DNA from: Treponema sp.
Lineage (GTDB): Bacteria > Spirochaetota > Spirochaetia > Treponematales > Breznakiellaceae
DNA: 64,000 nucleotides
Assembly (NCBI GenBank): GCA_009777535.1
Contig: WRLP01000012.1
Location: forward strand, 1 to 64,000
Reading direction: 5' to 3'
Shown: positions 1 to 64,000 of the stretch, in pieces
Layout: each line of letters begins with the position of its first letter
Position numbering within the stretch: position 1 is the first letter of the stretch
The notes under the pieces: generated by a model
Database searches by the model: none
Told to the model about the DNA's origin: nothing
The model's input: only the letters and a program-made list of their open reading frames with translations
Translations under genes and position numbers: made by a program

Positions 1-61
1 TGACTGGTCTCTTACAGGTTACCATACTTCCGCCTCCTTTGTCAATAGTACTGTTTCTCAT
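1..61 (-). CDS. 5' end of an unidentified gene (partial)
   Basis: Reading leftward, an ATG at 61-59 follows AAAGGAG with a 7-base spacing and opens a frame that stays open to the window edge (about 20 codons, beginning MRNSTIDKGGG). A second in-frame ATG at 25-23 follows a perfect AAAGGAGG with 7-base spacing and would give a protein starting MVTCKRPV. The second site has the stronger ribosome binding site, so the true start is undecided. Too little coding sequence is present to name a product. The gene is divergent from maf and has its own extended -10 box and a leader of about 165 bases. Confidence 0.5.
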   Translation of the reverse strand, partial: MRNSTIDKGGGSMVTCKRPV

Positions 62-242
62 AATCTACTCCTTTACTTTAATGGTTTATAACCCGCGAAA
101 TAATTGCAGGTTATTTTTCGGAAACTTAAGTTTCTGAAAAATTTCCTTATAAACTGTATTTTCGCACCGTTTCAACGAAACGGGAGAAAATGCATGGTCT
201 GGTAGGGAAGCAACCGGCTTCCTGACTAGGTCCATTATATCA
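62..242 (-). promoter_or_regulatory. Promoter and structured 5' leader of the left-edge gene
   Basis: On the minus strand TGA-TATAAT (242-234) is an extended -10 box. A transcript from about 227 would carry about 165 untranslated bases before the ATG at 61. This leader contains several inverted repeats: GGAAGCCGGTTGCTTCC, CCGTTTCGTTGAAACGG and GAAACTTAAGTTTC. I could not match it to a riboswitch class by eye, so it is called only a structured leader. Confidence 0.4.
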
Positions 243-250
243 CATTATTA

Positions 251-277
251 GCAAAAAAAATTAGCCTTTTGGCTAAA
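251..277 (-). terminator. Rho-independent terminator (minus strand)
   Basis: On the minus strand TTAGCC-AAAA-GGCTAA is followed directly by eight T. The 6-bp stem is short, but the T run is good. It lies just upstream of the -10 box of the left-edge gene, so it would stop transcripts antisense to maf or insulate that promoter. Confidence 0.45.
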
Positions 278-390
278 AATTAACAAAAAAAAATGAGTTT
301 TTTTTACCACGAACCACACGAACAAACATGAAAAAATTGGAATAGCCCCTTACCCTTTTCTCTTTCCCCCTTCTGCGCTACAATTCCGCA

Positions 391-978
391 ATGGAACCCA
401 TTATCCTGGCTTCGGCGTCTTTAAGGCGGCAGGAATACTTTAAGCTGCTGGCTCTGCCCTTCAGCATCATGCCCGCCCGAATTGACGAAACACCTCCGGC
501 AGTAGTTAATCCTATAGAATTTACCGCGGATTTGGCGGTCAGAAAAGTTAAAAAAGTGATAGAAACAATGAGCAGCCGCCTGCCTTACTGGATATGCGGG
601 GCCGATACTGTTGTTACTCTTAATGGCGAGGTTTTCGGCAAACCGCTTAACCGCGATGAGGCAAAATCCACTCTTACCAGACTTTCCGGCAGGGAACACG
701 AAGTTGTAACATCTATGGCGCTTTACAACAGGCGCAAGGACAAAATAGACTGCCGCTCGGTAAGCTGTTTTGTCGATTTTGCTCCGTTTTCGGACGAAGA
801 AATCGAATGGTACCTGAATACCAGCGAATGGCAGGGTGTAGCCGGCGCATACCGTATTCAGGGCATTGCCGCCTGCTTTATCAATTCAATTAAGGGCTGT
901 CCAAGCACAGTTGTAGGCTTGCCATTGCGCGAGTTTTATGTCATGCTTAGGGATAACGGCTACCCGTACGGGGGCTGA
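391..978 (+). CDS. maf: Maf family nucleotide pyrophosphatase
   Basis: 195-residue Maf/HAM1-like nucleoside triphosphate pyrophosphatase. Family members hydrolyse dTTP/UTP or modified nucleotides to the monophosphate, or act in division arrest. Seen: SASLRR near residues 8-13 (the S-x-S-x-R-R substrate motif), GADTVV at 70-75, GKP at 83-85, GREHEVVTS at about 100 and GAYRIQG at 152-158. Length is normal for the family. No Shine-Dalgarno sequence precedes the ATG. Instead TACAAT lies six bases upstream, so the mRNA may be leaderless. The long C/T-rich stretch before it resembles that before rnz. It stands alone, divergent from the left-edge gene and separated from rpsB by an inverted repeat. 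Which Maf subfamily (YhdE-like or YceF-like) it belongs to was not determined. Confidence 0.93.
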   Translation: MEPIILASASLRRQEYFKLLALPFSIMPARIDETPPAVVNPIEFTADLAVRKVKKVIETMSSRLPYWICGADTVVTLNGEVFGKPLNRDEAKSTLTRLSGREHEVVTSMALYNRRKDKIDCRSVSCFVDFAPFSDEEIEWYLNTSEWQGVAGAYRIQGIAACFINSIKGCPSTVVGLPLREFYVMLRDNGYPYGG

Positions 979-1053
979 TTTTCCACCGCTTTGCCGCAAG
1001 GCATTATAGCAGTGAGATACAGGGAAGGCTGGGACTGTCCAGAAAGTACAAAT

Positions 1054-1140
1054 TTTACCACGAACCTCACTAAAAAACACGAACTTTTACTTTGAATTCG
1101 TCCTTTTGTTCGTGTTCGTTTGTGTTGGTTAGTGGTTAAA
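1054..1140. repeat. Intergenic inverted repeat, ACCACGAAC family
   Basis: The left arm (1054-1084) begins TTTACCACGAACCTCAC. The right arm (1109-1140) is its imperfect complement, ending GGTTAGTGGTTAAA. Related arms occur at 44621-44761 and 48061-48215, and half copies near 302-330 and 15650-15668. It sits between maf and rpsB and would form a long hairpin on either strand. Confidence 0.75.
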
Positions 1141-1163
1141 TATTCTTTTCGGACACTCTCCGG

Positions 1164-1186
1164 GGGTTTTTCGTCTAGAAAAACCC
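1164..1186 (+). promoter_or_regulatory. Hairpin just upstream of rpsB
   Basis: GGGTTTTT (1164-1171) and AAAAACCC (1179-1186) form a perfect 8-bp stem with a 7-base loop, ending 6 bases before the AGGAGG of rpsB. No T run follows, so it is not a classical terminator. Position suggests a translational or processing element in the S2 leader, but that role is inference. Confidence 0.45.
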
Positions 1187-1203
1187 AGTGTTAGGAGGAT
1201 ACA

Positions 1204-2094
1204 TTGGCAGTAGTTACCATGAAAAATCTCCTGGAATCAGGAGTGCATTTTGGTCATCAGGTGAAACGCTGGGATCCGAGAATGAAAAAATTCATTTTCG
1301 CGGAACGGAACGGCATTCACATCATCGACTTACAAAAGACAATCCAGGCGATCAAGGACGCATACGAAGCGGTGCGAAAAACAGTCGCTTCGGGAAAAAC
1401 AGTGCTCTTTATCGGCACCAAGAAGCAGGCTCAGCAGGCAATCCAGAAAGAAGCCGAGCGCTGCGGAATGTTCTATGTAAATAACCGCTGGCTCGGCGGA
1501 ATGTTAACAAACTTTGTTACCATCAAAAAATCCCTTCTGCGGCTTAAAAAGCTGGAAAAAATGGAAGTGGACGGGACATTCGAAAATCTTACAAAAAAAG
1601 AAATCGCAGCTCTTGGCAAGGAACGTACCAAGCTGCAAAAAAATCTCGGCGGCATAAAGGAAATGAAGGAACTGCCCGGCATTCTTTTCATTATCGACAC
1701 GCGCAAAGAGGCAATCGCGGTTGCCGAAGCCCAGCGCCAGGGAATTCCCATTGTGGCCGTTGTGGACACAAACTGCAATCCTGATGGTATAAGCTATCCC
1801 ATTCCCGGCAACGATGATGCGATAAGGGCGATAACGCTTTTCACGCAAATCGTTGCCAACGCTGTGGTGGAAGCCGACAATGAGGTGGGCCTTAAAATTA
1901 TCGAAACCCTCGGCGACGAAGATATGGAAGGCCTGTTATCCGATGTTTCCGTTAAAGAAGAAGACAGGGAAATCGATATTGAAAAATATTCCACCGAAAC
2001 CGTGGCGGAAGCACCCAAGGAAGAAAGCCACGAGCCGGAGGAAGAAAACCAGATTCATGTTGATGTTGATAAAGTTTACGCTGATGACGAATAA
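1204..2094 (+). CDS. rpsB: 30S ribosomal protein S2
   Basis: 296-residue S2 protein of the small subunit, which joins late and helps bind S1 and mRNA. The N-terminus ([18 protein letters not shown]) is the conserved S2 opening, and FIGTKKQAQ and [12 protein letters not shown] are visible further on. The start is TTG, five bases after AGGAGG; the in-frame ATG at 1219 is too far from the SD and would delete conserved residues. The protein exceeds a typical 250-residue S2 by a very acidic tail from about residue 245 (Glu/Asp rich). It heads rpsB-tsf-frr-uppS-cdsA-dxr-rseP, whose members are tightly spaced or overlapping. Confidence 0.98.
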
Positions 2095-2109
2095 CAGGAG
2101 GAATATAAT

Positions 2110-2964
2110 ATGGCGGAAATTAGCGCGGCAGATGTAAAAAAACTCAGAGAAAAAACCGGAGCGGGCATGATGGAATGTAAAAACGCCCTGGTTTCAACCG
2201 GGGGCGATTTTGACAAGGCCGAAAAACAATTAAAGGAAAAGGGGCTTGCCGCCCTGGAAAAAAGAGCCGGCAGGGCGACCAACGAGGGGAAGGTTTTCGT
2301 TAAAATTAAGGGTTCCGGCGCAGCGCTGGTCGAATTGTCGTCCGAGACTGATTTTGTAGCGCGTAACCCGGACTTTATTGCTCTGGGAGAACTTATCGCG
2401 GACAAGGCTCTGGCAAACGGCTGGAGCGTACCCAATGATGATCTTAACGGCATGGTATCCGATCTTGCCACAAAGATACGTGAAAACATGAGCCTTAAAA
2501 GGATCAAGCTGGTTAACTCATCACCTTCTGAATATCTAACGCAGTACATCCACGGGGACGGCCAAATCGGCGTGGTTGTAAAGTGCGAATCTGACAATAG
2601 TGAAATTTTTGAAAACGAGGAAGTAAAATCTTTTATTTTTTCATTGGCGCTGCACATCGCAGCTTTCAATCCCCATGCCCTGGATCGCAGCAAAATCGAT
2701 CAGAGCTGGCTTAAAGAGCAGGAAGAAATCTTTCGCAAGCAGATGGAACAGGACGAAAAACTTAAAGGCAAGCCGGAAAATGTGCTGGAAGGAATTTTAA
2801 AAGGAAAAGTAAACAAGTTCCTAGCCGATATATGCATGATGGAACAGGGTTATGTGAAAGATGAAAAACTCAGCGTCCAGCAGGCGATAGCGGAATGTGC
2901 AAAGAAGGCCGACGCAAAACTCGCCATAAGCGAATATGTCTATTACAAGGTTGGCGGCGAATAG
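2110..2964 (+). CDS. tsf: Translation elongation factor Ts
   Basis: 284-residue EF-Ts, the guanine nucleotide exchange factor for EF-Tu. The N-terminal TS-N domain has LREKTGAGMMECKNAL (about 12-27), and the core has the conserved TDFVARN (about residue 80). Good SD (AGGAGG) eight bases before the ATG. Only 15 bases separate it from rpsB, the usual bacterial pairing, so the two are surely co-transcribed. Nothing in length or motifs is unusual. Confidence 0.98.
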   Translation: MAEISAADVKKLREKTGAGMMECKNALVSTGGDFDKAEKQLKEKGLAALEKRAGRATNEGKVFVKIKGSGAALVELSSETDFVARNPDFIALGELIADKALANGWSVPNDDLNGMVSDLATKIRENMSLKRIKLVNSSPSEYLTQYIHGDGQIGVVVKCESDNSEIFENEEVKSFIFSLALHIAAFNPHALDRSKIDQSWLKEQEEIFRKQMEQDEKLKGKPENVLEGILKGKVNKFLADICMMEQGYVKDEKLSVQQAIAECAKKADAKLAISEYVYYKVGGE

Positions 2965-2979
2965 AAAACAGGAGAAAAA

Positions 2980-3534
2980 ATGCAAAGCGTTATTTCCTCG
3001 ATCGAGGAACGAATGAAAAAAACGGTTGCAAGCCTGAAAGACGGCTTTGCATCTCTTAGAACCGGCCGGGCTTCGGCGGCATTATTCGATAAAATCAGGG
3101 TTGATTACTACGGCGAAAAATCACCCTTATCCCAGGTTGCAAATATTTCTGTGCCGGAAGCCAGGCTCATCGTCATTCAGCCCTGGGATAAAAACCTTAT
3201 CGGCGAAATAGAAAAGGCCATCCTTTCTTCGGAACTGTCCCTTAACCCCTCCAACGACGGAAAGGTAATACGTATTTCTATACCGCCGTTGACAGAACAG
3301 AGGCGGAAAGAACTGGTAAAACTGGCAAAAAGCCAGGCGGAACAGTCCAGGGTGTCTGTCCGCAATATCCGGCGCGACGGCAATGATGAACTGAAAAAAC
3401 TGCTGAAAGATTCCGGGATTACCGAGGACGATGAAAGCAAGGGTTCCGCTGAACTGCAAAAACTTACAGACAACTACATCGAACAGTTGAACAAAATCCT
3501 GGAAGAAAAAGAAAAAGAAATAATGGAAGTGTGA
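2980..3534 (+). CDS. frr: Ribosome recycling factor
   Basis: 184-residue RRF that, with EF-G, splits post-termination ribosomes. Typical features: LRTGRASAALFDKIRVDYYG near the N-terminus, VNI-type core and VSVRNIRRDGNDELKKLLKD in the long helical domain, ending in a charged helix. Start ATG follows AGGAGA. The stop overlaps the start of uppS (GTGTGATG), indicating translational coupling. Confidence 0.98.
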   Translation: MQSVISSIEERMKKTVASLKDGFASLRTGRASAALFDKIRVDYYGEKSPLSQVANISVPEARLIVIQPWDKNLIGEIEKAILSSELSLNPSNDGKVIRISIPPLTEQRRKELVKLAKSQAEQSRVSVRNIRRDGNDELKKLLKDSGITEDDESKGSAELQKLTDNYIEQLNKILEEKEKEIMEV

Positions 3535-4280
3535 TGGACAGGGAACCGCAAGTTTCGGGATATCCGGTTCACGCCGGGATTATCATGGACGGGAACGGGC
3601 GCTGGGCTCAGCGGCGCGGCCTTAAACGTACACAGGGTCATCTTGAAGGGTTAAAGGCGGCAAAAAGAATTGTAAAAGCTGCACGTGATATGGGCGTTAA
3701 ATATCTTACGCTCTATGCCTTTTCTACCGAAAACTGGAAGAGAACGGCCGAGGAAACGGGATTTATCATGAGCCTTGTTAAACAGCACCTCAGGGCCGAG
3801 CTTGATTTTTACAGGGAAAACCGCATCCGCATACGCCACGCCGGAGACTCAGGCGGACTGCCGCCGGACATTCAAAAAGAACTATCCGGTGCCATAAATG
3901 ATACAAAAGACTTCGACGGTATGCAGGTAATACTGGCTATCAATTACGGCGGCAGGGACGAGATCGTCCGCGCTGTGCAAAAACTGGCAGGAATGCGAAA
4001 GCTTGCCGCCGAGTCTGAGCCGGCGGAAAATATCGCAGAGCGGGACATTGCCGGCTGCCTGGACAATCCCGACATTCCCGACCCCGATCTTATTATCCGC
4101 AGCGCCGGCGAACACCGTACCAGCAATTTTCTGCTTTGGGAAGGCGCGTACTCGGAGCTTTATTTTTCACAAAAACTGTGGCCGGACTGGGAAAAAGAGG
4201 ATCTCAAGGCCGCCCTTGAAGATTTTTGCAAACGCGACAGACGCTATGGCGCCGAAACCGCCTCGGCAATGAGCGCCTAA
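3534..4280 (+). CDS. uppS: Undecaprenyl diphosphate synthase
   Basis: Cis-prenyltransferase that condenses isopentenyl diphosphate onto farnesyl diphosphate to make the C55 carrier lipid for peptidoglycan. HAGIIMDGNGRWA (catalytic Asp about residue 19), AFSTENWKR, and the C-terminal IRSAGEHRTSNFLLW and YSELYF motifs are visible. The ATG at 3534 overlaps the frr stop by one base. A GTG at 3531 is the alternative start, adding one residue (249 rather than 248). The neighbours dxr (isoprenoid precursor) and cdsA (lipid) fit an envelope-precursor operon. Confidence 0.96.
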   Translation: MDREPQVSGYPVHAGIIMDGNGRWAQRRGLKRTQGHLEGLKAAKRIVKAARDMGVKYLTLYAFSTENWKRTAEETGFIMSLVKQHLRAELDFYRENRIRIRHAGDSGGLPPDIQKELSGAINDTKDFDGMQVILAINYGGRDEIVRAVQKLAGMRKLAAESEPAENIAERDIAGCLDNPDIPDPDLIIRSAGEHRTSNFLLWEGAYSELYFSQKLWPDWEKEDLKAALEDFCKRDRRYGAETASAMSA

Positions 4281-4292
4281 CGGGGACATGTT

Positions 4293-5159
4293 ATGAAGAA
4301 ACTTGCGCAGCGGCTTCTGGTTTTTTTAATAGGGATTCCTTTAATAGTTATCCTTGTGCTCTTTCTTCCCTACTACCATAATCTGGCTCTTAACGTAGTG
4401 ATAATTATTTTTACCGCAATCGGCGCCGTTGAATTTTCAACAATGCTTGAAAAAAAACACCTGAAAATATCCAGGATCGAAGCGGCAATCCTTGGGGCAT
4501 TGGCTCCCGCCGTGGAAACATTATCACTTGTTTTTAACTGCTCCCGCTTGTCGGTTCCGTTTTTCCTTATGGCGGGTTTATTCTGGGTTCTTCTTTCCAG
4601 GATATTTTCGCGACTGGATGCAATCGAAAATTTTGCCGGACGCCTTGCCGCCGGTTCATCAGTATTGATATATCCTGGGGTATTTTTATTCTGGCTGGTT
4701 AGAATGAGCGAATGGAAAAATTCGGGCATAATAATTCTAATATTTTTGCTTGTAACAATAGGCAGTGATTCGGCAGCATGGCTGGCCGGAATTCTTTTTG
4801 GAAAACGAAACAGGGGAATAGTGCCTGTCAGCCCCAATAAAAGCATTGCCGGTTTTATCGGCGGCATCTTCGGCTCCATTTTAATTAGCTGCGGCGCGTA
4901 TTTTATTGTTCCTTCTGTTTTTATTATGCGCGGCGAAATTCTCCCCGGTACGGCCGCGGCAGTATTCCTCGGGCTATGCACGGGAATTGCCGGCGCTTTG
5001 GGTGATCTATGCGAATCGGCAATAAAGAGAAGCTGCGGCTTTAAGGACTCCGGCAATATCATGCTCGGCCGCGGCGGTGTATTGGACTCCATCGATTCAA
5101 TCGCTGTTGCCGCGCCTGTTTTTTATCTTCTTTACAGCCTGCTGTTTATCAATTTCTGA
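4293..5159 (+). CDS. cdsA: Phosphatidate cytidylyltransferase
   Basis: 288-residue polytopic membrane enzyme that makes CDP-diacylglycerol from phosphatidate and CTP, the branch point to anionic phospholipids. Several hydrophobic segments span residues 8-230. The C-terminal signature SAIKRSCGFKDSG...GRGGVLDSIDS is recognisable, but has Arg where many family members have His (PGHGG) and Ser where they have Arg (LDRxDS). This may be a lineage variant. The TGA overlaps the dxr start by one base (TGATGA). Confidence 0.93.
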   Translation: MKKLAQRLLVFLIGIPLIVILVLFLPYYHNLALNVVIIIFTAIGAVEFSTMLEKKHLKISRIEAAILGALAPAVETLSLVFNCSRLSVPFFLMAGLFWVLLSRIFSRLDAIENFAGRLAAGSSVLIYPGVFLFWLVRMSEWKNSGIIILIFLLVTIGSDSAAWLAGILFGKRNRGIVPVSPNKSIAGFIGGIFGSILISCGAYFIVPSVFIMRGEILPGTAAAVFLGLCTGIAGALGDLCESAIKRSCGFKDSGNIMLGRGGVLDSIDSIAVAAPVFYLLYSLLFINF

Positions 5160-6259
5160 TGAAAAAACGAATCGCAGTCCTTGGAGCTACAGGCTCGATA
5201 GGAAAAAGTTCTCTCGATGTCCTTTCCAAAGACAGAGACGCTTTCGATGTCGTTCTTTTAAGCGCCCATAACGACAAAACAAAGTTACGCGAAATTTACG
5301 ACTCCTGGCCGCAGGCTGTTTGCGTGCTTTCCGGGGAAGTCGACGGAAAAGAAAAACTGCTTGCCGCCATTGGGCAGGTAAGGGCGGACACAGTTATAAA
5401 CGGCATTGCCGGCAGCGCGGGACTGGAGCCTTCACTGGCGGCAATAGAAGCCGGCAGCGCCCTTGCCCTGGCAAACAAGGAAACAATTGTTATGGCCGGC
5501 AGCCTTGTTTCTCGCCTGGCATCTGAAAAAAAATCTAAAATAATTCCTGTCGACTCCGAACACTCTGCCATTTTCCGCATGATAGAAGCTCATGGCAGGC
5601 AAAACACAGATGAAATTATACTAACCGCTTCCGGAGGTCCGTTCAGGAACAAAACCCTTAAAGAGATGGAAAATATAACGGTCGAAGCCGCCCTCGCCCA
5701 CCCTACCTGGAAAATGGGGAAAAAAATCTCGATAGATTCGGCTTCCATGGCAAACAAGGGGCTGGAAATAATTGAAGCGGCGTATCTTTTTAATATGCCC
5801 CCTGAAAAAGTAAGGGTAACCATCCACCCACAGAGCATTGTTCATTCCATGCTGAAACTGCACAGCGGTGCAATTTACGCCCAGCTTTCCATGCCCGACA
5901 TGCGCCAGCCAATTCACGATGCCCTTTATTGGCCGGACATAAAACAAGGCAATTTTCCCCCGCTTAGTTTCGATTCTCTTTCACTGGAATTTGAAAAACC
6001 CGATATCAATAAATTCCCCATGCTGGGCTTTGCCTGGGAAGCGGCAAAGCTGGGCGGCCTTTACACTTGCGCCTACAACAGCGCCAATGAAATCGCCGTC
6101 GCCGCCTTTTTTGAAAACAGAATTTCCTTTCTTGAAATACCGGTGATTGTCAGGTATGTTTTAGACAGGGGCTGGGCTGCAGAATGCGGCGATATCCGGA
6201 CAGTTCTTAAAGCGGATGAGGATGCGCGCTCCATGGCTGTTTCTTACATCAACAGGTAG
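5159..6259 (+). CDS. dxr: 1-deoxy-D-xylulose 5-phosphate reductoisomerase
   Basis: 366-residue NADPH-dependent enzyme of the MEP isoprenoid pathway, converting DXP to MEP. The NADPH loop GATGSIG is at 9-15, ANKETIVMAG at about 105-114, the metal ligands in PVDSEHSAIF at 130-139, SMANKGLEIIEA at about 196-207 and IHPQSIVHSM further on. Length is slightly short of the usual 380-400, but all catalytic motifs are present. It overlaps cdsA by one base. Confidence 0.97.
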   Translation: MKKRIAVLGATGSIGKSSLDVLSKDRDAFDVVLLSAHNDKTKLREIYDSWPQAVCVLSGEVDGKEKLLAAIGQVRADTVINGIAGSAGLEPSLAAIEAGSALALANKETIVMAGSLVSRLASEKKSKIIPVDSEHSAIFRMIEAHGRQNTDEIILTASGGPFRNKTLKEMENITVEAALAHPTWKMGKKISIDSASMANKGLEIIEAAYLFNMPPEKVRVTIHPQSIVHSMLKLHSGAIYAQLSMPDMRQPIHDALYWPDIKQGNFPPLSFDSLSLEFEKPDINKFPMLGFAWEAAKLGGLYTCAYNSANEIAVAAFFENRISFLEIPVIVRYVLDRGWAAECGDIRTVLKADEDARSMAVSYINR

Positions 6260-6273
6260 ATAAGGATTTTTGC

Positions 6274-7629
6274 ATGCTGATAATGAAAGTAATTCTTGGG
6301 CTTTTTGGCCTTGGGATAGTGGTTTTTATTCATGAACTGGGGCATTTTCTCGCCGCTCGCCTTACAGGCATCGACGTAGAAGCGTTTTCCATCGGGTGGG
6401 GAAACCCGATCTTAAAAAAGAAAATAGGCGAGGTTGAGTACCGGCTTGGAATGTTTCCAATCGGCGGTTACTGCAAAATGAAGGGCGATACCGATTACAA
6501 GGAAGCCTGGGAAAATATTGTCAATGGGATAAAACCCGATAAAAGATCATTCCTCGGCTCCTCTCCGGCAGCCCGGATTCTTGTGTCCTTCGGCGGTCCC
6601 CTTTTTAATCTTGCCTTTGCCATACTTCTGTTGTCTCTAATTTGGGGCATCGGCTTTGAAATTAATACCCTGGAAAACAGGATTGTTCTGGCATCGGAAA
6701 TAACCGGTGAAATATTCCCGTCGGACGAGGCAGGACTTAAAACTGGCGACAGAATTATAGAGATAGCAGGCACAAAAACCCAGTATTTTCATGAAGTACA
6801 GGAAATCATAACCCTGAATGCCGAAAGGCTTTTGCCGGTTACGATTGATCGCGACGGCGAAATAATTCACTTGTCTGTAAGGCCTGTTCTTGACAAGGCG
6901 ACAGGCGCGGGAAAAATCGGTGTTTATTTCTGGATTGATCCGGTAATAGAAAGTGTCGCCGAAGGCGGCCCTGCGGAAATTGCAGGGCTCCAAACCGGAG
7001 ACATAATTATTTCCGTTAATGGACAATTGCTTAATAACAGCCTGGATTTTATAAAGATACTGGAAGGGTCTCCCCCTTCCCTCGCTGTGGAATACAGCCG
7101 CGGCGGCCTGTTATACGAAACTTTATTTACCGAAGAAAACCTCTCCCTGGGCGAGGCAAATTTGGGCTTTTCCTGGCGTTCCGTTCATTACCGCACTCCG
7201 CGCCTTTCCCTTCCCGCCGCCGCCGCCAAAGGTGCAAGCGAAAGCTGGAAAACCCTTTTGGTATCCATTGCCAGCCTAAGGCTGCTGTTTAAGGGAATTG
7301 ATCTGATGCAGGCGGTCTCCGGGCCTGTGCGCATAACATACATGATGGGCGATTTGGCGGCGCAGGGGTTCGGCCAGAGTGTTGCCACAGGTCTGCGTTC
7401 AATGGCGGAGTTTCTTGCACTTATTTCGGTTGCTCTTTGTGTAATGAACCTGCTGCCCCTTCCGATACTGGACGGAGGCATGATTATCCTTTTTACAATA
7501 GAATTAATCCGCAGAAAGCCGGCGCATCCAAAGGCAATTACGGTATTTCAGACATGTGGTATGATAATAATCTTCGGCCTTATGTTTTTTGCCGTTTTCG
7601 GCGACATAATGTACCTGGCGCGCCGTTAA
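6274..7629 (+). CDS. rseP: Site-2 intramembrane zinc protease RseP
   Basis: 451-residue S2P protease that cleaves anti-sigma factors or signal-peptide remnants within the inner membrane. HELGH at residues 20-24 holds the zinc ligands in the first membrane segment, and LLPLPILDGG near 393-402 supplies the third ligand in a late segment. Two PDZ-like regions lie at roughly 125-190 and 218-285. AAGGA precedes the ATG by 7 bases; a second in-frame ATG at 6283 is possible. It closes the rpsB operon, 14 bases after dxr. No rseA-like target is visible in the window. Confidence 0.95.
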   Translation: MLIMKVILGLFGLGIVVFIHELGHFLAARLTGIDVEAFSIGWGNPILKKKIGEVEYRLGMFPIGGYCKMKGDTDYKEAWENIVNGIKPDKRSFLGSSPAARILVSFGGPLFNLAFAILLLSLIWGIGFEINTLENRIVLASEITGEIFPSDEAGLKTGDRIIEIAGTKTQYFHEVQEIITLNAERLLPVTIDRDGEIIHLSVRPVLDKATGAGKIGVYFWIDPVIESVAEGGPAEIAGLQTGDIIISVNGQLLNNSLDFIKILEGSPPSLAVEYSRGGLLYETLFTEENLSLGEANLGFSWRSVHYRTPRLSLPAAAAKGASESWKTLLVSIASLRLLFKGIDLMQAVSGPVRITYMMGDLAAQGFGQSVATGLRSMAEFLALISVALCVMNLLPLPILDGGMIILFTIELIRRKPAHPKAITVFQTCGMIIIFGLMFFAVFGDIMYLARR

Positions 7630-7657
7630 GCCAATATAATTATAGAGGAAGTGCAGT

Positions 7658-8272
7658 ATGAAAAAAAATATACCGTGCCCTTGCGGCAAAGTTTTTTCGG
7701 CTGAATATGAAGAAGAAACAGACCTGGATCGTAATCCGGAGTTTATCGACAAAATACTCGACGGAACATACATAAACTTTACATGCCCTGACTGCGAAAA
7801 AGTACACAAGCCCGAGTATCCGGTCAGCCTTTTATGGCAGTCGAAAAAACTAAATTTTGAAGTTTTACCGGAAATGGACAGGGGAGAATTCTACCGCAGA
7901 AAAAAAGCCAATGCCGATTTTGAAACAATTATTGGCTATCAGGAACTTGCCGACAGGATCGCGGTAGTACGCGACGGCCTCGAACCTGTTGCTATTGAAG
8001 CGCTCAAATATTACCTGCTAATCAAGGCTGAAGAAACATACCCCGATCTGGAAATTAGCGCATGGTATCAGGGAAATGTCTCGGGCGGAATTGAATTTCA
8101 TCTTTATGGAATAACAAGCGATGAAGTTGCGGTGATGAGGATTCCGCGTGAAGTTTATGAAAAAACACTTGAAGATTACAGAAAACACCCGGGTAAAGAT
8201 ATTTTCGCGTCATTGCGAATCCGCTCATACCTTTCGGTACAAAACATAACAAGACCCGATTTTCTTAAATAA
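7658..8272 (+). CDS. CpXC domain protein
   Basis: 204-residue cytoplasmic protein with an N-terminal CpXC-type zinc-binding module: CPC at residues 7-9 and CPDC at 43-46, then an acidic C-terminal half without membrane segments. Family function is not known; the Cys pairs suggest metal binding. GAGGAAG precedes the ATG. It lies 28 bases after rseP and 11 before the propeller gene, so it may be the tail of the same transcript. Confidence 0.75.
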   Translation: MKKNIPCPCGKVFSAEYEEETDLDRNPEFIDKILDGTYINFTCPDCEKVHKPEYPVSLLWQSKKLNFEVLPEMDRGEFYRRKKANADFETIIGYQELADRIAVVRDGLEPVAIEALKYYLLIKAEETYPDLEISAWYQGNVSGGIEFHLYGITSDEVAVMRIPREVYEKTLEDYRKHPGKDIFASLRIRSYLSVQNITRPDFLK

Positions 8273-8283
8273 GAGTAATTTGA

Positions 8284-10275
8284 ATGAAAAATACGGCATT
8301 TACATTCATTCTAATGCTTTTTTGCACTCTTGGTGTATATGCCCAGGATAATGCAGGAAAACACAGGGGAGCGGTTACAGCGCTTGTCCATAACGGTGCT
8401 GAAATTTTAAGTGCTGGTGAAGACGGTTTTTTGGGCGTTTGGAATGTGCGGGAAAGAGCCGCCAAAACCCGTTTCCAGCTTACAACCTACAGAATTACCT
8501 ACATGATAAAAAATCCGCAAAAAGATGAAATATGTATTATTGAATACGGCGGAATAGATCTTTACCGAATTTCTGTCTGGAATTATCAAACACTAAAAAA
8601 AATATTTTCACTGGAATCAAATAGTCCAATAAGTTATGTAAATTATTCTGCTGCCGGAAGTTTTATTATTGCATCGGGATATAACGGTGAAAACCTTACC
8701 CTAATCGATTCTTTAACGGGCGATTTATTGCCTTTCGGCGAATCTCTTACGGCAGCGGCGGTTTTCGCCGCAACCGGCAGGGCAGAGCGCAATATGCTTG
8801 TCTATCAGCCAAGGGGCGAAGGCTTATCCGGCGGATTTATTTCCTACCGGGACATGGAAACAGGCCGGCAGACCTCCGGTTTTGATGCGCCCGCAGGAAT
8901 GTATTCCCTGATCGCCTTCGGCAACAACCGTTTTCTTGCCGGCTTTAATTCCGGTGGTTTATTGGTTTTCGATGCATCTTCGGGCGCGGTACTTGGAACA
9001 AACAGGCAGATAGGCAGAGACGCCCTGCTCTGCCCTGCCGGCAATGAATTCTACGCGGCGGACAGGAGTACCGGCGAGCTCTTCCTTTTTTCAATAGACC
9101 GTGCAGGAAACCTGGTAACTAACAGCCGGACGCAGTTAATCGAGGATGATTTTTTTAGATTCCGCGATATTAGCGTGATTGCCTGTAACGCGACCACGGT
9201 ATTTTCCACACTGGACGGAGGGCTCTGGCTGCTTGAACGCGGAGGGCGTCTTTTTGAACTGGCGCATCAACAGCAGGAAAAAATTGTGGAAATAGCCGTT
9301 TCGGGAACAAGCATTGCCTTTCACACCGAAAACGGAGAACTGGGGTTTCTCCCCCTGGATTACGGCAACCTGGGCGGGAATACAACCATAACACTGGAAA
9401 ATCAGGAAAATTATTCGCAAATAACATCTCTTTCTCCCTCCGATTCCGGCGCAGGGCGGTTCCTTTTATGGCAGAATAACAATACCAGGATTTTACCCAA
9501 AGTTTTAAACCCCACGCTCCAAAACGATTTAAGTGAAGAAGTTTTATATTCCGGGCAAATAATGGATGCAATGCCTCTTAGATTCCCGCTTCGCAAAGCA
9601 GCATCAAATAACGGCATGATCCTTTTCCTTGATGCTGCCGGTAATATATCCCTGCACGAAACAGCCGACAACGGGAGAAACCGGCTTTTTTCTTTTTCAT
9701 CGGTCGGCGCCATGGATTCCGTATTTATTAACGGCGAAACATTTATTCTGTGCCGCAGTGTAGTTTCGCCTAACAGTCCGTTCGTAATAGTAAATATTAA
9801 AACAGGAGAAACGGTTCCTGTTTTAATGCCGTCTTTGGCGGGAATAACTGCGTACAGGGGCGACTCGGATAATATTTACATTGCCGTCGCAGAACAGGAT
9901 GCCGGCGGCATAAAGACATCTGTATTAAACCTAAATTTTTATTCTCCCGTTCAATCGGACAGATTGTTTGAAACACGCGGAGAAGACACTCAAGTTTCTA
10001 TTGCCGAATCGGGGGGCAGAGTCGCATCTTCCCTGGGAGCAGACGGCGCGGCAATCTATACAGAAGAAGGATTAATTTATTTCGAAAGAACTCCGGGCAT
10101 TCCTGTTAAACTCACCGGCTGGAGAGACTGCTTCATCTGCCTGGACAGCGAGGGCAACATCGCCTGGCACAACAGCCAAAACGGCAGGATTCTCGCGGTA
10201 TTCAGCCTTTATCAGCACACATGGGTATTGCAAATCGAAAACGGGAGAAAAGAGGGCTCTGTAGTCCCGGACTAA
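8284..10275 (+). CDS. Secreted WD40/quinoprotein-like beta-propeller protein
   Basis: 663-residue protein with a cleavable signal peptide (hydrophobic stretch 5-17, then VYAQ), so exported. The mature part begins with a WD40-like blade (HRGAVTALVHNGAEILSAGE, then DGFLGVWNV) and continues with repeated beta-rich units of 40-60 residues, consistent with one or more beta-propellers. No enzymatic motif was found. The SD is weak (AAGAG). The stop overlaps the convergent comFB-like stop by four bases. Role unknown; propellers of this kind often serve as scaffolds. Confidence 0.7.
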   Translation: MKNTAFTFILMLFCTLGVYAQDNAGKHRGAVTALVHNGAEILSAGEDGFLGVWNVRERAAKTRFQLTTYRITYMIKNPQKDEICIIEYGGIDLYRISVWNYQTLKKIFSLESNSPISYVNYSAAGSFIIASGYNGENLTLIDSLTGDLLPFGESLTAAAVFAATGRAERNMLVYQPRGEGLSGGFISYRDMETGRQTSGFDAPAGMYSLIAFGNNRFLAGFNSGGLLVFDASSGAVLGTNRQIGRDALLCPAGNEFYAADRSTGELFLFSIDRAGNLVTNSRTQLIEDDFFRFRDISVIACNATTVFSTLDGGLWLLERGGRLFELAHQQQEKIVEIAVSGTSIAFHTENGELGFLPLDYGNLGGNTTITLENQENYSQITSLSPSDSGAGRFLLWQNNNTRILPKVLNPTLQNDLSEEVLYSGQIMDAMPLRFPLRKAASNNGMILFLDAAGNISLHETADNGRNRLFSFSSVGAMDSVFINGETFILCRSVVSPNSPFVIVNIKTGETVPVLMPSLAGITAYRGDSDNIYIAVAEQDAGGIKTSVLNLNFYSPVQSDRLFETRGEDTQVSIAESGGRVASSLGADGAAIYTEEGLIYFERTPGIPVKLTGWRDCFICLDSEGNIAWHNSQNGRILAVFSLYQHTWVLQIENGRKEGSVVPD

Positions 10276-10565
10276 TCATGCGACGGGTTGCTTTTTACCT
10301 TATCTACCGCGCGGCCTACGGCATTATAAATACTGTCGGCGTAGGATTTCTCGTTCATTGCCTGGGCTGCGTACATGCCTCCCAGCAATGAAAAACGGTA
10401 CAAAGGTTTGACCGAATTCAGCGCAATCGCAGCCATATCTACTACACAATCATTACATTTGCATACATCAGCATCGCTATCGAGCCGTTTTTCAAGTTCA
10501 TGGTAAACCAGTTCTTCGGCCTCATTTTTTAAAAGATCAAAATCATATCTGTCTACAAACGCCAT
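10272..10565 (-). CDS. ComFB family protein
   Basis: 97-residue protein matching the late-competence ComFB family by VCKCNDCVVDMAAIALN (residues 34-50), with Cys at 35, 37 and 40. ComFB-like proteins in other bacteria have been linked to cyclic-di-GMP sensing and type IV pilus or competence control; none of those partners is visible here. A GGGGG SD precedes the ATG. It has its own promoter (TTGAAA, 17 bases, TATATT) overlapping the dnaB stop, so it can be expressed apart from the ribosomal operon. Confidence 0.78.
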   Translation of the reverse strand: MAFVDRYDFDLLKNEAEELVYHELEKRLDSDADVCKCNDCVVDMAAIALNSVKPLYRFSLLGGMYAAQAMNEKSYADSIYNAVGRAVDKVKSNPSHD

Positions 10566-10594
10566 AATTCCCCCTGCTGAAATGATATACTTAA

Positions 10595-10623
10595 AATATA
10601 ATGCTCATTTTATTATTTTTCAA
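10595..10623 (-). promoter_or_regulatory. Promoter of the comFB-like gene
   Basis: Minus strand: TTGAAA at 10623-10618, a 17-base spacer, then TATATT at 10600-10595. The -35 box overlaps the dnaB stop codon. Confidence 0.5.
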
Positions 10624-11990
10624 ATTCCTGCGGCAATCCTGTCCTTCGTCATTGGCAGAAATTTAGCATATTTTGCCTCCAAAACAAGTTTAACAGTGCC
10701 GATCGGGCCGTTTCTCTGCTTTGCTACAATAAGATCCGTCGGTATTATATCACTTTGCGCCGGGTTGTCATCTTCCTTCTCTTTTTTCCCCCTGCGTGCC
10801 TGCTCACGGTGAAGGAACAAAACCAGGTCGGCATCCTGCTCGATTGAGCCTGAATCACGCAAATTCGCCAGAGTCGGCACTTCACCGTGAGCATCGCGGT
10901 TAAGCTGGCACATAACCACCACTGGAACATGCAGTTCACGGGCAAGGCTTTTTAAGGAACGGGAAATTTCGGAAATCTGTTCATAGCGGGGCATCATGCC
11001 GTTTTCATGGCTTATAAGCCCAAGATAATCGATAAATATTATCTGCACCTGCTGCTGGGAACAGTGTTTGCGTGCTTGGGCGCGAAGATCCAGCAGTTTC
11101 ATATTGGGCATATCAACAATATAGAAAGGAGCTTCATACATTTTACCTGATGCGTCGACAATCTTTTTGAAATCGCTGGGGCTTAAAAAACCGCTGCGGA
11201 GATTTTGCGCCTGTACCATTGCCTCGCTGCTTATAAGCCGCTGAACAAGAGCAATGTCGGACATTTCCAGCGAGAAAAATGCAGCGGCAATTCCCTGGTG
11301 AAAGGCAATGTTTGCAGCCATATTAAGGGCGATGGCGGTTTTTCCAACCGAGGGTCTTGCCCCTATAACGATAAACTCATCACGCTGAAAGCCGGAAGTA
11401 AGCTGGTCAAGCCTGTCGTATCCGGTTGAGATGCCTGTAATGGGCTTCTTTGTCTTGTAGACCTTGTCGATAATATCGATTGTTTCCGCAAGAACCTCGC
11501 CGATTTTCCTCGACGAAAAAGTCTGGCGCTCATCACTCAGTTCAAAAATATTCTGCTGGACTTCCTCCAGCACTTCCCTTGAATCCCTGGATTCATCGTA
11601 AGCGCTGACACCAATCCTGGACGCAACACGCAGCAGTGCGCGGCGCAGAGAGTAATTTTTTACCGATTGCGCATAATAGTCGATGTTCGCGCTGGAAGGG
11701 ATAACTGTAGTAAGGCCCGCCACATACGAAGGGCCGCCTGCTTCATCAATTTTCCCAAGCTGCTTTAATTCCTGTACAACTGTCTGTATATCGGGACGCA
11801 GCCCCTTGTTATCCAGGCTTAATACCGCCTCGAATATTCGTTGGTTTGCCCTTGAATAAAAATCATCGGGGCGAAGATGATGCTGGATAACCGAAGATAC
11901 CGCTTCGGCATCAAACAGCAGACTGCCCAATGCGGCGCGTTCCAGCTCATCATCGTGGGGAGGGGTTTTATCCCTGGTTACCTGGGCCAT
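10620..11990 (-). CDS. dnaB: Replicative DNA helicase DnaB
   Basis: 456-residue hexameric helicase that unwinds DNA ahead of the fork. The N-terminal DnaB domain starts PPHDDELERAALGSLL (about 10-25). The C-terminal RecA-like domain has Walker A GARPSVGKT (210-218), Walker B IIFIDYLGLI, and the SLKSLARELHVPVV and QLNRDAHGEVPTLANLRDSG motifs. No intein is present. There is no clear SD; the start lies 13 bases after the rplI stop, suggesting coupled translation. Confidence 0.97.
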   Translation of the reverse strand: MAQVTRDKTPPHDDELERAALGSLLFDAEAVSSVIQHHLRPDDFYSRANQRIFEAVLSLDNKGLRPDIQTVVQELKQLGKIDEAGGPSYVAGLTTVIPSSANIDYYAQSVKNYSLRRALLRVASRIGVSAYDESRDSREVLEEVQQNIFELSDERQTFSSRKIGEVLAETIDIIDKVYKTKKPITGISTGYDRLDQLTSGFQRDEFIVIGARPSVGKTAIALNMAANIAFHQGIAAAFFSLEMSDIALVQRLISSEAMVQAQNLRSGFLSPSDFKKIVDASGKMYEAPFYIVDMPNMKLLDLRAQARKHCSQQQVQIIFIDYLGLISHENGMMPRYEQISEISRSLKSLARELHVPVVVMCQLNRDAHGEVPTLANLRDSGSIEQDADLVLFLHREQARRGKKEKEDDNPAQSDIIPTDLIVAKQRNGPIGTVKLVLEAKYAKFLPMTKDRIAAGI

Positions 11991-12003
11991 ATTTCTGTTA
12001 TGG

Positions 12004-12654
12004 CTATTCTGCTAAAGGGTTTTCGCCTAAGGCTTCGCCGCCGGAAACCGCTCCGTTATCCGAAACCGCTTCCCCCGTCTCACCGGAAGCTGTAGTATCC
12101 GCCGCTGCTTCAACAGGATTAACCGGCTCTGTTTCTGTCCGGGCCGTAGACTCCTCTCTCCGGCGACGGGCCGGCCTTGCAGCAGCCTGCGGAGTTTCAA
12201 CCTTAACCTCCTGAGCAATGATATTTATCTGCACTTCCGCACTCTGGTTTTCGTAAAGTTTAATAACCGCTTTATACTTGCCCACGCTTTTTAATCCGCT
12301 GGAGGCAAGCTCTATACGTTTGCGTTCAATCTGAAAACCATGTTTGGACAGTTCATCGGCAATTGTCTGACTTGTTACGGCTCCGTAGAGTTTGCCGTTA
12401 GCGCCGGCCGGCATGGTGATTGCAAGTTCGAGAATTTCCAGCCTTTCCTTAAGGCCAAGGGAATCCTGGCGTTTTTGTTCTTTGCGCTTATCAATCTCTT
12501 CCCTGCGCGATTCAAATATCTTTACCGTTCCCGGCGTATAGGGAAGAGCTATTCCCCTCGGAAACAGATAGTTACGCGCATAACCTTTCGCGACGTCTTT
12601 TACATCGCCTTCCTCACCCAAAGTGGCAAGATCCTTGTTTAAAATAACCTTCAT
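12004..12654 (-). CDS. rplI: 50S ribosomal protein L9 with C-terminal extension
   Basis: 216-residue L9. The first 150 residues are canonical (MKVILNKDLATLGEEGDVKD, then ARNYLFPRGIA, and a long helix to the C-terminal domain). Residues 151-216 form an extra low-complexity tail rich in Ala, Glu, Thr and Arg (ARPARRRRE, then TASGETGEAV). L9 usually stops near 150. GGAG lies 7 bases before the ATG. It sits between the DUF2232 gene and dnaB. Confidence 0.95.
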   Translation of the reverse strand: MKVILNKDLATLGEEGDVKDVAKGYARNYLFPRGIALPYTPGTVKIFESRREEIDKRKEQKRQDSLGLKERLEILELAITMPAGANGKLYGAVTSQTIADELSKHGFQIERKRIELASSGLKSVGKYKAVIKLYENQSAEVQINIIAQEVKVETPQAAARPARRRREESTARTETEPVNPVEAAADTTASGETGEAVSDNGAVSGGEALGENPLAE

Positions 12655-12710
12655 TCCAAGCTCCCCGGAAAACTTCTTTAGGTTGTCAGAAGTTCTCCAA
12701 AATTTTATGC

Positions 12711-12733
12711 AGCCTCCAAAAAAGGCGGCTGTT
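12711..12733 (-). promoter_or_regulatory. Hairpin between the DUF2232 gene and rplI
   Basis: Minus strand CAGCCGCC-TTTTTT-GGAGGCTG: an 8-bp stem with one mismatch around a T6 loop, with no T tract after it. It may modulate processing or read-through between the two genes. Confidence 0.35.
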
Positions 12734-12746
12734 AACGGACGGTATT

Positions 12747-13808
12747 TTAAAACCCCGGAGTAGAGGTTGGTCCGTTATTTTTTGGCGCCCGAAAGGGCAC
12801 CCAGTTTTCGGCAATCCCCAGAAGCACAACAGCGGCCAGGGCAACTGTGTTGATGCCCGGGCTGAATATAACCACGAATATTAACACATTTATTATCAAT
12901 CTTACCACAGGCGAAACAGTCATTCTGGCAAGAATAAAAATGATAATTCCGGCACCCTGCGTAAGAAACAGTATAGCGGAAATAACGAGAACATTCCATG
13001 CAGCTATTTCGGGAACTGTCATTCTAAAAGTCCTGGCCAGCAAAATTACCGCCAATGAACATGACATAAACCAGATGGTATTACCGGGTGCGCGGAAAGT
13101 GATAATTTCCGGTGAGGACTTGCGTTTTTTTAATATCCAGGCGGCAGTTAATGATATCCGGCGGTTTACAAAGAACAGCAAAAACATTGATACAACCGCC
13201 CCTCCCCTCAATGTAATGCCGCCGATAATTTCAAGCACTCTTTCGGGCGTCAGCCACTCCTCCAAAAAAGAACGCCTTGCGGCATCAACTGTACTTGACG
13301 AAATGATCGCCGAAGATAAAAAATCGGCCTGTGCCTTAATAAAGGCTGCAAAGCCGGAATTGTTCCTGCTGCCCAGGACGATTAACAAAAAAACAAGAGC
13401 GCCCGTTACCGAGGCAATGATAAAGCGGTATGCCGTTCGGATATTCACAATACGCGTTCCCTTACTTCCGGCCATGATCCAGGTAAATCCCAAAGTTATA
13501 GCCGCAAAATAAAGATTGTCTATAAAAAAGCCGGCGCCTTCGGTTTGTGAAAAAAAGTAAACAACGATGGATATAAAACCATTAAGAACCAGGGAAAACG
13601 CAAACGCATACCATGCAACTGCGGCATTGTATATTACTGCTGCGTATCCAAGAGGAACAAGAAATAAAAATGACAGAAAACCAATGCGCATCATTGCCGT
13701 ACTCAGTACCGCACAAATCAACGCCGGTAAAAACGCCGTTCCTGTTTTCTGTTCCGTATTATCAGGCATACCCTGCCCGGCCGGATAACCGGCTTCTTCC
13801 GGATACAT
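12747..13808 (-). CDS. DUF2232/YybS-like polytopic membrane protein
   Basis: 353-residue membrane protein with about eight hydrophobic segments and a Pro/Gly-rich N-terminus (MYPEEAGYPAGQGMPD). YybS-like DUF2232 proteins commonly sit in the rpsF-ssb-rpsR-rplI-dnaB neighbourhood, and this one does too, between rpsR and rplI. Function unknown; a relation to energy-coupling-factor-type S components has been proposed for the family. No clear SD before the first ATG. The internal ATG at 13769 follows a GGGCAGGG stretch and is an alternative start. Confidence 0.75.
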   Translation of the reverse strand: MYPEEAGYPAGQGMPDNTEQKTGTAFLPALICAVLSTAMMRIGFLSFLFLVPLGYAAVIYNAAVAWYAFAFSLVLNGFISIVVYFFSQTEGAGFFIDNLYFAAITLGFTWIMAGSKGTRIVNIRTAYRFIIASVTGALVFLLIVLGSRNNSGFAAFIKAQADFLSSAIISSSTVDAARRSFLEEWLTPERVLEIIGGITLRGGAVVSMFLLFFVNRRISLTAAWILKKRKSSPEIITFRAPGNTIWFMSCSLAVILLARTFRMTVPEIAAWNVLVISAILFLTQGAGIIIFILARMTVSPVVRLIINVLIFVVIFSPGINTVALAAVVLLGIAENWVPFRAPKNNGPTSTPGF

Positions 13809-13825
13809 AAAATGTGTATCTAAAT

Positions 13826-14146
13826 TTATTCGGCTACGTATGGAAGCAGCGCGATGGTTCTTGCCTGTTTAATTGCCAGAGCCAGGGCCCGCTGATGTTT
13901 TGCGCAGGTGCCGGTTATCCGCCGGGGGAGAATTTTACCCCTTTCGGTAATAAAGCGGCGCAATGTATCGGCTTCCTTATAATCTATCTTCATTTTTTGT
14001 GTGCAGAATTTACACACCTTTTTCTTGAAGAAAACCTTGCTGCCCTTTCCCATGCGTCCGCGGTCTTCAACATCCCTGCCGTCCATCTGTATATCCCGAT
14101 CGTGCCGGGTCGGACGTTCATTTTCCATATATTTCTCATCAGACAT
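13826..14146 (-). CDS. rpsR: 30S ribosomal protein S18
   Basis: 106-residue S18, partner of S6 on the platform of the small subunit. VCKFC at residues 44-48, then [20 protein letters not shown] and [10 protein letters not shown] are canonical. The Cys set is that of the zinc-binding (C+) form. It has an N-terminal extension of about 35 charged residues. SD AGGAG lies 7 bases before the ATG. Confidence 0.97.
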
Positions 14147-14184
14147 ATCAATCTCCTAAAAATTTACTGCTTGTTTTTACGGCG

Positions 14185-14616
14185 CTAAAACGGAATATCA
14201 TCGGCAAAACCATCTTCTCTTGAGCCTGATGAATAAGCCGCTCCATCCGAAGAAGGCGCCGGACTCTGATTATTCTGTTTCTCCTGATTCGAGCCCCCGC
14301 CCAAAAGCTGCAAATAACTTGCGACAATCTCTATTTTTGACCGGTTCTGGCCGTCCTGCTGCCAGCGATCCTGGCGCAGTTCTCCGTTGACACCTACCAT
14401 TTTTCCTTTTGTTAAATACGGGTGCAGGGATTCTCCCTGCCTTCCCCACAAAACGATGTCGAAAAAATTTGCTTCGTCTTCCCATTGATCGCCGTTCTTT
14501 TTGCGGCGGTTAACGGCTATGGAAAATTTGCAGACTGCCTGTCCGCCCGCCGTGTATTTAAGCTCCGCCTCCCTAGTAAGCCGTCCAATCAAAACAACAT
14601 GGTTTAAATCAGCCAT
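14185..14616 (-). CDS. ssb: Single-stranded DNA-binding protein
   Basis: 143-residue SSB with an N-terminal OB fold (NHVVLIGRLTREAELKYT, then FSIAVNRR, and FFDIVLWGRQGESL), a Gln/Asn/Ser-rich linker and the acidic tip FADDIPF that recruits repair and replication proteins. GGGGG SD before the ATG. It is encoded between rpsF and rpsR as in most bacteria. Confidence 0.97.
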   Translation of the reverse strand: MADLNHVVLIGRLTREAELKYTAGGQAVCKFSIAVNRRKKNGDQWEDEANFFDIVLWGRQGESLHPYLTKGKMVGVNGELRQDRWQQDGQNRSKIEIVASYLQLLGGGSNQEKQNNQSPAPSSDGAAYSSGSREDGFADDIPF

Positions 14617-14624
14617 TGTTCCCC

Positions 14625-14906
14625 CTATTCTTCTACTCTTACAAAGAGATATTTGAGGAGATTGGCGTTCAGCTTGAAAATTTTGTCAAGGTCTGTGATT
14701 TTTGCCGGATCAGATTTGATGGTAAAAAGAACGTACTTTCCCCTTTTTCTCTTTTTAATTTCATAGGCGAGATCCCTGTCCCCGGTTTCATCGGTTTTTT
14801 CGATCTCGACTCCGTTTGCGGCAAGGTCGGTAAGCAGCTGCTCACGGCCCGCTTTGTGCTGATCTTCCTCCAGGGGGAAGATGACAGTCAGTTCATATTG
14901 GCGCAT
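14625..14906 (-). CDS. rpsF: 30S ribosomal protein S6
   Basis: 93-residue S6 (MRQYELTVIFPLEEDQ, then YEIKKRKRGKYVLFTI). It pairs with S18 during assembly of the small subunit, and the S6:S18 complex autoregulates this operon in some bacteria. AAGGAGG lies six bases before the ATG. First gene of the minus-strand operon, preceded by a leader with two hairpins. Confidence 0.97.
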   Translation of the reverse strand: MRQYELTVIFPLEEDQHKAGREQLLTDLAANGVEIEKTDETGDRDLAYEIKKRKRGKYVLFTIKSDPAKITDLDKIFKLNANLLKYLFVRVEE

Positions 14907-14928
14907 AGGCCCTCCTTATGGACGTTAG

Positions 14929-14985
14929 CCCAGCACCTAAACTCTTAGGTGCTGGGAAAGAGGTTGGGCTTGTTAGAAAAGCCCC
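14929..14985 (-). promoter_or_regulatory. rpsF leader with two hairpins
   Basis: A perfect 12-bp stem, CCCAGCACCTAA (14929-14940) with TTAGGTGCTGGG (14945-14956), lies 22 bases upstream of the rpsF start. A second stem, GGGCTT with AAGCCC (about 14966-14984), lies near the predicted 5' end of the transcript. No T run follows either. They are candidate operator structures for ribosomal-protein feedback; I could not confirm the known S6:S18 motif. Confidence 0.5.
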
Positions 14986-14992
14986 TCATGTT

Positions 14993-15021
14993 ATGTTAGC
15001 AAAACCATGAAAAAAGGGCAA
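14993..15021 (-). promoter_or_regulatory. Promoter of the rpsF operon
   Basis: Minus strand TTGCCC (15021-15016), a 17-base spacer, TAACAT (14998-14993). It predicts a leader of about 80 bases containing the hairpins at 14929-14985. Confidence 0.45.
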
Positions 15022-15037
15022 GGGGGATGTCAGCTTT

Positions 15038-15214
15038 TTAGACGGCAGAGTACTCTGTTACTGTTGATTTTTGGGTTATATATTCTGTTCCGGCTTCCTG
15101 CACAAGGCACATATCATCAAATTCGCGCATTTCCAACTCTGATATCGCCCCAATTTCAAAATTTGCAACCGCATCTTGATGTACTACCTCATAAATTTCA
15201 CTCTTGTACTTCAT
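15038..15214 (-). CDS. Short HigA-like antitoxin remnant, HTH missing
   Basis: 58-residue protein directly after the HigB-like toxin, with AGGGGG five bases before its ATG. The N-terminal half (YKSEIYEVVHQDAVANFEIG, then ISELEMREFDDMCL) resembles the N-terminal arm of the XRE-type antitoxins paired with this toxin type. Those run to about 100 residues and end in a helix-turn-helix domain. Here the protein stops at residue 58 (TVTEYSAV), and I see no HTH in any frame downstream. It may be a truncated antitoxin or a natural short variant without DNA binding. Confidence 0.6.
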   Translation of the reverse strand: MKYKSEIYEVVHQDAVANFEIGAISELEMREFDDMCLVQEAGTEYITQKSTVTEYSAV

Positions 15215-15223
15215 TTTTGCCCC

Positions 15224-15589
15224 CTAAATAATTTCTATTAGAGTTCCTTTCTTTAACCGGTCTATAATCTGTTCATCAGTTAAAGAAAAATTTACCCTGG
15301 CATCAGCTCTAAAAGCCCGTAACTCCCCATGATCTATATTATCTCTGTCGGACTTTGCGAAGCTATAGACAAAAAACGCCCGTTCCTCACTTTTAAAAAA
15401 TATAATTACCCTGTAACCCCTTGACTTCCCTTCTCCTGGTCGGGCAACTCGCATTTTGTATACACCACCGCCAAGATCGGCATCTATTTGCCCTTCTTCA
15501 AGCTGGTTTACCGTTTCTTTCAATTCACTGTCTGTAATACTTTCTTTTTCGGCAAACCTGGCAAACCATGTATTTTTGAATATTCTCAC
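15224..15589 (-). CDS. RelE/HigB-like toxin
   Basis: 121-residue basic protein of the RelE-superfamily subgroup found with XRE antitoxins. Visible features: FKNTWFARFAEKESITDSEL, LGGGVYKMRVARPGEGKSRG, and VIIFFKSEERAFFVYSFAKS. Such toxins cleave mRNA on the ribosome. The start is GTG with no SD; TATTAT lies seven bases upstream, so a leaderless message is possible. The partner gene follows 9 bases later (toxin first, as in higBA). Divergent from rnz. Confidence 0.75.
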   Translation of the reverse strand: MRIFKNTWFARFAEKESITDSELKETVNQLEEGQIDADLGGGVYKMRVARPGEGKSRGYRVIIFFKSEERAFFVYSFAKSDRDNIDHGELRAFRADARVNFSLTDEQIIDRLKKGTLIEII

Positions 15590-15649
15590 CTATTGAATAA
15601 TAACTAAAAACCATGGATTAAACAAGGGTCCGCATCACTCATGAACACA

Positions 15650-15668
15650 TTGTGGTTCGTGGTAAAAT
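15650..15668. repeat. Half copy of the ACCACGAAC repeat
   Basis: TGTGGTTCGTGGTAAAA here matches the right arm of the inverted repeats at 48061-48215 and 1054-1140. No complementary left arm is evident. Confidence 0.5.
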
Positions 15669-15729
15669 TTATTCCCTGAGCCTTTTCGTAAGAATATTTT
15701 ACAGCTTCCCCCCTTTCCCCCTGTTCTGC

Positions 15730-15743
15730 TATAATCACTTTAG
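15730..15743 (+). promoter_or_regulatory. Extended -10 promoter at the rnz start codon
   Basis: TGC-TATAAT places a consensus extended -10 (TATAAT 15730-15735) eight bases before the rnz ATG. With no SD in between, transcription would start at or within two bases of the start codon. Confidence 0.55.
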
Positions 15744-16673
15744 ATGAATCTTGAAGCGTTTATTCTTGGATGCGGGGGCATGATGCCCCTGCCGAACCGG
15801 CATCTTACATCAGTTTTACTGCGGCGGGAGGGCGAGCTTTTTCTTTTTGATTGCGGCGAGGGAACACAGGTATCCCTGCGGCGGCTAAACCTTCGCTGGA
15901 AAAAAATATCGGTTATTTTTGTAAGCCACACTCATGCCGATCATGTTACGGGCATTCCCGGCCTGTTAATGCTATCTTCGCAGGTAGACCGCGACGATCC
16001 CCTTTACATTATCGGGCCGCCGCGAATCGCCGAATATATCGAAGCCAGCCGCCGTATTCTGGACATGTATATAAACTACGAAATTGTGGTACAGGAAATT
16101 ACTTCTCCCGGCATTGTATACAAGGGCGACGGCTTTCATGTACGTTCCTTCCCCCTGCGGCACACAAAGCCGTGTTTCGGTTACACGCTTGAAGAAGATA
16201 TCCGCCCTGGCGAATTTCATCCGGAAAAGGCCCTGGCTCTGAATGTTCCGCGCGGGCCCCTGTGGGCTCAGCTTCAGGGCGGGCAGCAGGTTAAAGCCGC
16301 CGATGGCAGGGATGTACTGCCGCAAGAAGTTCTGGGGCCGCCGCGGCAGGGAAGAAAATTTTCCTTTGTTACGGATTCACTGGCTTTTCCGGAAATAGCG
16401 CCGCATGTCGCATATTCGGATCTCTTTGTATGCGAGGGAATGTTCGAGAAGGAACTGGCCGAAGATGCCCGTGAAAAAAAGCACATGACAGCGGCGGAAG
16501 CAGCCCAAATATCAGCGGCGGCGGGGGGAATTAAAAAACTTGCCCTGATCCACTACAGCCCGCGCTATACGGAATTTAATCTGAAACAGCTTCTGAAAGA
16601 AGCCCAGGCGATTTTTCCGGAAACCGTCCTTTCCCGCGACCGGGCAATATTCCCCATTGAATACGAAGACTGA
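15744..16673 (+). CDS. rnz: Ribonuclease Z
   Basis: 309-residue metallo-beta-lactamase-fold endonuclease that removes 3' trailers of tRNA precursors. SHTHADHVTGIPGLL carries the HxHxDH zinc motif at 62-67; FPLRHTKPCFGY and the late LIHYSPRY supply further ligands. Length is typical. No SD; probable leaderless mRNA from an extended -10 box. Divergent from the toxin-antitoxin genes. Confidence 0.95.
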   Translation: MNLEAFILGCGGMMPLPNRHLTSVLLRREGELFLFDCGEGTQVSLRRLNLRWKKISVIFVSHTHADHVTGIPGLLMLSSQVDRDDPLYIIGPPRIAEYIEASRRILDMYINYEIVVQEITSPGIVYKGDGFHVRSFPLRHTKPCFGYTLEEDIRPGEFHPEKALALNVPRGPLWAQLQGGQQVKAADGRDVLPQEVLGPPRQGRKFSFVTDSLAFPEIAPHVAYSDLFVCEGMFEKELAEDAREKKHMTAAEAAQISAAAGGIKKLALIHYSPRYTEFNLKQLLKEAQAIFPETVLSRDRAIFPIEYED

Positions 16674-16719
16674 ATTTGATATAAATATCTCATATTACGC
16701 ACGAATACAAGAAAATAAA

Positions 16720-16804
16720 ATTTGACCACGGATTAGCACGGATTAATTTTATATAGGATTGTAAAACACTTCTTAATCCGTGATAATCAGTGTAAATCCG
16801 TGGA
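16720..16804. repeat. Intergenic inverted repeat, CCACGGATTA type
   Basis: The left arm GACCACGGATTAGCACGG and the right arm ending TGTAAATCCGTGGA are near-complementary around an AT-rich loop. It lies between rnz and the ABC operon. The layout resembles the ACCACGAAC repeats, but the core sequence differs. Confidence 0.65.
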
Positions 16805-16861
16805 CTATTTTATAAGTATGCGTAAGGTGAGTTAATATTTTCAGGATAGGAGGTATTCCTC

Positions 16862-17845
16862 TTGATAGAAGTAAAGAATGTTTCAAAGAGTTACGGAAAA
16901 GTTGAAGCTGTTACCGATGTTTCCTTTTCACTCGGCAACGAACAGGTGCTGGGTTTTCTGGGGCCAAACGGTGCCGGCAAAACCACGGTTATGAAAATAC
17001 TGACAGGGTTTCATTTTCCGTCAAGCGGCAGAGTGCTTATAGACGGTATTTCCGTAGAAGACAATCCGGTGGAAGTGAAAAAAAGGATCGGCTATCTGCC
17101 GGAAAATGTTCCGCTTTACGGTGATCTTACCGTTGACGAATACCTGTCATTCGTGTCGGAAGCCCGGCTTGTCCCGAAGCAAAACCGGAAGGCAGCCATT
17201 GATTCAAGCCTGGAAGCCTGCGGTCTTGCCGATTACAGGGATCGAAAAATAGAAACCCTTTCCAAGGGCTACAGACAACGCGCCGGGCTTGCCCAGGCCA
17301 TCCTTCACGATCCGCCCATTCTAATTCTCGATGAGCCTACAACCGGCCTGGATCCGAACCAAATAATCGAAATACGCTCCTTAATAAAGGAACTTGGTAA
17401 AAGTAAAACCGTTATCCTTTCCACCCACATTTTACAAGAAGTTGAGGCAATCTGCTCTCAGGTGTTAATAATAAACGAGGGCCGTATTGCCGCTCAGGGG
17501 CGCCCGGAGGAAATCGCCGGAACCATGAAGGGAGGAATAACCTGGGAGCTTGTCCTTAAGGGAGCGGATAAAGAAACGGTTAAAGAAAAATTATCTGTCC
17601 TTAGAGCCGGCGCAAACATTAACTCATTGGAAAGCTTGGCCGACAGCCTTGTTCAATTGAGTCTGTTCATACCGGCGGATATGCATACGGATACGGAAGA
17701 AGGAGAGATGATATTTGACTGGGCGGTCAGGGAAGAACTTAAGATTTTGGGAATGAACAGAAAGAAACTCAGTATCGAGGATATTTTTGTTCAATTAACA
17801 GCGGATGAAAAAGACGGCGGCAGGCAGGCGGGAGAAGAGAAATGA
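16862..17845 (+). CDS. ABC transporter ATP-binding protein, GldA-like
   Basis: 327-residue ATPase of an ABC-2 type exporter. Walker A GPNGAGKTT at 34-42, Q-loop region YLPENVPLYGDLT, signature LSKGYRQR, Walker [13 protein letters not shown] and a switch His in STHILQEVE. A C-terminal domain of about 100 residues follows, typical of the GldA/NatA type. The start is TTG, eight bases after AGGAGG. It overlaps the permease gene by 4 bases; ABC-permease-GldG-DUF4340 form one operon. In Bacteroidota relatives serve gliding; in spirochaetes the substrate is unknown. Confidence 0.88.
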   Translation: MIEVKNVSKSYGKVEAVTDVSFSLGNEQVLGFLGPNGAGKTTVMKILTGFHFPSSGRVLIDGISVEDNPVEVKKRIGYLPENVPLYGDLTVDEYLSFVSEARLVPKQNRKAAIDSSLEACGLADYRDRKIETLSKGYRQRAGLAQAILHDPPILILDEPTTGLDPNQIIEIRSLIKELGKSKTVILSTHILQEVEAICSQVLIINEGRIAAQGRPEEIAGTMKGGITWELVLKGADKETVKEKLSVLRAGANINSLESLADSLVQLSLFIPADMHTDTEEGEMIFDWAVREELKILGMNRKKLSIEDIFVQLTADEKDGGRQAGEEK

Positions 17846-18576
17846 AAATATTTTTCCGGCGGGTTTTAGCGTTAACAAAAAAAGAGTTATATCAATACCT
17901 GTATGCTCCGGCTTTTTACGGTGCTGCGGTTTTCTTCCTTGTGTTTTGTTCTGTCTGGCTTTTTTACATCCAGCATTATTTCACCATGGACATAGCAACC
18001 CTGCGTCCTTATTTTGGCGCTTTTCCCCTTGTCTTTATCATCGTTATTCCGCTAATAACCATGAAAAGCTGGGCCGAAGAAAGAAAGACCGGCAGTGTGG
18101 AAATACTTCTTACCATGCCGTTCTCCGAATGGGAACTGGTATTGGGTAAATTTTTCTCGGGCCTTACCGTACTGGCCATGATGCTCATCCTCACCATACC
18201 CCTGCCTGTAACACTGCTTGCCCTGGGAGATTTTGACAGCGGCATGATCTTCTGCGAATATGCCGGAGCCCTTCTGCTGGGTTCTTCCACAATAGCGCTT
18301 GGACTGCTGCTTTCTTCGCTTTCCAAAAACCAGGCCGGAAGTTTTCTGGGCAGCGCGGTGGTTATTTTGGTAATAATGATGATAAACCAATTGCTGTTTT
18401 CAATAAACCTCCCCCAATGGCTTGCGCAGAGCATTAACTTTATATCTCTTTCTTTCCATTTTGAAAGTTTCTCCAAGGGCCTTATCGACAGCCGCGACTT
18501 TGCCTATTTTGCGATAAGCACCGCACTTTTTTTGTTCATAAATACACGGGTCATTATTTTCAGGAAATGGAGTTAG
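17842..18576 (+). CDS. ABC-2 permease, GldF-like
   Basis: 244-residue inner-membrane protein with about six membrane segments. MKSWAEERKTGSVEILLTMP after the second segment is the typical ABC-2/GldF intracellular motif. It overlaps the ATPase gene (ATGA) and ends 3 bases before the GldG-like gene. It would form the channel of the exporter. Confidence 0.85.
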   Translation: MKIFFRRVLALTKKELYQYLYAPAFYGAAVFFLVFCSVWLFYIQHYFTMDIATLRPYFGAFPLVFIIVIPLITMKSWAEERKTGSVEILLTMPFSEWELVLGKFFSGLTVLAMMLILTIPLPVTLLALGDFDSGMIFCEYAGALLLGSSTIALGLLLSSLSKNQAGSFLGSAVVILVIMMINQLLFSINLPQWLAQSINFISLSFHFESFSKGLIDSRDFAYFAISTALFLFINTRVIIFRKWS

Positions 18577-18579
18577 GCT

Positions 18580-20208
18580 ATGACAAAAAAACAAACTAAG
18601 GTAATAACCGCTTTATCCATCATCATATTCATACTGGCCCTGATGGTGTGTCAAAGACTCTGGTTTCGCATTGACCTGACAAGAAACAAGGCGTACACAA
18701 TTTCCAAAGTTTCGCGTAATCTTCACGCCGAGATACCCGACAACATCACAATCACCTACTGTATTTCCGACAAGCTAAAAAACCTGCACCCGGTACCAGG
18801 CGAGATTGAAGACATGCTTCGTGAGTATGCGGCGTTTTCCAAAGGAAAAATACGCGTAACGGTACGTGATCCCGTTAAGGCGGGCATCTCCCAGGATATT
18901 GAAGCTGTCGGTATTCAGCCCAGGCAGATACAGACGGTGGAACAGGATCAGGCAAGCCTTACGACAGTATACACAGGTCTTATTATCGAATACATGGAAT
19001 ACATGGAAATTATCCCATGGATAATTTCTACGGACACCCTGGAGTATGATTTAACTTCCCGCATCCGTTCCATGGTCAGGGAAACCGAACGCAGGATTGG
19101 AGTAATGGTCGGCGACAGTTTCAGAAACTGGAGGGAAGACTTTGGTTTTCTCGAGCAGGCGCTGAACAATGCAGGCTACAGAATCCGCCAAATTTATCCG
19201 GGCGATGAAATACCCGATTCCCTTCCGGCAATTTTTGTGTTGGGAGGTGTGGAAGACCTTGATGCTCGCTCTCTTTACAGGATCGACCGCTATATTCAGA
19301 TGGGCGGTAAGGCCCTTTTTGCGGTCAAGGGCGTCTACGTCGATACAATAAGCGGATCAATAGAGGCAAGACATCAGAATAACCTGGGGCTTCTGGACAT
19401 GATAGCCTCTTACGGTGTTATTGTCCGGCCGGAGCTTACTCTTGACCGCAATGCTCTTACTCTTCAATACCAAACCAGGATGCCCTCCGGAGCAGTTCAG
19501 TTCAGGATTGTCCGCTATCCTCTGTGGATTGGGGTCATGGGAGAAAACGGTAATAGTGAACACCCTGTAAGCGCGAATTTTGCCGGCGTCGACCTTTTCT
19601 GGGCAAGTCCATTGGAATTACATCCGCCTACCCAGGTAGAAGCCATTCCCCTGTTTACTTCCACCGCAGAAGCCTGGGCAATGAGGGAAACTTTTAATAC
19701 TAACCCCGACACCAGTTATCTTTTTGAGCAGGAAGCGGAGGCGACGAGGGGAATCAAAATCCTTGGAGCTTCTTTAAACGGAGTATTTCCAAGTTTTTTC
19801 AGGGGAGCCCCCAAACCGGAGTCTGAAAACCAGGACGAAGAACTTCCGGATATGCCCCCGGAAGCGGGCCCTTCGCGCATCATTGTGATAGGCGATACGG
19901 ATTTTGCAACAAATATAATAAATGTCAGCGGAGCAAGTTATAACCTTGACTTTCTTCTGCAGGCAGCCGACTGGCTTGGCAACGATGACGACATTATCGG
20001 AATACGCAGCCGGCAGCACCAGGGAGGCCGGTTAGACAGGATTATCGACCCTGCCAAACGCGCCTCTGCAATGAGGTTTTCACAAATCGTAAATGTGGCG
20101 GTTGTTCCGCTTTTGGTTATCGTTGCCGGACTCTTTTTCTCGCGACGGCGTCCTCGTTCAAAATCAGCCTCTTCCCAGGCAGTAAAGGAACACTCCGATG
20201 GCATATAG
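18580..20208 (+). CDS. GldG-family ABC auxiliary protein
   Basis: 542-residue protein anchored by an N-terminal membrane segment (about 8-26) and a C-terminal one (about 505-522), with a large periplasmic region between. FRIDLTRNKAYTISKVSRNL after the first segment and the ITYCISDKL region are typical of GldG/IFT52-like proteins. A DUF4350-like carbohydrate-binding fold is likely in the middle (VFVLGG-type strand, FAVKGVYVD). It overlaps the next gene by 11 bases. Confidence 0.8.
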   Translation: MTKKQTKVITALSIIIFILALMVCQRLWFRIDLTRNKAYTISKVSRNLHAEIPDNITITYCISDKLKNLHPVPGEIEDMLREYAAFSKGKIRVTVRDPVKAGISQDIEAVGIQPRQIQTVEQDQASLTTVYTGLIIEYMEYMEIIPWIISTDTLEYDLTSRIRSMVRETERRIGVMVGDSFRNWREDFGFLEQALNNAGYRIRQIYPGDEIPDSLPAIFVLGGVEDLDARSLYRIDRYIQMGGKALFAVKGVYVDTISGSIEARHQNNLGLLDMIASYGVIVRPELTLDRNALTLQYQTRMPSGAVQFRIVRYPLWIGVMGENGNSEHPVSANFAGVDLFWASPLELHPPTQVEAIPLFTSTAEAWAMRETFNTNPDTSYLFEQEAEATRGIKILGASLNGVFPSFFRGAPKPESENQDEELPDMPPEAGPSRIIVIGDTDFATNIINVSGASYNLDFLLQAADWLGNDDDIIGIRSRQHQGGRLDRIIDPAKRASAMRFSQIVNVAVVPLLVIVAGLFFSRRRPRSKSASSQAVKEHSDGI

Positions 20209-21172
20209 AAAAAAACTGATAATACTTATATCAATAATCGCTTCCCTCTCGCTGATCTATGCATTAACTCATATCTTTGATCCGGAAAAATCCGGGTCAA
20301 GAGCCGCTGCCTATTCATGGCTTGATGCGGGGCAAAGCTCAAGGATTAGCGGGATCGTTATCGATGACAATGTCGGTGACAAAATAGAACTGACCAAAAG
20401 GGAAAATCTCTGGTATGTTTCGCATAACAATACTGATTATCCTGCCAGAAAAATACGGGTAGAAGATTTAATTGACATTCTTGTAAGGCGCGCTCCCTAT
20501 CCCCTGCACTCGACAGGCGCAGCGTCTCATGAAAGGCTTGGACTCTCTGAATCGAACGCTCCCAGGATAACTGTATATGGAGAAGCTCTGGTTCGCGGTC
20601 AGCCGCAGACGCTCCTGCTTGATCTGCTTGTTGGGAATGAAAACAATACCGGACAAAGGGTATACCTGCGGAAATCCGGGCAGAACGAAGTTCGTTCGGG
20701 TGACAATTATTTTATGCCCTATATTCCGGCCACCCTGCGTTACTGGCAGAATTTTAGGCTGTTCCCCGAGAGTGAAGCAGGCCTTGATGCGGGTTCGGTT
20801 CAGCGCCTTTCTGTTACCAGAGCACCGGATTCGGAAACACAGGTTTTCAGCCGCTGGAACAGGGAGTGGGTAATTTCCGGCATGAATGTAGTAAATCCTG
20901 ACATGAGTAAAGTAGATTCTTATGTCTTATCAATTCTTAATACCGAGGGCGAAGATTTTGAATATTCGATTAGCAGCGATGATCCTGTTTTTAATTACAG
21001 CCGCATTGTACTGGAATTATCAGACGGCAGCGTAAAAACAATACGTTTGTCTGAGCCCGATGAATCCGAGGCATTACTGGCAACCGTATCCGGCTCGAAC
21101 CTTGTTTACAGGCTGACCCGCTGGACATCGCAGGGTATTTTTAGATCTGCTGTTGGTTTTGAGCAGCTATAA
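20198..21172 (+). CDS. DUF4340 protein
   Basis: 324-residue protein with one N-terminal membrane segment (about 7-24) and a repeated beta-rich periplasmic domain (WYVSHNNTDYPARKIRVEDL). DUF4340 proteins follow GldG-like genes in many genomes, and this one closes that operon. Function unknown. It ends in a 32-base tail-to-tail overlap with the degenerate GGDEF gene. Confidence 0.8.
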   Translation: MAYRKKLIILISIIASLSLIYALTHIFDPEKSGSRAAAYSWLDAGQSSRISGIVIDDNVGDKIELTKRENLWYVSHNNTDYPARKIRVEDLIDILVRRAPYPLHSTGAASHERLGLSESNAPRITVYGEALVRGQPQTLLLDLLVGNENNTGQRVYLRKSGQNEVRSGDNYFMPYIPATLRYWQNFRLFPESEAGLDAGSVQRLSVTRAPDSETQVFSRWNREWVISGMNVVNPDMSKVDSYVLSILNTEGEDFEYSISSDDPVFNYSRIVLELSDGSVKTIRLSEPDESEALLATVSGSNLVYRLTRWTSQGIFRSAVGFEQL

Positions 21173-22325
21173 ATTTTCTGTACTTGTCGGGATCGCTCTT
21201 AAAGGCCAATATCGGTGAAACAGGATCGGCTTTTGCACGGTTTAATGCCTCGTTAGCCTCAAACAGAATCCGTTCGGCGTTAACAAGCCTTCCTGAACGG
21301 GAAGTAAGCCCGATGCAAAAGTTGGTATTTACAACAAGAGCGTCAGAATAACTGCCCATAATACGAGTATGGAAATCCTCTGCCTTGCCAAGTCCTGTCC
21401 AAATATCTATACCTGGGCAGATAACGGATATTCCCCGTTCTCCCCTTTCGAAGAGCAGATCTTTTGAGCCGAAGAAATCGACAGCTTCCCTCGAAACGGC
21501 CCTGAACAGGCTGTCATCATAAGTATCCCATAATTCCATTACCACCATTGCCAGATCCTGTTCCGAAGAGGCGCAGCGGTGCAGTTCCGATTCGAGCCGT
21601 TCTGTTATATATTCTTCCCAGCCAATATTACTGCGCGGGGAGTAAAGGCCTTTTGGGGCGGCATTCTCTTCTTCTTTAGGCAAATCCTCATCGACAACCA
21701 GAGGCTTTAATGGTGTTTCCGTAAAAGCCGGACCGGCGGCAGGCCGGTATTGGCCCATTTGTTTTCCGCCCGATTTCCCCAGCAGCGACTCCACAAGCAA
21801 TGTAAAGAAGGCCAGCAAAAAACCCGCCAAAACAACCAATAGGGTTTCTTTTAATATTCCGCCAAGCAATGAAAAATCTGCAGCCACGGCAACAGCCTGA
21901 ATATTTACATTTCGCAGTCCCTGAATTCTAAGCGGTGTATAAAGGCTTTGACTGGAAAGATCGAATCTGTTTTTGAATCTGGGAGAATTGTTGACCCAGT
22001 TTATCGCACGATCTTTCTGCCGTTCAAAAGCATACTCGCCGTCCGGCCCGGATATGATCAGCGCTTCAAGCGTCCTGCTCGACACCAGGGCGTCGTTTAC
22101 GGTTTCGATGAAAGGATCGTCCATAAAGCCCAGCACTCCCGCAGATGATGCGAGATCGGCTATTCCGATAAATTCCCGCTCGGCATCGGCCCTGTGCTGA
22201 TCGATGCTCAAATAGATCCGTATTGCCGCGGAAACAAGAGCTACGAGATACACAATAATGCAAATCGATGCGATAATTGATCCGGCAAGAGATGCCTTTC
22301 TTTGTCTGCTTTTCTTCATTTCCAT
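21141..22325 (-). CDS. Membrane protein with a degenerate GGDEF-like domain
   Basis: 394-residue protein: membrane segment at about 14-36, a periplasmic sensor-like region to about 170, a second segment at about 175-198, a Pro/acidic linker, then a cytoplasmic domain of about 150 residues. The order and spacing of that domain (a helix with ELHRCASSEQDLAMVVMEL, then RGERGISVICPG) look like a GGDEF domain whose signature loop has been lost, so cyclase activity is unlikely. Start taken at MEMKKSRQ (22325). A longer frame from 22430 would overlap the divergent memo gene and lacks an SD. It converges on the Gld-like operon. Confidence 0.6.
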   Translation of the reverse strand: MEMKKSRQRKASLAGSIIASICIIVYLVALVSAAIRIYLSIDQHRADAEREFIGIADLASSAGVLGFMDDPFIETVNDALVSSRTLEALIISGPDGEYAFERQKDRAINWVNNSPRFKNRFDLSSQSLYTPLRIQGLRNVNIQAVAVAADFSLLGGILKETLLVVLAGFLLAFFTLLVESLLGKSGGKQMGQYRPAAGPAFTETPLKPLVVDEDLPKEEENAAPKGLYSPRSNIGWEEYITERLESELHRCASSEQDLAMVVMELWDTYDDSLFRAVSREAVDFFGSKDLLFERGERGISVICPGIDIWTGLGKAEDFHTRIMGSYSDALVVNTNFCIGLTSRSGRLVNAERILFEANEALNRAKADPVSPILAFKSDPDKYRKFIAAQNQQQI

Positions 22326-22402
22326 ATTGATATAGCCAGTTTTAGAATATTTCACTACGATTATTATCGGCTGGTAATAATGCCCACAAAAGGAGAATAA
22401 AC

Positions 22403-23242
22403 ATGAAAATAAGAGAATACTTGCTTCCAATGGGCTGGTATCCCAGGGATTCCGCTGAAATAAGCCGGTTTCTGTCGGATTTTACCGGTGCAACGGCCAA
22501 TACAAATGCCGCAATCGCCCCCCATGCCGGCTGGTTTTATTCAGGACGTACCGCCGCCCTTGCATGTTCCGGCCTTAACCGGCAGGCCCAGACCGTTGTC
22601 GTAATCGGCGGACATTTGCCGGGCGGTTCCCCGCCGCTTTTTGCAATGGAAGATGCTGTGCGTACGCCGCAGGGCATATTAACCATAGACACAGAAATGC
22701 GCTCAATATTGGTCGAAAAACTTGGCGGCAGAGAAGATCAATATCAGGACAATACAGTCGAAGTGCTTTTACCAATGGTGCGTTTTTTCCTGCCGGAGAC
22801 AACGCTCCTTTGGGTTCGCCTTCCCGCAGATTCCTCGTCTTTCGAGGCGGGAAAAACCATTGCCCAAACAGCGGAAAAATTAAACCGTAAAATTAATGTC
22901 CTTGCGTCAACAGACCTGACCCACTATGGCCGCAACTACGGTTTTTCCCCTCATGGCGCCGGCAGAGCAGCCCTTAAATGGGTAAAAGAGGTCAATGATT
23001 TTAATTTTATCCGCGCCGTTGAAGACGGAAACTGTGAACAGGTTTTGGTGCACGCTGAACGTGACAAGGCAAGCTGCTCTGCCGGCGCAGTCCTTGGCGC
23101 CATGGGTTTCGCCAAGGCTGCCGGTCTCGGCCCCGCGCAATTACTCGAATATACTACCAGTGCCGATATTGCCCTCGCGGACAGCGGGGAAACACCCGAT
23201 TCATTTGTAGGCTACGCGGCGCTGGCGTTTGGGAAGGGATAA
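22403..23242 (+). CDS. amrB: MEMO1/AmmeMemoRadiSam system protein B
   Basis: 279-residue protein of the Memo family, structurally related to extradiol dioxygenases. APHAGWFYSGRTAA (about 38-51), VVVIGGHLPGG, DNTVEVLLPMV and STDLTHYG are family motifs carrying conserved His residues. AAAAGGAG lies before the ATG. The usual AMMECR1 and radical SAM partners are not adjacent. Divergent from the GGDEF-like gene, sharing a 77-base spacer. Confidence 0.85.
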   Translation: MKIREYLLPMGWYPRDSAEISRFLSDFTGATANTNAAIAPHAGWFYSGRTAALACSGLNRQAQTVVVIGGHLPGGSPPLFAMEDAVRTPQGILTIDTEMRSILVEKLGGREDQYQDNTVEVLLPMVRFFLPETTLLWVRLPADSSSFEAGKTIAQTAEKLNRKINVLASTDLTHYGRNYGFSPHGAGRAALKWVKEVNDFNFIRAVEDGNCEQVLVHAERDKASCSAGAVLGAMGFAKAAGLGPAQLLEYTTSADIALADSGETPDSFVGYAALAFGKG

Positions 23243-23303
23243 CATAAACGGTACCTGGATTAAATAACTGACCCCGGCCTTCGGCGGCGGCTGGGAACTA
23301 CTT

Positions 23304-24599
23304 TTATTCTATTGCCTTGTCTATTTTATATTCCTCTTCTTTTTTTATGGTGGCTGCGTATATGCTGTTTAACAGTCCCATGAAGGCTGACAGCGAAAAC
23401 AAAACCTCGATACCGGTAACTTTCCAAATCCATCCGCCAAGCAAGGCTACAAAGATGCTGATAACATGATTCACCGAAATGCCCGTAGACAATGTCGCGG
23501 TAATCTCCTCCTGATTGGAAGCTATACGCTGGACATATACATTGCTGGCCATGCTCGCTATGGATATAATCGAATCCAGAATAAAATTACAGCAGATAAC
23601 GGCAAAGGCGATGCGCACGGAAAAGAGTCTGTGTGAAAAGCCGTAAAGCAGGCATACAACAATAAGGATGAGGGTATCGGCAACCATAACCACCTTGTAC
23701 CCAAGCCTGTCAATGATCCTTCCCATAAGGGGGCTGAACAACATTCCAAAAACAGCGCATATTGCATAAAGCAGCGAAATTATCGATGGAGACGCACCGT
23801 AGTGCAGAATAAGCACATAGGGCGCAAATGTAAGGAAAATCTGTTTTCTTGCACCGTAGAAAACCTCCAGCATATAAAACTTGTAGAATTTTTTCGCAAA
23901 ATAAAAACGACGCCTTTGTGATTTAAGCGTGGTTTCCCTTAAAGCAAGCGCGGTCATTGTTGTTGCGATCATCAGCGCAAGGGACATTCCGAAGATAATC
24001 CTGTAACCCAGGACATCTTTTCTGTCAAAACCAATCCTGGAAAGAACGAAAAATATCCCTGTTACCAGAATAAAGCCGGCAATTTGACCAAGCTGGTTTA
24101 TTGAATTAGTAATCCCCAGAGATACTCCTGTTTTTTCATGCCTGGCCAAATCCATGGAAATTGTCGCCTTAACCGGCATGACGATGTGTTCCCCGGCGCT
24201 GAACAGGACAACAAACAGGACTACAAATATTTTTGTCATAAAGAAAGGGCTTGTACTGGTAAGCAGAAGCCCGGCCAGGCCGCCAGTCATTATGGCGATA
24301 CCAATTTTGAAAATTCTGCTGTCGGTAAAACGGTACATCAAAGCCAGAATGAATATTAACAGAAACCCCGGTATTTCCCGGAAAAATTCGACTATTCCGC
24401 GTTCAAACGGCGTTATGTGAATAATTTCGGCAAGGTAATTATCCTGAATGCCGCGGTAAAGGCCAAATGCCATGCCCGAAAGGATAAGGACGCTCAAAAA
24501 ACGCCCGACTTTTGCATCAGGCCGGTAAATATCAAAGAACACGGCCAAAAGCCGGCTCTTTCCTCCGGCTCTTTTACAATTACGGTGAAAAACTTTCAT
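23304..24599 (-). CDS. Major facilitator superfamily transporter
   Basis: 431-residue membrane protein with about 11-12 hydrophobic segments and the MFS-type loops GRIIDRLGYKVVMVADT and MYRFTDSRIFKIG. Substrate not predictable. The first ATG (24599) lies inside the 3' end of the upstream DUF115 gene and has no SD; an internal TTG at 24548 has GGAGGAAAG upstream and is an alternative. It ends the four-gene minus cluster (acidic protein, two DUF115, MFS). Confidence 0.8.
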   Translation of the reverse strand: MKVFHRNCKRAGGKSRLLAVFFDIYRPDAKVGRFLSVLILSGMAFGLYRGIQDNYLAEIIHITPFERGIVEFFREIPGFLLIFILALMYRFTDSRIFKIGIAIMTGGLAGLLLTSTSPFFMTKIFVVLFVVLFSAGEHIVMPVKATISMDLARHEKTGVSLGITNSINQLGQIAGFILVTGIFFVLSRIGFDRKDVLGYRIIFGMSLALMIATTMTALALRETTLKSQRRRFYFAKKFYKFYMLEVFYGARKQIFLTFAPYVLILHYGASPSIISLLYAICAVFGMLFSPLMGRIIDRLGYKVVMVADTLILIVVCLLYGFSHRLFSVRIAFAVICCNFILDSIISIASMASNVYVQRIASNQEEITATLSTGISVNHVISIFVALLGGWIWKVTGIEVLFSLSAFMGLLNSIYAATIKKEEEYKIDKAIE

Positions 24600-26277
24600 T
24601 TGTTAGCACACTCTCTATTTTTTCTATACACAGATATTTTATTTTTTCTATTAACAGGCCGCTGTTGCCGCCCTGCCTGTGATTAAGAGCCGCAGCGAGC
24701 GGCAGCAGGGTGGTAAAAACCTGCCGGTCAGCTTCTTTCAGACTCCGGTAATAATTGTCAAGGTTATTGTGGGCAAAAGAAGGCAGGGCGGCAATGGCAT
24801 TTCTGTACTGCCTCAGGAATTCTGTGCTGCTTTGTCCGGCTGTGCCTGCGCTGAATTGATCAATTATATTCATTCCCGCATTGAGTTGTTTGCCCTTCCT
24901 TAAATTCAGGGGAGCGCCAATGCCTTCGGCGGCAATAACTTCTGCTGCCATACTTTCTGCCTTTGCCTCCAGAGCTTTTCGGTAAAAACGCAGGGACTCG
25001 GTTTCATAATAATTAGCCGCTCCTTCGCGGGGCAGGAAAGGGGCACGATACAAAAGGGAGGAAAGGTGAGCTTCCAATGGAACAAGGCGATTCTGTTTTT
25101 TCATAAAAAAGGGATAAATGTAAGCGCCCCTGGCGTATGTCCTGCCCCGCGGATAGGAAAAATCACAGCCGAAAAGCGTTATGCGCCTGGCACCAAGAAT
25201 TTCCGCCAGAGACAGGCATGCATGGGTTACATTGCCGCCGGAAGTATCCAGAGCAGGAAGGGGCTGCCAGTACCTCGAAATATAATGCGCCAGTGGATGA
25301 GCGCAGGAGAAGAAAAAAGGCGAGGCGGAAAGCCTGCTTGCCATCGGCGGGCTTGCGACGTCCAGTAACAGCGGAATGTTACCCAGAAGAGAGCCGATAA
25401 AATGATAGTAGCTGATATGCTGGCAGTCTATTGAAACAACGGCATCCGGCTCAATACCGCCTCCTCGTAGCGCAGGAAATGCAGTATCCGAACTGATTAT
25501 AAAAACCCGCCTGGCTTTCATTTTCGCAAGCAATGGTATCTGGGTATCCAATGACGGACCGGCACCGCAGACAGCGGCTTCCTGAATCGGAGGAAAGTTA
25601 TACGCTGTTGCTTTTATGTTTTTTATATTGCGGATAATATTGGAAAACCAGCGCAGACCAAAATGTGCCTGCACAGAATAATCGCCCCTCACCTTTTCGA
25701 CAGCGTTTTTTATGGCTGCGGCGGCCAGGTCGAATTTGGCATGATCCTGTTCCGTCCTTGCTCTGAGGGGCACGACTCTTATACCGCCGCAAAGGACCGG
25801 CCGGTACTCCCCAAGGATAAAACTTTTTAATTCATTTAAATCAGGATCGATCCAAAGGCTGAATCTTGGATCGGCTAAAATTTTACTGTAGTCTTTCGCG
25901 GAAAAAAGCTCTACGATACTGCAAAGGTCGAAATCGATTACTGCGACATGTGTTGTTTCCAATCGATCGAATGCAGCTTCGATTGCATAGCCGCCGCCAA
26001 GGCCCAAAAACACCAAAAAGCCGCTGCCTGAGTCCTCGCTGCCGGCGGCAGAAGCGGCAATTAGCCTCTCCCCTTCCCTTTTAGGGTCGATCATTGAATG
26101 CAGCGCTCTTGTATTACCGAAGCCGTCTGCCAGGGCGGGAACAATTTCGCCAGTACGTGACAGCGAAAAAATGTAACGCCTGTCACTGCATTGCGCCCCT
26201 TCAAGCCGTGCGGAAAGCCCCGGATTTCTGACCGAGAGCGCAAGAAGGTTTTTTTTGAAACTATTGTTTCTGTTCAC
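24580..26277 (-). CDS. DUF115/MptE-like protein (first paralog)
   Basis: 565-residue protein with the DUF115 (6-hydroxymethylpterin diphosphokinase MptE-like) fold: AAVCGAGPSLDTQIPLL and IISSDTAFPALRGGGIEPDA in the Rossmann-like core, then TLFGCDFSYP. In flagellated bacteria DUF115 proteins are often the motility-associated glycosyltransferases that modify flagellins; that role is inferred. The start is GTG, with GGGGAG overlapping the previous stop. One base separates it from the second paralog. Confidence 0.78.
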   Translation of the reverse strand: MNRNNSFKKNLLALSVRNPGLSARLEGAQCSDRRYIFSLSRTGEIVPALADGFGNTRALHSMIDPKREGERLIAASAAGSEDSGSGFLVFLGLGGGYAIEAAFDRLETTHVAVIDFDLCSIVELFSAKDYSKILADPRFSLWIDPDLNELKSFILGEYRPVLCGGIRVVPLRARTEQDHAKFDLAAAAIKNAVEKVRGDYSVQAHFGLRWFSNIIRNIKNIKATAYNFPPIQEAAVCGAGPSLDTQIPLLAKMKARRVFIISSDTAFPALRGGGIEPDAVVSIDCQHISYYHFIGSLLGNIPLLLDVASPPMASRLSASPFFFSCAHPLAHYISRYWQPLPALDTSGGNVTHACLSLAEILGARRITLFGCDFSYPRGRTYARGAYIYPFFMKKQNRLVPLEAHLSSLLYRAPFLPREGAANYYETESLRFYRKALEAKAESMAAEVIAAEGIGAPLNLRKGKQLNAGMNIIDQFSAGTAGQSSTEFLRQYRNAIAALPSFAHNNLDNYYRSLKEADRQVFTTLLPLAAALNHRQGGNSGLLIEKIKYLCIEKIESVLTNESFSP

Positions 26278-26278
26278 C

Positions 26279-27697
26279 CTACGCTCCCCACCTGCCGGCG
26301 ATTTCTTCTATTGCTTTCTGCAGCATCCCTGCCGAAACTTTTTTTTCGTTCGGGAAAAGAAGGGGTGCAAGTTCGCCGTTCAGGCTTTCCGCGTAACGGG
26401 CGTCTTCTAGATAACGGATTAAGGCTGCCGCCCCGTTTTTGCATAAATCCGGTGAACGAGCCGCATTATCAGTTTTGAAAAAGTATTCTTTTTTGCCGTA
26501 ACCATGAACGCTCGATATAATATGTTTTTTATTTTCAAAAACTGCATTGCCGCCGCCAAAAGAAAAAATACGTTTTGGCAGAATACTTAATTGATTCCTG
26601 AACCAGGCGGCATAAATATCGTAACTGCCTCCGCCCCGTATTTTGCTGCTGCGAAAAAATGTCTGTGAATAAACAGGCATCAGTCTCGAAGCGGAGCCAA
26701 AAAAAATTTGATCAAAACCATAAGGCCTGGCATGGGTTCTTATATCGTGTATCGAAAGGTCAACACCGCAAAGATAAATGTTTCCCGTACTCAGTATCAA
26801 AGCCAAATCCAGTGCGCTGGCGGTTACTGTTCCCCTCTGTTGAATAATTACCGACGGCAGGGACAGTTCCTTCAGTACCAGGCTTTGCCACAGGCTGCCG
26901 TCGTTCAGCAGCAACATTGGCAGGTTCCGGCATTGTGAAGGAAGGGCTGCCGAAAGGGAGACGGCAAGGCTGTAGACGGTATTGATATTTCTGAAACATG
27001 GATACAGATGATTTAACGCCCAAAGCCCGCCGTCCGTACTGACAACCAGGTCGGGAAAAATGCCGGCATTTTCAAGCGCCGGCAGCGAAGAAGATGCCGC
27101 AAGAATAAGGGCTTTTTCCTGTGTTATAAGGATTTCGTCCAGAGCAGCCTCAAGACCGGGACCTGCTCCGGTTATTATGACAGGGATATCCGTAATTCTG
27201 TAAAGCAGGGGTTGTTTTAATAAATTCAGGTTCCTGAAAAAATTTTTAACCCATCTTTTTCCGAATGCGGCGGTTGTTCTGCGTCCCGCATCAGCGCGCT
27301 TAATATACTCAACAGCCTGGGATAAAACCTTTAGGTATGCCTCTCCGTAAACGCTTATTGCGGGACGCCATTCTATTATCCGTATCTTTGCCGCTTCGAC
27401 ATCGGGAATCTGCCCCTCCAAAAAGCTCATAACGGTTAGCTCGCCGCCGGGATACCAGCTTGGTTTTGTATGTATTTCCTTTTTTTCAAAGCCGCTGCCG
27501 GCATGCAGAACAATTATTTGACTGTTTTTGAATTTGTTTTGCAGTACAGGTACCATATAGCCAAGGCCAGGTTCAATCAGGATAAAGTATTCTGTTTCCG
27601 TATTAAGATTTAGGGCTTCTATGTAGCGTTCAGCTTCAGCCTGTGGGTTGTATCGGGAATGAAGCTTCTCCAAAACACCGGCTGGGATTTTTATCAT
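26279..27697 (-). CDS. DUF115/MptE-like protein (second paralog)
   Basis: 472-residue paralog of its downstream neighbour: VIITGAGPGLEAALDEIL, ILAASSSLPALENAGIFPD and VVSTDGGLWALNHLYP match the same core, then YLCGVDLSIHD. It is shorter and more divergent. Adjacent unequal copies suggest a duplication followed by specialisation. No SD was seen before its ATG; a GGCTTTG/CAAAGCC hairpin lies just upstream. Glycosyltransferase action on flagellar or surface proteins is a family-based guess. Confidence 0.75.
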   Translation of the reverse strand: MIKIPAGVLEKLHSRYNPQAEAERYIEALNLNTETEYFILIEPGLGYMVPVLQNKFKNSQIIVLHAGSGFEKKEIHTKPSWYPGGELTVMSFLEGQIPDVEAAKIRIIEWRPAISVYGEAYLKVLSQAVEYIKRADAGRRTTAAFGKRWVKNFFRNLNLLKQPLLYRITDIPVIITGAGPGLEAALDEILITQEKALILAASSSLPALENAGIFPDLVVSTDGGLWALNHLYPCFRNINTVYSLAVSLSAALPSQCRNLPMLLLNDGSLWQSLVLKELSLPSVIIQQRGTVTASALDLALILSTGNIYLCGVDLSIHDIRTHARPYGFDQIFFGSASRLMPVYSQTFFRSSKIRGGGSYDIYAAWFRNQLSILPKRIFSFGGGNAVFENKKHIISSVHGYGKKEYFFKTDNAARSPDLCKNGAAALIRYLEDARYAESLNGELAPLLFPNEKKVSAGMLQKAIEEIAGRWGA

Positions 27698-27714
27698 TTT
27701 TCATATTTGGGGGC

Positions 27715-27731
27715 GGCTTTGCTGCAAAGCC
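27715..27731 (-). promoter_or_regulatory. Intercistronic hairpin upstream of the DUF115 pair
   Basis: GGCTTTG and CAAAGCC form a perfect 7-bp stem with a 3-base loop between the acidic-protein stop (27736) and the DUF115 start (27697). No T tract. It may be a processing or stability element. Confidence 0.4.
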
Positions 27732-27735
27732 TCAT

Positions 27736-29742
27736 TTATACCAGTCCTAACTCTTTGAACAGCTTTTTGTAGGAATCAAAATATTTTGATTTGGCAAATT
27801 CTTCGATTTTTTCTTCCGGCAGGGATTCAAGGAGCTGATCCATGTATGAAAGAACAGTTCTAAGTTCACTTTTTAACTTGGCGGGAATATCCAGCGGAAC
27901 CTTGTCGGAAACTGATACAGGAAGCTCTTCGATACTTTCTTCAGCAATTTCCGGCATTTCTTCGGTAACGCCGGGAGTATCAATAATTACAAGCCCTTCC
28001 TCGACATCCGCTTCCAGATCATCATCAAAAGGCACGGGAACTTCCCCGTTTGTAGCTTCAAAGCCTTCAGGTATAACCTGCTCAATATCGTCATCTAACG
28101 AAGACAGACTTATATCAAAAACGTCACCTTTCTCCTGCTGAACCGGAAGCTCAGCTTCTACAGGACTTTCTTCTTCAATGCCCTCAGCTTCCTCGATGCT
28201 GTCTTCTTCCACGATGCTTTCTGCATCCCCAAGGATTTCTTCATCATCAAGGCTTATATCAGCAAAATCATCAAAAGTTTCCATGTCCAAAGAGGGTTCC
28301 GTTAACGGGTTTTCTACAATCGCTGATGAAAGATCGGGCTCTTCAATCACCGCTTCGGAAAGATCCAGTTCAGAGGAATCGAAGGAAATATCATCGGGAG
28401 ATTCTTCGAGATAGGAGCTGTCATCGGGAGCGTATGTCATGGGGACGGCTCCCTCCTCCCTAAGCTGCTTAATTTCCTCCGAATCGTCAGTCTCATCCAT
28501 AAGTTGAATTTCAGAGATATCTGCATCAAGGTCTGCATCTTCGAGATTTATATCAGCAAGCTCCTCTCTAACGGAACTTTGCTCATTCAGGAGGACATCA
28601 GGATCAAGATCAATCCCCAGATCTTCCAAATCCAAATCGATTAGCTCCTCTTCTCCCTCGGCTTCATCGGAAGCGCGCGGCTCATCTTCGTCCTCGATTC
28701 CAAAAATGTCATGCATGGGATCAAGCTCTGAATCATCATCAGCAGAATCGGCAGCCGTATCTTCAATGTCAAAAGCATCTGAAGCCGCTTCATCCGTACT
28801 AATGTCCAAATCATCATCGAAGGCAATGCCGCCGGCAAAATCAATATCTTCGGCTTCTTCGGTTTCACCGCCCAAATCAATGCCTTCGGCAGTTTCGGTC
28901 TCATTGCTGAAATCAATGCCTTCGACAGTTTCGGTCTCGCTGCCGAAATCAATGTCTTCGACAGTTTCGGTCTCGCTGCTGAAATCAATATCTTCGACAA
29001 CTTCAGCTTCTTCACTGTTCAAATCAATATCTTCGGCGGCTTCGGTTTCGTGAAAAGCAGTATAATCGGTGTTATCTGAAATTCCAGGAAACGATATCTC
29101 CCCTTCCAGTTCCGCGGTTCCGGCTTCTTCCGTAAAATCCGCAGTGTTAAGTATATTGTCCAGTTCATCGCCGGTCAGCGCAATTTTGTCGTCTTCCTCC
29201 TCCTTGAAGAAGCCTCCGGGTTGTTCACCCTTTTCAGTGGAAGAAGCTGCAGATCTGATAACGGAGAATTCTTTTTTAAGGCCGGTAAGCTCATTTCTGA
29301 TCGTTGAAAGCTCGTCAGCGATTTTCATCAACAACTGCGTGGAAAGATCATGTTCGTCTGAACGTAAAGATCCGCTGTCGGCGCCTTCACTTATATCAAA
29401 ATCATTCCGTTCAATATCGGTATCTTCAGTGGAATCGGAAAAACTGCCGGCATCAGTATCATATTCGTCTTCCTCGTTCAAGTCATAGCTGCCTGGCGGA
29501 AGATCGATATCCGGCAGCTCTGAAGATGTAAAATCCGCGCTCTCGTCAACGGCATTTGTTAATTCCTCGAAGGATGTGTCGAAGCCAGGTAAAGAAAAAT
29601 CACCCGAATCCTGACTACCTGCGCTGACAGAAGACAAATCCTGCGGCTCGCTTTTTACCCAGACTCCGTATTCATCCAACTCGTCGGCGGAACCGATACT
29701 GCTTCGTTCGGAGTAAATCGAAGGTTTTTTATCATTGACCAT
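27736..29742 (-). CDS. Large acidic repeat protein
   Basis: 668-residue, strongly acidic protein (Asp/Glu/Ser rich) without signal peptide or membrane segment. Near residue 140 a short coiled coil (LLMKIADELSTIRNELTGLK) is visible. A run of six 12-residue units of the form TETVEDIDFGSE follows in the middle. The C-terminus is an ordered helical segment (IPAKLKSELRTVLSYMDQLL, EFAKSKYFDSYKKLFKELGL). The ATG at 29742 is preceded by GGGGAG; an upstream GTG at 29763 lacks an SD. It precedes the DUF115 pair. Not recognised; a scaffold or chaperone-like role is possible. Confidence 0.7.
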   Translation of the reverse strand: MVNDKKPSIYSERSSIGSADELDEYGVWVKSEPQDLSSVSAGSQDSGDFSLPGFDTSFEELTNAVDESADFTSSELPDIDLPPGSYDLNEEDEYDTDAGSFSDSTEDTDIERNDFDISEGADSGSLRSDEHDLSTQLLMKIADELSTIRNELTGLKKEFSVIRSAASSTEKGEQPGGFFKEEEDDKIALTGDELDNILNTADFTEEAGTAELEGEISFPGISDNTDYTAFHETEAAEDIDLNSEEAEVVEDIDFSSETETVEDIDFGSETETVEGIDFSNETETAEGIDLGGETEEAEDIDFAGGIAFDDDLDISTDEAASDAFDIEDTAADSADDDSELDPMHDIFGIEDEDEPRASDEAEGEEELIDLDLEDLGIDLDPDVLLNEQSSVREELADINLEDADLDADISEIQLMDETDDSEEIKQLREEGAVPMTYAPDDSSYLEESPDDISFDSSELDLSEAVIEEPDLSSAIVENPLTEPSLDMETFDDFADISLDDEEILGDAESIVEEDSIEEAEGIEEESPVEAELPVQQEKGDVFDISLSSLDDDIEQVIPEGFEATNGEVPVPFDDDLEADVEEGLVIIDTPGVTEEMPEIAEESIEELPVSVSDKVPLDIPAKLKSELRTVLSYMDQLLESLPEEKIEEFAKSKYFDSYKKLFKELGLV
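28838..29050 (-). repeat. 36-bp in-frame tandem repeat (six units)
   Basis: Six consecutive 36-base units encode variants of TETVEDIDFGSE; neighbouring units differ by a few substitutions. Inside the acidic protein gene. Confidence 0.8.
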
Positions 29743-29909
29743 TAACCGCTCCCCAATTGACACATTATGGTCAATTATCGGTAAATAAGCGCGTCCACAG
29801 TAGTTTTTTGGAAAAACTAAAGAATACGCCCGCTATTTATATGTTATCCCATGGTATTGCCGGTTGTCAATGCATAAAGAAATACATCAAAGAAGCCGTA
29901 AATCGGATA

Positions 29910-30365
29910 ATGAGAGTTTTTAAGTACCTCATGGGGCTTTTGGCGGCTTTTACCGTTTATACACTTTTTTCACTATCCAGCGGTCCTAAGGGGTTTTTCG
30001 CATATAACCAGCTGTCGGCTGAGCGGGAAAGACAGCTTGATAATCTTATGAGCCTGGAGATTACCAAGGTGGAACTTGAAAAAATAAAAAATAACCTTCT
30101 TTATGATCAGGATACGCTTTTATCACATGCCCGCCAGCTGGGGTACGGCAAAGAAGATGATATGTATATCCGGATTGTAGGCCTTGGAGGGGTAAAAAAC
30201 CCGCATAACTCAGCCGGCAGGGTTTATTATGCCGCCGATCCCGATTATATGTCCGAAAAGACGATTAAAATTGCTGCTTTAAGCGTAGGTTTAATTGTTT
30301 TTGCTTTCTTTTTTGTGATTGAACTGATTGAATCCAGATACGGCCGCTCTAACGGGCGTGCCTGA
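29910..30365 (+). CDS. DivIC/FtsB-like septum protein with a second membrane segment
   Basis: 151-residue protein: membrane segment (YLMGLLAAFTVYTLFSL), then a coiled coil (QLSAERERQLDNLMSLEITK and following), then LLYDQDTLLSHARQLGYGKE, the DivIC/FtsB core. FtsB links FtsL and FtsQ in the divisome. Unusually, a second membrane segment (about 122-144) precedes the C-terminus; standard FtsB has one. The ATG at 29910 was chosen because the protein starts directly before the first segment; earlier in-frame codons encode unlikely sequence. Its 3' end overlaps the convergent smpB by 17 bases. Confidence 0.7.
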   Translation: MRVFKYLMGLLAAFTVYTLFSLSSGPKGFFAYNQLSAERERQLDNLMSLEITKVELEKIKNNLLYDQDTLLSHARQLGYGKEDDMYIRIVGLGGVKNPHNSAGRVYYAADPDYMSEKTIKIAALSVGLIVFAFFFVIELIESRYGRSNGRA

Positions 30366-30807
30366 ATTCCCGCTCAATATCCCGTTTTACGTCCCTTTCC
30401 CGGATACTTGCACGTTTGTCGAAGGCTTTTTTACCCTTGCACAGGCCAAGTTCCAGCTTTACCCTTCGTTTCTTAAAATAAAACGACAGAGGAATCAGGG
30501 TATAACCCTTTTCTTCCACCTTTCTTTTTATGCGTTTGATTTCCTCGTGGTGCAGCAGAAGCCGCTTTTTACGATCAGGATCGTGGTTAAAAACTGAAGA
30601 AAAGGGATTTTCCGCCACACGCAGGGAACGAATCCAGATTTCGCCATTGATAATTTCAGCCCAGGCATCAGGAAAAGAGATTTTTCCGTCACGAAAGGAT
30701 TTTACCTCGGTTCCCAAAAGCTCAATGCCGCATTCATAGCTGTCGTCTATCGTATAATCGTGCCTTGCCCTGCGGTTTACGGCAATGATTTTTACGCCCT
30801 CACCCAT
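30349..30807 (-). CDS. smpB: SsrA-binding protein SmpB
   Basis: 152-residue tmRNA-binding protein of trans-translation. VNRRARHDYTIDDSYECGIE and LLGTEVKSFRDGKISF are canonical, with a basic C-terminal tail ending EREFRHAR. The ATG at 30807 lies one base after the stop of the PEGA/SUMF1 gene (TAAAATG). An earlier ATG at 30828 would add seven residues inside that gene. No tmRNA gene is seen in the window. Confidence 0.94.
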   Translation of the reverse strand: MGEGVKIIAVNRRARHDYTIDDSYECGIELLGTEVKSFRDGKISFPDAWAEIINGEIWIRSLRVAENPFSSVFNHDPDRKKRLLLHHEEIKRIKRKVEEKGYTLIPLSFYFKKRRVKLELGLCKGKKAFDKRASIRERDVKRDIEREFRHAR

Positions 30808-30808
30808 T

Positions 30809-32305
30809 TTATTCAGCCTTTTGCGCAATTACCGGCCGGAAGGATACAAAGGGAGAACAAGTTTCCGGAGGCAGCGATGCCCTGGTTTCGGGAGTAATGG
30901 AAAGACTGAGCCCTGCCCCCCCCCGCACGGAACGTTCCTGTGAACCCAGCGCGGCAACAGAACGTTCCTGAGAGCCTACCGCGGCAATAGCCCCGGAAGA
31001 AGCCTTTATGAAAGGCAAGGGTACATAATAATCGGCGCACCATTCCCATAATCCGGGCAGCCGGCTTACCAGTGATTTAACGGCATATTCCCATTCGGCT
31101 TCTTTGGGAAGTCTGACCTCCCAGGATGCCATTGAAGGGGGAAGCATGGAATCGAGCCATTGGCAAAAAGCCTGCGCCGCATACCAGGAGATCGTGGTGA
31201 TTTCATTTTCGAATAATACAACGGGCGTCTCGCCGGAGAGGTAGCCTTCAGAAACAAGCCCCTCTTTTATCAGGGTTTCGCTTTGTTCGCTCCAACGTGG
31301 GTTTTCTCCAAGAAATCTTTCAAACAGCGTGGTTGAAACCACGGTATCGGCAAACAAAAAATCAGCGATTTCAACAATGTGAGGTACCGGCTCTGAAAGA
31401 AGAATTGTTCCGCCGGCAATACCGGTAAAAGGAATACCGGCCAAGTTATACCTGTTTATTGTGGGAGAGGCCCTGCCAGCGGCAGGAGCGGCTGTTGAAG
31501 CCAAAATATCAGTTTTATTTTTATGCCATTCTGAAGCGCTGGTAATGGCCGCCGGCTCCGGCTGTAAAAGATTTGAAAGCCATGTAGCGCTGCCGGGGTT
31601 TTCCGAAAGAAAGGCGATAATATCCGCCTGGGTATTAAATAGGCTTGCCGGCGACGGAGCAAGTCCGTAATTATCGACAAGGGCCTTTGCCCTGATCATG
31701 TCGCGCACGGCCGCCCTTGTCACCGCAAAACGGGCCGATGCATGAAGCATCTGCTGAAAATTTTCCTGTTCCCCGATTTCAGCTCCTGCCCGATAGGCCC
31801 CTTCCGAAAGGCTTAAAGGAATCTGCCAGGCGGCGGTTGGTTCACCGCCAAAGCTCCATGCTGCATAATCAGCGGCTGCGACGGAGAATACCTTAACCGG
31901 ATCATCCGAAGTGAGTGTTGCATTAAGGTGAACCTTGCGGGGAAATATGGCTGAACCGAAAATTCTTCCCGGAATTTCCATTTCGGTGCGCTGTGTATTA
32001 AAACCGGGGAGGATAAATTCGATTGTGCTAAGTCCGGCCGGTATAAAAAATTTACCGGGTGAAGTTCCCATGTATACTCCATTCACACGCAGTGCGGCGC
32101 CCTCCGGCTCTGTCTTAAGCACTGCAAGCGCCCCAAGGTTTTTCATGCCTGGATATATCAATATAAAAAAAAGAATAACAAGTATCAGGATTGAGTATAT
32201 GAAAGCCAGATAAATACCCGGCCGGAGCCCAAACAATGGCCTTAATCTGACCAAATCATCTTTTTCACCTTGCTGATTCTGCGAGGTTTCACGTTTTTCG
32301 CGCAT
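30809..32305 (-). CDS. PEGA and SUMF1-like domain membrane protein
   Basis: 498-residue protein: charged cytoplasmic N-terminus, one membrane segment (about 32-54), a PEGA domain (VLKTEPEGAALRVNGVYMGT, then a KFFIPAG-type loop), a helical middle region, and a C-terminal SUMF1/formylglycine-generating-enzyme-like domain (TTISWYAAQAFCQWLD, then RLPKEAEWEYA). The catalytic Cys pair of true FGE is not obvious, so a structural or binding role is more likely. Within the SUMF1 domain a 10-residue unit (AAVGSQERSV/AALGSQERSV) is duplicated. Consensus promoter five bases from the ATG; no SD. Confidence 0.72.
   Translation of the reverse strand: MREKRETSQNQQGEKDDLVRLRPLFGLRPGIYLAFIYSILILVILFFILIYPGMKNLGALAVLKTEPEGAALRVNGVYMGTSPGKFFIPAGLSTIEFILPGFNTQRTEMEIPGRIFGSAIFPRKVHLNATLTSDDPVKVFSVAAADYAAWSFGGEPTAAWQIPLSLSEGAYRAGAEIGEQENFQQMLHASARFAVTRAAVRDMIRAKALVDNYGLAPSPASLFNTQADIIAFLSENPGSATWLSNLLQPEPAAITSASEWHKNKTDILASTAAPAAGRASPTINRYNLAGIPFTGIAGGTILLSEPVPHIVEIADFLFADTVVSTTLFERFLGENPRWSEQSETLIKEGLVSEGYLSGETPVVLFENEITTISWYAAQAFCQWLDSMLPPSMASWEVRLPKEAEWEYAVKSLVSRLPGLWEWCADYYVPLPFIKASSGAIAAVGSQERSVAALGSQERSVRGGAGLSLSITPETRASLPPETCSPFVSFRPVIAQKAE
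30920..30995 (-). repeat. 30-bp tandem duplication in the SUMF1-like domain
   Basis: Two in-frame copies encode AAVGSQERSV and AALGSQERSV; the GAACGTTCCTG core occurs twice. It lies where SUMF1 domains have a surface loop. Confidence 0.6.
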
Positions 32306-32310
32306 TTGTA

Positions 32311-32340
32311 ATTATAGGTTTTGCCCGCTGCTGCTGTCAA
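32311..32340 (-). promoter_or_regulatory. Consensus promoter of the PEGA/SUMF1 gene
   Basis: Minus strand TTGACA (32340-32335), an 18-base spacer, TATAAT (32316-32311). The start codon follows five bases later with no SD, implying a leaderless or nearly leaderless mRNA. Confidence 0.65.
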
Positions 32341-32346
32341 TTGTGG

Positions 32347-32382
32347 AAAAAAAAGAGCTGCCCGATATGTACCGGACAGCTC
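32347..32382 (-). terminator. Rho-independent terminator (minus strand)
   Basis: Minus strand GAGCTGTCCG-GTACATAT-CGGGCAGCTC, a 10-bp stem with one G-U pair, followed by eight T. It lies upstream of the PEGA/SUMF1 promoter, so it must end some other minus-strand transcript that begins near or inside the uvrA 5' end. Confidence 0.7.
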
Positions 32383-32383
32383 C

Positions 32384-32500
32384 ATGCCCTTGAGGGCATA
32401 TCGGACTCATAGTGATTTGGGAGGGGAACTACAAATCCGACACCTTCAATATCGGTACAATGAATTATTTTCTTAATAAAAGAAAACAGTGAGTAACCAT
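32384..32500 (-). ncRNA. Candidate small RNA ending at the 32347 terminator
   Basis: Before the terminator the minus strand has a hairpin ATGCCC-TCAA-GGGCAT (32399-32384) and an imperfect CCGATATTG/GTGTCGG stem further upstream. A frame reaching 32337 runs through the terminator itself, so a protein is unlikely. The 5' end is not defined. I could not assign it to 6S, SRP or tmRNA. Low confidence. Confidence 0.25.
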
Positions 32501-32546
32501 CACCCCCACTCCCCTTTTCGTCGTAAAACAGGTATTCTTTCCATAT

Positions 32547-35405
32547 ATGGACAAGCTGATCATCAAGGGCGCGCGGGAGCATAACCTAAAAAATATCGAC
32601 CTGGAACTACCAAGGGATAAACTTATTGTTATATCGGGCCTTTCCGGCTCAGGCAAGAGTTCCCTGGCTTTTGATACGATATTCGCTGAGGGGCAAAGGC
32701 GCTATGTGGAAAGTCTTTCCGCTTATGCACGGCAGTTTCTTGGGCGCATGGATAAGCCCGATCTGGATTACATTGAGGGCCTGTCCCCGGCTATTTCCAT
32801 TGAACAGAAAACAACCCACCGAAACCCGCGCTCTACCGTTGGAACTGTCACCGAAATTTACGATTACTACCGTCTGCTTTTCGCAAGGATCGGCATTGCC
32901 CACTGCCCGCACTGCAACAGGGAAATACGTGAACAGCCGGCAGATTTGATTATCGAGACAATTCTGCAGTTTAAGGAAGGAACTAGGATACAGCTTCTTG
33001 CCCCCGTTATCCGGGCCAAAAAGGGGGAACATCAAAAAATTATTGAAGATGCCCGCCGTGCCGGTTTTGCCCGTGTCCGGGTAGACGGAGTTCCGGTAAG
33101 CCTGGACGAGAGCATAAAACTTGACAAGCAAAAAAAACACACAATCGAAATTATAGTCGACAGACTTGTCATGGGGGCGGACATCCGCTCACGGCTGGCG
33201 GAGTCCGTGGAAACAGCCCTGCAGACCTCGGACGGCTTGCTGCTTGTACTGGTGGAAAAAGCCGGCGGCGGAAGCAGCGAACATTTTTTTTCGCAGAAGA
33301 ATTCCTGCCCCGACTGCGGCATTTCAATTCCCGAATTACAGCCAAGACTTTTTTCGTTTAACAACCCCTTCGGAGCGTGTCCTGGCTGCTCCGGCCTTGG
33401 AGCAAAACTGGAGTTCGATCAACATCTTGTAATCCCTGACCGCGATCTTTCGTTTAACGAAGGGGGAATTGTTCCCTACAATCCGGACAGCGCCTGGCAC
33501 CGCAGCAGGTTCGAAAGCCTGGCAAAGCACTTTAAATTCAGCCTTTCGGCCCCGCTTAAAACCCTGCCACGAAAAACCATGGACGCAATACTGCACGGCA
33601 GCAGAGACGAGATAAAGGTGCGTTATGTGAACCGCGAGGGCACCGGCCATTTTGAATACCAGTCAAAGTTCCCCGGAGTGCTGGAAGACCTTAAACGCCG
33701 TTACCTGGAAACACAGTCTTCCGGCGTTAAGGAATGGCTGGAAAAATTCATGAGCCATAAACCCTGCGAGGACTGCGGCGGCAAAAGGCTTAAGCCGGAG
33801 GTATTGGGTGTAACCGTTGCCGGAAAAAACATCTGGGAAATTTCCAGGCTTTCGGTAACGGACTCCTTAAAGTTTTTCGAATTGATTAAGCTCGGAAAGA
33901 ACGAAAAAAAAATCGCCTATCAAATTCTAAAAGAAATAAATGCAAGGCTTGGCTTTATGCAGAATGTCGGCCTGGATTACCTGAGCCTGGAACGCAAGGC
34001 TTCGACCCTTTCCGGCGGTGAGGCCCAAAGGATCAGGCTTGCGACACAGATCGGCTCCAGCCTTGTGGGGGTGCTTTACATTTTAGACGAGCCTTCCATC
34101 GGGCTTCACCAAAAAGACAACCAGCGGCTTATCGACACATTGCTGCAGCTTCGCGATCTAGGCAACACCCTAATAGTGGTTGAGCATGACGAGCAGACAT
34201 TGCGCACCGCCGACTATATCGTCGATCTGGGACCGGGTGCCGGCGTTCACGGTGGTCAAGTAGTGGCACAGGGCAGCCCTAAAAAAGTGATGGAAGCGGC
34301 TGATAGCCTTACAGGCCAATTCTTGGCGGGAAAGCTCTTTATTGACGCTCCCAAACAGCGCCGAAAAGGGAGCGGTAATTATATCAGGCTTTCCGGAGTC
34401 AGCGAACATAATTTAAAAAACATCAATATAGAAATTCCTCTGGGTGTTTTTACTTGCATTGCCGGTGTTTCAGGTTCGGGGAAATCGACCCTGCTTTCGG
34501 ACGTACTTTATCCGGCGCTGGCTAACAAAATCTACGGCTCGAACCGCACCGAGGGCAGTTATAAAAAACTTGAGGGCACTGAATTTATCGATAAGGTTAT
34601 CGACATAGACCAGGACCCGATAGGCAGAACTCCGCGCTCGAACCCGATCACCTATGTCGGAGGGTTTACCGCCATAAGGGATCTGTTCGCAAATCTGGGC
34701 GAATCCAAAATGCGCGGGTACAGACCCGGACGCTTTTCCTTTAATGTCAAAGGAGGCAGATGTGAAAACTGCGAAGGTGATGGTACAATAAAAATCGAGA
34801 TGAATTTCCTGCCTGATGTTTATATAACCTGCGATGTATGCCACGGCAGGCGTTTTAACCGCGAAACACTGGATATTCGGTACAAGGGCAGGAATATAGC
34901 CGAAGTTCTGGATATGACAATCGAGGAAGCCGCAGTATTTTTTTCTCCAATTCCGCAGATTGCGCGCAAAATGGACACCCTGCTTTCGGTAGGGCTTGGT
35001 TATGTGAAACTCGGCCAATCGGCGCTTACCCTTTCCGGCGGTGAAGCCCAGCGTGTAAAACTCGCGCTGGAACTTTCAAAACGCTCCACAGGCAATACCC
35101 TGTATATGCTGGACGAACCGACTACCGGGCTGCACTTTGCCGATGTAATGCAGCTGTTGGAAGTAATCCGCCGGCTTGTTGATCAGGGAAACACGGTTAT
35201 TATGATCGAGCATAATCTTGACGTTTTGCTGCAGGCGGATCATATTATCGATCTGGGGCCGGAGGGAGGCGACAGGGGCGGAAAGGTAATAGCATCAGGC
35301 ACGCCGGAACAAATAGCCGCACATTCAGGCTCTTACACAGGCGCCTATATAAAAGATATGCTTAAACGTATAAAACAGCGCGGCAGGGTGAAAGGGATAA
35401 AATGA
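32547..35405 (+). CDS. uvrA: Excinuclease ABC subunit A
   Basis: 952-residue damage-recognition ATPase of nucleotide excision repair. Two ABC modules: Walker [10 protein letters not shown] (31-39) and GVSGSGKST (about 640), with [12 protein letters not shown] and [15 protein letters not shown] signatures. Zinc modules CPHC, CPDC...CPGC, CEDC and CENCEGDG...CDVC are present. Full length. No SD; TATTCT lies eight bases before the ATG, so a leaderless start is possible. Its stop overlaps the LptD-like gene by four bases. Confidence 0.98.
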
Positions 35406-38400
35406 TAATAATTATACTTTGCTGCCTGCTGTTATTCCCCATGCCCCTGCATGCACAGGAAGATACTGACGGCGAAAGGCAGCAATTTTTTTTGGAAGGA
35501 TTAACAGAAGAACAGCAGCAAATTATTCAGGAAGAGCTGCCTGATGAACTGCAACTAACAGAGATAGAAGATATAATCAGTGATCTACAGTCTTTCTTAC
35601 CGGCAGAATTGACAAGCGAACAGCAGCGCACTGATCTGGAAATAAGAACTTCCAGTCTCAGTGAACTGGCAGCCTGGAGCCGGAGCCTGGGGCTTTCCGA
35701 AAGCGGTTCAAGAGAGGCTCTTACCGATCGATTGAGAAATTATTTTAGAATCCAGGTCTCCGGAGAACTGCCGGATGAAGACAACCGCAAGATATTAACG
35801 ATAGAATCCGCGAGAACTACCGAATACTTCAGAATCGATGTGGTAGATGAAGAGTATGCAAGGCTTTCGGGGGAAGTACGACTAACCCTTATTGAATCCG
35901 ACTCTGTGCACAGAATAAACGCATCGGAAATCCTTTTTAACCGTACCAGAAATATTATTACAGCAAGAGGAGGCGTGGAGTATATCAAGGAAAAAGAGGG
36001 AACTATAGAAACTTTCCGCGGTGAAAACATTACAGTCGATCTTGATAACTGGTCAAGTGTCTTTCTGGACGGTACTTCAGAGCGAAAACTGGAAAGCGAC
36101 GGCACGACATACCGTTTTTCGGGGACAGTAATTTCCAGAAATGACGAAGAAGTTGTTGTCCTTAGCAAAGCATCGATCAGTAATGCAAGCAATACGGAAG
36201 CCTTATGGTCGATAGATGCGACAAGGGTCTGGCTACTTCCCGGCTCTGACTTTGCCATTTTTAACGCGGTTTTAAAAGTTGGCGAAATTCCCGTACTATA
36301 TATTCCTTTTTTCTATTTTCCTGCCGACGAGGTAATATTTCATCCTGTACTTGGGTTCCGTTCAAGAGAAGGAACCTTTGTTCAGACTACGACCTATATT
36401 CTTGGCAGGCCACAGTCCAACCCTTCCAGCCAGAGCTCATTAAGCAGGATTCTTGGAAGCTCAAGAGATTCCGAAAAAACACGGGAGGGATTATTTCTTC
36501 GCAGTACAGGAAGAAGATCAAGGGATCCGAATACTACAAGCCTTAAAGCGATGATTGATTACTATGCAAACCTTGGGGCATATTTCGGTCTCGACCTCGC
36601 CACTCCCAGACTGGGCGTTTTAAATTCCCTCGACCTTTCTCTGGGATTTGGAGTTTCGCGTACAGTCAGCCAGATAGGAGGAGGAAATTATACGCCATAC
36701 GCGCCAGATTTTGACGGTTCCAGCGACTGGAACCGGACAAACCTTTTTTCGATGGATGTACCGTTTCGCTACAGATTCAGAACACAGAGTTCCGTCAATG
36801 GCAGATACGGAAACCTGACGTGGAATTTTCCCTATTATTCAGACCCGTATGTTGACTATGATTTTCTTAACCGTTCGGAAGAAATGGACTGGATGAACAT
36901 GATCCAGCAGGGCGCAGCGCTCGAAGAACAAAACACAGCCTCTCAGAGCGAAATTCATTCATATTCCTGGCAGCTTAGCGGGCGCCCGTCTTTTTCATTT
37001 ACAAAATTATCGCCCTATATTTCAAACATTTCCCTAAACAGTTTTACCAGTACGGTAGCATTCCGAACAATAACCCTAAGCCCAAATGATCCGAATTTTA
37101 ACAGGGATTCACCATCACGCGCCTTTTTTGCGCCTGATAGATATACCATCTACAGCGTTTCCGGCTCTGCTTCCGGAGCTCCGCTCAGATTCGACAGCTC
37201 GGGCCAATCAAGGATGGTAAACCCTCCAAATAGAGATCAAGATCAGGAATTGGAAAACCCTCTGGAAAATATCGGAATACCAATATCTCCATGGGAAAGC
37301 GTAGACGACAACGAAGAATCAGAATCATCACCTGAAAATATTCTTACACCGCCAGTCCTTGACCAACGGTTTGAACTACCCAGAACCGGAAACGTAATAT
37401 TCGGCATTGATTATCAATTTTCCCCGACAAGTTCTTCGGAGCTCCAATTCAGAATAAGCGAATGGAAAACTTATGACGAAGTGGACTGGTCGCAAGTACA
37501 ATCAATATTGTCTACTTTCGGAGGAAATTCAAGTATCAATTTCACTGCAAATCACGGCGAGAGTCTTTATTCAAATACATTTTCCCTGTCAGGCAGCGGT
37601 TCATGGCGTCAATATAGTTATCTTGATGAGGAGGCCGAAGTTTACCAGACAGGCGGACAAACTGACAAAAGTAAAATAGAGCAGGCAAACAGGCAGCAGT
37701 ACAGCCAATCTTTTTACTCGACTTCCTACTCCAACAGCTTCACCCTAAGACCACTGTACCGGAACATAATATTCAGCCAATCAAATTTACAGTACAGCTT
37801 CAGAGGTCTTTTGGCAAGATCAAATTTCATTGGAACCGGGGATGATCCCGAATGGGAGAATGTATTTGGTGCATGGGAAAAAGAAAAACTGGAGGGGCAT
37901 AGCTTTTCCACAAACCTTTCGGCCAATATCATGGATAAAGTGCAGAGCCTAAGCCTTAGTTCCACCCTGCCTCCCTTTGATCCAACAATCGCGGCTAATG
38001 CGACATTCAGGGTATGGATATCGGATACCAGTGCCAGCATATCGATAACAAATCCAGGTGAAAGTGAAAAAAGAAAAATCCTTCCCTTTAGTGTAACCGA
38101 AACACTAAGGTTCGGGAGTTTTGGTTCCTTTGTACACAGTATGACTTTAGATCCAGAATTAAACAATGAGTTTACATCCATTACGACTACACTATCATTA
38201 TGGAATCTGCGCATAGCCTATACAGCCACCAGAATGGCAGGTTATGAACTCAGGTATGATAGCGGAATGCCACAGGGCTGGGTGGCCTTAAATACGGAGC
38301 CAGCCCTTAAATCAAAAGATGTTTCATTGTCATACAGTAAAAGTTTCCAGAGAATCGAAATTATAAAAGACCTTTTTAATATCTCGGTTAACTTCAACAC

Positions 38401-38872
38401 GCGGCTTTTCTATGATTTACAGCGATATTCAAGCTCCAGCTTTACTTTTTCTCTGGGACTAAACATTGGCATAAGCAACTTCATGAATTTATCTCTGAGT
38501 ACGTCTTCGGAGAATGCCGTTATCTTTCGCTATTTTAAGGAAATGCCCGGAATGGAGGATTTAACATCCATGTATCCTGAAGGCGATCAAAACAATTTAT
38601 TCATTGACTTATTTGATTCTTTTAATTTTGCAGACGAAACCAAGCGGCGAAGATCCGGATTCAAAACCAAAAGTTTTAATCTGTCCGCTACTCACCAGTT
38701 GGGTGACTGGAACGCGGTATTGGGCATTACAGTATCGCCGTATCTGCCGGCAGGATCAAGAAGCTATGATGTCAGTACCGATGTTTCGTTCCTGGTTCAG
38801 TGGGTGCCAATCAGCGAAATAAAGTCGGATATCAAGTATGAAAACAGAACCCATACCTATTTGGTAAAGTGA
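35402..38872 (+). CDS. LptD/OstA-like outer-membrane protein
   Basis: 1156-residue exported protein. Signal peptide about 1-19 (ending LHAQ). A Gln/Glu-rich helical region contains a SAP/HeH-like helix-loop-helix (about 84-115: [20 protein letters not shown]). An OstA-like beta region follows (about 125-290, [20 protein letters not shown]). A large C-terminal part of alternating Ser/Thr/aromatic strands to residue 1156 looks like a beta-barrel. It matches the treponemal LptD homologue that follows uvrA. Most treponemes lack LPS, so the true cargo is unclear. It overlaps uvrA by 4 bases and is likely co-transcribed. Confidence 0.82.
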
Positions 38873-38932
38873 AAGCCCTAATGATCTTGACTTGCACACC
38901 AGTGGAACTATAGACTCATGGTAAGGGACTAG

Positions 38933-39925
38933 ATGGAGGACGCAATTACCATAGTGCTCGACTCTGGGGACCTTCTGCCGGGGATTTGTGGAGCCAATGA
39001 CGGGAACCTCAGAATTATTGAAAGTTCACTTGGCGGCCGTATCGCCGCCAGGGGTAATGAAATCCGTTTTGATGGAGGCGACGAGGCCGGCGTCAGGCGG
39101 TTCAAAACCATGATGGATGACCTGATTGCAACGGTCAGGGAAGGCGAAACCCCGTCGCCGGAATATGTTAGCGCTCTGGTCGGAAGCCTTATGCCAGCGA
39201 GCGCAAAAGACGAAAATGGATCGATGCCTGATAGTTTTGAAACAGGGATTGAAACACTAAAAGATTCGATGATACAGATACCCCACGGTTTCCACAGGGT
39301 GTATCCGCGGGGCAGAAATCAGGCCTTTTATATCAAGGGAATGCGGAATAATGACATCAGCTTCTGCATCGGGCCGGCAGGAACCGGCAAAACATATCTG
39401 GCAATCGCCGAAGCCCTGCGCCTCGTTCTTTCAAAAAAACTCCGTAAACTTGTGCTTACAAGGCCGGTAGTGGAAGCAGGTGAAAATCTCGGGTTCCTGC
39501 CGGGCGATCTAAGCCAGAAAATAAATCCCTATCTGCGCCCCCTTTATGATGCAATGGAATCCCTTGTTCCATACGAAATAATCCACAAAATGGAAGAAAC
39601 AAGAGGAATGGAAATAGCTCCCCTTGCATACATGAGGGGGCGCAGCCTTAACGACAGCATGGTCATTCTTGACGAAGCACAGAACACAACCAGGGAACAG
39701 ATGAAAATGTTTCTTACAAGAATCGGCACAGGTGCAAAAGCCGTAATTACAGGGGATGTTACCCAGATAGACCTCGGCCGTAAAAGCGATTCAGGGCTGT
39801 TACACGCCATTGAGATATTAAGAAACATAGAGGGGATTCACTTTACATTCTTGCATACAAATGATGTAGTGCGAAACCCGCTTATAAAAAAGATAATACA
39901 GGCATACGATGAAAACGAAAGATAA
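38933..39925 (+). CDS. PhoH family ATPase
   Basis: 330-residue PhoH-like P-loop protein: an N-terminal KH-like/PhoH leader region, then Walker A GPAGTGKTYLA (about 148-158) and ILDEAQNTTREQMKMFLTR with the Walker B and RIGTGAKAVITGDVTQID sensor motifs. PhoH-YbeY gene pairing supports an RNA-metabolism role. AAGGGA lies just before the ATG. It overlaps the HD gene by 17 bases. Confidence 0.93.
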   Translation: MEDAITIVLDSGDLLPGICGANDGNLRIIESSLGGRIAARGNEIRFDGGDEAGVRRFKTMMDDLIATVREGETPSPEYVSALVGSLMPASAKDENGSMPDSFETGIETLKDSMIQIPHGFHRVYPRGRNQAFYIKGMRNNDISFCIGPAGTGKTYLAIAEALRLVLSKKLRKLVLTRPVVEAGENLGFLPGDLSQKINPYLRPLYDAMESLVPYEIIHKMEETRGMEIAPLAYMRGRSLNDSMVILDEAQNTTREQMKMFLTRIGTGAKAVITGDVTQIDLGRKSDSGLLHAIEILRNIEGIHFTFLHTNDVVRNPLIKKIIQAYDENER

Positions 39926-41402
39926 GGCTCCCGCTTCAGGAGCCGCAGAAATTTTACGAAAGGCGTTGAATCGTTTACGCCCGGGCCCTGCCGCTGTAAG
40001 CCTTGCCTTTTTTTTGGTTACGGTCTTTGTTGTGGTAACCAACATGGCAGGCAATGCGGAAAACGACATGAAGGACTATGCTATCGCCGGCCGCGCTACA
40101 GAAGCCGGATTTACCGCGCCATACATCGGCCTAATACTCCTTGTCATTATGTGCTACGCACTTTATATCTATCTGCGTAATAATCTTATAATGGAAAAAA
40201 AATTGAGCAGCAGAGAAAATTATTTATTTTCGCTGCTTTCGTGTTTATACATAATCGCCCCGATCTTTCTGAAAAATCTGTTGATAAATTATGAAGGTTT
40301 TCCGGTAACCCTGGCGTTTCCCACTTCCCTTTTGGTCATGATACTCGCCATTTTCATCGGCGCAAGGGCGGCCTTAATCATGGCCATTACGCTGCCCCTT
40401 GGGGCTTACATCCTCGGCGCCATGGATATTAACTCATTTCTTATCGCGCTGATCTCCGGCATAGTCGCTTCCGCCGTATTAAGAGACGCCAAGAAACGCA
40501 TGGACCTGATCAAGGCAGGCATCGTTATCGCGGCGTCAAACTGTCTGGCCGTGGTAGTGATTCTGCTAATCAGAAGCTCCGGCTTTGGTGAATATCCGGC
40601 GATGCTTTTTTGGGCTGCCCTTAACGGCATTTTTTCCGGAATGCTGCTGCTTGGCATTCTGCCGCCGCTGGAACATGCCCTGAACGCTGTTACGCCATTC
40701 AGGCTGATGGAGTTATCCGACCTTAACGCTCCAATACTGCGAAAACTTTTTACGGCGGCGCCCGGGACATACAGCCACTCGATTATGGTCGCTAACCTGG
40801 CCGAGCAGGCCTGCCAGGACATAGGCGCCAATGCCCTGCTTGCCCGTGTCGGCGCCTATTACCACGACATCGGTAAAATGGAAAACCCCGATTATTTCGT
40901 GGAGAATCAAACCGATCATAACAGGCATGATGATATAGCCCCAAGGCTCTCGGCGACAGTTATAAGGTCGCATGTTAAAGTGGGCATTGAAAAAGCGCAC
41001 AGCCTCGGCCTTCCCGGCGCTGTAATAAATTTTATTGGGGAACATCACGGCAATTCACTCATTTCGTGGTTTTACAACAAGGCGGCCGAGCAGGAGGAGC
41101 AGGTCAATACCGAAGACTTTCGGTATCCCGGCAACCCGCCGCAGACAAGGGAATCGGCGGTTGTAATGCTTGCCGATGTTACCGAAGCCGGTGTGCGAAC
41201 ACTTAGCAAGCCAACAGCGGTAAAAATGGAAAAATTCATTCAGGGCTTATTTAACGCCAAGGTGGAGGGCGGCCAGCTTGCCGAATCTGAATTAACCTTC
41301 CGCGATTTGGAGACAATAAAGAAAGCCTTTGTTAAAGTTCTTACCGGTTATTATCATTCAAGGATCGAATACCCGAACCAAAAGGAAGAAGAAGACGAAT
41401 GA
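39909..41402 (+). CDS. HD-domain phosphohydrolase, short 7TMR-HD (PgpH-like)
   Basis: 497-residue membrane protein: N-terminal membrane segment, then about six more (roughly 70-250), then a cytoplasmic HD domain with YSHSIMVANL, YYHDIGKMENPDYFVENQ and GEHHGNSL. PgpH-type 7TMR-HD proteins hydrolyse cyclic di-AMP and normally carry a large extracellular domain (about 700 residues total). Here that domain is missing or reduced to about 30 residues. Located between phoH and ybeY, a common arrangement. Confidence 0.85.
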   Translation: MKTKDKAPASGAAEILRKALNRLRPGPAAVSLAFFLVTVFVVVTNMAGNAENDMKDYAIAGRATEAGFTAPYIGLILLVIMCYALYIYLRNNLIMEKKLSSRENYLFSLLSCLYIIAPIFLKNLLINYEGFPVTLAFPTSLLVMILAIFIGARAALIMAITLPLGAYILGAMDINSFLIALISGIVASAVLRDAKKRMDLIKAGIVIAASNCLAVVVILLIRSSGFGEYPAMLFWAALNGIFSGMLLLGILPPLEHALNAVTPFRLMELSDLNAPILRKLFTAAPGTYSHSIMVANLAEQACQDIGANALLARVGAYYHDIGKMENPDYFVENQTDHNRHDDIAPRLSATVIRSHVKVGIEKAHSLGLPGAVINFIGEHHGNSLISWFYNKAAEQEEQVNTEDFRYPGNPPQTRESAVVMLADVTEAGVRTLSKPTAVKMEKFIQGLFNAKVEGGQLAESELTFRDLETIKKAFVKVLTGYYHSRIEYPNQKEEEDE

Positions 41403-41851
41403 ACACCGTTACGGTAAATGCCATGGATATAACACTGCCTGACTGGAGCGATTCCCTGCGCGCCTTTGTTACAAAAACGCTGGACAGCATAAACAAGAAC
41501 AACTGGGATCTTTCGGTACTTCTGTGCAGCGACAGGGCGATTAAAGAACTAAACACCCAGTACCGGAACAAGGCGGAAACGACGGACGTGCTTTCTTTCC
41601 GGCAGGATACGGAATTTTCCGATGAAGGGGGCCTTCGTTACCTGCCCGGCGACATAGTCATTTCACTGGACACACTGCGGGAAAATTCCAAAATTTACAA
41701 AATATCTGAAGATGAGGAGTTACGCCGGCTGCTGATTCATGGTATCCTTCATCTGGACGGCATGGATCACGTTAGTAACAACGATACCGAGCCGATGATT
41801 GTTTTACAGGAGGAAATACTGAAAAAGCTCAACGGAGAACACATTCTGTGA
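41399..41851 (+). CDS. ybeY: Endoribonuclease YbeY
   Basis: 150-residue metal-dependent endoribonuclease for rRNA maturation and quality control. HGILHLDGMDH (the HGxLHLxGxDH zinc motif) lies near the C-terminus, and ELNTQYRNKAETTDVLSF upstream. The start overlaps the HD gene stop (ATGA), and its own stop overlaps the next start. Confidence 0.96.
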   Translation: MNTVTVNAMDITLPDWSDSLRAFVTKTLDSINKNNWDLSVLLCSDRAIKELNTQYRNKAETTDVLSFRQDTEFSDEGGLRYLPGDIVISLDTLRENSKIYKISEDEELRRLLIHGILHLDGMDHVSNNDTEPMIVLQEEILKKLNGEHIL

Positions 41852-42594
41852 AAAATAGTTTTCATATAAATTCCAGGGCGATAAAGGACCTCGAGGAAGA
41901 TCAGCAGGAAATGATTCGCGGGGTTGTAGAACTTTCGGAAACCACAGTCAAGGAAGTAATGGTGCCGCGCACGGATGTGGTTTTTCTTTCATCGGACGCT
42001 TCGAGGGAAGAAATGCTGGCCAGGATTGCGGAGAGCGAGCACTCCCGTTTTCCGGTGTACCAGGAAACAATAGACCATGTTATCGGGATTCTTCATGTCA
42101 AAGATGTCCTTAAAGCCCTTATTCTGAACAATGATCTGAACATTAAAGCCCTGGTGCGAAAGCCGTTCTTTGTGCCTGTTTCAAAACACATTGATGAACT
42201 GCTTAGGGAACTGCGCCGCAAGAAGGTACACATTGCCGTTGTCGTAGACGAGTACGGCGGCGTTTCCGGCATCGTGTGCATGGAAGACATCATAGAAGAA
42301 ATCGTAGGCGACATTCAAGACGAGTTTGATAACGAAACAGAAGATATTATAAAACTCGCGGACGGAATTTGGCTTTGCGACGCCAGGGTAAATCTCGAGG
42401 ATCTCACAGAAGAAACCGGCATTGAACTGCCAACCGGTGATTTTGACACCCTTGGCGGTTTTGTTTTTGATCTTCACGGAAAAATTCCTGCAAAATTCGA
42501 AAAGATCGAATACAGGGGCAATGATTTTATTATTCAGGAAATGGACGGACACAAGATTAATTCCGTAAAAATAGTAATGCAAAAAAAAGACTAG
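41848..42594 (+). CDS. TlyC/CorC-like CBS-domain protein
   Basis: 248-residue cytoplasmic protein with two CBS domains (VKEVMVPRTDVVFL at about 34-47 and the second at about 100-155) and a C-terminal CorC/HlyC transporter-associated domain (WLCDARVNLEDLTEETG to the end). Related to TlyC of spirochaetes and to CorC, which affects magnesium and cobalt efflux. Haemolysin labels for this family are doubtful. GTG start in GTGA overlap with ybeY. Confidence 0.9.
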   Translation: MKNSFHINSRAIKDLEEDQQEMIRGVVELSETTVKEVMVPRTDVVFLSSDASREEMLARIAESEHSRFPVYQETIDHVIGILHVKDVLKALILNNDLNIKALVRKPFFVPVSKHIDELLRELRRKKVHIAVVVDEYGGVSGIVCMEDIIEEIVGDIQDEFDNETEDIIKLADGIWLCDARVNLEDLTEETGIELPTGDFDTLGGFVFDLHGKIPAKFEKIEYRGNDFIIQEMDGHKINSVKIVMQKKD

Positions 42595-42621
42595 ACAGAG
42601 TAAAGGGAGGGGACTGATACA

Positions 42622-44610
42622 ATGGCTCGTATAAAAATCTTTTTATCTCTTTTATTGTTATGCGCATTTCTTCCTGTGCTGCTGGAGGCGCAGTCCGGTA
42701 CAGGCGCCGCCCAGGCTGCGGTTCTGTACGAGCGGGGCAGGTACTATATGGCTGAGGAAGACTGGTATTCTGCCGTAGAATCGTTCCTTGAGTGCGTCCG
42801 GCTGCATCCCGCCCATGCGGAAGGAAACGCCGCTCTTGCCGAGTGTTACTATGAACTGTCTGAATTTGACGAAGCGCTGGTATGGATAAAAAAGGCGCGT
42901 TCCTTAAGCAGGGGCAGTATGGCCCTTGCAAATCTGGAAGCCTTTATACTCATCGCCCTGGGGCAGATTGAGCCGGCCGCGGCGCTGGTCGGCGACATTC
43001 TTGCAAGGGAACCCTACAACCGCGAGGCGCTATTCGCCGCCGGTGAACTTGATATCGCAAGGGGCAGGCAGGCGGAAGCCCTTCTGCGTTTCCGCGAAGC
43101 CGTACGCCGTTATCCCGATGACCGGCGGCTGCTTGTTTCCCTTGCACTGGTGTCCGGTTCGCTGGGAGACAATGAAACCGCCCTTTCCTACATTGACCGT
43201 GCTCTCGCCCAGCACCCTGACGATCACCGTGTGTTTTATTATGCCGCATACCTTAACGCCCAGAGTAATAGGCTTGCTCAGGCAATCCGTTACGCGGAAA
43301 ACTCGCTGTATTTCAAACCAGGATACAAACCGGCTCTTTCTCTTCTGGCAAACCTTCGTTACCGCAACGGACAATTCGATGAAGCCGCAAGGCTTGCCGA
43401 TGCCGCCATTGAAGCCGACCGGCAGGATTCCGGGGCATGGTATTTAAAAGGGCTTTCATTCAGCAGACTGGGGCGTTCTGGCGATTCCCTGACCGTGCTT
43501 TCAAACGCCATTGCAACTAACGGAGAGGATGAATTCATACGCGCCATTCTTGAAGAAACCCTGATTTCTTCCACCAATCTCGAAGATCCCCGCCGTACCC
43601 GCTGGGCAACATGGCATTTTGAAAGGGGCAGGGATTTCCGCTCGCGCAATATGATAGAGCAGGCGCTTTTTGAATACAGGCGGGGATTAAGACTTAATCC
43701 GTATTCAAATGACAGGCGGGAATATGCGGAACTGCTAAGATTGCAGGGCTACCCCGCACGCTACCTTGAAGAACTGCGCTTTATGCAGGATCAGGGCAGC
43801 GCCGACAGAAGCATGAACGATGCAGTGGAAGCGTATAGTTCACTTTTGTCAAACGCGGTTTTCAGGCAGTGGCAGGTTGATCCGGTAGAACTGGCACAGC
43901 GTTACTGGAAGGTTGCCGTATTCTCAATTGCAGGTCAGTCCAGTTTTTATCACGCCGATTCCGGATATGTGGCCTCATCTTACATCAATGAAATATTGAT
44001 TCACGACAGAAACATTTCCAGGATAAACATAGAAGTCAGGCAGACGTCCTTTTCCCAGGCCTTCCGCCTTGCGCGGGAAGCAGGTGCGGATTATTTCATG
44101 ATCGTCTCGGTTACAGAAAACGAGCGCGACATTTCCCTGAAGGGCGAACTGTTTGTCGGCAGAACCGGCTCCTCCGCCGGCGTTTTTACCACTTACCGCA
44201 CAGGCATAGACCGGCTGCGCAATGCCTGCAGAGGAATTACCGAGCAGCTTTCCGCTTCCCTGCCCTTCAGGGGCTCCCTTGTTAACCGCCGTCAAAATCT
44301 TGCCCTGTTTGACAAGGGCAGGGCCGACGGGGTGCAGACAGGAACTGTCTTCGATGTCGTTAAAAAGGGGCGGACGCAGATCGCCAATGAAGGCATTGCC
44401 CTTGTCTACGGCGGCGATGATGTCGTGGGAAGTATCAATATTGATATCTGTGATGAGGAAATATCCGTTGGCACCTTAACAAGAAGCGGTTTCTTTGACC
44501 GCATCGAAAGGGGAGACGAAATAATATTACAGCGGGAAGGCGCCGCAAGGTCTCAAAGCGAGGCGGCTGCCAACCCTGAGCTTAGGGCCCTGCTCAGAAC
44601 ATTGCGCTGA
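42622..44610 (+). CDS. Exported TPR protein
   Basis: 662-residue protein with a signal peptide (hydrophobic 6-20, cleavage near LEAQ). Roughly eight tetratricopeptide repeats span 30-300 (for example ALAECYYELSEFDEALVWIK). A second mixed domain to the end carries ADYFMIVSVTENERDISLKG and a GRADGVQTGTVFDVVKKG segment. Probably a periplasmic or membrane-associated assembly factor. It follows tlyC by 27 bases, in the same order as a TPR gene near tlyC in other treponemes. Confidence 0.78.
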   Translation: MARIKIFLSLLLLCAFLPVLLEAQSGTGAAQAAVLYERGRYYMAEEDWYSAVESFLECVRLHPAHAEGNAALAECYYELSEFDEALVWIKKARSLSRGSMALANLEAFILIALGQIEPAAALVGDILAREPYNREALFAAGELDIARGRQAEALLRFREAVRRYPDDRRLLVSLALVSGSLGDNETALSYIDRALAQHPDDHRVFYYAAYLNAQSNRLAQAIRYAENSLYFKPGYKPALSLLANLRYRNGQFDEAARLADAAIEADRQDSGAWYLKGLSFSRLGRSGDSLTVLSNAIATNGEDEFIRAILEETLISSTNLEDPRRTRWATWHFERGRDFRSRNMIEQALFEYRRGLRLNPYSNDRREYAELLRLQGYPARYLEELRFMQDQGSADRSMNDAVEAYSSLLSNAVFRQWQVDPVELAQRYWKVAVFSIAGQSSFYHADSGYVASSYINEILIHDRNISRINIEVRQTSFSQAFRLAREAGADYFMIVSVTENERDISLKGELFVGRTGSSAGVFTTYRTGIDRLRNACRGITEQLSASLPFRGSLVNRRQNLALFDKGRADGVQTGTVFDVVKKGRTQIANEGIALVYGGDDVVGSINIDICDEEISVGTLTRSGFFDRIERGDEIILQREGAARSQSEAAANPELRALLRTLR

Positions 44611-44620
44611 AATTTTAATA

Positions 44621-44761
44621 CCACGAACCTCACAAACGTCCACTAACCATTAGTTTGATATTGTCGAAAAATCTTTATAATTCTTCTTAATTTCATTGAA
44701 TTTGAATGTTTAAATGAGTTTTCAAACAGCAAGTTCGTGTTGTTAGTGTGGTTTGTGGTCA
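44621..44761. repeat. Intergenic inverted repeat, ACCACGAAC family (convergent gap)
   Basis: Left arm TACCACGAACCTCACAAAC, right arm ending GTTAGTGTGGTTTGTGGTCAAA, with an AT-rich centre of about 75 bases. It occupies the whole gap between convergent TPR and aminotransferase genes, where it could act as a bidirectional terminator. Confidence 0.75.
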
Positions 44762-44766
44762 AATTA

Positions 44767-45900
44767 TTACATGGCGGAAAGTGCTTCCAGAATTATATCG
44801 ATCTCGGCATCTGTCGTTCTGTACCCAAAGCTGAAGCGGACCGTTCCGTGCGGAAATGTGCCGGCGGTCTTGTGAGCCAACGGCGAACAGTGCAGCCCGC
44901 TGCGTGTAATAATTCCATATTTTTCAAAAAGATGCCTCGATGCCTCGGCGGCATTGTAGCCGCGCACAATAACCGAAACTACCGCCGTACAGCGATCTGG
45001 ATCGAGTGTTCCGTACAGAGTAACATTTTTTATGTTAAGCGCTCCGGTAATAAAGCGCGCTGTAAGGGAGCGTTCTCTGTCCCGTATATTTTTAACGCCC
45101 GTTCGCAGAATCTCCTCCACGGAGGAGGCAAGGCTCAGTATGCCAGCGGTGTTCTGCGTACCTGCCTCGAATTTGTCCGGAAGAAAGTCCGGCATATCAA
45201 GGGAATCAGAGATGCTTCCTGTCCCGCCGGCAATCCACGGACGCATCCGGCTGCAGGCGCGCTCTGAAACGGCCATGCCGCCGGTGCCGGCAAGGGCGCC
45301 GAGCCCCTTATGACCGGCAAACACGGCCACATCGCAGTATTCTCCCATTGTCCAAGGCAGAACTCCGGCAGTTTGCGCCATGTCCAGAACGGTAAAAACG
45401 CCGCTTTCGCGGGCAATCCTAAAACAATCCGTTACGGGCAATATCGTACCAAGAACATTTGAAGCATGAGACATAACAAGCAGCCTTGTGTTCTCACGGA
45501 TTGCCCTGCGGACTTTCGCCGGATCAAGGGAGCCGTCCGGCTCACATTGCAGCCATTCCAGGTCTATCACTCCGTTTTTATAAAGCGCCTGGAGGGGACG
45601 TGCCGATGCATTATGCTCTATACTGGTGGCAAGAACATGATCCCCCTGCCCTGCAAGGCCGTGAATAGCCATATTCAGCGCCGCCGTAGCGCCGCTCGTG
45701 AAAATTACGCGCAAAGGATCGCCTATTCCCAGAAGATCTGCAACTGCCCTGCGCGCCCTTAAAGCGATTTTTCCGGTATCAATGCCCTCGAAATTTCTTC
45801 CGGCATTAAGATGGGTCCCGCCCAAATAGGCGTAAAGCTCTTTTAGGGTATGATCGGAAAGGGACGGTGAAGTAGCCGCGTAGTTGGCGTATATTGCCAT
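44767..45900 (-). CDS. Class-V aminotransferase, selenium-associated cysteine desulfurase
   Basis: 377-residue PLP enzyme of the NifS/CsdB fold. The PLP-binding Lys lies in FAGHKGLGALAGTGGM and the mobile catalytic Cys in RSGLHCSPLAHKTAG. It matches the EF2568-type subfamily that accompanies YedF and SelD, so it may release selenium from selenocysteine or sulfur from cysteine for delivery to SelD or to a selenium cofactor. No SD; the start follows the yedF stop by one base, implying translational coupling. Last gene of the tRNA-Sec operon. Confidence 0.82.
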   Translation of the reverse strand: MAIYANYAATSPSLSDHTLKELYAYLGGTHLNAGRNFEGIDTGKIALRARRAVADLLGIGDPLRVIFTSGATAALNMAIHGLAGQGDHVLATSIEHNASARPLQALYKNGVIDLEWLQCEPDGSLDPAKVRRAIRENTRLLVMSHASNVLGTILPVTDCFRIARESGVFTVLDMAQTAGVLPWTMGEYCDVAVFAGHKGLGALAGTGGMAVSERACSRMRPWIAGGTGSISDSLDMPDFLPDKFEAGTQNTAGILSLASSVEEILRTGVKNIRDRERSLTARFITGALNIKNVTLYGTLDPDRCTAVVSVIVRGYNAAEASRHLFEKYGIITRSGLHCSPLAHKTAGTFPHGTVRFSFGYRTTDAEIDIILEALSAM

Positions 45901-45901
45901 A

Positions 45902-46507
45902 TTATATTGTAATTATATTTGATGCCTTTGCCAGATGATTAACAATGGTCATCATGTCAACGATACTTCCCGCTGCAAGGGACTCCGTCAATTTATAGTA
46001 ATTTGCGCATGTTCCGCAAGTAAAAACTTTTGCGCCCCTTTTTTCAAGCTCCTTTAAGTCCGGCACGGTGTTTGCCCCTTCCGTGGTTAAAAACGCGCCG
46101 CTGCTTAAAAATATGACTGCTTCCGGCGGCGGATTTAACTGGGTAAGCGAGTAAATAAACCCCTTAATTAACAGTTTTCCAAGCTCCTTTTCACCCGCGC
46201 CCATGTTGTCGGTACTGATCAGCACCACAGGCCCCCTGCCCTCATCTTTAGGGACGCCGGCAGCAAACGGCTCTTCCACAACCTGCCCGCTGTTTGCGGT
46301 TTTGGCTATAATCACTTTAAACACTCCGCCCGTTTCTTCATATAAAAAATTGTAATTAAAACCATTGGCCATCTTTTGGAGATTTTGCACAGCGGCCATA
46401 TTGTCAACCAAAACCACGACGCCGGCAGTTCCCTGATCGGCAAGGCATTTCTTTGCTTCAACCACGGGAATTGGACATGGATGCCCCTTCATATCCAGTG
46501 TTTTCAT
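45902..46507 (-). CDS. yedF: Selenium metabolism protein YedF
   Basis: 201-residue protein: an N-terminal TusA-like domain (MKTLDMKGHPCPIPVVEAKK, Cys-11 in the CPIP motif) and a C-terminal DsrE-like domain with FTCGTCANYY. Members occur beside selD in selenium-using bacteria, and are thought to carry or sense reactive selenium or sulfur. An excellent GGAGGTGAT SD overlaps the selD stop. Confidence 0.85.
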   Translation of the reverse strand: MKTLDMKGHPCPIPVVEAKKCLADQGTAGVVVLVDNMAAVQNLQKMANGFNYNFLYEETGGVFKVIIAKTANSGQVVEEPFAAGVPKDEGRGPVVLISTDNMGAGEKELGKLLIKGFIYSLTQLNPPPEAVIFLSSGAFLTTEGANTVPDLKELEKRGAKVFTCGTCANYYKLTESLAAGSIVDMMTIVNHLAKASNIITI

Positions 46508-46511
46508 TTTA

Positions 46512-47555
46512 TCACCTCCGTTTGAATGTTATGGGATTTGCAGATTTGCGCGTAACTTCCCCGATTATTGCGGCATTTATATCTCCGGCCGAACGAATGC
46601 GCGAAACAAGGTTTTCAGCTTCGTCAGGAGCGGCAGCGATTAAAAGCCCGCCCGATGTCTGCGGATCGAAGAGCATCTCCTGAACAGCGAAAGGTAGTGA
46701 GCCGACATCGACCGTTTTTTCCGCATGGGTGCGGTTGCGCTGCCCGGCGGCAGTAAGCAGGTACTCACCGGCGTACGCCGCCGCGGCCGGAATAAAGGGT
46801 ATGGCTTCGCTGTAGAGCGTTATCGTCACCGAGTCTCCGGCCATTTCCAGGGCATGGACAAGCAGCCCGAAGCCGGTAATATCGGTGCAGGCGCTTACAT
46901 CGAAGCCTGCCATGCTTTCACAGGCATAACGGTTCAGCCTCTCCATGGAAGAAACAGCCGTCAGGACAGCCTCATCATCGGCCATGCCGACACGCATGGC
47001 AGCCATGACAATGCCCGTACCAAGGGCCTTGGTAAGTATCAGCTTATGCCCCGGCTGCGGTGTATTATTTCGTATAACGGACGCAGTCTCCACTATGCCG
47101 GCGGCGGCAAGGCCGTACTTTGGCTCACGATCGTATATCGAGTGTCCGCCGCCAAGTACGGCACCGGCCTCATTTATTTTTTCCGAGCCGCCTGCGATAA
47201 TATCCGCCAGTATCTTCTTGTCAAGCGTTTCGGGAAAACATACCAGGTTAAGAGCCAGCATGGGATGGCCGCCCATTGCCCAAATATCGCTTAACGCATT
47301 TGCGGCGGCAATGCGCCCAAAGGTTTTCGGGTCGTCGATCATTGGCGGAAAAAAATCGACTGTAAAGATAAGGGAACGCTTTTCATCGAGCCGGTAGACA
47401 GCGGCGTCATCGCATTTGTCGAATCCTACCAGCAAATTTTCGTTACTGCCGAATTTAAGAGAGGCCAGCAGGCTTGTTAGAGCGGCACTTTCTATTTTTG
47501 CCCCGCAGCCCCCGCTCGTACAGTTGGAAAGCAGCGGTTTATCGCTTTGCAGCAT
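46512..47555 (-). CDS. selD: Selenophosphate synthetase
   Basis: 347-residue enzyme that makes selenophosphate from selenide and ATP, the selenium donor for Sec. Residues 15-20 read GGCGAK: the active-site position 17 is Cys and Lys-20 is present, so this is the Cys form, not a Sec-containing one. GFDKCDDAAVYRL (ATP-binding Asp), ALSDIWAMGG and GGHSIYDREPKYG follow, with TDITGFGLLVHA near the C-terminus. Operon: tRNA-Sec, DUF3343, selD, yedF, aminotransferase. Confidence 0.96.
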   Translation of the reverse strand: MLQSDKPLLSNCTSGGCGAKIESAALTSLLASLKFGSNENLLVGFDKCDDAAVYRLDEKRSLIFTVDFFPPMIDDPKTFGRIAAANALSDIWAMGGHPMLALNLVCFPETLDKKILADIIAGGSEKINEAGAVLGGGHSIYDREPKYGLAAAGIVETASVIRNNTPQPGHKLILTKALGTGIVMAAMRVGMADDEAVLTAVSSMERLNRYACESMAGFDVSACTDITGFGLLVHALEMAGDSVTITLYSEAIPFIPAAAAYAGEYLLTAAGQRNRTHAEKTVDVGSLPFAVQEMLFDPQTSGGLLIAAAPDEAENLVSRIRSAGDINAAIIGEVTRKSANPITFKRR

Positions 47556-47562
47556 TTCTTCT

Positions 47563-47853
47563 TTAATCCCCTAATGGTATTTTTTCGTAGGAGAATGACT
47601 CCGGCCGCCCCTCGCCGCGGCTCCCCCTGCGCAGATATGCATCTGAAACAGAAAGGCCGCGTTCGGAAAGAAGCGCAGCGGCTCCCACGAAATCCTCAGG
47701 TAAAAACCTCAGGCAAAAACCGCACCCCGCCTGTATGACGGATGGTGCGGGCATTATCCCGACGGAAAAATTCCCCTCGGCAAGAGCCTGCTCAGCGGCA
47801 ATCGCATGAGAGGCGCTTTTATAGCAAACGATGATCTCTTCTAAAAACGACAC
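47563..47853 (-). CDS. DUF3343 putative Se/S carrier protein
   Basis: 96-residue protein: an N-terminal half like small electron-carrier folds, then the Cys pair in AGCGFCLRF (about 43-51). DUF3343 proteins sit beside selenium genes and are proposed selenium or sulfur carriers. The start is GTG with GGGAG four bases upstream. Only 29 bases separate it from the tRNA-Sec 3' end, and it is 7 bases upstream of selD, so the block is one transcript. Confidence 0.72.
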   Translation of the reverse strand: MSFLEEIIVCYKSASHAIAAEQALAEGNFSVGIMPAPSVIQAGCGFCLRFLPEDFVGAAALLSERGLSVSDAYLRRGSRGEGRPESFSYEKIPLGD

Positions 47854-47882
47854 TCGGCTCCCAGGTTAATGAAAGGCAAAAA

Positions 47883-47976
47883 TGGCGGAGGCGTGTGAGA
47901 ATCGAACTCACCAAGGACGTTTCCACCCTTCAACGGATTTGAAGTCCGCAGCCGCCACCAGACGACATTCACCTCC
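47883..47976 (-). tRNA. selC: Selenocysteine tRNA, anticodon TCA
   Basis: 94-base tRNA read on the minus strand. It starts GGAGGTGA, has an anticodon loop CTTCAAA on a GGA/TCC stem, a long variable arm (AAGGG with TCCTT), a T-arm GTGAG-TTCGATT-CTCAC, and ends in an encoded CCA. The extended acceptor and the long extra arm mark tRNA-Sec. The acceptor has one A-A mismatch at the eighth pair in my fold. Its anticodon decodes UGA. It heads the DUF3343-selD-yedF operon. Confidence 0.96.
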
Positions 47977-47994
47977 GCGTAATGCTACTATGGA

Positions 47995-48023
47995 ATAGTA
48001 TGGATATTTTTTTTATGTGTCAA
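47995..48023 (-). promoter_or_regulatory. Consensus promoter of tRNA-Sec
   Basis: Minus strand TTGACA (48023-48018), a 17-base spacer, TACTAT (48000-47995). Transcription would begin about 10 bases before the tRNA 5' end. Spacing and -35 are ideal. Confidence 0.75.
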
Positions 48024-48060
48024 TACTACAAGGCCATAACAACTAAAGCTTAGTAAGAAT

Positions 48061-48215
48061 CTAACCACGAACCACACTAACAACACTAACCATTAGTTAG
48101 GAAAAATAGAGTACAAACAAGATAAAACAGCTATATTTCTTTAAAATAATATAATTTATGGTATACAATGGAATATGAAACAACAAGTTCGTGTTGGTTC
48201 GCGTGGTTAGTGGTA
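48061..48215. repeat. Intergenic inverted repeat, ACCACGAAC family
   Basis: Left arm TAACCACGAACCACACTAAC, right arm ending CGTGGTTAGTGGTAAAA, with an AT-rich centre. It lies in the divergent gap between tRNA-Sec and the RNA ligase. Confidence 0.75.
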
Positions 48216-48357
48216 AAAAAATGTTAAAAAATATTTTGATGTTACAACGTACTACGCATTTCTATTGAAAATGAATAAAACATCTGTTGATTTTGCCAAA
48301 AAAATGTTTTAAAAATAATACTGAAGACCATATTAAAAATGTGCCAGGAGGTATACC

Positions 48358-49362
48358 ATGCGTGCATTGGTTACAATTCAAAAAGTAAAAACAATAAGCC
48401 CCATACCCGACTCTGATTTTCTTGAAACTGCCCATGTTCTGGGCTGGCAGTGTGTGGTTAAAAAGGGCGAGTTTCAGGCGGGAGATACCGGCGTGTATTT
48501 CGAGGTTGACAGCTTTCTTCCGGTAGAAGACCGCTATGAATTTTTGCGCACATCCTCGTACCGGGAAAATGTTGATAACGGCAAGGGCTTCCGCATCCGC
48601 ACCGCCAAAATGCGGGGGCAGCTATCACAGGGCCTGTTTTTAAGGCCTGACCTGTTTCCTGAACTGGAAGGCTGCAAAGAGGGGGAAGATGTCACCGAAA
48701 AACTTCAGGTAAAAAAATGGTATATACCGGAAACAGCCAACGACGGCGGTGTGATCATTGGAGAGCGGCCATTCGGGATTCCAGCCTCAGATGAAATACG
48801 GATACAATCCGCGCCGGAGCTGCTCGAACAGTTGCAGGGCAAATCATATTATATCACTACAAAAATGGACGGTACCTCCGGCATTGTATATTTTATCGAC
48901 GGAAAAATCGGATGCTGCAGCCGGAACAAGGAAATTAAAGATGATGAAAATGCCCTGTACTGGACGCCGGTGTACAAATACGGCCTTAAAGAAAAATTTG
49001 CTAAATACGGAAAAAATATTGTTCTGACAGGCGAAATATGCGGCCCCGGAATACAGAGAAACAAACTCAGGCTGCCCGCCATCGAATGGTATGTATTTGA
49101 TGTAAAGGACTGGGATTCCGGCTCGTATTTCCCCTACGATGAAGCCGTCAAAATTTGCGCCGCCTTTGAAATCCCGGTGGTTCCGCTTGAAGAACAGGGA
49201 AAGGAGTTTTCCTACTCTCTGGAAACACTGCTGGAAAAAGCAAAGGGCAAATATCCGAGCGGGCTTGACAAGGAAGGCATAGTGGTACGGGAGCTACAGC
49301 GCCCGAAAGCCCTTTCGTTTAAGGTTTTGAATAACGATGCCCTGCTCAAGGAAAAGGACTAA
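48358..49362 (+). CDS. RNA ligase, Rnl5 type
   Basis: 334-residue ATP-dependent RNA ligase. The N-terminal OB-like module (about 1-120) is followed by the nucleotidyltransferase domain: motif I KMDG with Lys-169, WYVFDV (motif IIIa-like), EGIVVR (motif IV) and LSFKVLN (motif V). The architecture, an N-terminal OB module before the catalytic core, is that of the Deinococcus-type Rnl5 ligases that seal nicks in duplex RNA. Good AGGAGG SD. The gene is isolated; no kinase, phosphatase or RtcB partner is near. Confidence 0.85.
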   Translation: MRALVTIQKVKTISPIPDSDFLETAHVLGWQCVVKKGEFQAGDTGVYFEVDSFLPVEDRYEFLRTSSYRENVDNGKGFRIRTAKMRGQLSQGLFLRPDLFPELEGCKEGEDVTEKLQVKKWYIPETANDGGVIIGERPFGIPASDEIRIQSAPELLEQLQGKSYYITTKMDGTSGIVYFIDGKIGCCSRNKEIKDDENALYWTPVYKYGLKEKFAKYGKNIVLTGEICGPGIQRNKLRLPAIEWYVFDVKDWDSGSYFPYDEAVKICAAFEIPVVPLEEQGKEFSYSLETLLEKAKGKYPSGLDKEGIVVRELQRPKALSFKVLNNDALLKEKD

Positions 49363-49378
49363 AAAAACCTCCCCTACC

Positions 49379-49415
49379 CCAGCGTTATGCAAATATAGTG
49401 ATTCCAAAATGTAAG
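49379..49415. repeat. Half copy of the hairpin element (family C)
   Basis: CAGCGTTATGCAAATAT, then an ATTCCAAAATGTAAGC part. The same start occurs at 56380, and the layout resembles the right arm of the full hairpins at 50402 and 56547. Confidence 0.5.
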
Positions 49416-49430
49416 CCATAAAACGGTATG

Positions 49431-49513
49431 GGAAATGGTACGCGGCGGCGCAAAGCCCTTTCTCGGGCTGACGGTCTGATAGACATACTTTTTTTCTATA
49501 AAACTAGATAAAC
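49431..49513. repeat. Flanking inverted-repeat arm B (left)
   Basis: About 85 bases with GGTACGC, GGGCTGACGGTCTG, AGACATACTTTTTTT and AAAACTAGAT. The reverse complement, with changes, occurs at 56761-56838, about 7.3 kb away. These two copies flank the toxin-antitoxin, lipoprotein and P-loop genes. Confidence 0.75.
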
Positions 49514-49798
49514 CATTATCGAAATTCTTTATTGTATAATTCACTTTTTTATTACCACGCCGTAATCGTGCACCGCGTTAGCGGCGATTTAATAAACTTC
49601 CTTACGATCGCCGACCGAAGGGAGGCATGCCCTCGGCAGGGGAACAAATAATCGCACCCGAAGGGTGTAGATGGGTGAACCCCAATCGTTCCGGCGCAAG
49701 TGAATTTTCCACCGTAAAAATGGCAGCAAGCCTTTAGGCTTGCGTGCGCGCCGCGGTAAGTGCGCCGCTACGCACCAACTTCAATACCTGTTTTGTGC
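49514..49798. other. Gene-free GC-rich stretch
   Basis: No convincing gene. Contains several local inverted repeats, including GCAAGCC-TTTA-GGCTTGC, GCCGAC...-type and GCGCACCGCG segments. It may be a decayed mobile or repeat unit. Confidence 0.35.
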
Positions 49799-49850
49799 TT
49801 ACATTTTTTTGAATTACAAAAGTAATGAAACGCCGGCGGCAAGCGATGAA
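49799..49850. repeat. Half copy of the hairpin element (family C, left arm)
   Basis: The segment ACATTTTTTTGAATTACAAA and the following TGAAACGCCGGCGG match the left arm of the full hairpin at 50402-50526. The complementary arm is missing here. Confidence 0.5.
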
Positions 49851-49861
49851 TTATTTCCTTT

Positions 49862-50098
49862 TTAAGTGGTAGTTTTTATCATTACTTTTTCTCGTACCAT
49901 GTCGCCTACTACCTGAGATGGTGTTTTATGTTCACGTTCTGATATTGTCAGTATATAATTGGCACTTATATCATCAAGAAGGTTCAGAAGTTCGCGGCGC
50001 CGGGTCAAGGGACCGGTGCCTTCCAGGAGTTCCGGCGGATTTTCTGTCCACATTTTATGGAGTTCCCATGTTTCTTTGTCAGTCGGTCTTTTTTCCAT
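49862..50098 (-). CDS. Putative antitoxin of a toxin-antitoxin pair
   Basis: 78-residue charged protein (start MEKRPTDKETWELHKMWTEN) placed after a small toxin-like gene and overlapping its 3' end by 20 bases. The C-terminal half (ILTISEREHKTPSQVVGDMV) resembles a ribbon-helix-helix-like segment. The ATG at 50098 is preceded by GAGGGAAG; an earlier start at 50122 is weaker. Family assignment is not certain; the call rests on context and size. Confidence 0.5.
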   Translation of the reverse strand: MEKRPTDKETWELHKMWTENPPELLEGTGPLTRRRELLNLLDDISANYILTISEREHKTPSQVVGDMVREKVMIKTTT

Positions 50099-50345
50099 GT
50101 TTTCTTCCCTCATTTGCAGCAACTAGCCATTTTTGACGACATGGCATGGCGTGAAATACAAATAATGAGCCGTCATCTAATTCACGATAGGCGACTTCAA
50201 GCGGATTGCCTGCACGATCGAAGCCGATGGCGAGATAACTCCCATCGGAAGCAGGTCTTTCGAAAAATTGTGTCTGAAGCGCCCACTCAATATCAGCTTC
50301 TGCTATCTGGTGAGCAAAGGCTGCATCGTGATACTCAATAACCAA
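50079..50345 (-). CDS. Putative toxin of a small toxin-antitoxin pair
   Basis: 88-residue protein with IEWALQT, DGSYLAIGFDRAGNPLEVAY and SLFVFHAMPCRQ. The fold pattern is like compact RNase-type toxins (BrnT-like), but I cannot name the family. The start is TTG, five bases after GAGGAG. The gene order, toxin first then antitoxin, and the 20-base overlap support co-translation. Confidence 0.5.
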   Translation of the reverse strand: MVIEYHDAAFAHQIAEADIEWALQTQFFERPASDGSYLAIGFDRAGNPLEVAYRELDDGSLFVFHAMPCRQKWLVAANEGRKHGKKTD

Positions 50346-50401
50346 ACAGGCTCCTCATTATCCAGTTTACCACCAAATGCCGGGCTGAGCAATGTTCCAA
50401 T

Positions 50402-50526
50402 GTATACACATTTTTGAATTTACCATATGTGCTGAAACGCCGGCGTATGGGGAAAAAGAGTAAAGTTCCCATTCCATACATCCTACGCCAGCGTTTCACT
50501 ACTTTGATAATTACAGAAATGTGTAC
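50402..50526. repeat. Full hairpin element (family C, copy 1)
   Basis: Outer stem TACACATTT (50405-50413) with AAATGTGTA (50517-50525). Inner stem GAAACGCCGGCGTATGG with CCTACGCCAGCGTTTC and an internal bulge, capped by GGGAA-type arms. The element at 56547 shares the flanks (GGGGAAA, AGAGTAAAG, GCGTTTCACTACTTTG) but has different inner stem bases. Confidence 0.7.
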
Positions 50527-50547
50527 CCAAAAAAGGTAACATGGGGT

Positions 50548-50617
50548 GGCAGAGGCAAAAGTACCGTGTCTGCCACGGTGCTTTTGGCCTCTGACAGGCC
50601 CCCTTTTGCCTGTTATA
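50548..50617. repeat. Two adjacent inverted repeats
   Basis: GGCAGAGGCAAAAGTACCGTG with CACGGTGCTTTTGGCCTCTG (one bulged base), loop TCTGC; then ACAGGC-CCCCTTTT-GCCTGT. Tandem palindromes beyond the family C element. Confidence 0.65.
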
Positions 50618-50668
50618 GGCATATATTTTTGGCATCGCCGTAGCCGTGGAAAAGTATTAGTTTTACTA

Positions 50669-50696
50669 TTGCTTTTTTATAAAAATAATGTATACT
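50669..50696 (+). promoter_or_regulatory. Possible promoter for the Ig-like lipoprotein
   Basis: TTGCTT (50669-50674), a 16-base spacer, TATACT (50691-50696). It would give a leader of about 190 bases including the C11 tract. Confidence 0.4.
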
Positions 50697-50776
50697 GCTA
50701 CTATGGCAAGCCTATCGATTGCCCGCAGCCTGTTTTCTCCGATTACATATAGTTTGTGTGCTGGGGAAAAATGGCT

Positions 50777-50787
50777 CCCCCCCCCCC
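50777..50787 (+). repeat. C11 homopolymer tract
   Basis: Eleven C in a row, 107 bases upstream of a lipoprotein gene. A GGGG run 11 bases before it could pair with part of the tract. Long poly-C/poly-G tracts near surface-protein genes often vary in length between cells. Confidence 0.7.
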
Positions 50788-50894
50788 AGCAAAAACCGTG
50801 CCAAGTTAAATAATTTTAACAAAAAAAATCATTTATTTTACTTTTTTTTCACTTATTCCCTTTTTATACAAAAGTACCCTAAAGGAGTTTCAAT

Positions 50895-53462
50895 ATGAGG
50901 AAAATAGATAATCGAATCTATTCAGGTTTTGCCCTTATTTTCTGCCTGTTAATTGCAGCCGGCTGTGAAAGCCCTGCCGGCAATAGCAGTAAATTTGTCG
51001 CAGTAAGCAATATCAGCAGTGTAGCAAATTCAACAGAGGCAGGAGTTCCGCTTGCCCTTAATGGTACGGTAAATCCTGCAAACGCCACCAATAAGAGCAT
51101 AGTCTGGACAGTGTCAGTTAATGACAATGGAAGCACCGGGGTAAGTATCAGCGGCAATATACTGAACACCACAGCCGGTGGAATGGCAATTATCAGGGCG
51201 ACCATCGCCAACGGAAGCGCACAGGGCATTGCCTTTACCAAAGATTTTTATATTACTGTTAATCCAGGTTTTGTAGCGGTAACAAATATCAGCGATGTTC
51301 CAACAACAGCAACGGCAGGGACACCTCTTGCTCTTAGCGGCACAGTATCGCCATCAAATGCCACGTATAAAAATATAATCTGGTCTATATCGCCATTTGA
51401 TGATGGAAGTACCGGGGCAAGCATAACTAGTATTTTTCTGAACACCACGTCAGAGGGAACAGCAATCATCAGGGCGACCATCGCCAACGGAAACGCCCAG
51501 GGTAATTATACCCAGGACTTTAATATTACTGTGAACGATGGATTTGTAGCGGTCACAAGCATAAATGATGTTCCAACAACAGCAATAGCAGGAACACCTC
51601 TAAACTTAACCGGTACGGTATTACCGGTAAACGCTACCAATCAAAATATTATCTGGTCTGTATCGCCCCTTGACGATGGAAGTACCGGAGCAAGCATCAC
51701 CGGCAACAGTCTTAACACCACGTCAGAGGGAACAACAACTATCAGGGCGACTATCACTGACGGAAGTGCTGTGGGCGACTATATCCAGGATTTTTATGTT
51801 ATTGTGATTATCGTACCTGTAAATAATATCAGCGGCATTCCATCATATATGACAGCAGGTACACCGCTTATTCTTAACGGTACTGCATCGCCTTTTAACG
51901 CAACTTATAAAAATATTATCTGGTCAGTATCGCCACTTGATAACGGAATCACCGGAGCAAGTATCAGCGGTAATATTCTGAACACCACATCTGGTGGAAC
52001 GGCAATTATCAGGGCAGCTATCGAAAACGGAAGCGCACAAGGCATTGCATATACCCAGGACTTTTACATTACTGTGAATGTTGGTTTTGTAGCGGTAACG
52101 AATATCAGCGATGTTCCAACAACAGCAACAGCAAGGGTACCACTAAACTTAACCGGCACAGTTACACCAGTAAACGCCACCTATCAAAATATAATCTGGT
52201 CTGTATCGCCTCTTGATAATGGAAGCACTGGTGCAAGTATCAGCAGTAATATTCTTAACACCATGGCCAGTGGGACGGCAACAATCAGGGCGAATATCTT
52301 CTACGGACCAGACACTGTTTACTATACCCAGGACTTTAATATTACTGTGAACATTTGTCCTGTAAGCAATATTACCGATGTACCAGGTTCCACGACAGTA
52401 GGTACACCGATAAACTTAACCGGTACAGCACTACCTCCACACGCGACCTATCAAAATATAATCTGGTCTGTATCGCCTCTTGATAATGGAAGCACCGGTG
52501 CAAGCATCACCGGCAATATTCTGAACACGACGGCTTGGGGAACGACAACTATAAGGGCGACCGTCGACAACGGAAGCGCTGTTGGCATTGCCTATACCCA
52601 GGATTTTTATATTACTGTGAATATTGTACCTGTAAGCATTATCAGCGGCGTTCCCGGTTCCACAACTGCAGGAATACCGCTTACTCTTGGCGGCACGGTA
52701 TCACCATTGAACGCCACCTATCAAAATATAATCTGGTCTGTATCACCTCTTGATAGCGGAAACACCGGTGCAAGCATCAGCGACAACAACGTGCTGAATA
52801 CAACATTTGGAGGAACAGTTACTGTCAGGGCGACTATCGAAAACGGAAGCGCTATATACGCTGCCTATACTCAGGACTTTTATATAACTGTTAATATTGT
52901 ACCTGTAAGTAATATCAGCGGCGTACCCAACTCAACAACAGCGGGAATACCGCTTACCCTTGGCGGTACGATATCGCCCTCAAACGCTACTTATCAAAAT
53001 ATAATCTGGTCTATATCACCCTTTGACAACGGAAGCACCGGAACAAGTATCAGCGGCAATGTGCTGAATACCACAGCGGGGGGAACGGCAACTATCAGGG
53101 CGACAATCACCAACGGAAGCGCTGTGGGTACCACCTATACCCAGGACTTCTACATTGCTGTGGCTGCGCCCCCGGCCATTGTTCTTTCCATAGATGATTT
53201 TAACATAATCGATGAGGGGAGCGGGGTTTTCGATAATGTACCGCCAATAGTCCTTAGCAAAAGCGCAGGGACAAGCAGAACCATAAATACAAGCGGTTTA
53301 AGTGTTATTGCATGGCATCTGGGTCTTATACAGTTGGGAACCGGAAGCAGTATTACCCTTACAGCCGCTCAGTTTAATACAGGTAACTATACCCTTAGCC
53401 TTACCTTTATCCAAAACGGCAAGCCCTGGCTGGGCAGCCTTGAATTCAGCGTTATCGAATAG
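50895..53462 (+). CDS. Lipoprotein with eight Ig-like repeats
   Basis: 855-residue surface lipoprotein. The signal peptide ends in IAAGC (lipobox, Cys about 24). Eight tandem domains of about 88-90 residues follow (about 34-745), each with a V-x-N-I-x-x-V-P opening, NATYQNIIWSVSPLDNGSTG in the centre and a YTQDFYITVN end. They look like Big_2-type bacterial Ig-like domains. A distinct C-terminal domain of about 110 residues follows. Repeats 2-8 are much alike, showing expansion by duplication. AAAGGAG precedes the ATG. Probably a surface adhesin or matrix protein; the next gene, 9 bases on, is another lipoprotein. Confidence 0.8.
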   Translation: MRKIDNRIYSGFALIFCLLIAAGCESPAGNSSKFVAVSNISSVANSTEAGVPLALNGTVNPANATNKSIVWTVSVNDNGSTGVSISGNILNTTAGGMAIIRATIANGSAQGIAFTKDFYITVNPGFVAVTNISDVPTTATAGTPLALSGTVSPSNATYKNIIWSISPFDDGSTGASITSIFLNTTSEGTAIIRATIANGNAQGNYTQDFNITVNDGFVAVTSINDVPTTAIAGTPLNLTGTVLPVNATNQNIIWSVSPLDDGSTGASITGNSLNTTSEGTTTIRATITDGSAVGDYIQDFYVIVIIVPVNNISGIPSYMTAGTPLILNGTASPFNATYKNIIWSVSPLDNGITGASISGNILNTTSGGTAIIRAAIENGSAQGIAYTQDFYITVNVGFVAVTNISDVPTTATARVPLNLTGTVTPVNATYQNIIWSVSPLDNGSTGASISSNILNTMASGTATIRANIFYGPDTVYYTQDFNITVNICPVSNITDVPGSTTVGTPINLTGTALPPHATYQNIIWSVSPLDNGSTGASITGNILNTTAWGTTTIRATVDNGSAVGIAYTQDFYITVNIVPVSIISGVPGSTTAGIPLTLGGTVSPLNATYQNIIWSVSPLDSGNTGASISDNNVLNTTFGGTVTVRATIENGSAIYAAYTQDFYITVNIVPVSNISGVPNSTTAGIPLTLGGTISPSNATYQNIIWSISPFDNGSTGTSISGNVLNTTAGGTATIRATITNGSAVGTTYTQDFYIAVAAPPAIVLSIDDFNIIDEGSGVFDNVPPIVLSKSAGTSRTINTSGLSVIAWHLGLIQLGTGSSITLTAAQFNTGNYTLSLTFIQNGKPWLGSLEFSVIE

Positions 53463-53471
53463 GAGGAAGAA

Positions 53472-55901
53472 ATGAAAAAGTTTGTATTGTTCATTGTCGC
53501 CATTATTTTTCTGAGCGGGTGTTCCGACAGGCTCTTTAACGGCCCTGAGCCGCAAGCGGAAGATATATTAAAAGGAGGCAAGGGTACGGTTAATATAGAT
53601 TTTGGCAATAATAACGGCGCCCGCACCCTGCTGCCTTCGGCCTTTGATCTTTCAAAACTGTATATTGTCCTTACATTTACCGCGCAAGGCGGAGGATTAC
53701 AAATTATTGAAACCCTGGACGGACAGAGTTTTGCCAGCGTACAACTTGGCGCTGGGATATGGGATTTGGACGTAAAAGGGTATGCAACAGAAGATGATGC
53801 CATAGACCCGCAAAATGTCCTTGTTTATTATACGGAAACCGGCATCGAGGTTATATCGGGAAGCGCTGTAACAATAACGGTAAATTTAAACCCACACGAA
53901 AATAAGTTAACCCAAAACGGAAGCGGATCTCTGAGTTATTCGATAACCATTCCGGCAGGCGCTGATGGAACCCTTAAAGTTTCTTTACTGGACGGTACAC
54001 TGACCGGTATTCCGATCGTTCTTGATACAACAGTTAATCAGGGAGCAATCGAACTGGATTCGGCTTTTTATTACATCATTGTATCTGTAGAGTATGGTGG
54101 CAAAGCCAAAGTATGGCGGGAGCTTGCCCATATATACGACAATGCTGTAACCGAAGCCGTGTATACATTTACAATAGAAGATATTACAAGTTCCATAAAC
54201 GGTGTTATAACAGGATTTGATTTTTCATTGCCGAATGTGTATTATCCCGCCAATAACACTGATAATACGATAGCAATAATCGTGCCGCACGGCGCCGATA
54301 CCAGCGCCCTTGTACCGGCAATAAGCCATTCCGGAGCCGTGATTGATCCTGAGCCGGGAAAACCAATGGACTTTTCAGGGCCAGTAACCTATACCGTATA
54401 TACAGAAAATGGCGCCTCACAAAGTTATACCGTAATCGTGTCTGACACAATAGACGAAATAGATATACTAGCCGCTTATTTAGGTATTTGCAACACCAAT
54501 ACCGTTGATAACCCTATTCCGGTTAAGGTTACCGTAGACCTCGCGATCGACTGGTCGAATCTTTTAAGCGCACTTTCTTCTGCAAACAGATATGTTGCCC
54601 TGGATCTTTCCGACTGTACCGGAATGACAACCTTTGATCCAGGTACAGACAGTGCTGGTAAAAACATGATTGTGTCGCTTGTTCTGCCCGATGTTTCAAC
54701 ACATACAATAACTGGAACTTCTTTAAGCTATGCATTCAATTATTTTTCATCAATTAAAACAATAAGCGGAGCAAATATTGAGACTTTAGGAAACAATTCT
54801 TTTTACCAGGTTACCTGCCTTGAAACAGTGAATTTTCCGGCCTTGATCACCATTGGGAGTGCTGCTTTTTCCGGCTGCACAAACCTTACCGGTATTACGA
54901 TACCGGACAGCGTTACCAGCATTGAGGACAGCACTTTTCGGAATTGCACCGGCCTTACCAGTATAACAATACCAGATAGTGTTACCAGCATTGGGGGCGG
55001 TGCTTTTGATGGTTGCACAGGCCTTACCAGTATAACAATACCAGATAGTGTTACCAGCATTGGGGGCGGTGCTTTTGATGGTTGCACAGGCCTTACCAGT
55101 GTTGCAATAGGAAACGGCGTTACCAGCATTGGTAATCAAGCTTTTCGGGGCTGCGACCTTACTATTGTAACAATACCGGACAGCGTTACCAGCATTGGTT
55201 CTTATGCTTTTCGTGACTGCACAGGCCTTACTGCAATAAATGTTACTGACGGTAATACAGCATATAATTCAAATAACGGCATATTGTATAATAAAGATCA
55301 AACTGTATTATTCTTTTGCCCGCAAGGAAAAACTGGTACAGTATCTATACCAAGCAGCGTTACCACCATTTATGGTGCTTTTTGGGGCTGCACAGGTATT
55401 ACCAGTATAACAATACCAGATGGTGTTACCAGCATTGAGGCCGGTACTTTTCGGAACTGCACAGGCCTTACCAGCGTAACAATACCAAATAGCGTTACCA
55501 GCATTGGGGGCGGTGCTTTTTATGGTTGCACAGGCCTTACCAGTATTACAATACCAAATAGCGTTACCAACATTTGGCAAGGTGCTTTTCAGAACTGCAC
55601 AGGCCTTACCAGCGTAACAATACCAAGCAGTGTTACTGGCATTTGGAATACAGTTTTTCAGGGCTGCACAGGCCTTACCAGCGTAACAATACCAAGCAGC
55701 GTTACTAGCATTGGCTTTCAAGCTTTTGATGGTTGCACAGGCCTTATCAGTGTAGACTTTGAAGGTAATATCTCTTCATCTAATTTTTCAACTGATCAAT
55801 CATTTCCAGGAGATTTAAGGTCAAAGTATTTTGATGCTGGCGGAGGTATTGGGATCTATACCAGGCCGTCGGGATCTTCTGATACATGGACGAAGCTGTA
55901 A
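53472..55901 (+). CDS. BspA/TpLRR lipoprotein
   Basis: 809-residue lipoprotein. The signal peptide ends LSGC (lipobox, Cys about 17). An N-terminal beta-rich region (about 30-240) and an Ig-like DUF5018-type segment (about 240-320) precede 12-13 TpLRR repeats (about 440-770). Each repeat is about 23 residues, of the type NCTGLTSITIPDSVTSIGGG. BspA/TpLRR proteins of oral treponemes and Bacteroidota bind host or bacterial surfaces. Two repeat units are identical at the DNA level. GGAGGAAG SD, 9 bases after the previous stop, so the two lipoproteins are co-transcribed. Confidence 0.83.
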   Translation: MKKFVLFIVAIIFLSGCSDRLFNGPEPQAEDILKGGKGTVNIDFGNNNGARTLLPSAFDLSKLYIVLTFTAQGGGLQIIETLDGQSFASVQLGAGIWDLDVKGYATEDDAIDPQNVLVYYTETGIEVISGSAVTITVNLNPHENKLTQNGSGSLSYSITIPAGADGTLKVSLLDGTLTGIPIVLDTTVNQGAIELDSAFYYIIVSVEYGGKAKVWRELAHIYDNAVTEAVYTFTIEDITSSINGVITGFDFSLPNVYYPANNTDNTIAIIVPHGADTSALVPAISHSGAVIDPEPGKPMDFSGPVTYTVYTENGASQSYTVIVSDTIDEIDILAAYLGICNTNTVDNPIPVKVTVDLAIDWSNLLSALSSANRYVALDLSDCTGMTTFDPGTDSAGKNMIVSLVLPDVSTHTITGTSLSYAFNYFSSIKTISGANIETLGNNSFYQVTCLETVNFPALITIGSAAFSGCTNLTGITIPDSVTSIEDSTFRNCTGLTSITIPDSVTSIGGGAFDGCTGLTSITIPDSVTSIGGGAFDGCTGLTSVAIGNGVTSIGNQAFRGCDLTIVTIPDSVTSIGSYAFRDCTGLTAINVTDGNTAYNSNNGILYNKDQTVLFFCPQGKTGTVSIPSSVTTIYGAFWGCTGITSITIPDGVTSIEAGTFRNCTGLTSVTIPNSVTSIGGGAFYGCTGLTSITIPNSVTNIWQGAFQNCTGLTSVTIPSSVTGIWNTVFQGCTGLTSVTIPSSVTSIGFQAFDGCTGLISVDFEGNISSSNFSTDQSFPGDLRSKYFDAGGGIGIYTRPSGSSDTWTKL
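54951..55100 (+). repeat. Identical 69-bp period repeat within the LRR region
   Basis: A unit of 69 bases (23 codons, one LRR) starting GGCCTTACCAGTATAAC is present twice with identical bases over 81 positions. Neighbouring LRR copies differ by several bases, so this duplication is recent. Confidence 0.8.
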
Positions 55902-55943
55902 GAAAGTGTTTTGTTGTATAATAAACCAACAGAAGGAGTAATT

Positions 55944-56366
55944 ATGAAAGAAATTATTGTTATTCAGGGCGCCGGTGATCGTGGTAAAACCCAGACAGTA
56001 AAGAAGGTTTATGATTTACTGAAAGCTAAATATCCTAAAGCTAAAATTACCGATTATTTTCCAGGTAAATATGACATAAAAATACTAATGGAAAATGTTA
56101 ATGGATTGCTTGTAGGAATTGAAAGTTACGGCGATCCAATAACTGACCGGCTGGAAGACAGCTTGAAGTGTTTTGACAAGGCTGGCTGCGATATAATATT
56201 TTGTTCTGCAAGAACCAGAGGTTATTCAGTGGATTGGATAAAAAAATATTCAAAAAAATACAAGATAACTTATATTCAACAAAAATATGTTTTTGGAAAT
56301 AAAAATCACCAAGACAGGAATAACGAAGACAGGGCGCAGGAGATGATTAAAGCCGCCGGGTTATGA
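55944..56366 (+). CDS. Small P-loop NTPase-like protein
   Basis: 140-residue protein starting MKEIIVIQGAGDRGKTQT, with a Walker A-like GAGDRGKT at residues 9-16, and GLLVGIESYGDP and DIIFCSARTRGYS further on. The small size suggests a kinase-like or AAA-derived fold. AAGGAG lies before the ATG; an upstream ATG (55911) has no SD. It follows the LRR lipoprotein by 42 bases. Function not recognised. Confidence 0.6.
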   Translation: MKEIIVIQGAGDRGKTQTVKKVYDLLKAKYPKAKITDYFPGKYDIKILMENVNGLLVGIESYGDPITDRLEDSLKCFDKAGCDIIFCSARTRGYSVDWIKKYSKKYKITYIQQKYVFGNKNHQDRNNEDRAQEMIKAAGL

Positions 56367-56379
56367 GGCCTCCCCAGCC

Positions 56380-56415
56380 TCAGCGTTATGCAAATATGGC
56401 AACGTCAAAATGCAT
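56380..56415. repeat. Half copy of the hairpin element (family C)
   Basis: TCAGCGTTATGCAAATAT, then an AACGTCAAAATGCATTT part, paralleling 49379-49415. Confidence 0.5.
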
Positions 56416-56437
56416 TTGTAAATATTCCCGGGGTCCT

Positions 56438-56485
56438 GTCAGGGGGTAAAAATGTCATGCAGGCATGCCATTTTTACCCCCTGAC
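56438..56485. repeat. 48-bp near-perfect palindrome
   Basis: 23-bp arms GTCAGGGGGTAAAAATG-TCATGC (56438-56460) and GCATGCCATTTTTACCCCCTGAC (56463-56485 when read in full) differ at one pair; only two bases form the loop. It would be cruciform-prone. Confidence 0.8.
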
Positions 56486-56546
56486 TCCCCGTGGTACATT
56501 TTCTGATTGACGAACGAGTGAGGAGACGAAGGGTGTATACCCTTTA

Positions 56547-56666
56547 TGCATTTTGGAATTGTAATAATTGTGAAGCCCTGAGGAAGGGGAAAGAGTAAAG
56601 AATAATGTTCCCCTATCCTTCCCCTTCGTTAGCGTTTCACTACTTTGGCAATTTCAGAAAGATGCC
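56547..56666. repeat. Full hairpin element (family C, copy 2)
   Basis: Outer arms GCATTTTGGAATT and AATTTCAGAAAGATGC. Inner arms GTGAAGCCCTGAGGAAGGG and CCCCTTCGTTAGCGTTTCAC. Flanks match copy 1 (50402-50526), while the stem bases differ. Confidence 0.7.
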
Positions 56667-56870
56667 CAAAAAATTCAATGTAAGCGGTACGCAAAGCTCC
56701 ACCGGAGGCATCGGCGTGGTTATAAAAAAGCGATTTACACAATAATGAATCTAGATGTTTGTTAATCTAGTTTTGCTTAAAAAAAGTATGTCTACCAGAC
56801 CGTCAGCCTCCGGTGGGGCTTGTGCGTACCGCTCTATTTTATAGTTTTAGGCATCTTTCTGTAGTCGCCA
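56645..56870. repeat. Long inverted repeat carrying arm B (right)
   Basis: Arms GGCAATTTCAGAAAGATGCC (56647-56666) and GGCATCTTTCTGTAGTCGCC (about 56850-56869), and inside them GCGGTACGC...CCACCGGAGGC with GCCTCCGGTGGGG...GCGTACCGC. The stretch 56761-56838 is the inverted relative of 49431-49513. It sits directly before selA. Confidence 0.7.
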
Positions 56871-56890
56871 TAGCCGTGGAAAAGCCGCCC

Positions 56891-56921
56891 TTGACATAAT
56901 ACCACACCCGCATAATACAAT
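56891..56921 (+). promoter_or_regulatory. Promoter of selA-selB
   Basis: TTGACA (56891-56896) is followed by TAATAC (16-base spacer) or TACAAT (19-base spacer). The ATG is at 56931 with no SD, so the mRNA may be leaderless or nearly so. Confidence 0.6.
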
Positions 56922-56930
56922 TCCGTATAA

Positions 56931-58361
56931 ATGAGTAGCTTAGATAGCCGTCAGACCGCCAATGATTCGCTGCGTTCCATACCGGCGATGGACGAACTGC
57001 TTAACTCGCCCTGGGCTGAAGAGCTTTCGGCCGGTCTTGGAAGGGAGCAGGTTAAAAAAATAATTACAGAGGTCTGCGACGGGATAAGGCGCGATGTGCG
57101 CGGCGGCGCAAATATCGAAGCGCCGGTCAGGGAGCTTGCAGAGCGCCGCGCGCAGGAGTTAATCCGCCTGAGAGCATCGAGCAGCCTGAAACCTGTTGTT
57201 AACGCCACAGGCGTTGTTATTCACACTAACCTTGGCCGCTCTCCTCTTGGGCGGGAAGCGCTTCAGGCTGTCAATGATATAGCCGGAAGATATAATACAC
57301 TTGAATACTCTGTGCAGGAGGGCGTACGGGGAAACCGCAACTCGCATATAGAATGGCTTATCCGCGATATAACAGGGGCGCAGGCCGCGCTGGTTGTCAA
57401 CAATAATGCGGCGGCGGTACTGCTGGCGCTTTCGGCAATCGCCGCAGGCAGGGAAGTAATTGTTTCCAACGGAGAGCTCGTCGAAATAGGAGACTCGTTT
57501 AGAATACCGGAAATCTTGTCATTTTCCGGCGCGTCCATGGTTGCTGTCGGCTGTACAAACTCGACCCGCATAAGCGATTACTCCAATGCCATAACAGAAA
57601 AAACAGCCATATTGCTTAAAGTGCACCCATCAAATTATAAAATCGACGGCTTTACCACGGAAGTAAACCGCCGCGATCTTGCGGAATTGGCCGCTTCCAG
57701 GGGTCTTGTGTTTATGGAAGATCTCGGCAGCGGACTCCTTGCCGCGCTCGATAAGCCATTTGCGCATTTGGAGTATTCGGTAAAAGACTGCCTCGAAGCG
57801 GGTGTTAACATAATAAGTTTTTCCGGGGATAAACTGCTCGGCGGCCCCCAGCTCGGTGTGATAGCGGGATCAAAACAGCTTATAGAAAAAATGCAGTCGC
57901 ATCAGTTATACCGCGCCCTGCGAGTCGATAAAATGACCCTTGCCGCTTTTGAAGCCGTTCTGCGCCTGTACCTATCCGGCAGGCATAAAGAAATACCAGT
58001 GATCAAAATGATAGAAGCTGATGAAAAGATTTTATTGAAAAAAGCACAAAGGCTGTTGCGCATAATAAAACAAAAAACTCAAAGCCTCGCAATGGACGAT
58101 CTTGCTGTTTCGGTTGTTAAAACAAATGATGCCGTTGGCGGCGGAGCATATCCAACAGAACGGATGCCAGGCTTCGGCGTATCACTGCATTCAGCTTCCC
58201 GCAGCGCCGAAAGCCTTGCCGCTTCTTTCAGAATGTCAAGTTTCCCGGTAATTCCCGGTATACAGGACGGACAGATCATTCTGCATGTCCGCACCCTGCT
58301 GGACGGAGATGAAAAAATAATCGCCTCTTCGCTGGAGGAATGGGGAGCAAGAGGCGGATGA
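56931..58361 (+). CDS. selA: L-seryl-tRNA(Sec) selenium transferase
   Basis: 476-residue PLP enzyme that converts Ser-tRNA(Sec) to Sec-tRNA(Sec) using selenophosphate. Features: N-terminal helical region ending in KPVVNATGVVIHTNLGRSPL, then TGAQAALVVNNNAAAVLLAL, EDLGSGLLAAL and the PLP-Lys segment SFSGDKLLGGPQLG (near 298). Length normal. No SD; a strong -35 and a -10 near the ATG suggest a leaderless message. It overlaps selB by four bases. Confidence 0.97.
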   Translation: MSSLDSRQTANDSLRSIPAMDELLNSPWAEELSAGLGREQVKKIITEVCDGIRRDVRGGANIEAPVRELAERRAQELIRLRASSSLKPVVNATGVVIHTNLGRSPLGREALQAVNDIAGRYNTLEYSVQEGVRGNRNSHIEWLIRDITGAQAALVVNNNAAAVLLALSAIAAGREVIVSNGELVEIGDSFRIPEILSFSGASMVAVGCTNSTRISDYSNAITEKTAILLKVHPSNYKIDGFTTEVNRRDLAELAASRGLVFMEDLGSGLLAALDKPFAHLEYSVKDCLEAGVNIISFSGDKLLGGPQLGVIAGSKQLIEKMQSHQLYRALRVDKMTLAAFEAVLRLYLSGRHKEIPVIKMIEADEKILLKKAQRLLRIIKQKTQSLAMDDLAVSVVKTNDAVGGGAYPTERMPGFGVSLHSASRSAESLAASFRMSSFPVIPGIQDGQIILHVRTLLDGDEKIIASSLEEWGARGG

Positions 58362-60328
58362 TGGAACATCCGTTTATAATAGGAACAGCCGGTCATATCG
58401 ATCATGGTAAAACATCACTGGTTAAGGCAATCACGGGCATGGACTGCGACCGCCTTGACGAAGAAAAACGGCGCGGCATAACCATCGAGCTTGGTTTTGC
58501 CCATTTTAATCTGCCCAGCGGAAGAACGGTCAGCATTGTTGATGTACCGGGACATGAACGTTTTATAAGGCAGATGGCCGCCGGTGCCTCCGGCATAGAC
58601 GCAGTCATGCTGATAATAGCGGCGACAGAGGGCGTTATGCCGCAGACCAGGGAGCATCTTGATATTCTCAATTTGTTAGGTGTCAAGTCCGGCCTGGTTG
58701 TACTTACCAAAAAAGATCTGACAGATGATGAAACCGTTGAAATAGCGCGCGCCGAAGCGGCCGACTTAATCCGGGGCACCTGTCTTTCCGAGGCAGCCAT
58801 CATACCTGTTTCATCGGTAAGCGGCGAAGGGCTTGATCTGCTTGTAAATGAAATGGAAAGCCTGCTGGACAGAACGCCTGCGAGAAAAAGCCTGGGCGCG
58901 TTTTGCCTGCCCATCGACCGGGTCTTCAGCAAAAAAGGCTTTGGAAGCATAGTAACAGGGACGGTCTACCAGGGCAGCCTTGCCGAGGGCGATGAAGTGC
59001 AGATAATGCCCGCAGGCGCTGCCGCAAGAGTGCGCTCACTTCAGTCTCATGGAGCGAAGTCCGCTTCCGTTCACGCAGGGCAGAGGGCAGCGATTAATCT
59101 TTCCGCTGTTTCGCAGGAAGAAATGGAGCGGGGGGATATGGTCTGCGCGAAGGGCGCCTTTATCCCTACCGATTGCATGAGCGCATGGATTGAAATGCTG
59201 CCCTCGGCGCGCGAAGGGCTTTCCCATTGGCAGAGGGTACGGCTTCATGTGGGGACAGTTGATGTGGTCGCCAGAATATCACTTTTAAGATTAAATGCCG
59301 CCGGGAAAGATAAGGGTTACCCTCCCGGAAGCGGCGGGCCTGTCCAGATTTTAACTGAGTCAAAAATAACCGTCGCTGCGGGGCAGCGTTTTGTTATACG
59401 TTTTTACAGTCCGCTGGTAACAATAGGCGGCGGGCGCATATTGCTGCCGAACGCCTGCCCTGCCCGCAACAAGGCAAACCGCACAGCCAGAGCAGCGGCG
59501 CTCTCCGATCTTGCCGGCGATTTTCACCCTGCATCTTTTCTCGCGGCAATAATCCATGACAGGGGCATAATAGATGCGGGCGGTTTGTTTGAATTATCCC
59601 AGATGGAAAAAAAAGTTTTTAATGTAGTTTTAAGCGGTCTGTTGCAAGAAACAGAAAAGTATAAATTTTTGGAATTTGGCAAGGCAAGAGTTTTTATATC
59701 TGATGCTGCATTCGCCGCTGTTGCGCTGACGACTGGAAAAATTCTAGAGAAGTTCCATTTAGAATACGGCGAACTGGCCGGGCTGGAAGGAGAAAAATTA
59801 TATGCAGCCATGGACTCGGCCGGCAATACCGGTAAAGTAACAGGCGATGACTTTAAGGAACTGCTCGGTATAATGGCGGGAAAAAAGATAATTGCTACGG
59901 TTGTTATGCAGGAAAAGACAATCTACCGCTGTGTGGACTTTACCCAGTCGCTCGACGCTAAATTTACAGCTCTTACGGAGAAAGTGATAAAAGAAGTTGC
60001 TGCCGCTGGCTTCAATCTTTTAACACTGCCGGAGCTGGAAGAAAAACTGGGAGCCAGCTCCGCTGATATAAAGCGGGCGGCAGCGTATCTGCGTGAGCGC
60101 GACGAGCTTAGAATGATAAAAGACGGGCTGTTGTTTTCCAGAGAAATGAAAGAAAAGCTCCTTGACGTACTTGCTTCGATGAAAGGTGATATTACAGTCG
60201 CCTCTTTGCGCGATGTTATCGGTGTGAGCCGAAAATACACACTGCCAATGCTGGAATTTCTGGATTCCCAGGGATTGACTCAAAGAATCGGAGATAAACG
60301 CGTCCTTTCCAGAGGTATAAAGGCTTGA
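58358..60328 (+). CDS. selB: Selenocysteine-specific elongation factor SelB
   Basis: 656-residue translation factor that brings Sec-tRNA(Sec) to UGA codons with a SECIS. G1 GHIDHGKT (12-19), [13 protein letters not shown] (G3), TKKDL (G4), EF-Tu-like domains to about 350, then a long region with winged-helix modules at the C-terminus ([20 protein letters not shown], then [20 protein letters not shown]) that bind the SECIS. The ATG at 58358 overlaps the selA stop; 58361 is an adjacent alternative and an ATG at 58340 has poor SD spacing. Confidence 0.96.
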
Positions 60329-60335
60329 CAAAGCC
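60320..60335 (+). terminator. Weak hairpin at the selB stop
   Basis: AGGCTT-GACA-AAGCCT covers the selB stop codon; a T9 run follows about 14 bases later. A weak terminator at best. Confidence 0.3.
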
Positions 60336-60346
60336 TCATCTTGCTG

Positions 60347-60375
60347 TTGCTTTTTTTTTATTTCTGTGTTAGAAT
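60347..60375 (+). promoter_or_regulatory. Promoter of the AGCS symporter
   Basis: TTGCTT (60347-60352), a 17-base spacer, TAGAAT (60370-60375), preceded by TGTGT. It leaves a leader of about 120 bases. I saw no glycine riboswitch consensus in that leader. Confidence 0.5.
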
Positions 60376-60502
60376 GGCCGGAAATGGGGTGCTTTTTGCA
60401 GACTGGGTTAATTCAACAAACAATAAGTGTCCCCGGATTTTTCATGTGTTTATAGGTTTTGAAAAAAACTTATGAAATAAATTAAAGTTAAGGAGAAACT
60501 GT

Positions 60503-61861
60503 ATGGATGCTATTATGGCAGCAAACGACTGGTTAAACGGTATTGTATGGGGACCGCCCATGCTGATACTAATAGTTGGAACCGGCGTGTTTGTCACATT
60601 ACTGACGGGTGTTTTCCAGGTAACCAAAATTAAAGTATGGTGGAAAGCCACATTTGGCAAAATTTTCAGCAAGGAAGCAAGGGAAAAGGATGCCAGCAAC
60701 ATTTCCCCGTTCCAGGCGGTAACCACGGCGCTTGCCTCTACGGTAGGCACGGGAAATATTGCCGGTGTTGCGACGGCGATTTATCTTGGCGGCCCTGGAG
60801 CTGTATTCTGGATGTGGGTATCGGCCTTTTTCGGCATGATGACCAAATACGCCGAAATTGTTTTAGCAGTGAAGTTCCGCGAAACCGATGAAAAAGGAGC
60901 CTATCATGGCGGCCCGATGTACTACATACAGAACGGCCTTAAAATGAAATGGCTTGCTGTTATTTTCGCGATTTTCGGCACCCTGGCGACCTTTGGTATC
61001 GGTAACATGACCCAGGCAAATGCAATAGCTGGCGCCCTTAACAGGAGTTTCGGCGTTCCAGAAATAGCCACAGGCATAGCAATTGCGATTCTGGTTGCTC
61101 TCGTCATCATCGGCGGTATCAAGCGCATCGGGGCTGTAACTGAAAAAGTAGTTCCTTTTATGTGCATTTTCTACGTCATACTCGGTGTTGTTGTCCTGAT
61201 CATCAATGCCAGATTTATACCGGGAGCCTTCGGCGCCATCTTCGCGGGTGCTTTCAACACAACAGCGGTTGGCAGCGGCGTTATGGGTTATGTGATAATG
61301 CGGGCCATACGTTATGGTATTGCCAGAGGCGTTTTCTCCAACGAAGCCGGCCTCGGTTCCGCTCCTATCGCCCATGCCGCAACATCAGAAAAAGATCCTG
61401 TTAAGCAGGGGCTTTGGGGTGTCTTTGAGGTTTTTGTCGATACGATGATTATCTGTACCTTTACCGCGCTGATCGTATTAACCGCCGGCCTGTACCAGGG
61501 AGATGTTTCCGGTATTACCCTTGTCATGAACTCTGCCGCCAGCAGTGTCGGAGAAATCGGCTCCATCTTTATTTCCATAGCCGTTACATTCTTTGCAGGT
61601 TCAACCATTCTGGGCTGGTCATACTATGGCATGCAGTGCCTTGGATATCTTACAAATAAAAACAAGACCGTGGGTCTGGTTTACAAGGTAATTTTCTGCG
61701 GTGTTGCAATTGTCGGAGCGGTGGGCGGTCTTACCTTTGTATGGGATCTCGCCGATACTCTGAACGGACTTATGGCTATCCCCAACCTTATCGCAATCGT
61801 ATTACTCAGCAAGGTCGTTATCCAGTTGACCAAGGAATATCTTTCAAAGGAAGCAAAGTAA
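60503..61861 (+). CDS. Sodium:alanine/glycine symporter (AGCS family)
   Basis: 452-residue inner-membrane transporter with about 10-11 membrane segments. TALASTVGTGNIAGVATAIY is the AGCS signature; AYHGGPMYYIQNGL and FSNEAGLGSAPIAHAAT are further family motifs. AGCS members take up alanine and glycine with sodium. Next to a glycine reductase component and the Sec genes, glycine is a plausible substrate (inference). AAGGAG SD. Confidence 0.92.
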   Translation: MDAIMAANDWLNGIVWGPPMLILIVGTGVFVTLLTGVFQVTKIKVWWKATFGKIFSKEAREKDASNISPFQAVTTALASTVGTGNIAGVATAIYLGGPGAVFWMWVSAFFGMMTKYAEIVLAVKFRETDEKGAYHGGPMYYIQNGLKMKWLAVIFAIFGTLATFGIGNMTQANAIAGALNRSFGVPEIATGIAIAILVALVIIGGIKRIGAVTEKVVPFMCIFYVILGVVVLIINARFIPGAFGAIFAGAFNTTAVGSGVMGYVIMRAIRYGIARGVFSNEAGLGSAPIAHAATSEKDPVKQGLWGVFEVFVDTMIICTFTALIVLTAGLYQGDVSGITLVMNSAASSVGEIGSIFISIAVTFFAGSTILGWSYYGMQCLGYLTNKNKTVGLVYKVIFCGVAIVGAVGGLTFVWDLADTLNGLMAIPNLIAIVLLSKVVIQLTKEYLSKEAK

Positions 61862-61900
61862 CCGGCGTTTTTAACGTTTTACTTTGATTAACCAAAAAAA

Positions 61901-61929
61901 GTCCCGGCCTGCGCCGGGACTTTTTTTTT
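61901..61929. terminator. Bidirectional Rho-independent terminator
   Basis: GTCCCGGC-CTGC-GCCGGGAC, an 8-bp perfect stem with A7 before it and T9 after it, lies between the convergent AGCS gene and the GrdC-GrdD gene and serves both strands. Confidence 0.9.
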
Positions 61930-61975
61930 CGTCTTCGTGTCTTTGCGTGAAATTTCCTTCCAACTTGCGGCGGGA

Positions 61976-64000
61976 TTACTCCCCTACGAAGCCGCCCTGT
62001 TTTAGAATAGCCAGGGCGTCATGATGCTTTTTACCGTTTACAAGAACAACGGGGCCGGTACAGCCCATGCCGCTTTCTGCGTAAATGCCCTTGCTCTTTA
62101 GAAGAGCCACGGCATTGTCCAGATCGAATATCTCGATGCCGGGTATTTCCTCGGTAACGACTTCCTTGTCCGGCTCTTTGGCGGCGGGTGCGGCTTCCTT
62201 TTCCGGCGCTCTGGCGGCGGCAATGTTTTGCAGGCCGGCGTTTTTCGCCTTGCCATATTCTTCCCGCATTATGCCAAGAACATTGCCCATGGCAAGTTTT
62301 GCGGCGTAACAGAGAGCGTTCGCGACAACCGGCGCGCCGGAAGACCGCGACAGAATAAGCACCAGGCGGTTGTAGGCGTCGCCGATGCCCGGCCCGTAGC
62401 CGTAACCTGTCGCTTCATAATTGCCGCCGGTCGAATAGGCCGAGAACATCTTCATCAAAATATTGCCTGTAAGTGTGTCAGTAACCATCACATCAAAGCC
62501 GGGATTCAATAGGTCGTTGCCGCGCATTACAGAACCGCCGTCTGCCCGCAGCGAGCTGGAAAGGTTTACCTTGTATCCCTTCTTTGCAAGCTCGCCAAGT
62601 GCACGCTCGACAGCTCTTGCGCCGTCCAGATTCAGTATACCCACGCTTGGGTCTGATATGCCCATCGCCTTCGCGGCAATCACGCCATTGACGGCGTTTT
62701 TTACCATTGCGGCAACGCGGTCTGTGTCGGAGGTGCCGGTAGTTGTCGCAAGAAACAGCTCGCGTCCGGCTGCGGGTGTTACGACAAGCCCGACGGTAGA
62801 CACACCGATGGGGAAATTGTAGTGCATGGTAACGCAGCCGCTGATGTATCCGCTGTCCAATAGCTCTTCCATTTTGGCATACATCTGCTTTTCATCGGCG
62901 GCTTCGGCCACTTCGACATTTGTTTCAGTTTTCGGACCGATCAAGACAACGTCGAAACTTCCATTACGCGCAGCCATCTCCGCTCCCTTAACGATATTCT
63001 CAACGCCATGCTCGCTGCCGAGCATTGTAACCCCCACCTTAATCCGCTTTTGCACCTGCGCCGAGACCGGCGCGGAAGCGACTGTCTCCTTGCCGGGATT
63101 TCTTTCCATCACAATAGAAACGCCGTCGAAAAGGTTTGTCATGCGCCCAAGGAACAGGCTCCCCTTCCCCACTATCATAACGCGGTTAAGTTTGCCGGAA
63201 GTTAAATCGTCCAGGGCAAAACCAAGATACGGCACGCCCGAGGGGATATGCCCCTGGGTCGGCGCCCAGCCGGCCATGCCGCGCTCATCAATAAATTTCT
63301 GAATGTCTGTCCGCTCGATTTCTTTTTTCATAACCGCCAAGGCGGCGATCATTTTATAGTTCGCTTCGGGCACATCGCCGGCGCCGGCGGGCTTGGTAAT
63401 ATCGGGGTTTTGCATCTCCACGGCAAACTTGTCGATATCAGAAATCTTAAGTCCGGCCTTTTCCAATGGAGCCGCCACAAGAGAAGTCATGACAGCCTGC
63501 GGAGCGGAACCGGTGCTGACAGTATGCCGCCCGACCAAATCCGTGTTGAACACCGGCGATTTAAAATCGTTCTCGCTTATCAGAACGGCAAAGCCGCCTA
63601 CCACGTCCTCCAGTATCGGAAGCCCTTTTTTTACATGGTCCTTGCCGTTCATGCCGAGTTTCGCCGTAGCGCCGCCGGCAATAACGGCGACATTTTTATA
63701 TGTCCCCGCCCTGACCAGAGACGCGGCAAGAATTAATGCATGCGCCGGTGCTGCGCAAAAGCCCCTTGTGTCCGAGCCCGTGGCGTTTCCCGCGCCGGAA
63801 ATTTCCGCGATGGCTTTTGCAAAGTTGCCGCCGCCGCGCTGGTTCATGTCGCCGCAGGCTTCCTCCGAACATTCAATGACATAATCAATCTGCCCAAGAT
63901 CAATGCCGCTTTTAACAGCAAGATTGTTAAGCGCCAGTACGCCCGACGCCTTTGAAACCAAATTTTCAAAAATAACATGAGCGTTAAGGTTTACATCGAT
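61976..64000 (-). CDS. Glycine reductase complex component C, GrdC-GrdD fusion (5' truncated)
   Basis: 674 codons are visible, and the frame is open to the window edge (it begins ...IDVNLNAHVIFENL), so about 200 N-terminal residues are missing. Residues to about 310 match GrdC, the beta-ketoacyl-synthase-like subunit (VIECSEEACGDMNQRGGGNF, GATAKLGMNGKDHVKK, GWAPTQGHIPSGVPY, MIVGKGSLFLGRMTNLFDG). After a short linker, the rest matches GrdD, the PlsX-like alpha subunit (GVTMLGSEHGVENIVKGAEM, SLRADGGSVMRGN), ending in SGMGCTGPVVLVNG. Protein C receives the carboxymethyl group and releases acetyl phosphate. In clostridia these are two genes; here they are one. A TTG at 63961 in the ORF is not the start. 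Confidence 0.9.
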   Translation of the reverse strand: MDVNLNAHVIFENLVSKASGVLALNNLAVKSGIDLGQIDYVIECSEEACGDMNQRGGGNFAKAIAEISGAGNATGSDTRGFCAAPAHALILAASLVRAGTYKNVAVIAGGATAKLGMNGKDHVKKGLPILEDVVGGFAVLISENDFKSPVFNTDLVGRHTVSTGSAPQAVMTSLVAAPLEKAGLKISDIDKFAVEMQNPDITKPAGAGDVPEANYKMIAALAVMKKEIERTDIQKFIDERGMAGWAPTQGHIPSGVPYLGFALDDLTSGKLNRVMIVGKGSLFLGRMTNLFDGVSIVMERNPGKETVASAPVSAQVQKRIKVGVTMLGSEHGVENIVKGAEMAARNGSFDVVLIGPKTETNVEVAEAADEKQMYAKMEELLDSGYISGCVTMHYNFPIGVSTVGLVVTPAAGRELFLATTTGTSDTDRVAAMVKNAVNGVIAAKAMGISDPSVGILNLDGARAVERALGELAKKGYKVNLSSSLRADGGSVMRGNDLLNPGFDVMVTDTLTGNILMKMFSAYSTGGNYEATGYGYGPGIGDAYNRLVLILSRSSGAPVVANALCYAAKLAMGNVLGIMREEYGKAKNAGLQNIAAARAPEKEAAPAAKEPDKEVVTEEIPGIEIFDLDNAVALLKSKGIYAESGMGCTGPVVLVNGKKHHDALAILKQGGFVGE

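Follow-up and report, generated by a model that had tools for sequence, protein, structure and literature searches.

Predicted selenocysteine decoding genes adjoin a predicted selenocysteine-dependent glycine reductase operon in a relative of termite-gut treponemes

The best-known glycine fermenters are clostridia and oral treponemes. Because the general biochemistry of glycine reductase is textbook knowledge, the system described here should surprise specialists only modestly. The clostridial operon grdX-trxB-trxA-grdE-grdA-grdB-grdC-grdD resembles the present one in its genes and their order, as well as in the selenocysteine (Sec) of GrdA and GrdB, the SECIS at grdB and the inclusion of TrxA/TrxB. 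In Terrisporobacter mayombei and many Defluviitaleaceae, as in the present operon, GrdC and GrdD form one polypeptide, whereas they are separate in most of the clostridia listed. In the oral species T. denticola, glycine reductase turns glycine mostly into acetate and an AGCS gene is upregulated alongside, so that this species shares the pathway, the AGCS symporter and Sec with the present system (PMC3946380). However, its grd parts are scattered (TDE0077/78, TDE2119/20, TDE0745, TDE0239/40) and its GrdC and GrdD are separate. The GrdCD of T. putidum, which is close to T. denticola, is 51% identical to ours and branches elsewhere in the tree. A 2026 survey of the metabolism of large termite spirochetes (PMC13067680) mentions neither glycine nor selenium, and a literature search for glycine reductase together with termite spirochetes gave a single, incidental paper. 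The Sec machinery and glycine reductase studied here are thus a system of known kind. Based on sequence comparisons, we consider it very likely that a complete Sec decoding module adjoins a complete Sec-dependent glycine reductase in this relative of termite-gut treponemes, with native sel genes, grd genes from gut Firmicutes and a 9-kb gap of unrelated DNA between the two parts of the Sec module.

The window (the whole stretch of 64,000 nucleotides that was analyzed) contains two units related to selenium. The initial annotation had listed tRNA-Sec, selD, selA, selB, DUF3343, yedF and a class-V aminotransferase, all of which were recovered with ARAGORN, Rfam or profile models, and its AGCS symporter was recovered as well (bit scores are given against curated cut-offs):

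44767..45900, minus strand: class-V aminotransferase, SclA-like (NF040779, 464 against 525; PF00266)
45902..46507, minus strand: yedF, TusA-DsrE-like selenium metabolism protein (TIGR03527, 186 against 110)
46512..47555, minus strand: selD, selenide-water dikinase (TIGR00476, 371 against 125)
47563..47853, minus strand: DUF3343, putative Se/S carrier (Se_S_carrier, PF11823, 54.4 against 25)
47883..47976, minus strand: tRNA-Sec, UCA anticodon (ARAGORN; Rfam RF01852, 78.5 bits, E = 1.9e-14)
56931..58361, plus strand: selA, L-seryl-tRNA(Sec) selenium transferase (TIGR00474, 523 against 268)
58340..60328, plus strand: selB, Sec-specific elongation factor (TIGR00475, 354 against 242)
60503..61861, plus strand: agcS, AGCS alanine/glycine:cation symporter (TIGR00835, 504 against 273)

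The minus-strand unit has the order tRNA-Sec–DUF3343–selD–yedF–SclA-like, and DUF3343 also comes after tRNA-Sec in many relatives. The plus-strand unit has the order selA–selB–agcS, with an overlap of 22 bp between selA and selB. The best model for the aminotransferase was the Sec lyase SclA, whose curated cut-off was missed, and we label this gene SclA-like only. SelA, SelB and SelD all scored above their curated cut-offs in the profile search, and at least one selenoprotein gene with an in-frame UGA and a SECIS is present (grdB).

The glycine reductase operon lies partly in the window and continues on the same contig just beyond position 64000, so that the set of selenium and glycine reductase genes is more complete than the window alone shows:

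61976..64000 in the window, on to contig position 64531, minus strand: grdC-grdD fusion (NF040746 and NF040747)
contig 64662-65972, outside the window: grdB, UGA-Sec (TIGR01917 above cut-off)
contig 65992-66468, outside the window: grdA, UGA-Sec (NF040748, 267 bits against 130)
contig 66524-67810, outside the window: grdE
contig 67829-68149, outside the window: trxA
contig 68296-69264, outside the window: trxB
contig 69245-69640, outside the window: grdX (GrdX model above cut-off)

GrdC-GrdD is a single frame of 851 aa, of which the window covers the C-terminal part only. The models of both acetyl-phosphate-forming subunits were matched above cut-off, GrdC at residues 4-478 (NF040746, 799 bits) and GrdD at residues 484-849 (NF040747, 524 bits), which confirms the fusion; Cys824, in the motif GMGCTGPV, is invariant across four fused proteins. 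The fusion had been offered as notable but is common in Firmicutes, and we do not regard it as new. Searches of solved structures gave no match with GrdB and only weak PlsX matches with the GrdD half.

It had also been suggested that the genome be searched for grdA and grdB with in-frame TGA and SECIS elements, and both genes were found in this operon. Both read through TGA to full length with model scores far above cut-off, and their in-frame TGA codons sit in the motifs CFVU-TAAGAMD (grdA) and STU-GTCTRCG (grdB). The UGA of grdB is the start of an Rfam SECIS_4 (63.1 bits against a cut-off of 38). For grdA, there is a stem-loop 3' of the UGA (z = -2.36; 5 of 200 shuffles equally good), with no Rfam SECIS match. 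GrdB scored above the cut-off of the glycine model (TIGR01917, 740 against 602) and below those of the exception models for sarcosine GrdF (710 against 800) and betaine GrdH (585 against 775), and GrdE likewise stayed below the cut-off of the GrdG exception model (690 against 780). By these models, GrdB and GrdE are predicted to be glycine-specific and not of the sarcosine or betaine type. The earlier proposal that the region functions as a whole in selenium-dependent glycine fermentation is supported, with an operon extending through grdB(Sec), grdA(Sec), grdE, trxA, trxB and grdX.

The roles of the Sec and Grd proteins are assigned from established knowledge of their families. Glycine would be imported by the AGCS symporter and activated by the pyruvoyl/Sec protein B (GrdB and GrdE), and the carboxymethyl group would be passed to the Sec of GrdA and released as acetyl phosphate by the fused GrdC-GrdD, with reducing power from TrxA/TrxB. 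The SclA-like lyase, YedF, DUF3343 and SelD would supply selenophosphate, and SelB would bring tRNA-Sec, once charged by SelA, to the UGA codons in grdA and grdB. Acetate kinase, which is not part of glycine reductase itself, would then convert acetyl phosphate to ATP and acetate. We did not find acetate kinase (TIGR00016) in the draft genome, which is 92.8% complete, and the final energy-conserving step is thus only putative here. A match was found in 31 of the 33 genomes of the same check, nearly all of them treponeme relatives. Loss across the genus is rejected since congeners have the gene; an assembly gap is the likeliest explanation, although loss in this single genome would look the same. 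Overall, these predictions suggest that glycine fermentation is probably within the capacity of some spirochetes in the termite-gut group.

We further analyzed the origins of both gene sets. The trees of SelA and SelD place these proteins within the organism's own family clade beside the congener G002, and SelA groups with G002 and the genus g41. In contrast, GrdCD nests within termite-gut Defluviitaleaceae (bootstrap 99-100), and a single spirochete GrdCD clade, i.e., a common origin for all grd-positive spirochetes including the T. denticola type, was rejected (p-AU = 1.2e-44). The GrdE+A+B tree agrees, with these proteins among termite-gut Firmicutes. Four termite-gut Defluviitaleaceae (L152, L158, L159 and L164), which are Firmicutes with no sel genes in the flanks examined, carry fused GrdCD that are 65-72% identical to ours. 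They form the nearest well-supported non-treponeme clade, aside from one bin labelled Cloacimonadota with a 76%-identical GrdCD. TrxA and TrxB stand apart from those of other treponeme operons in a separate grouping with Firmicutes, which indicates an operon history more mosaic than one transfer.

From trees and synteny, we infer that the sel genes are native to the family and that the grd genes were borrowed from gut Firmicutes (donor and transfer direction rest on metagenome-assembled genomes), so that a borrowed glycine reductase would sit beside a native selenocysteine kit. Uptake of the entire island from a Firmicute in one piece would explain why Sec and Grd genes, both rare in the genus, share one interval, and whole Sec-trait transfers are documented, e.g., between T. 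denticola and Photobacterium (PMC5029168). However, SelA is 57-68% identical to that of family members (two distant ones aside) and only 38-45% identical to that of Firmicutes with nearby grd genes, and this position with G002 and g41 makes one-piece uptake very unlikely. Under the preferred reading of native sel and borrowed grd genes, the enzyme crosses phyla and the decoding machinery remains native, which would be a route for the spread of a Sec-dependent pathway. A broader scenario is tentative, with somewhat less than an even chance: treponemes of the termite gut acquired glycine reductase from co-resident Firmicutes, kept it mainly where Sec machinery existed, and the borrowed selenoprotein genes were set beside native Sec genes in one island. 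If true, gaining a Sec enzyme would favour the retention or clustering of the Sec trait within a genus mostly without Sec.

The Sec trait is indeed mostly missing from the genus: tRNA-Sec was found in 2 of 40 genomes, counting only matches above cut-off, as at E = 0.001 each genome also yielded ordinary tRNAs that scored under the gathering threshold. grdB was found in three of the 40. Sec and Grd occur together in G000 and G002, and the search of G004 (69% complete) recovered grdB but no tRNA-Sec. Across the family, selA was detected in 28 of 150 genomes and GrdCD in five, indicating that Sec serves something else in most relatives. The Sec machinery might then act mainly for another selenoprotein, such as formate dehydrogenase, and lie near grd by coincidence. 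We consider this unlikely, since Sec and Grd co-occur within the genus, G113 has grdCD, tRNA-Sec and selD within 11 kb, and grdA and grdB here need Sec decoding to work.

The initial annotation had placed the tRNA-Sec operon and selA-selB 9 kb apart, and the gap measures 8954 bp. It contains:

48358..49362, plus strand: RNA ligase of DRB0094 type, accessory (PF09414, E = 1.4e-26)
49862..50345, minus strand: two overlapping small ORFs of 86 and 88 aa (no Pfam match above cut-off)
50895..53462, plus strand: 855-aa repeat protein with a lipoprotein-like start, accessory (internal repeats 71-75% identical)
53472..55901, plus strand: 809-aa BspA-type leucine-rich lipoprotein, accessory (LRR_5, E = 7.7e-95; LPAM_1)
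55911..56366, plus strand: 151-aa ORF with a P-loop-like GxxxxGKT start, accessory (no match above cut-off; weak HAD_PNKP, E = 0.01)

The contents described earlier stand for the RNA ligase (by Pfam) and for two repeat-rich proteins (one BspA-type lipoprotein), but not for a toxin-antitoxin pair. Neither small ORF matches a known toxin or antitoxin family, one having no match at all and the other only DUF4258 below cut-off (E = 0.059), and this assignment was rejected; related DNA occurs in other genomes of the genus. The ligase met the Pfam RNA_ligase model and fell just below the cut-off of TIGR02306 (137.5 bits against 151). Its gene is widespread in the genus but located elsewhere in congeners, with copies 72-83% identical at unrelated sites in Sec-lacking ones, and it is accessory with no selenium link. 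The 855-aa protein has no credible Pfam domain. Foldback repeats lie at either end of the block.

We compared gene order in about 20 relatives, as had been proposed, and the 9-kb spacing, present in none of those examined, is no conserved arrangement. In five of them (G049, G099, G178, G056 and G185), tRNA-Sec immediately precedes selA, and in G002 tRNA-Sec, selD, selA, grdB and grdCD are spread over five contigs. G078 (4,059,867 bp), probably Treponema primitia ZAS-2, shares the tRNA-Sec-DUF3343-selD-yedF-SclA unit and the selA-selB unit (53-72% protein identity). There, however, selA-selB converges on SclA-yedF-selD-DUF3343-tRNA-Sec, the whole set is contiguous within 6.8 kb, and GrdCD was not found. 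This contiguity, like the foldback repeats, would fit vertical inheritance of a single selenium-glycine cluster from ancestral treponemes, with a recent split here by an accessory insertion, as the initial annotation had implied. Yet selB and SclA meet tail to tail in G078 whereas tRNA-Sec and selA face head to head here, and insertion alone cannot turn one order into the other. Moreover, Grd is absent from G078, as well as from 145 of the 150 family genomes searched, and its tree is Firmicute-like. An ancestral cluster split in this way is largely refuted and very unlikely; judged by gene order, the 9-kb block probably did not arise by insertion into such a unit, and we reject that reading. 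Most likely, the two units are transcribed separately, and the gap between them consists of unrelated adjacent DNA without functional meaning.

The left border of the island is a block conserved in the genus (phoH-HD-ybeY-corC-TPR), matched in most of the 40 genomes, whose last gene flanks the Sec genes:

42622..44610, plus strand: TPR-repeat gene, left flank of the island

The nucleotide match of this block ends at about 44.54 kb of the window. The Sec and grd genes share about 26 kb between it and guaD; in one congener, the Sec-lacking G027, TPR and guaD are 1.4 kb apart.

The window edge cuts the fused grdC-grdD gene (grdCD), the final gene of the glycine reductase (grd) operon, and we read the upstream part of this operon from contig C12 past the window. 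The contig, of which the window forms positions 1-64000, has 87,388 bases, within a draft genome of 2.77 Mb and 47 contigs. The grd operon runs from the right and is convergent with the selA-selB-agcS unit:

47976-47883 (tRNA-Sec), continuing to 44767 (lyase), minus strand: one unit with intergenic gaps of at most 30 bases, tRNA-Sec, DUF3343, selD, yedF and SclA-like lyase
56931-61861, plus strand: one unit, selA and selB (overlapping), then agcS
69640-69245 (grdX) to 61976 (end of grdCD), contig coordinates: grdX, trxB, trxA, grdE, grdA, grdB and grdCD, in transcription order

A gene for a putative Uma2 (DUF820) endonuclease lies directly upstream of grdX (contig C12 69723-70367).

The initial annotation had proposed a single region for selenium-dependent glycine fermentation, with grdA and grdB expected in the genome. 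Both genes were found on contig C12, each with an in-frame TGA. In grdB, the TGA (contig 64925-64923) is followed by 86 further codons in the same frame, yielding a full-length GrdB of 436 aa (TIGR01917, 740 bits; cut-off 602). The predicted SECIS was recovered for grdB: an Rfam SECIS_4 match (63.1 bits; cut-off 38) begins right at the UGA and contains a perfect CGUUGC-GGU-GCAACG hairpin. Its folding z-score is not notable, and the evidence for this SECIS is therefore the family match and not the folding energy. For grdA (TGA at contig 66339-66337, motif CFVU-TAAGAMD), we observed a hairpin 3' of the UGA (folding z -2.36) without an Rfam match.

Gene content, the UGA codons and one SECIS constitute the direct evidence for this system. 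Based on the protein families, glycine would be taken up into the cell and reduced to acetyl phosphate with Trx-dependent reducing power; glycine reduction of this type was shown physiologically in T. denticola (PMC3946380). Acetate kinase (TIGR00016) was not detected in the draft genome, reflecting either an assembly gap or a loss; 31 of the 33 genomes in the same check presented a match.

We further analyzed the history of these genes. The GrdCD of the window genome, its congener G002, G079 and G160 groups with termite-gut Defluviitaleaceae (Firmicutes) and one Cloacimonadota-labelled bin. Constraining these four to one group with GrdC and GrdD from T. putidum and from other families in the order, without the divergent G185 copy, cost 198 units of likelihood (p-AU 1.2e-44). 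The GrdE+A+B tree presents the same nearest neighbours, and SelA and SelD fall within the family's own clade, next to G002. These placements indicate that the Sec genes are native and the grd genes foreign. TrxA+TrxB did not have these nearest neighbours and were placed with Firmicutes apart from G079 and G160, which points to mosaic exchange. Glycine reductase with a Sec system is of an already known kind; lateral transfer is the added element, and we found no description of this transfer in the literature searched. The Cloacimonadota-labelled bin (locus L168, contig WRLO01000045.1) has a GrdCD that shares 76% identity with that of the window, through either transfer or misbinning; the 20 kb covered there contained no further grd or sel genes.

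The distribution is sparse, with counts that are lower bounds as most genomes are incomplete drafts: tRNA-Sec over cut-off in 2/40 and grdB in 3/40 genus genomes, GrdCD in 5/150 and selA in 28/150 family genomes, and GrdC in 18/394 genomes of the order. With genus genomes restricted to those of ≥90% completeness and ≤5% contamination, tRNA-Sec over cut-off or grdB was present in just two of 12. Congener G004 (69% complete) carries grdB and grdA together on a short contig (L233, G004:C207); no tRNA-Sec over cut-off was found in it.

Most genus members share the phoH-HD-ybeY-corC-TPR block, for which the nucleotide match stops at ~44.54 kb. Many congeners then present a ~400-aa secreted protein, sometimes an ABC pair, and recN-like and nadK-like genes. 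In congener G027, the TPR gene is followed by the secreted protein and guaD, 1.4 kb past TPR. TPR and guaD (66% identical) are 26 kb apart in the window genome with the island in between, consistent with insertion between the two genes, in a comparison with this one congener.

The initial annotation had also described tRNA-Sec and selA as parted by a 9-kb accessory block. This distance (8954 bases) is not conserved, because gene order varies among relatives. In G078 (4,059,867 bases; presumably T. primitia ZAS-2), selA-selB is convergent with SclA-yedF-selD-DUF3343-tRNA-Sec, all within 6.8 kb; G172 shares this layout but with ~4 kb separating selB and selA. Five others (G049, G099, G178, G056 and G185) have selA immediately after tRNA-Sec, and in G002 grdCD, grdB, selA, selD and tRNA-Sec occupy five contigs. 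In G113 (genus g41; L041:1-11514), grdCD is followed by two fatty-acid-type genes and then tRNA-Sec, and DUF3343-selD-yedF comes after a further 5.4 kb with other genes; from a look at the sequence alone, the two genes after grdCD resemble enoyl-CoA hydratase and 3-hydroxyacyl-CoA dehydrogenase. The most stable unit among the relatives compared is tRNA-Sec-DUF3343-selD. The ancestral junction, if one existed, differs from the window's, and the split architecture is an ordinary genome rearrangement.

The gap encodes an RNA ligase, a pair of small ORFs that overlap each other, a repeat protein of 855 aa, a leucine-rich lipoprotein of the BspA type and an ORF of 151 aa. Copies of the RNA ligase (72-83% identical) occur at unrelated sites in Sec-lacking congeners. 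The 151-aa ORF (55911-56366), 6.5 kb from the ligase, is P-loop-like; it matches polynucleotide-kinase-type families weakly (HAD_PNKP, E 0.01; HMUD2, E 0.04) and possibly has a role in nucleic-acid repair. Intergenic foldback repeats mark most island joints (~44.6, 48.1, 49.4-49.8, 50.4-50.7, 56.4-56.9 and 70.5-70.7 kb) and may have aided island assembly; kindred copies lie elsewhere in the window genome and the genus, and the repeats are too common to prove such a role. Two MITE-like foldback elements (44611-44766 and 48050-48250) flank the tRNA-Sec operon on both ends, with CACGAACC...TTAGTGTGGTT-type termini; related ends recur in congeners and at other places on this contig. A second repeat family, intergenic and with strong folding, lies at island joints (window 49406-49807, 50405-50654 and 56597-56887; contig 70501-70678), and the first of these copies has DNA matches on several other contigs of the window genome.
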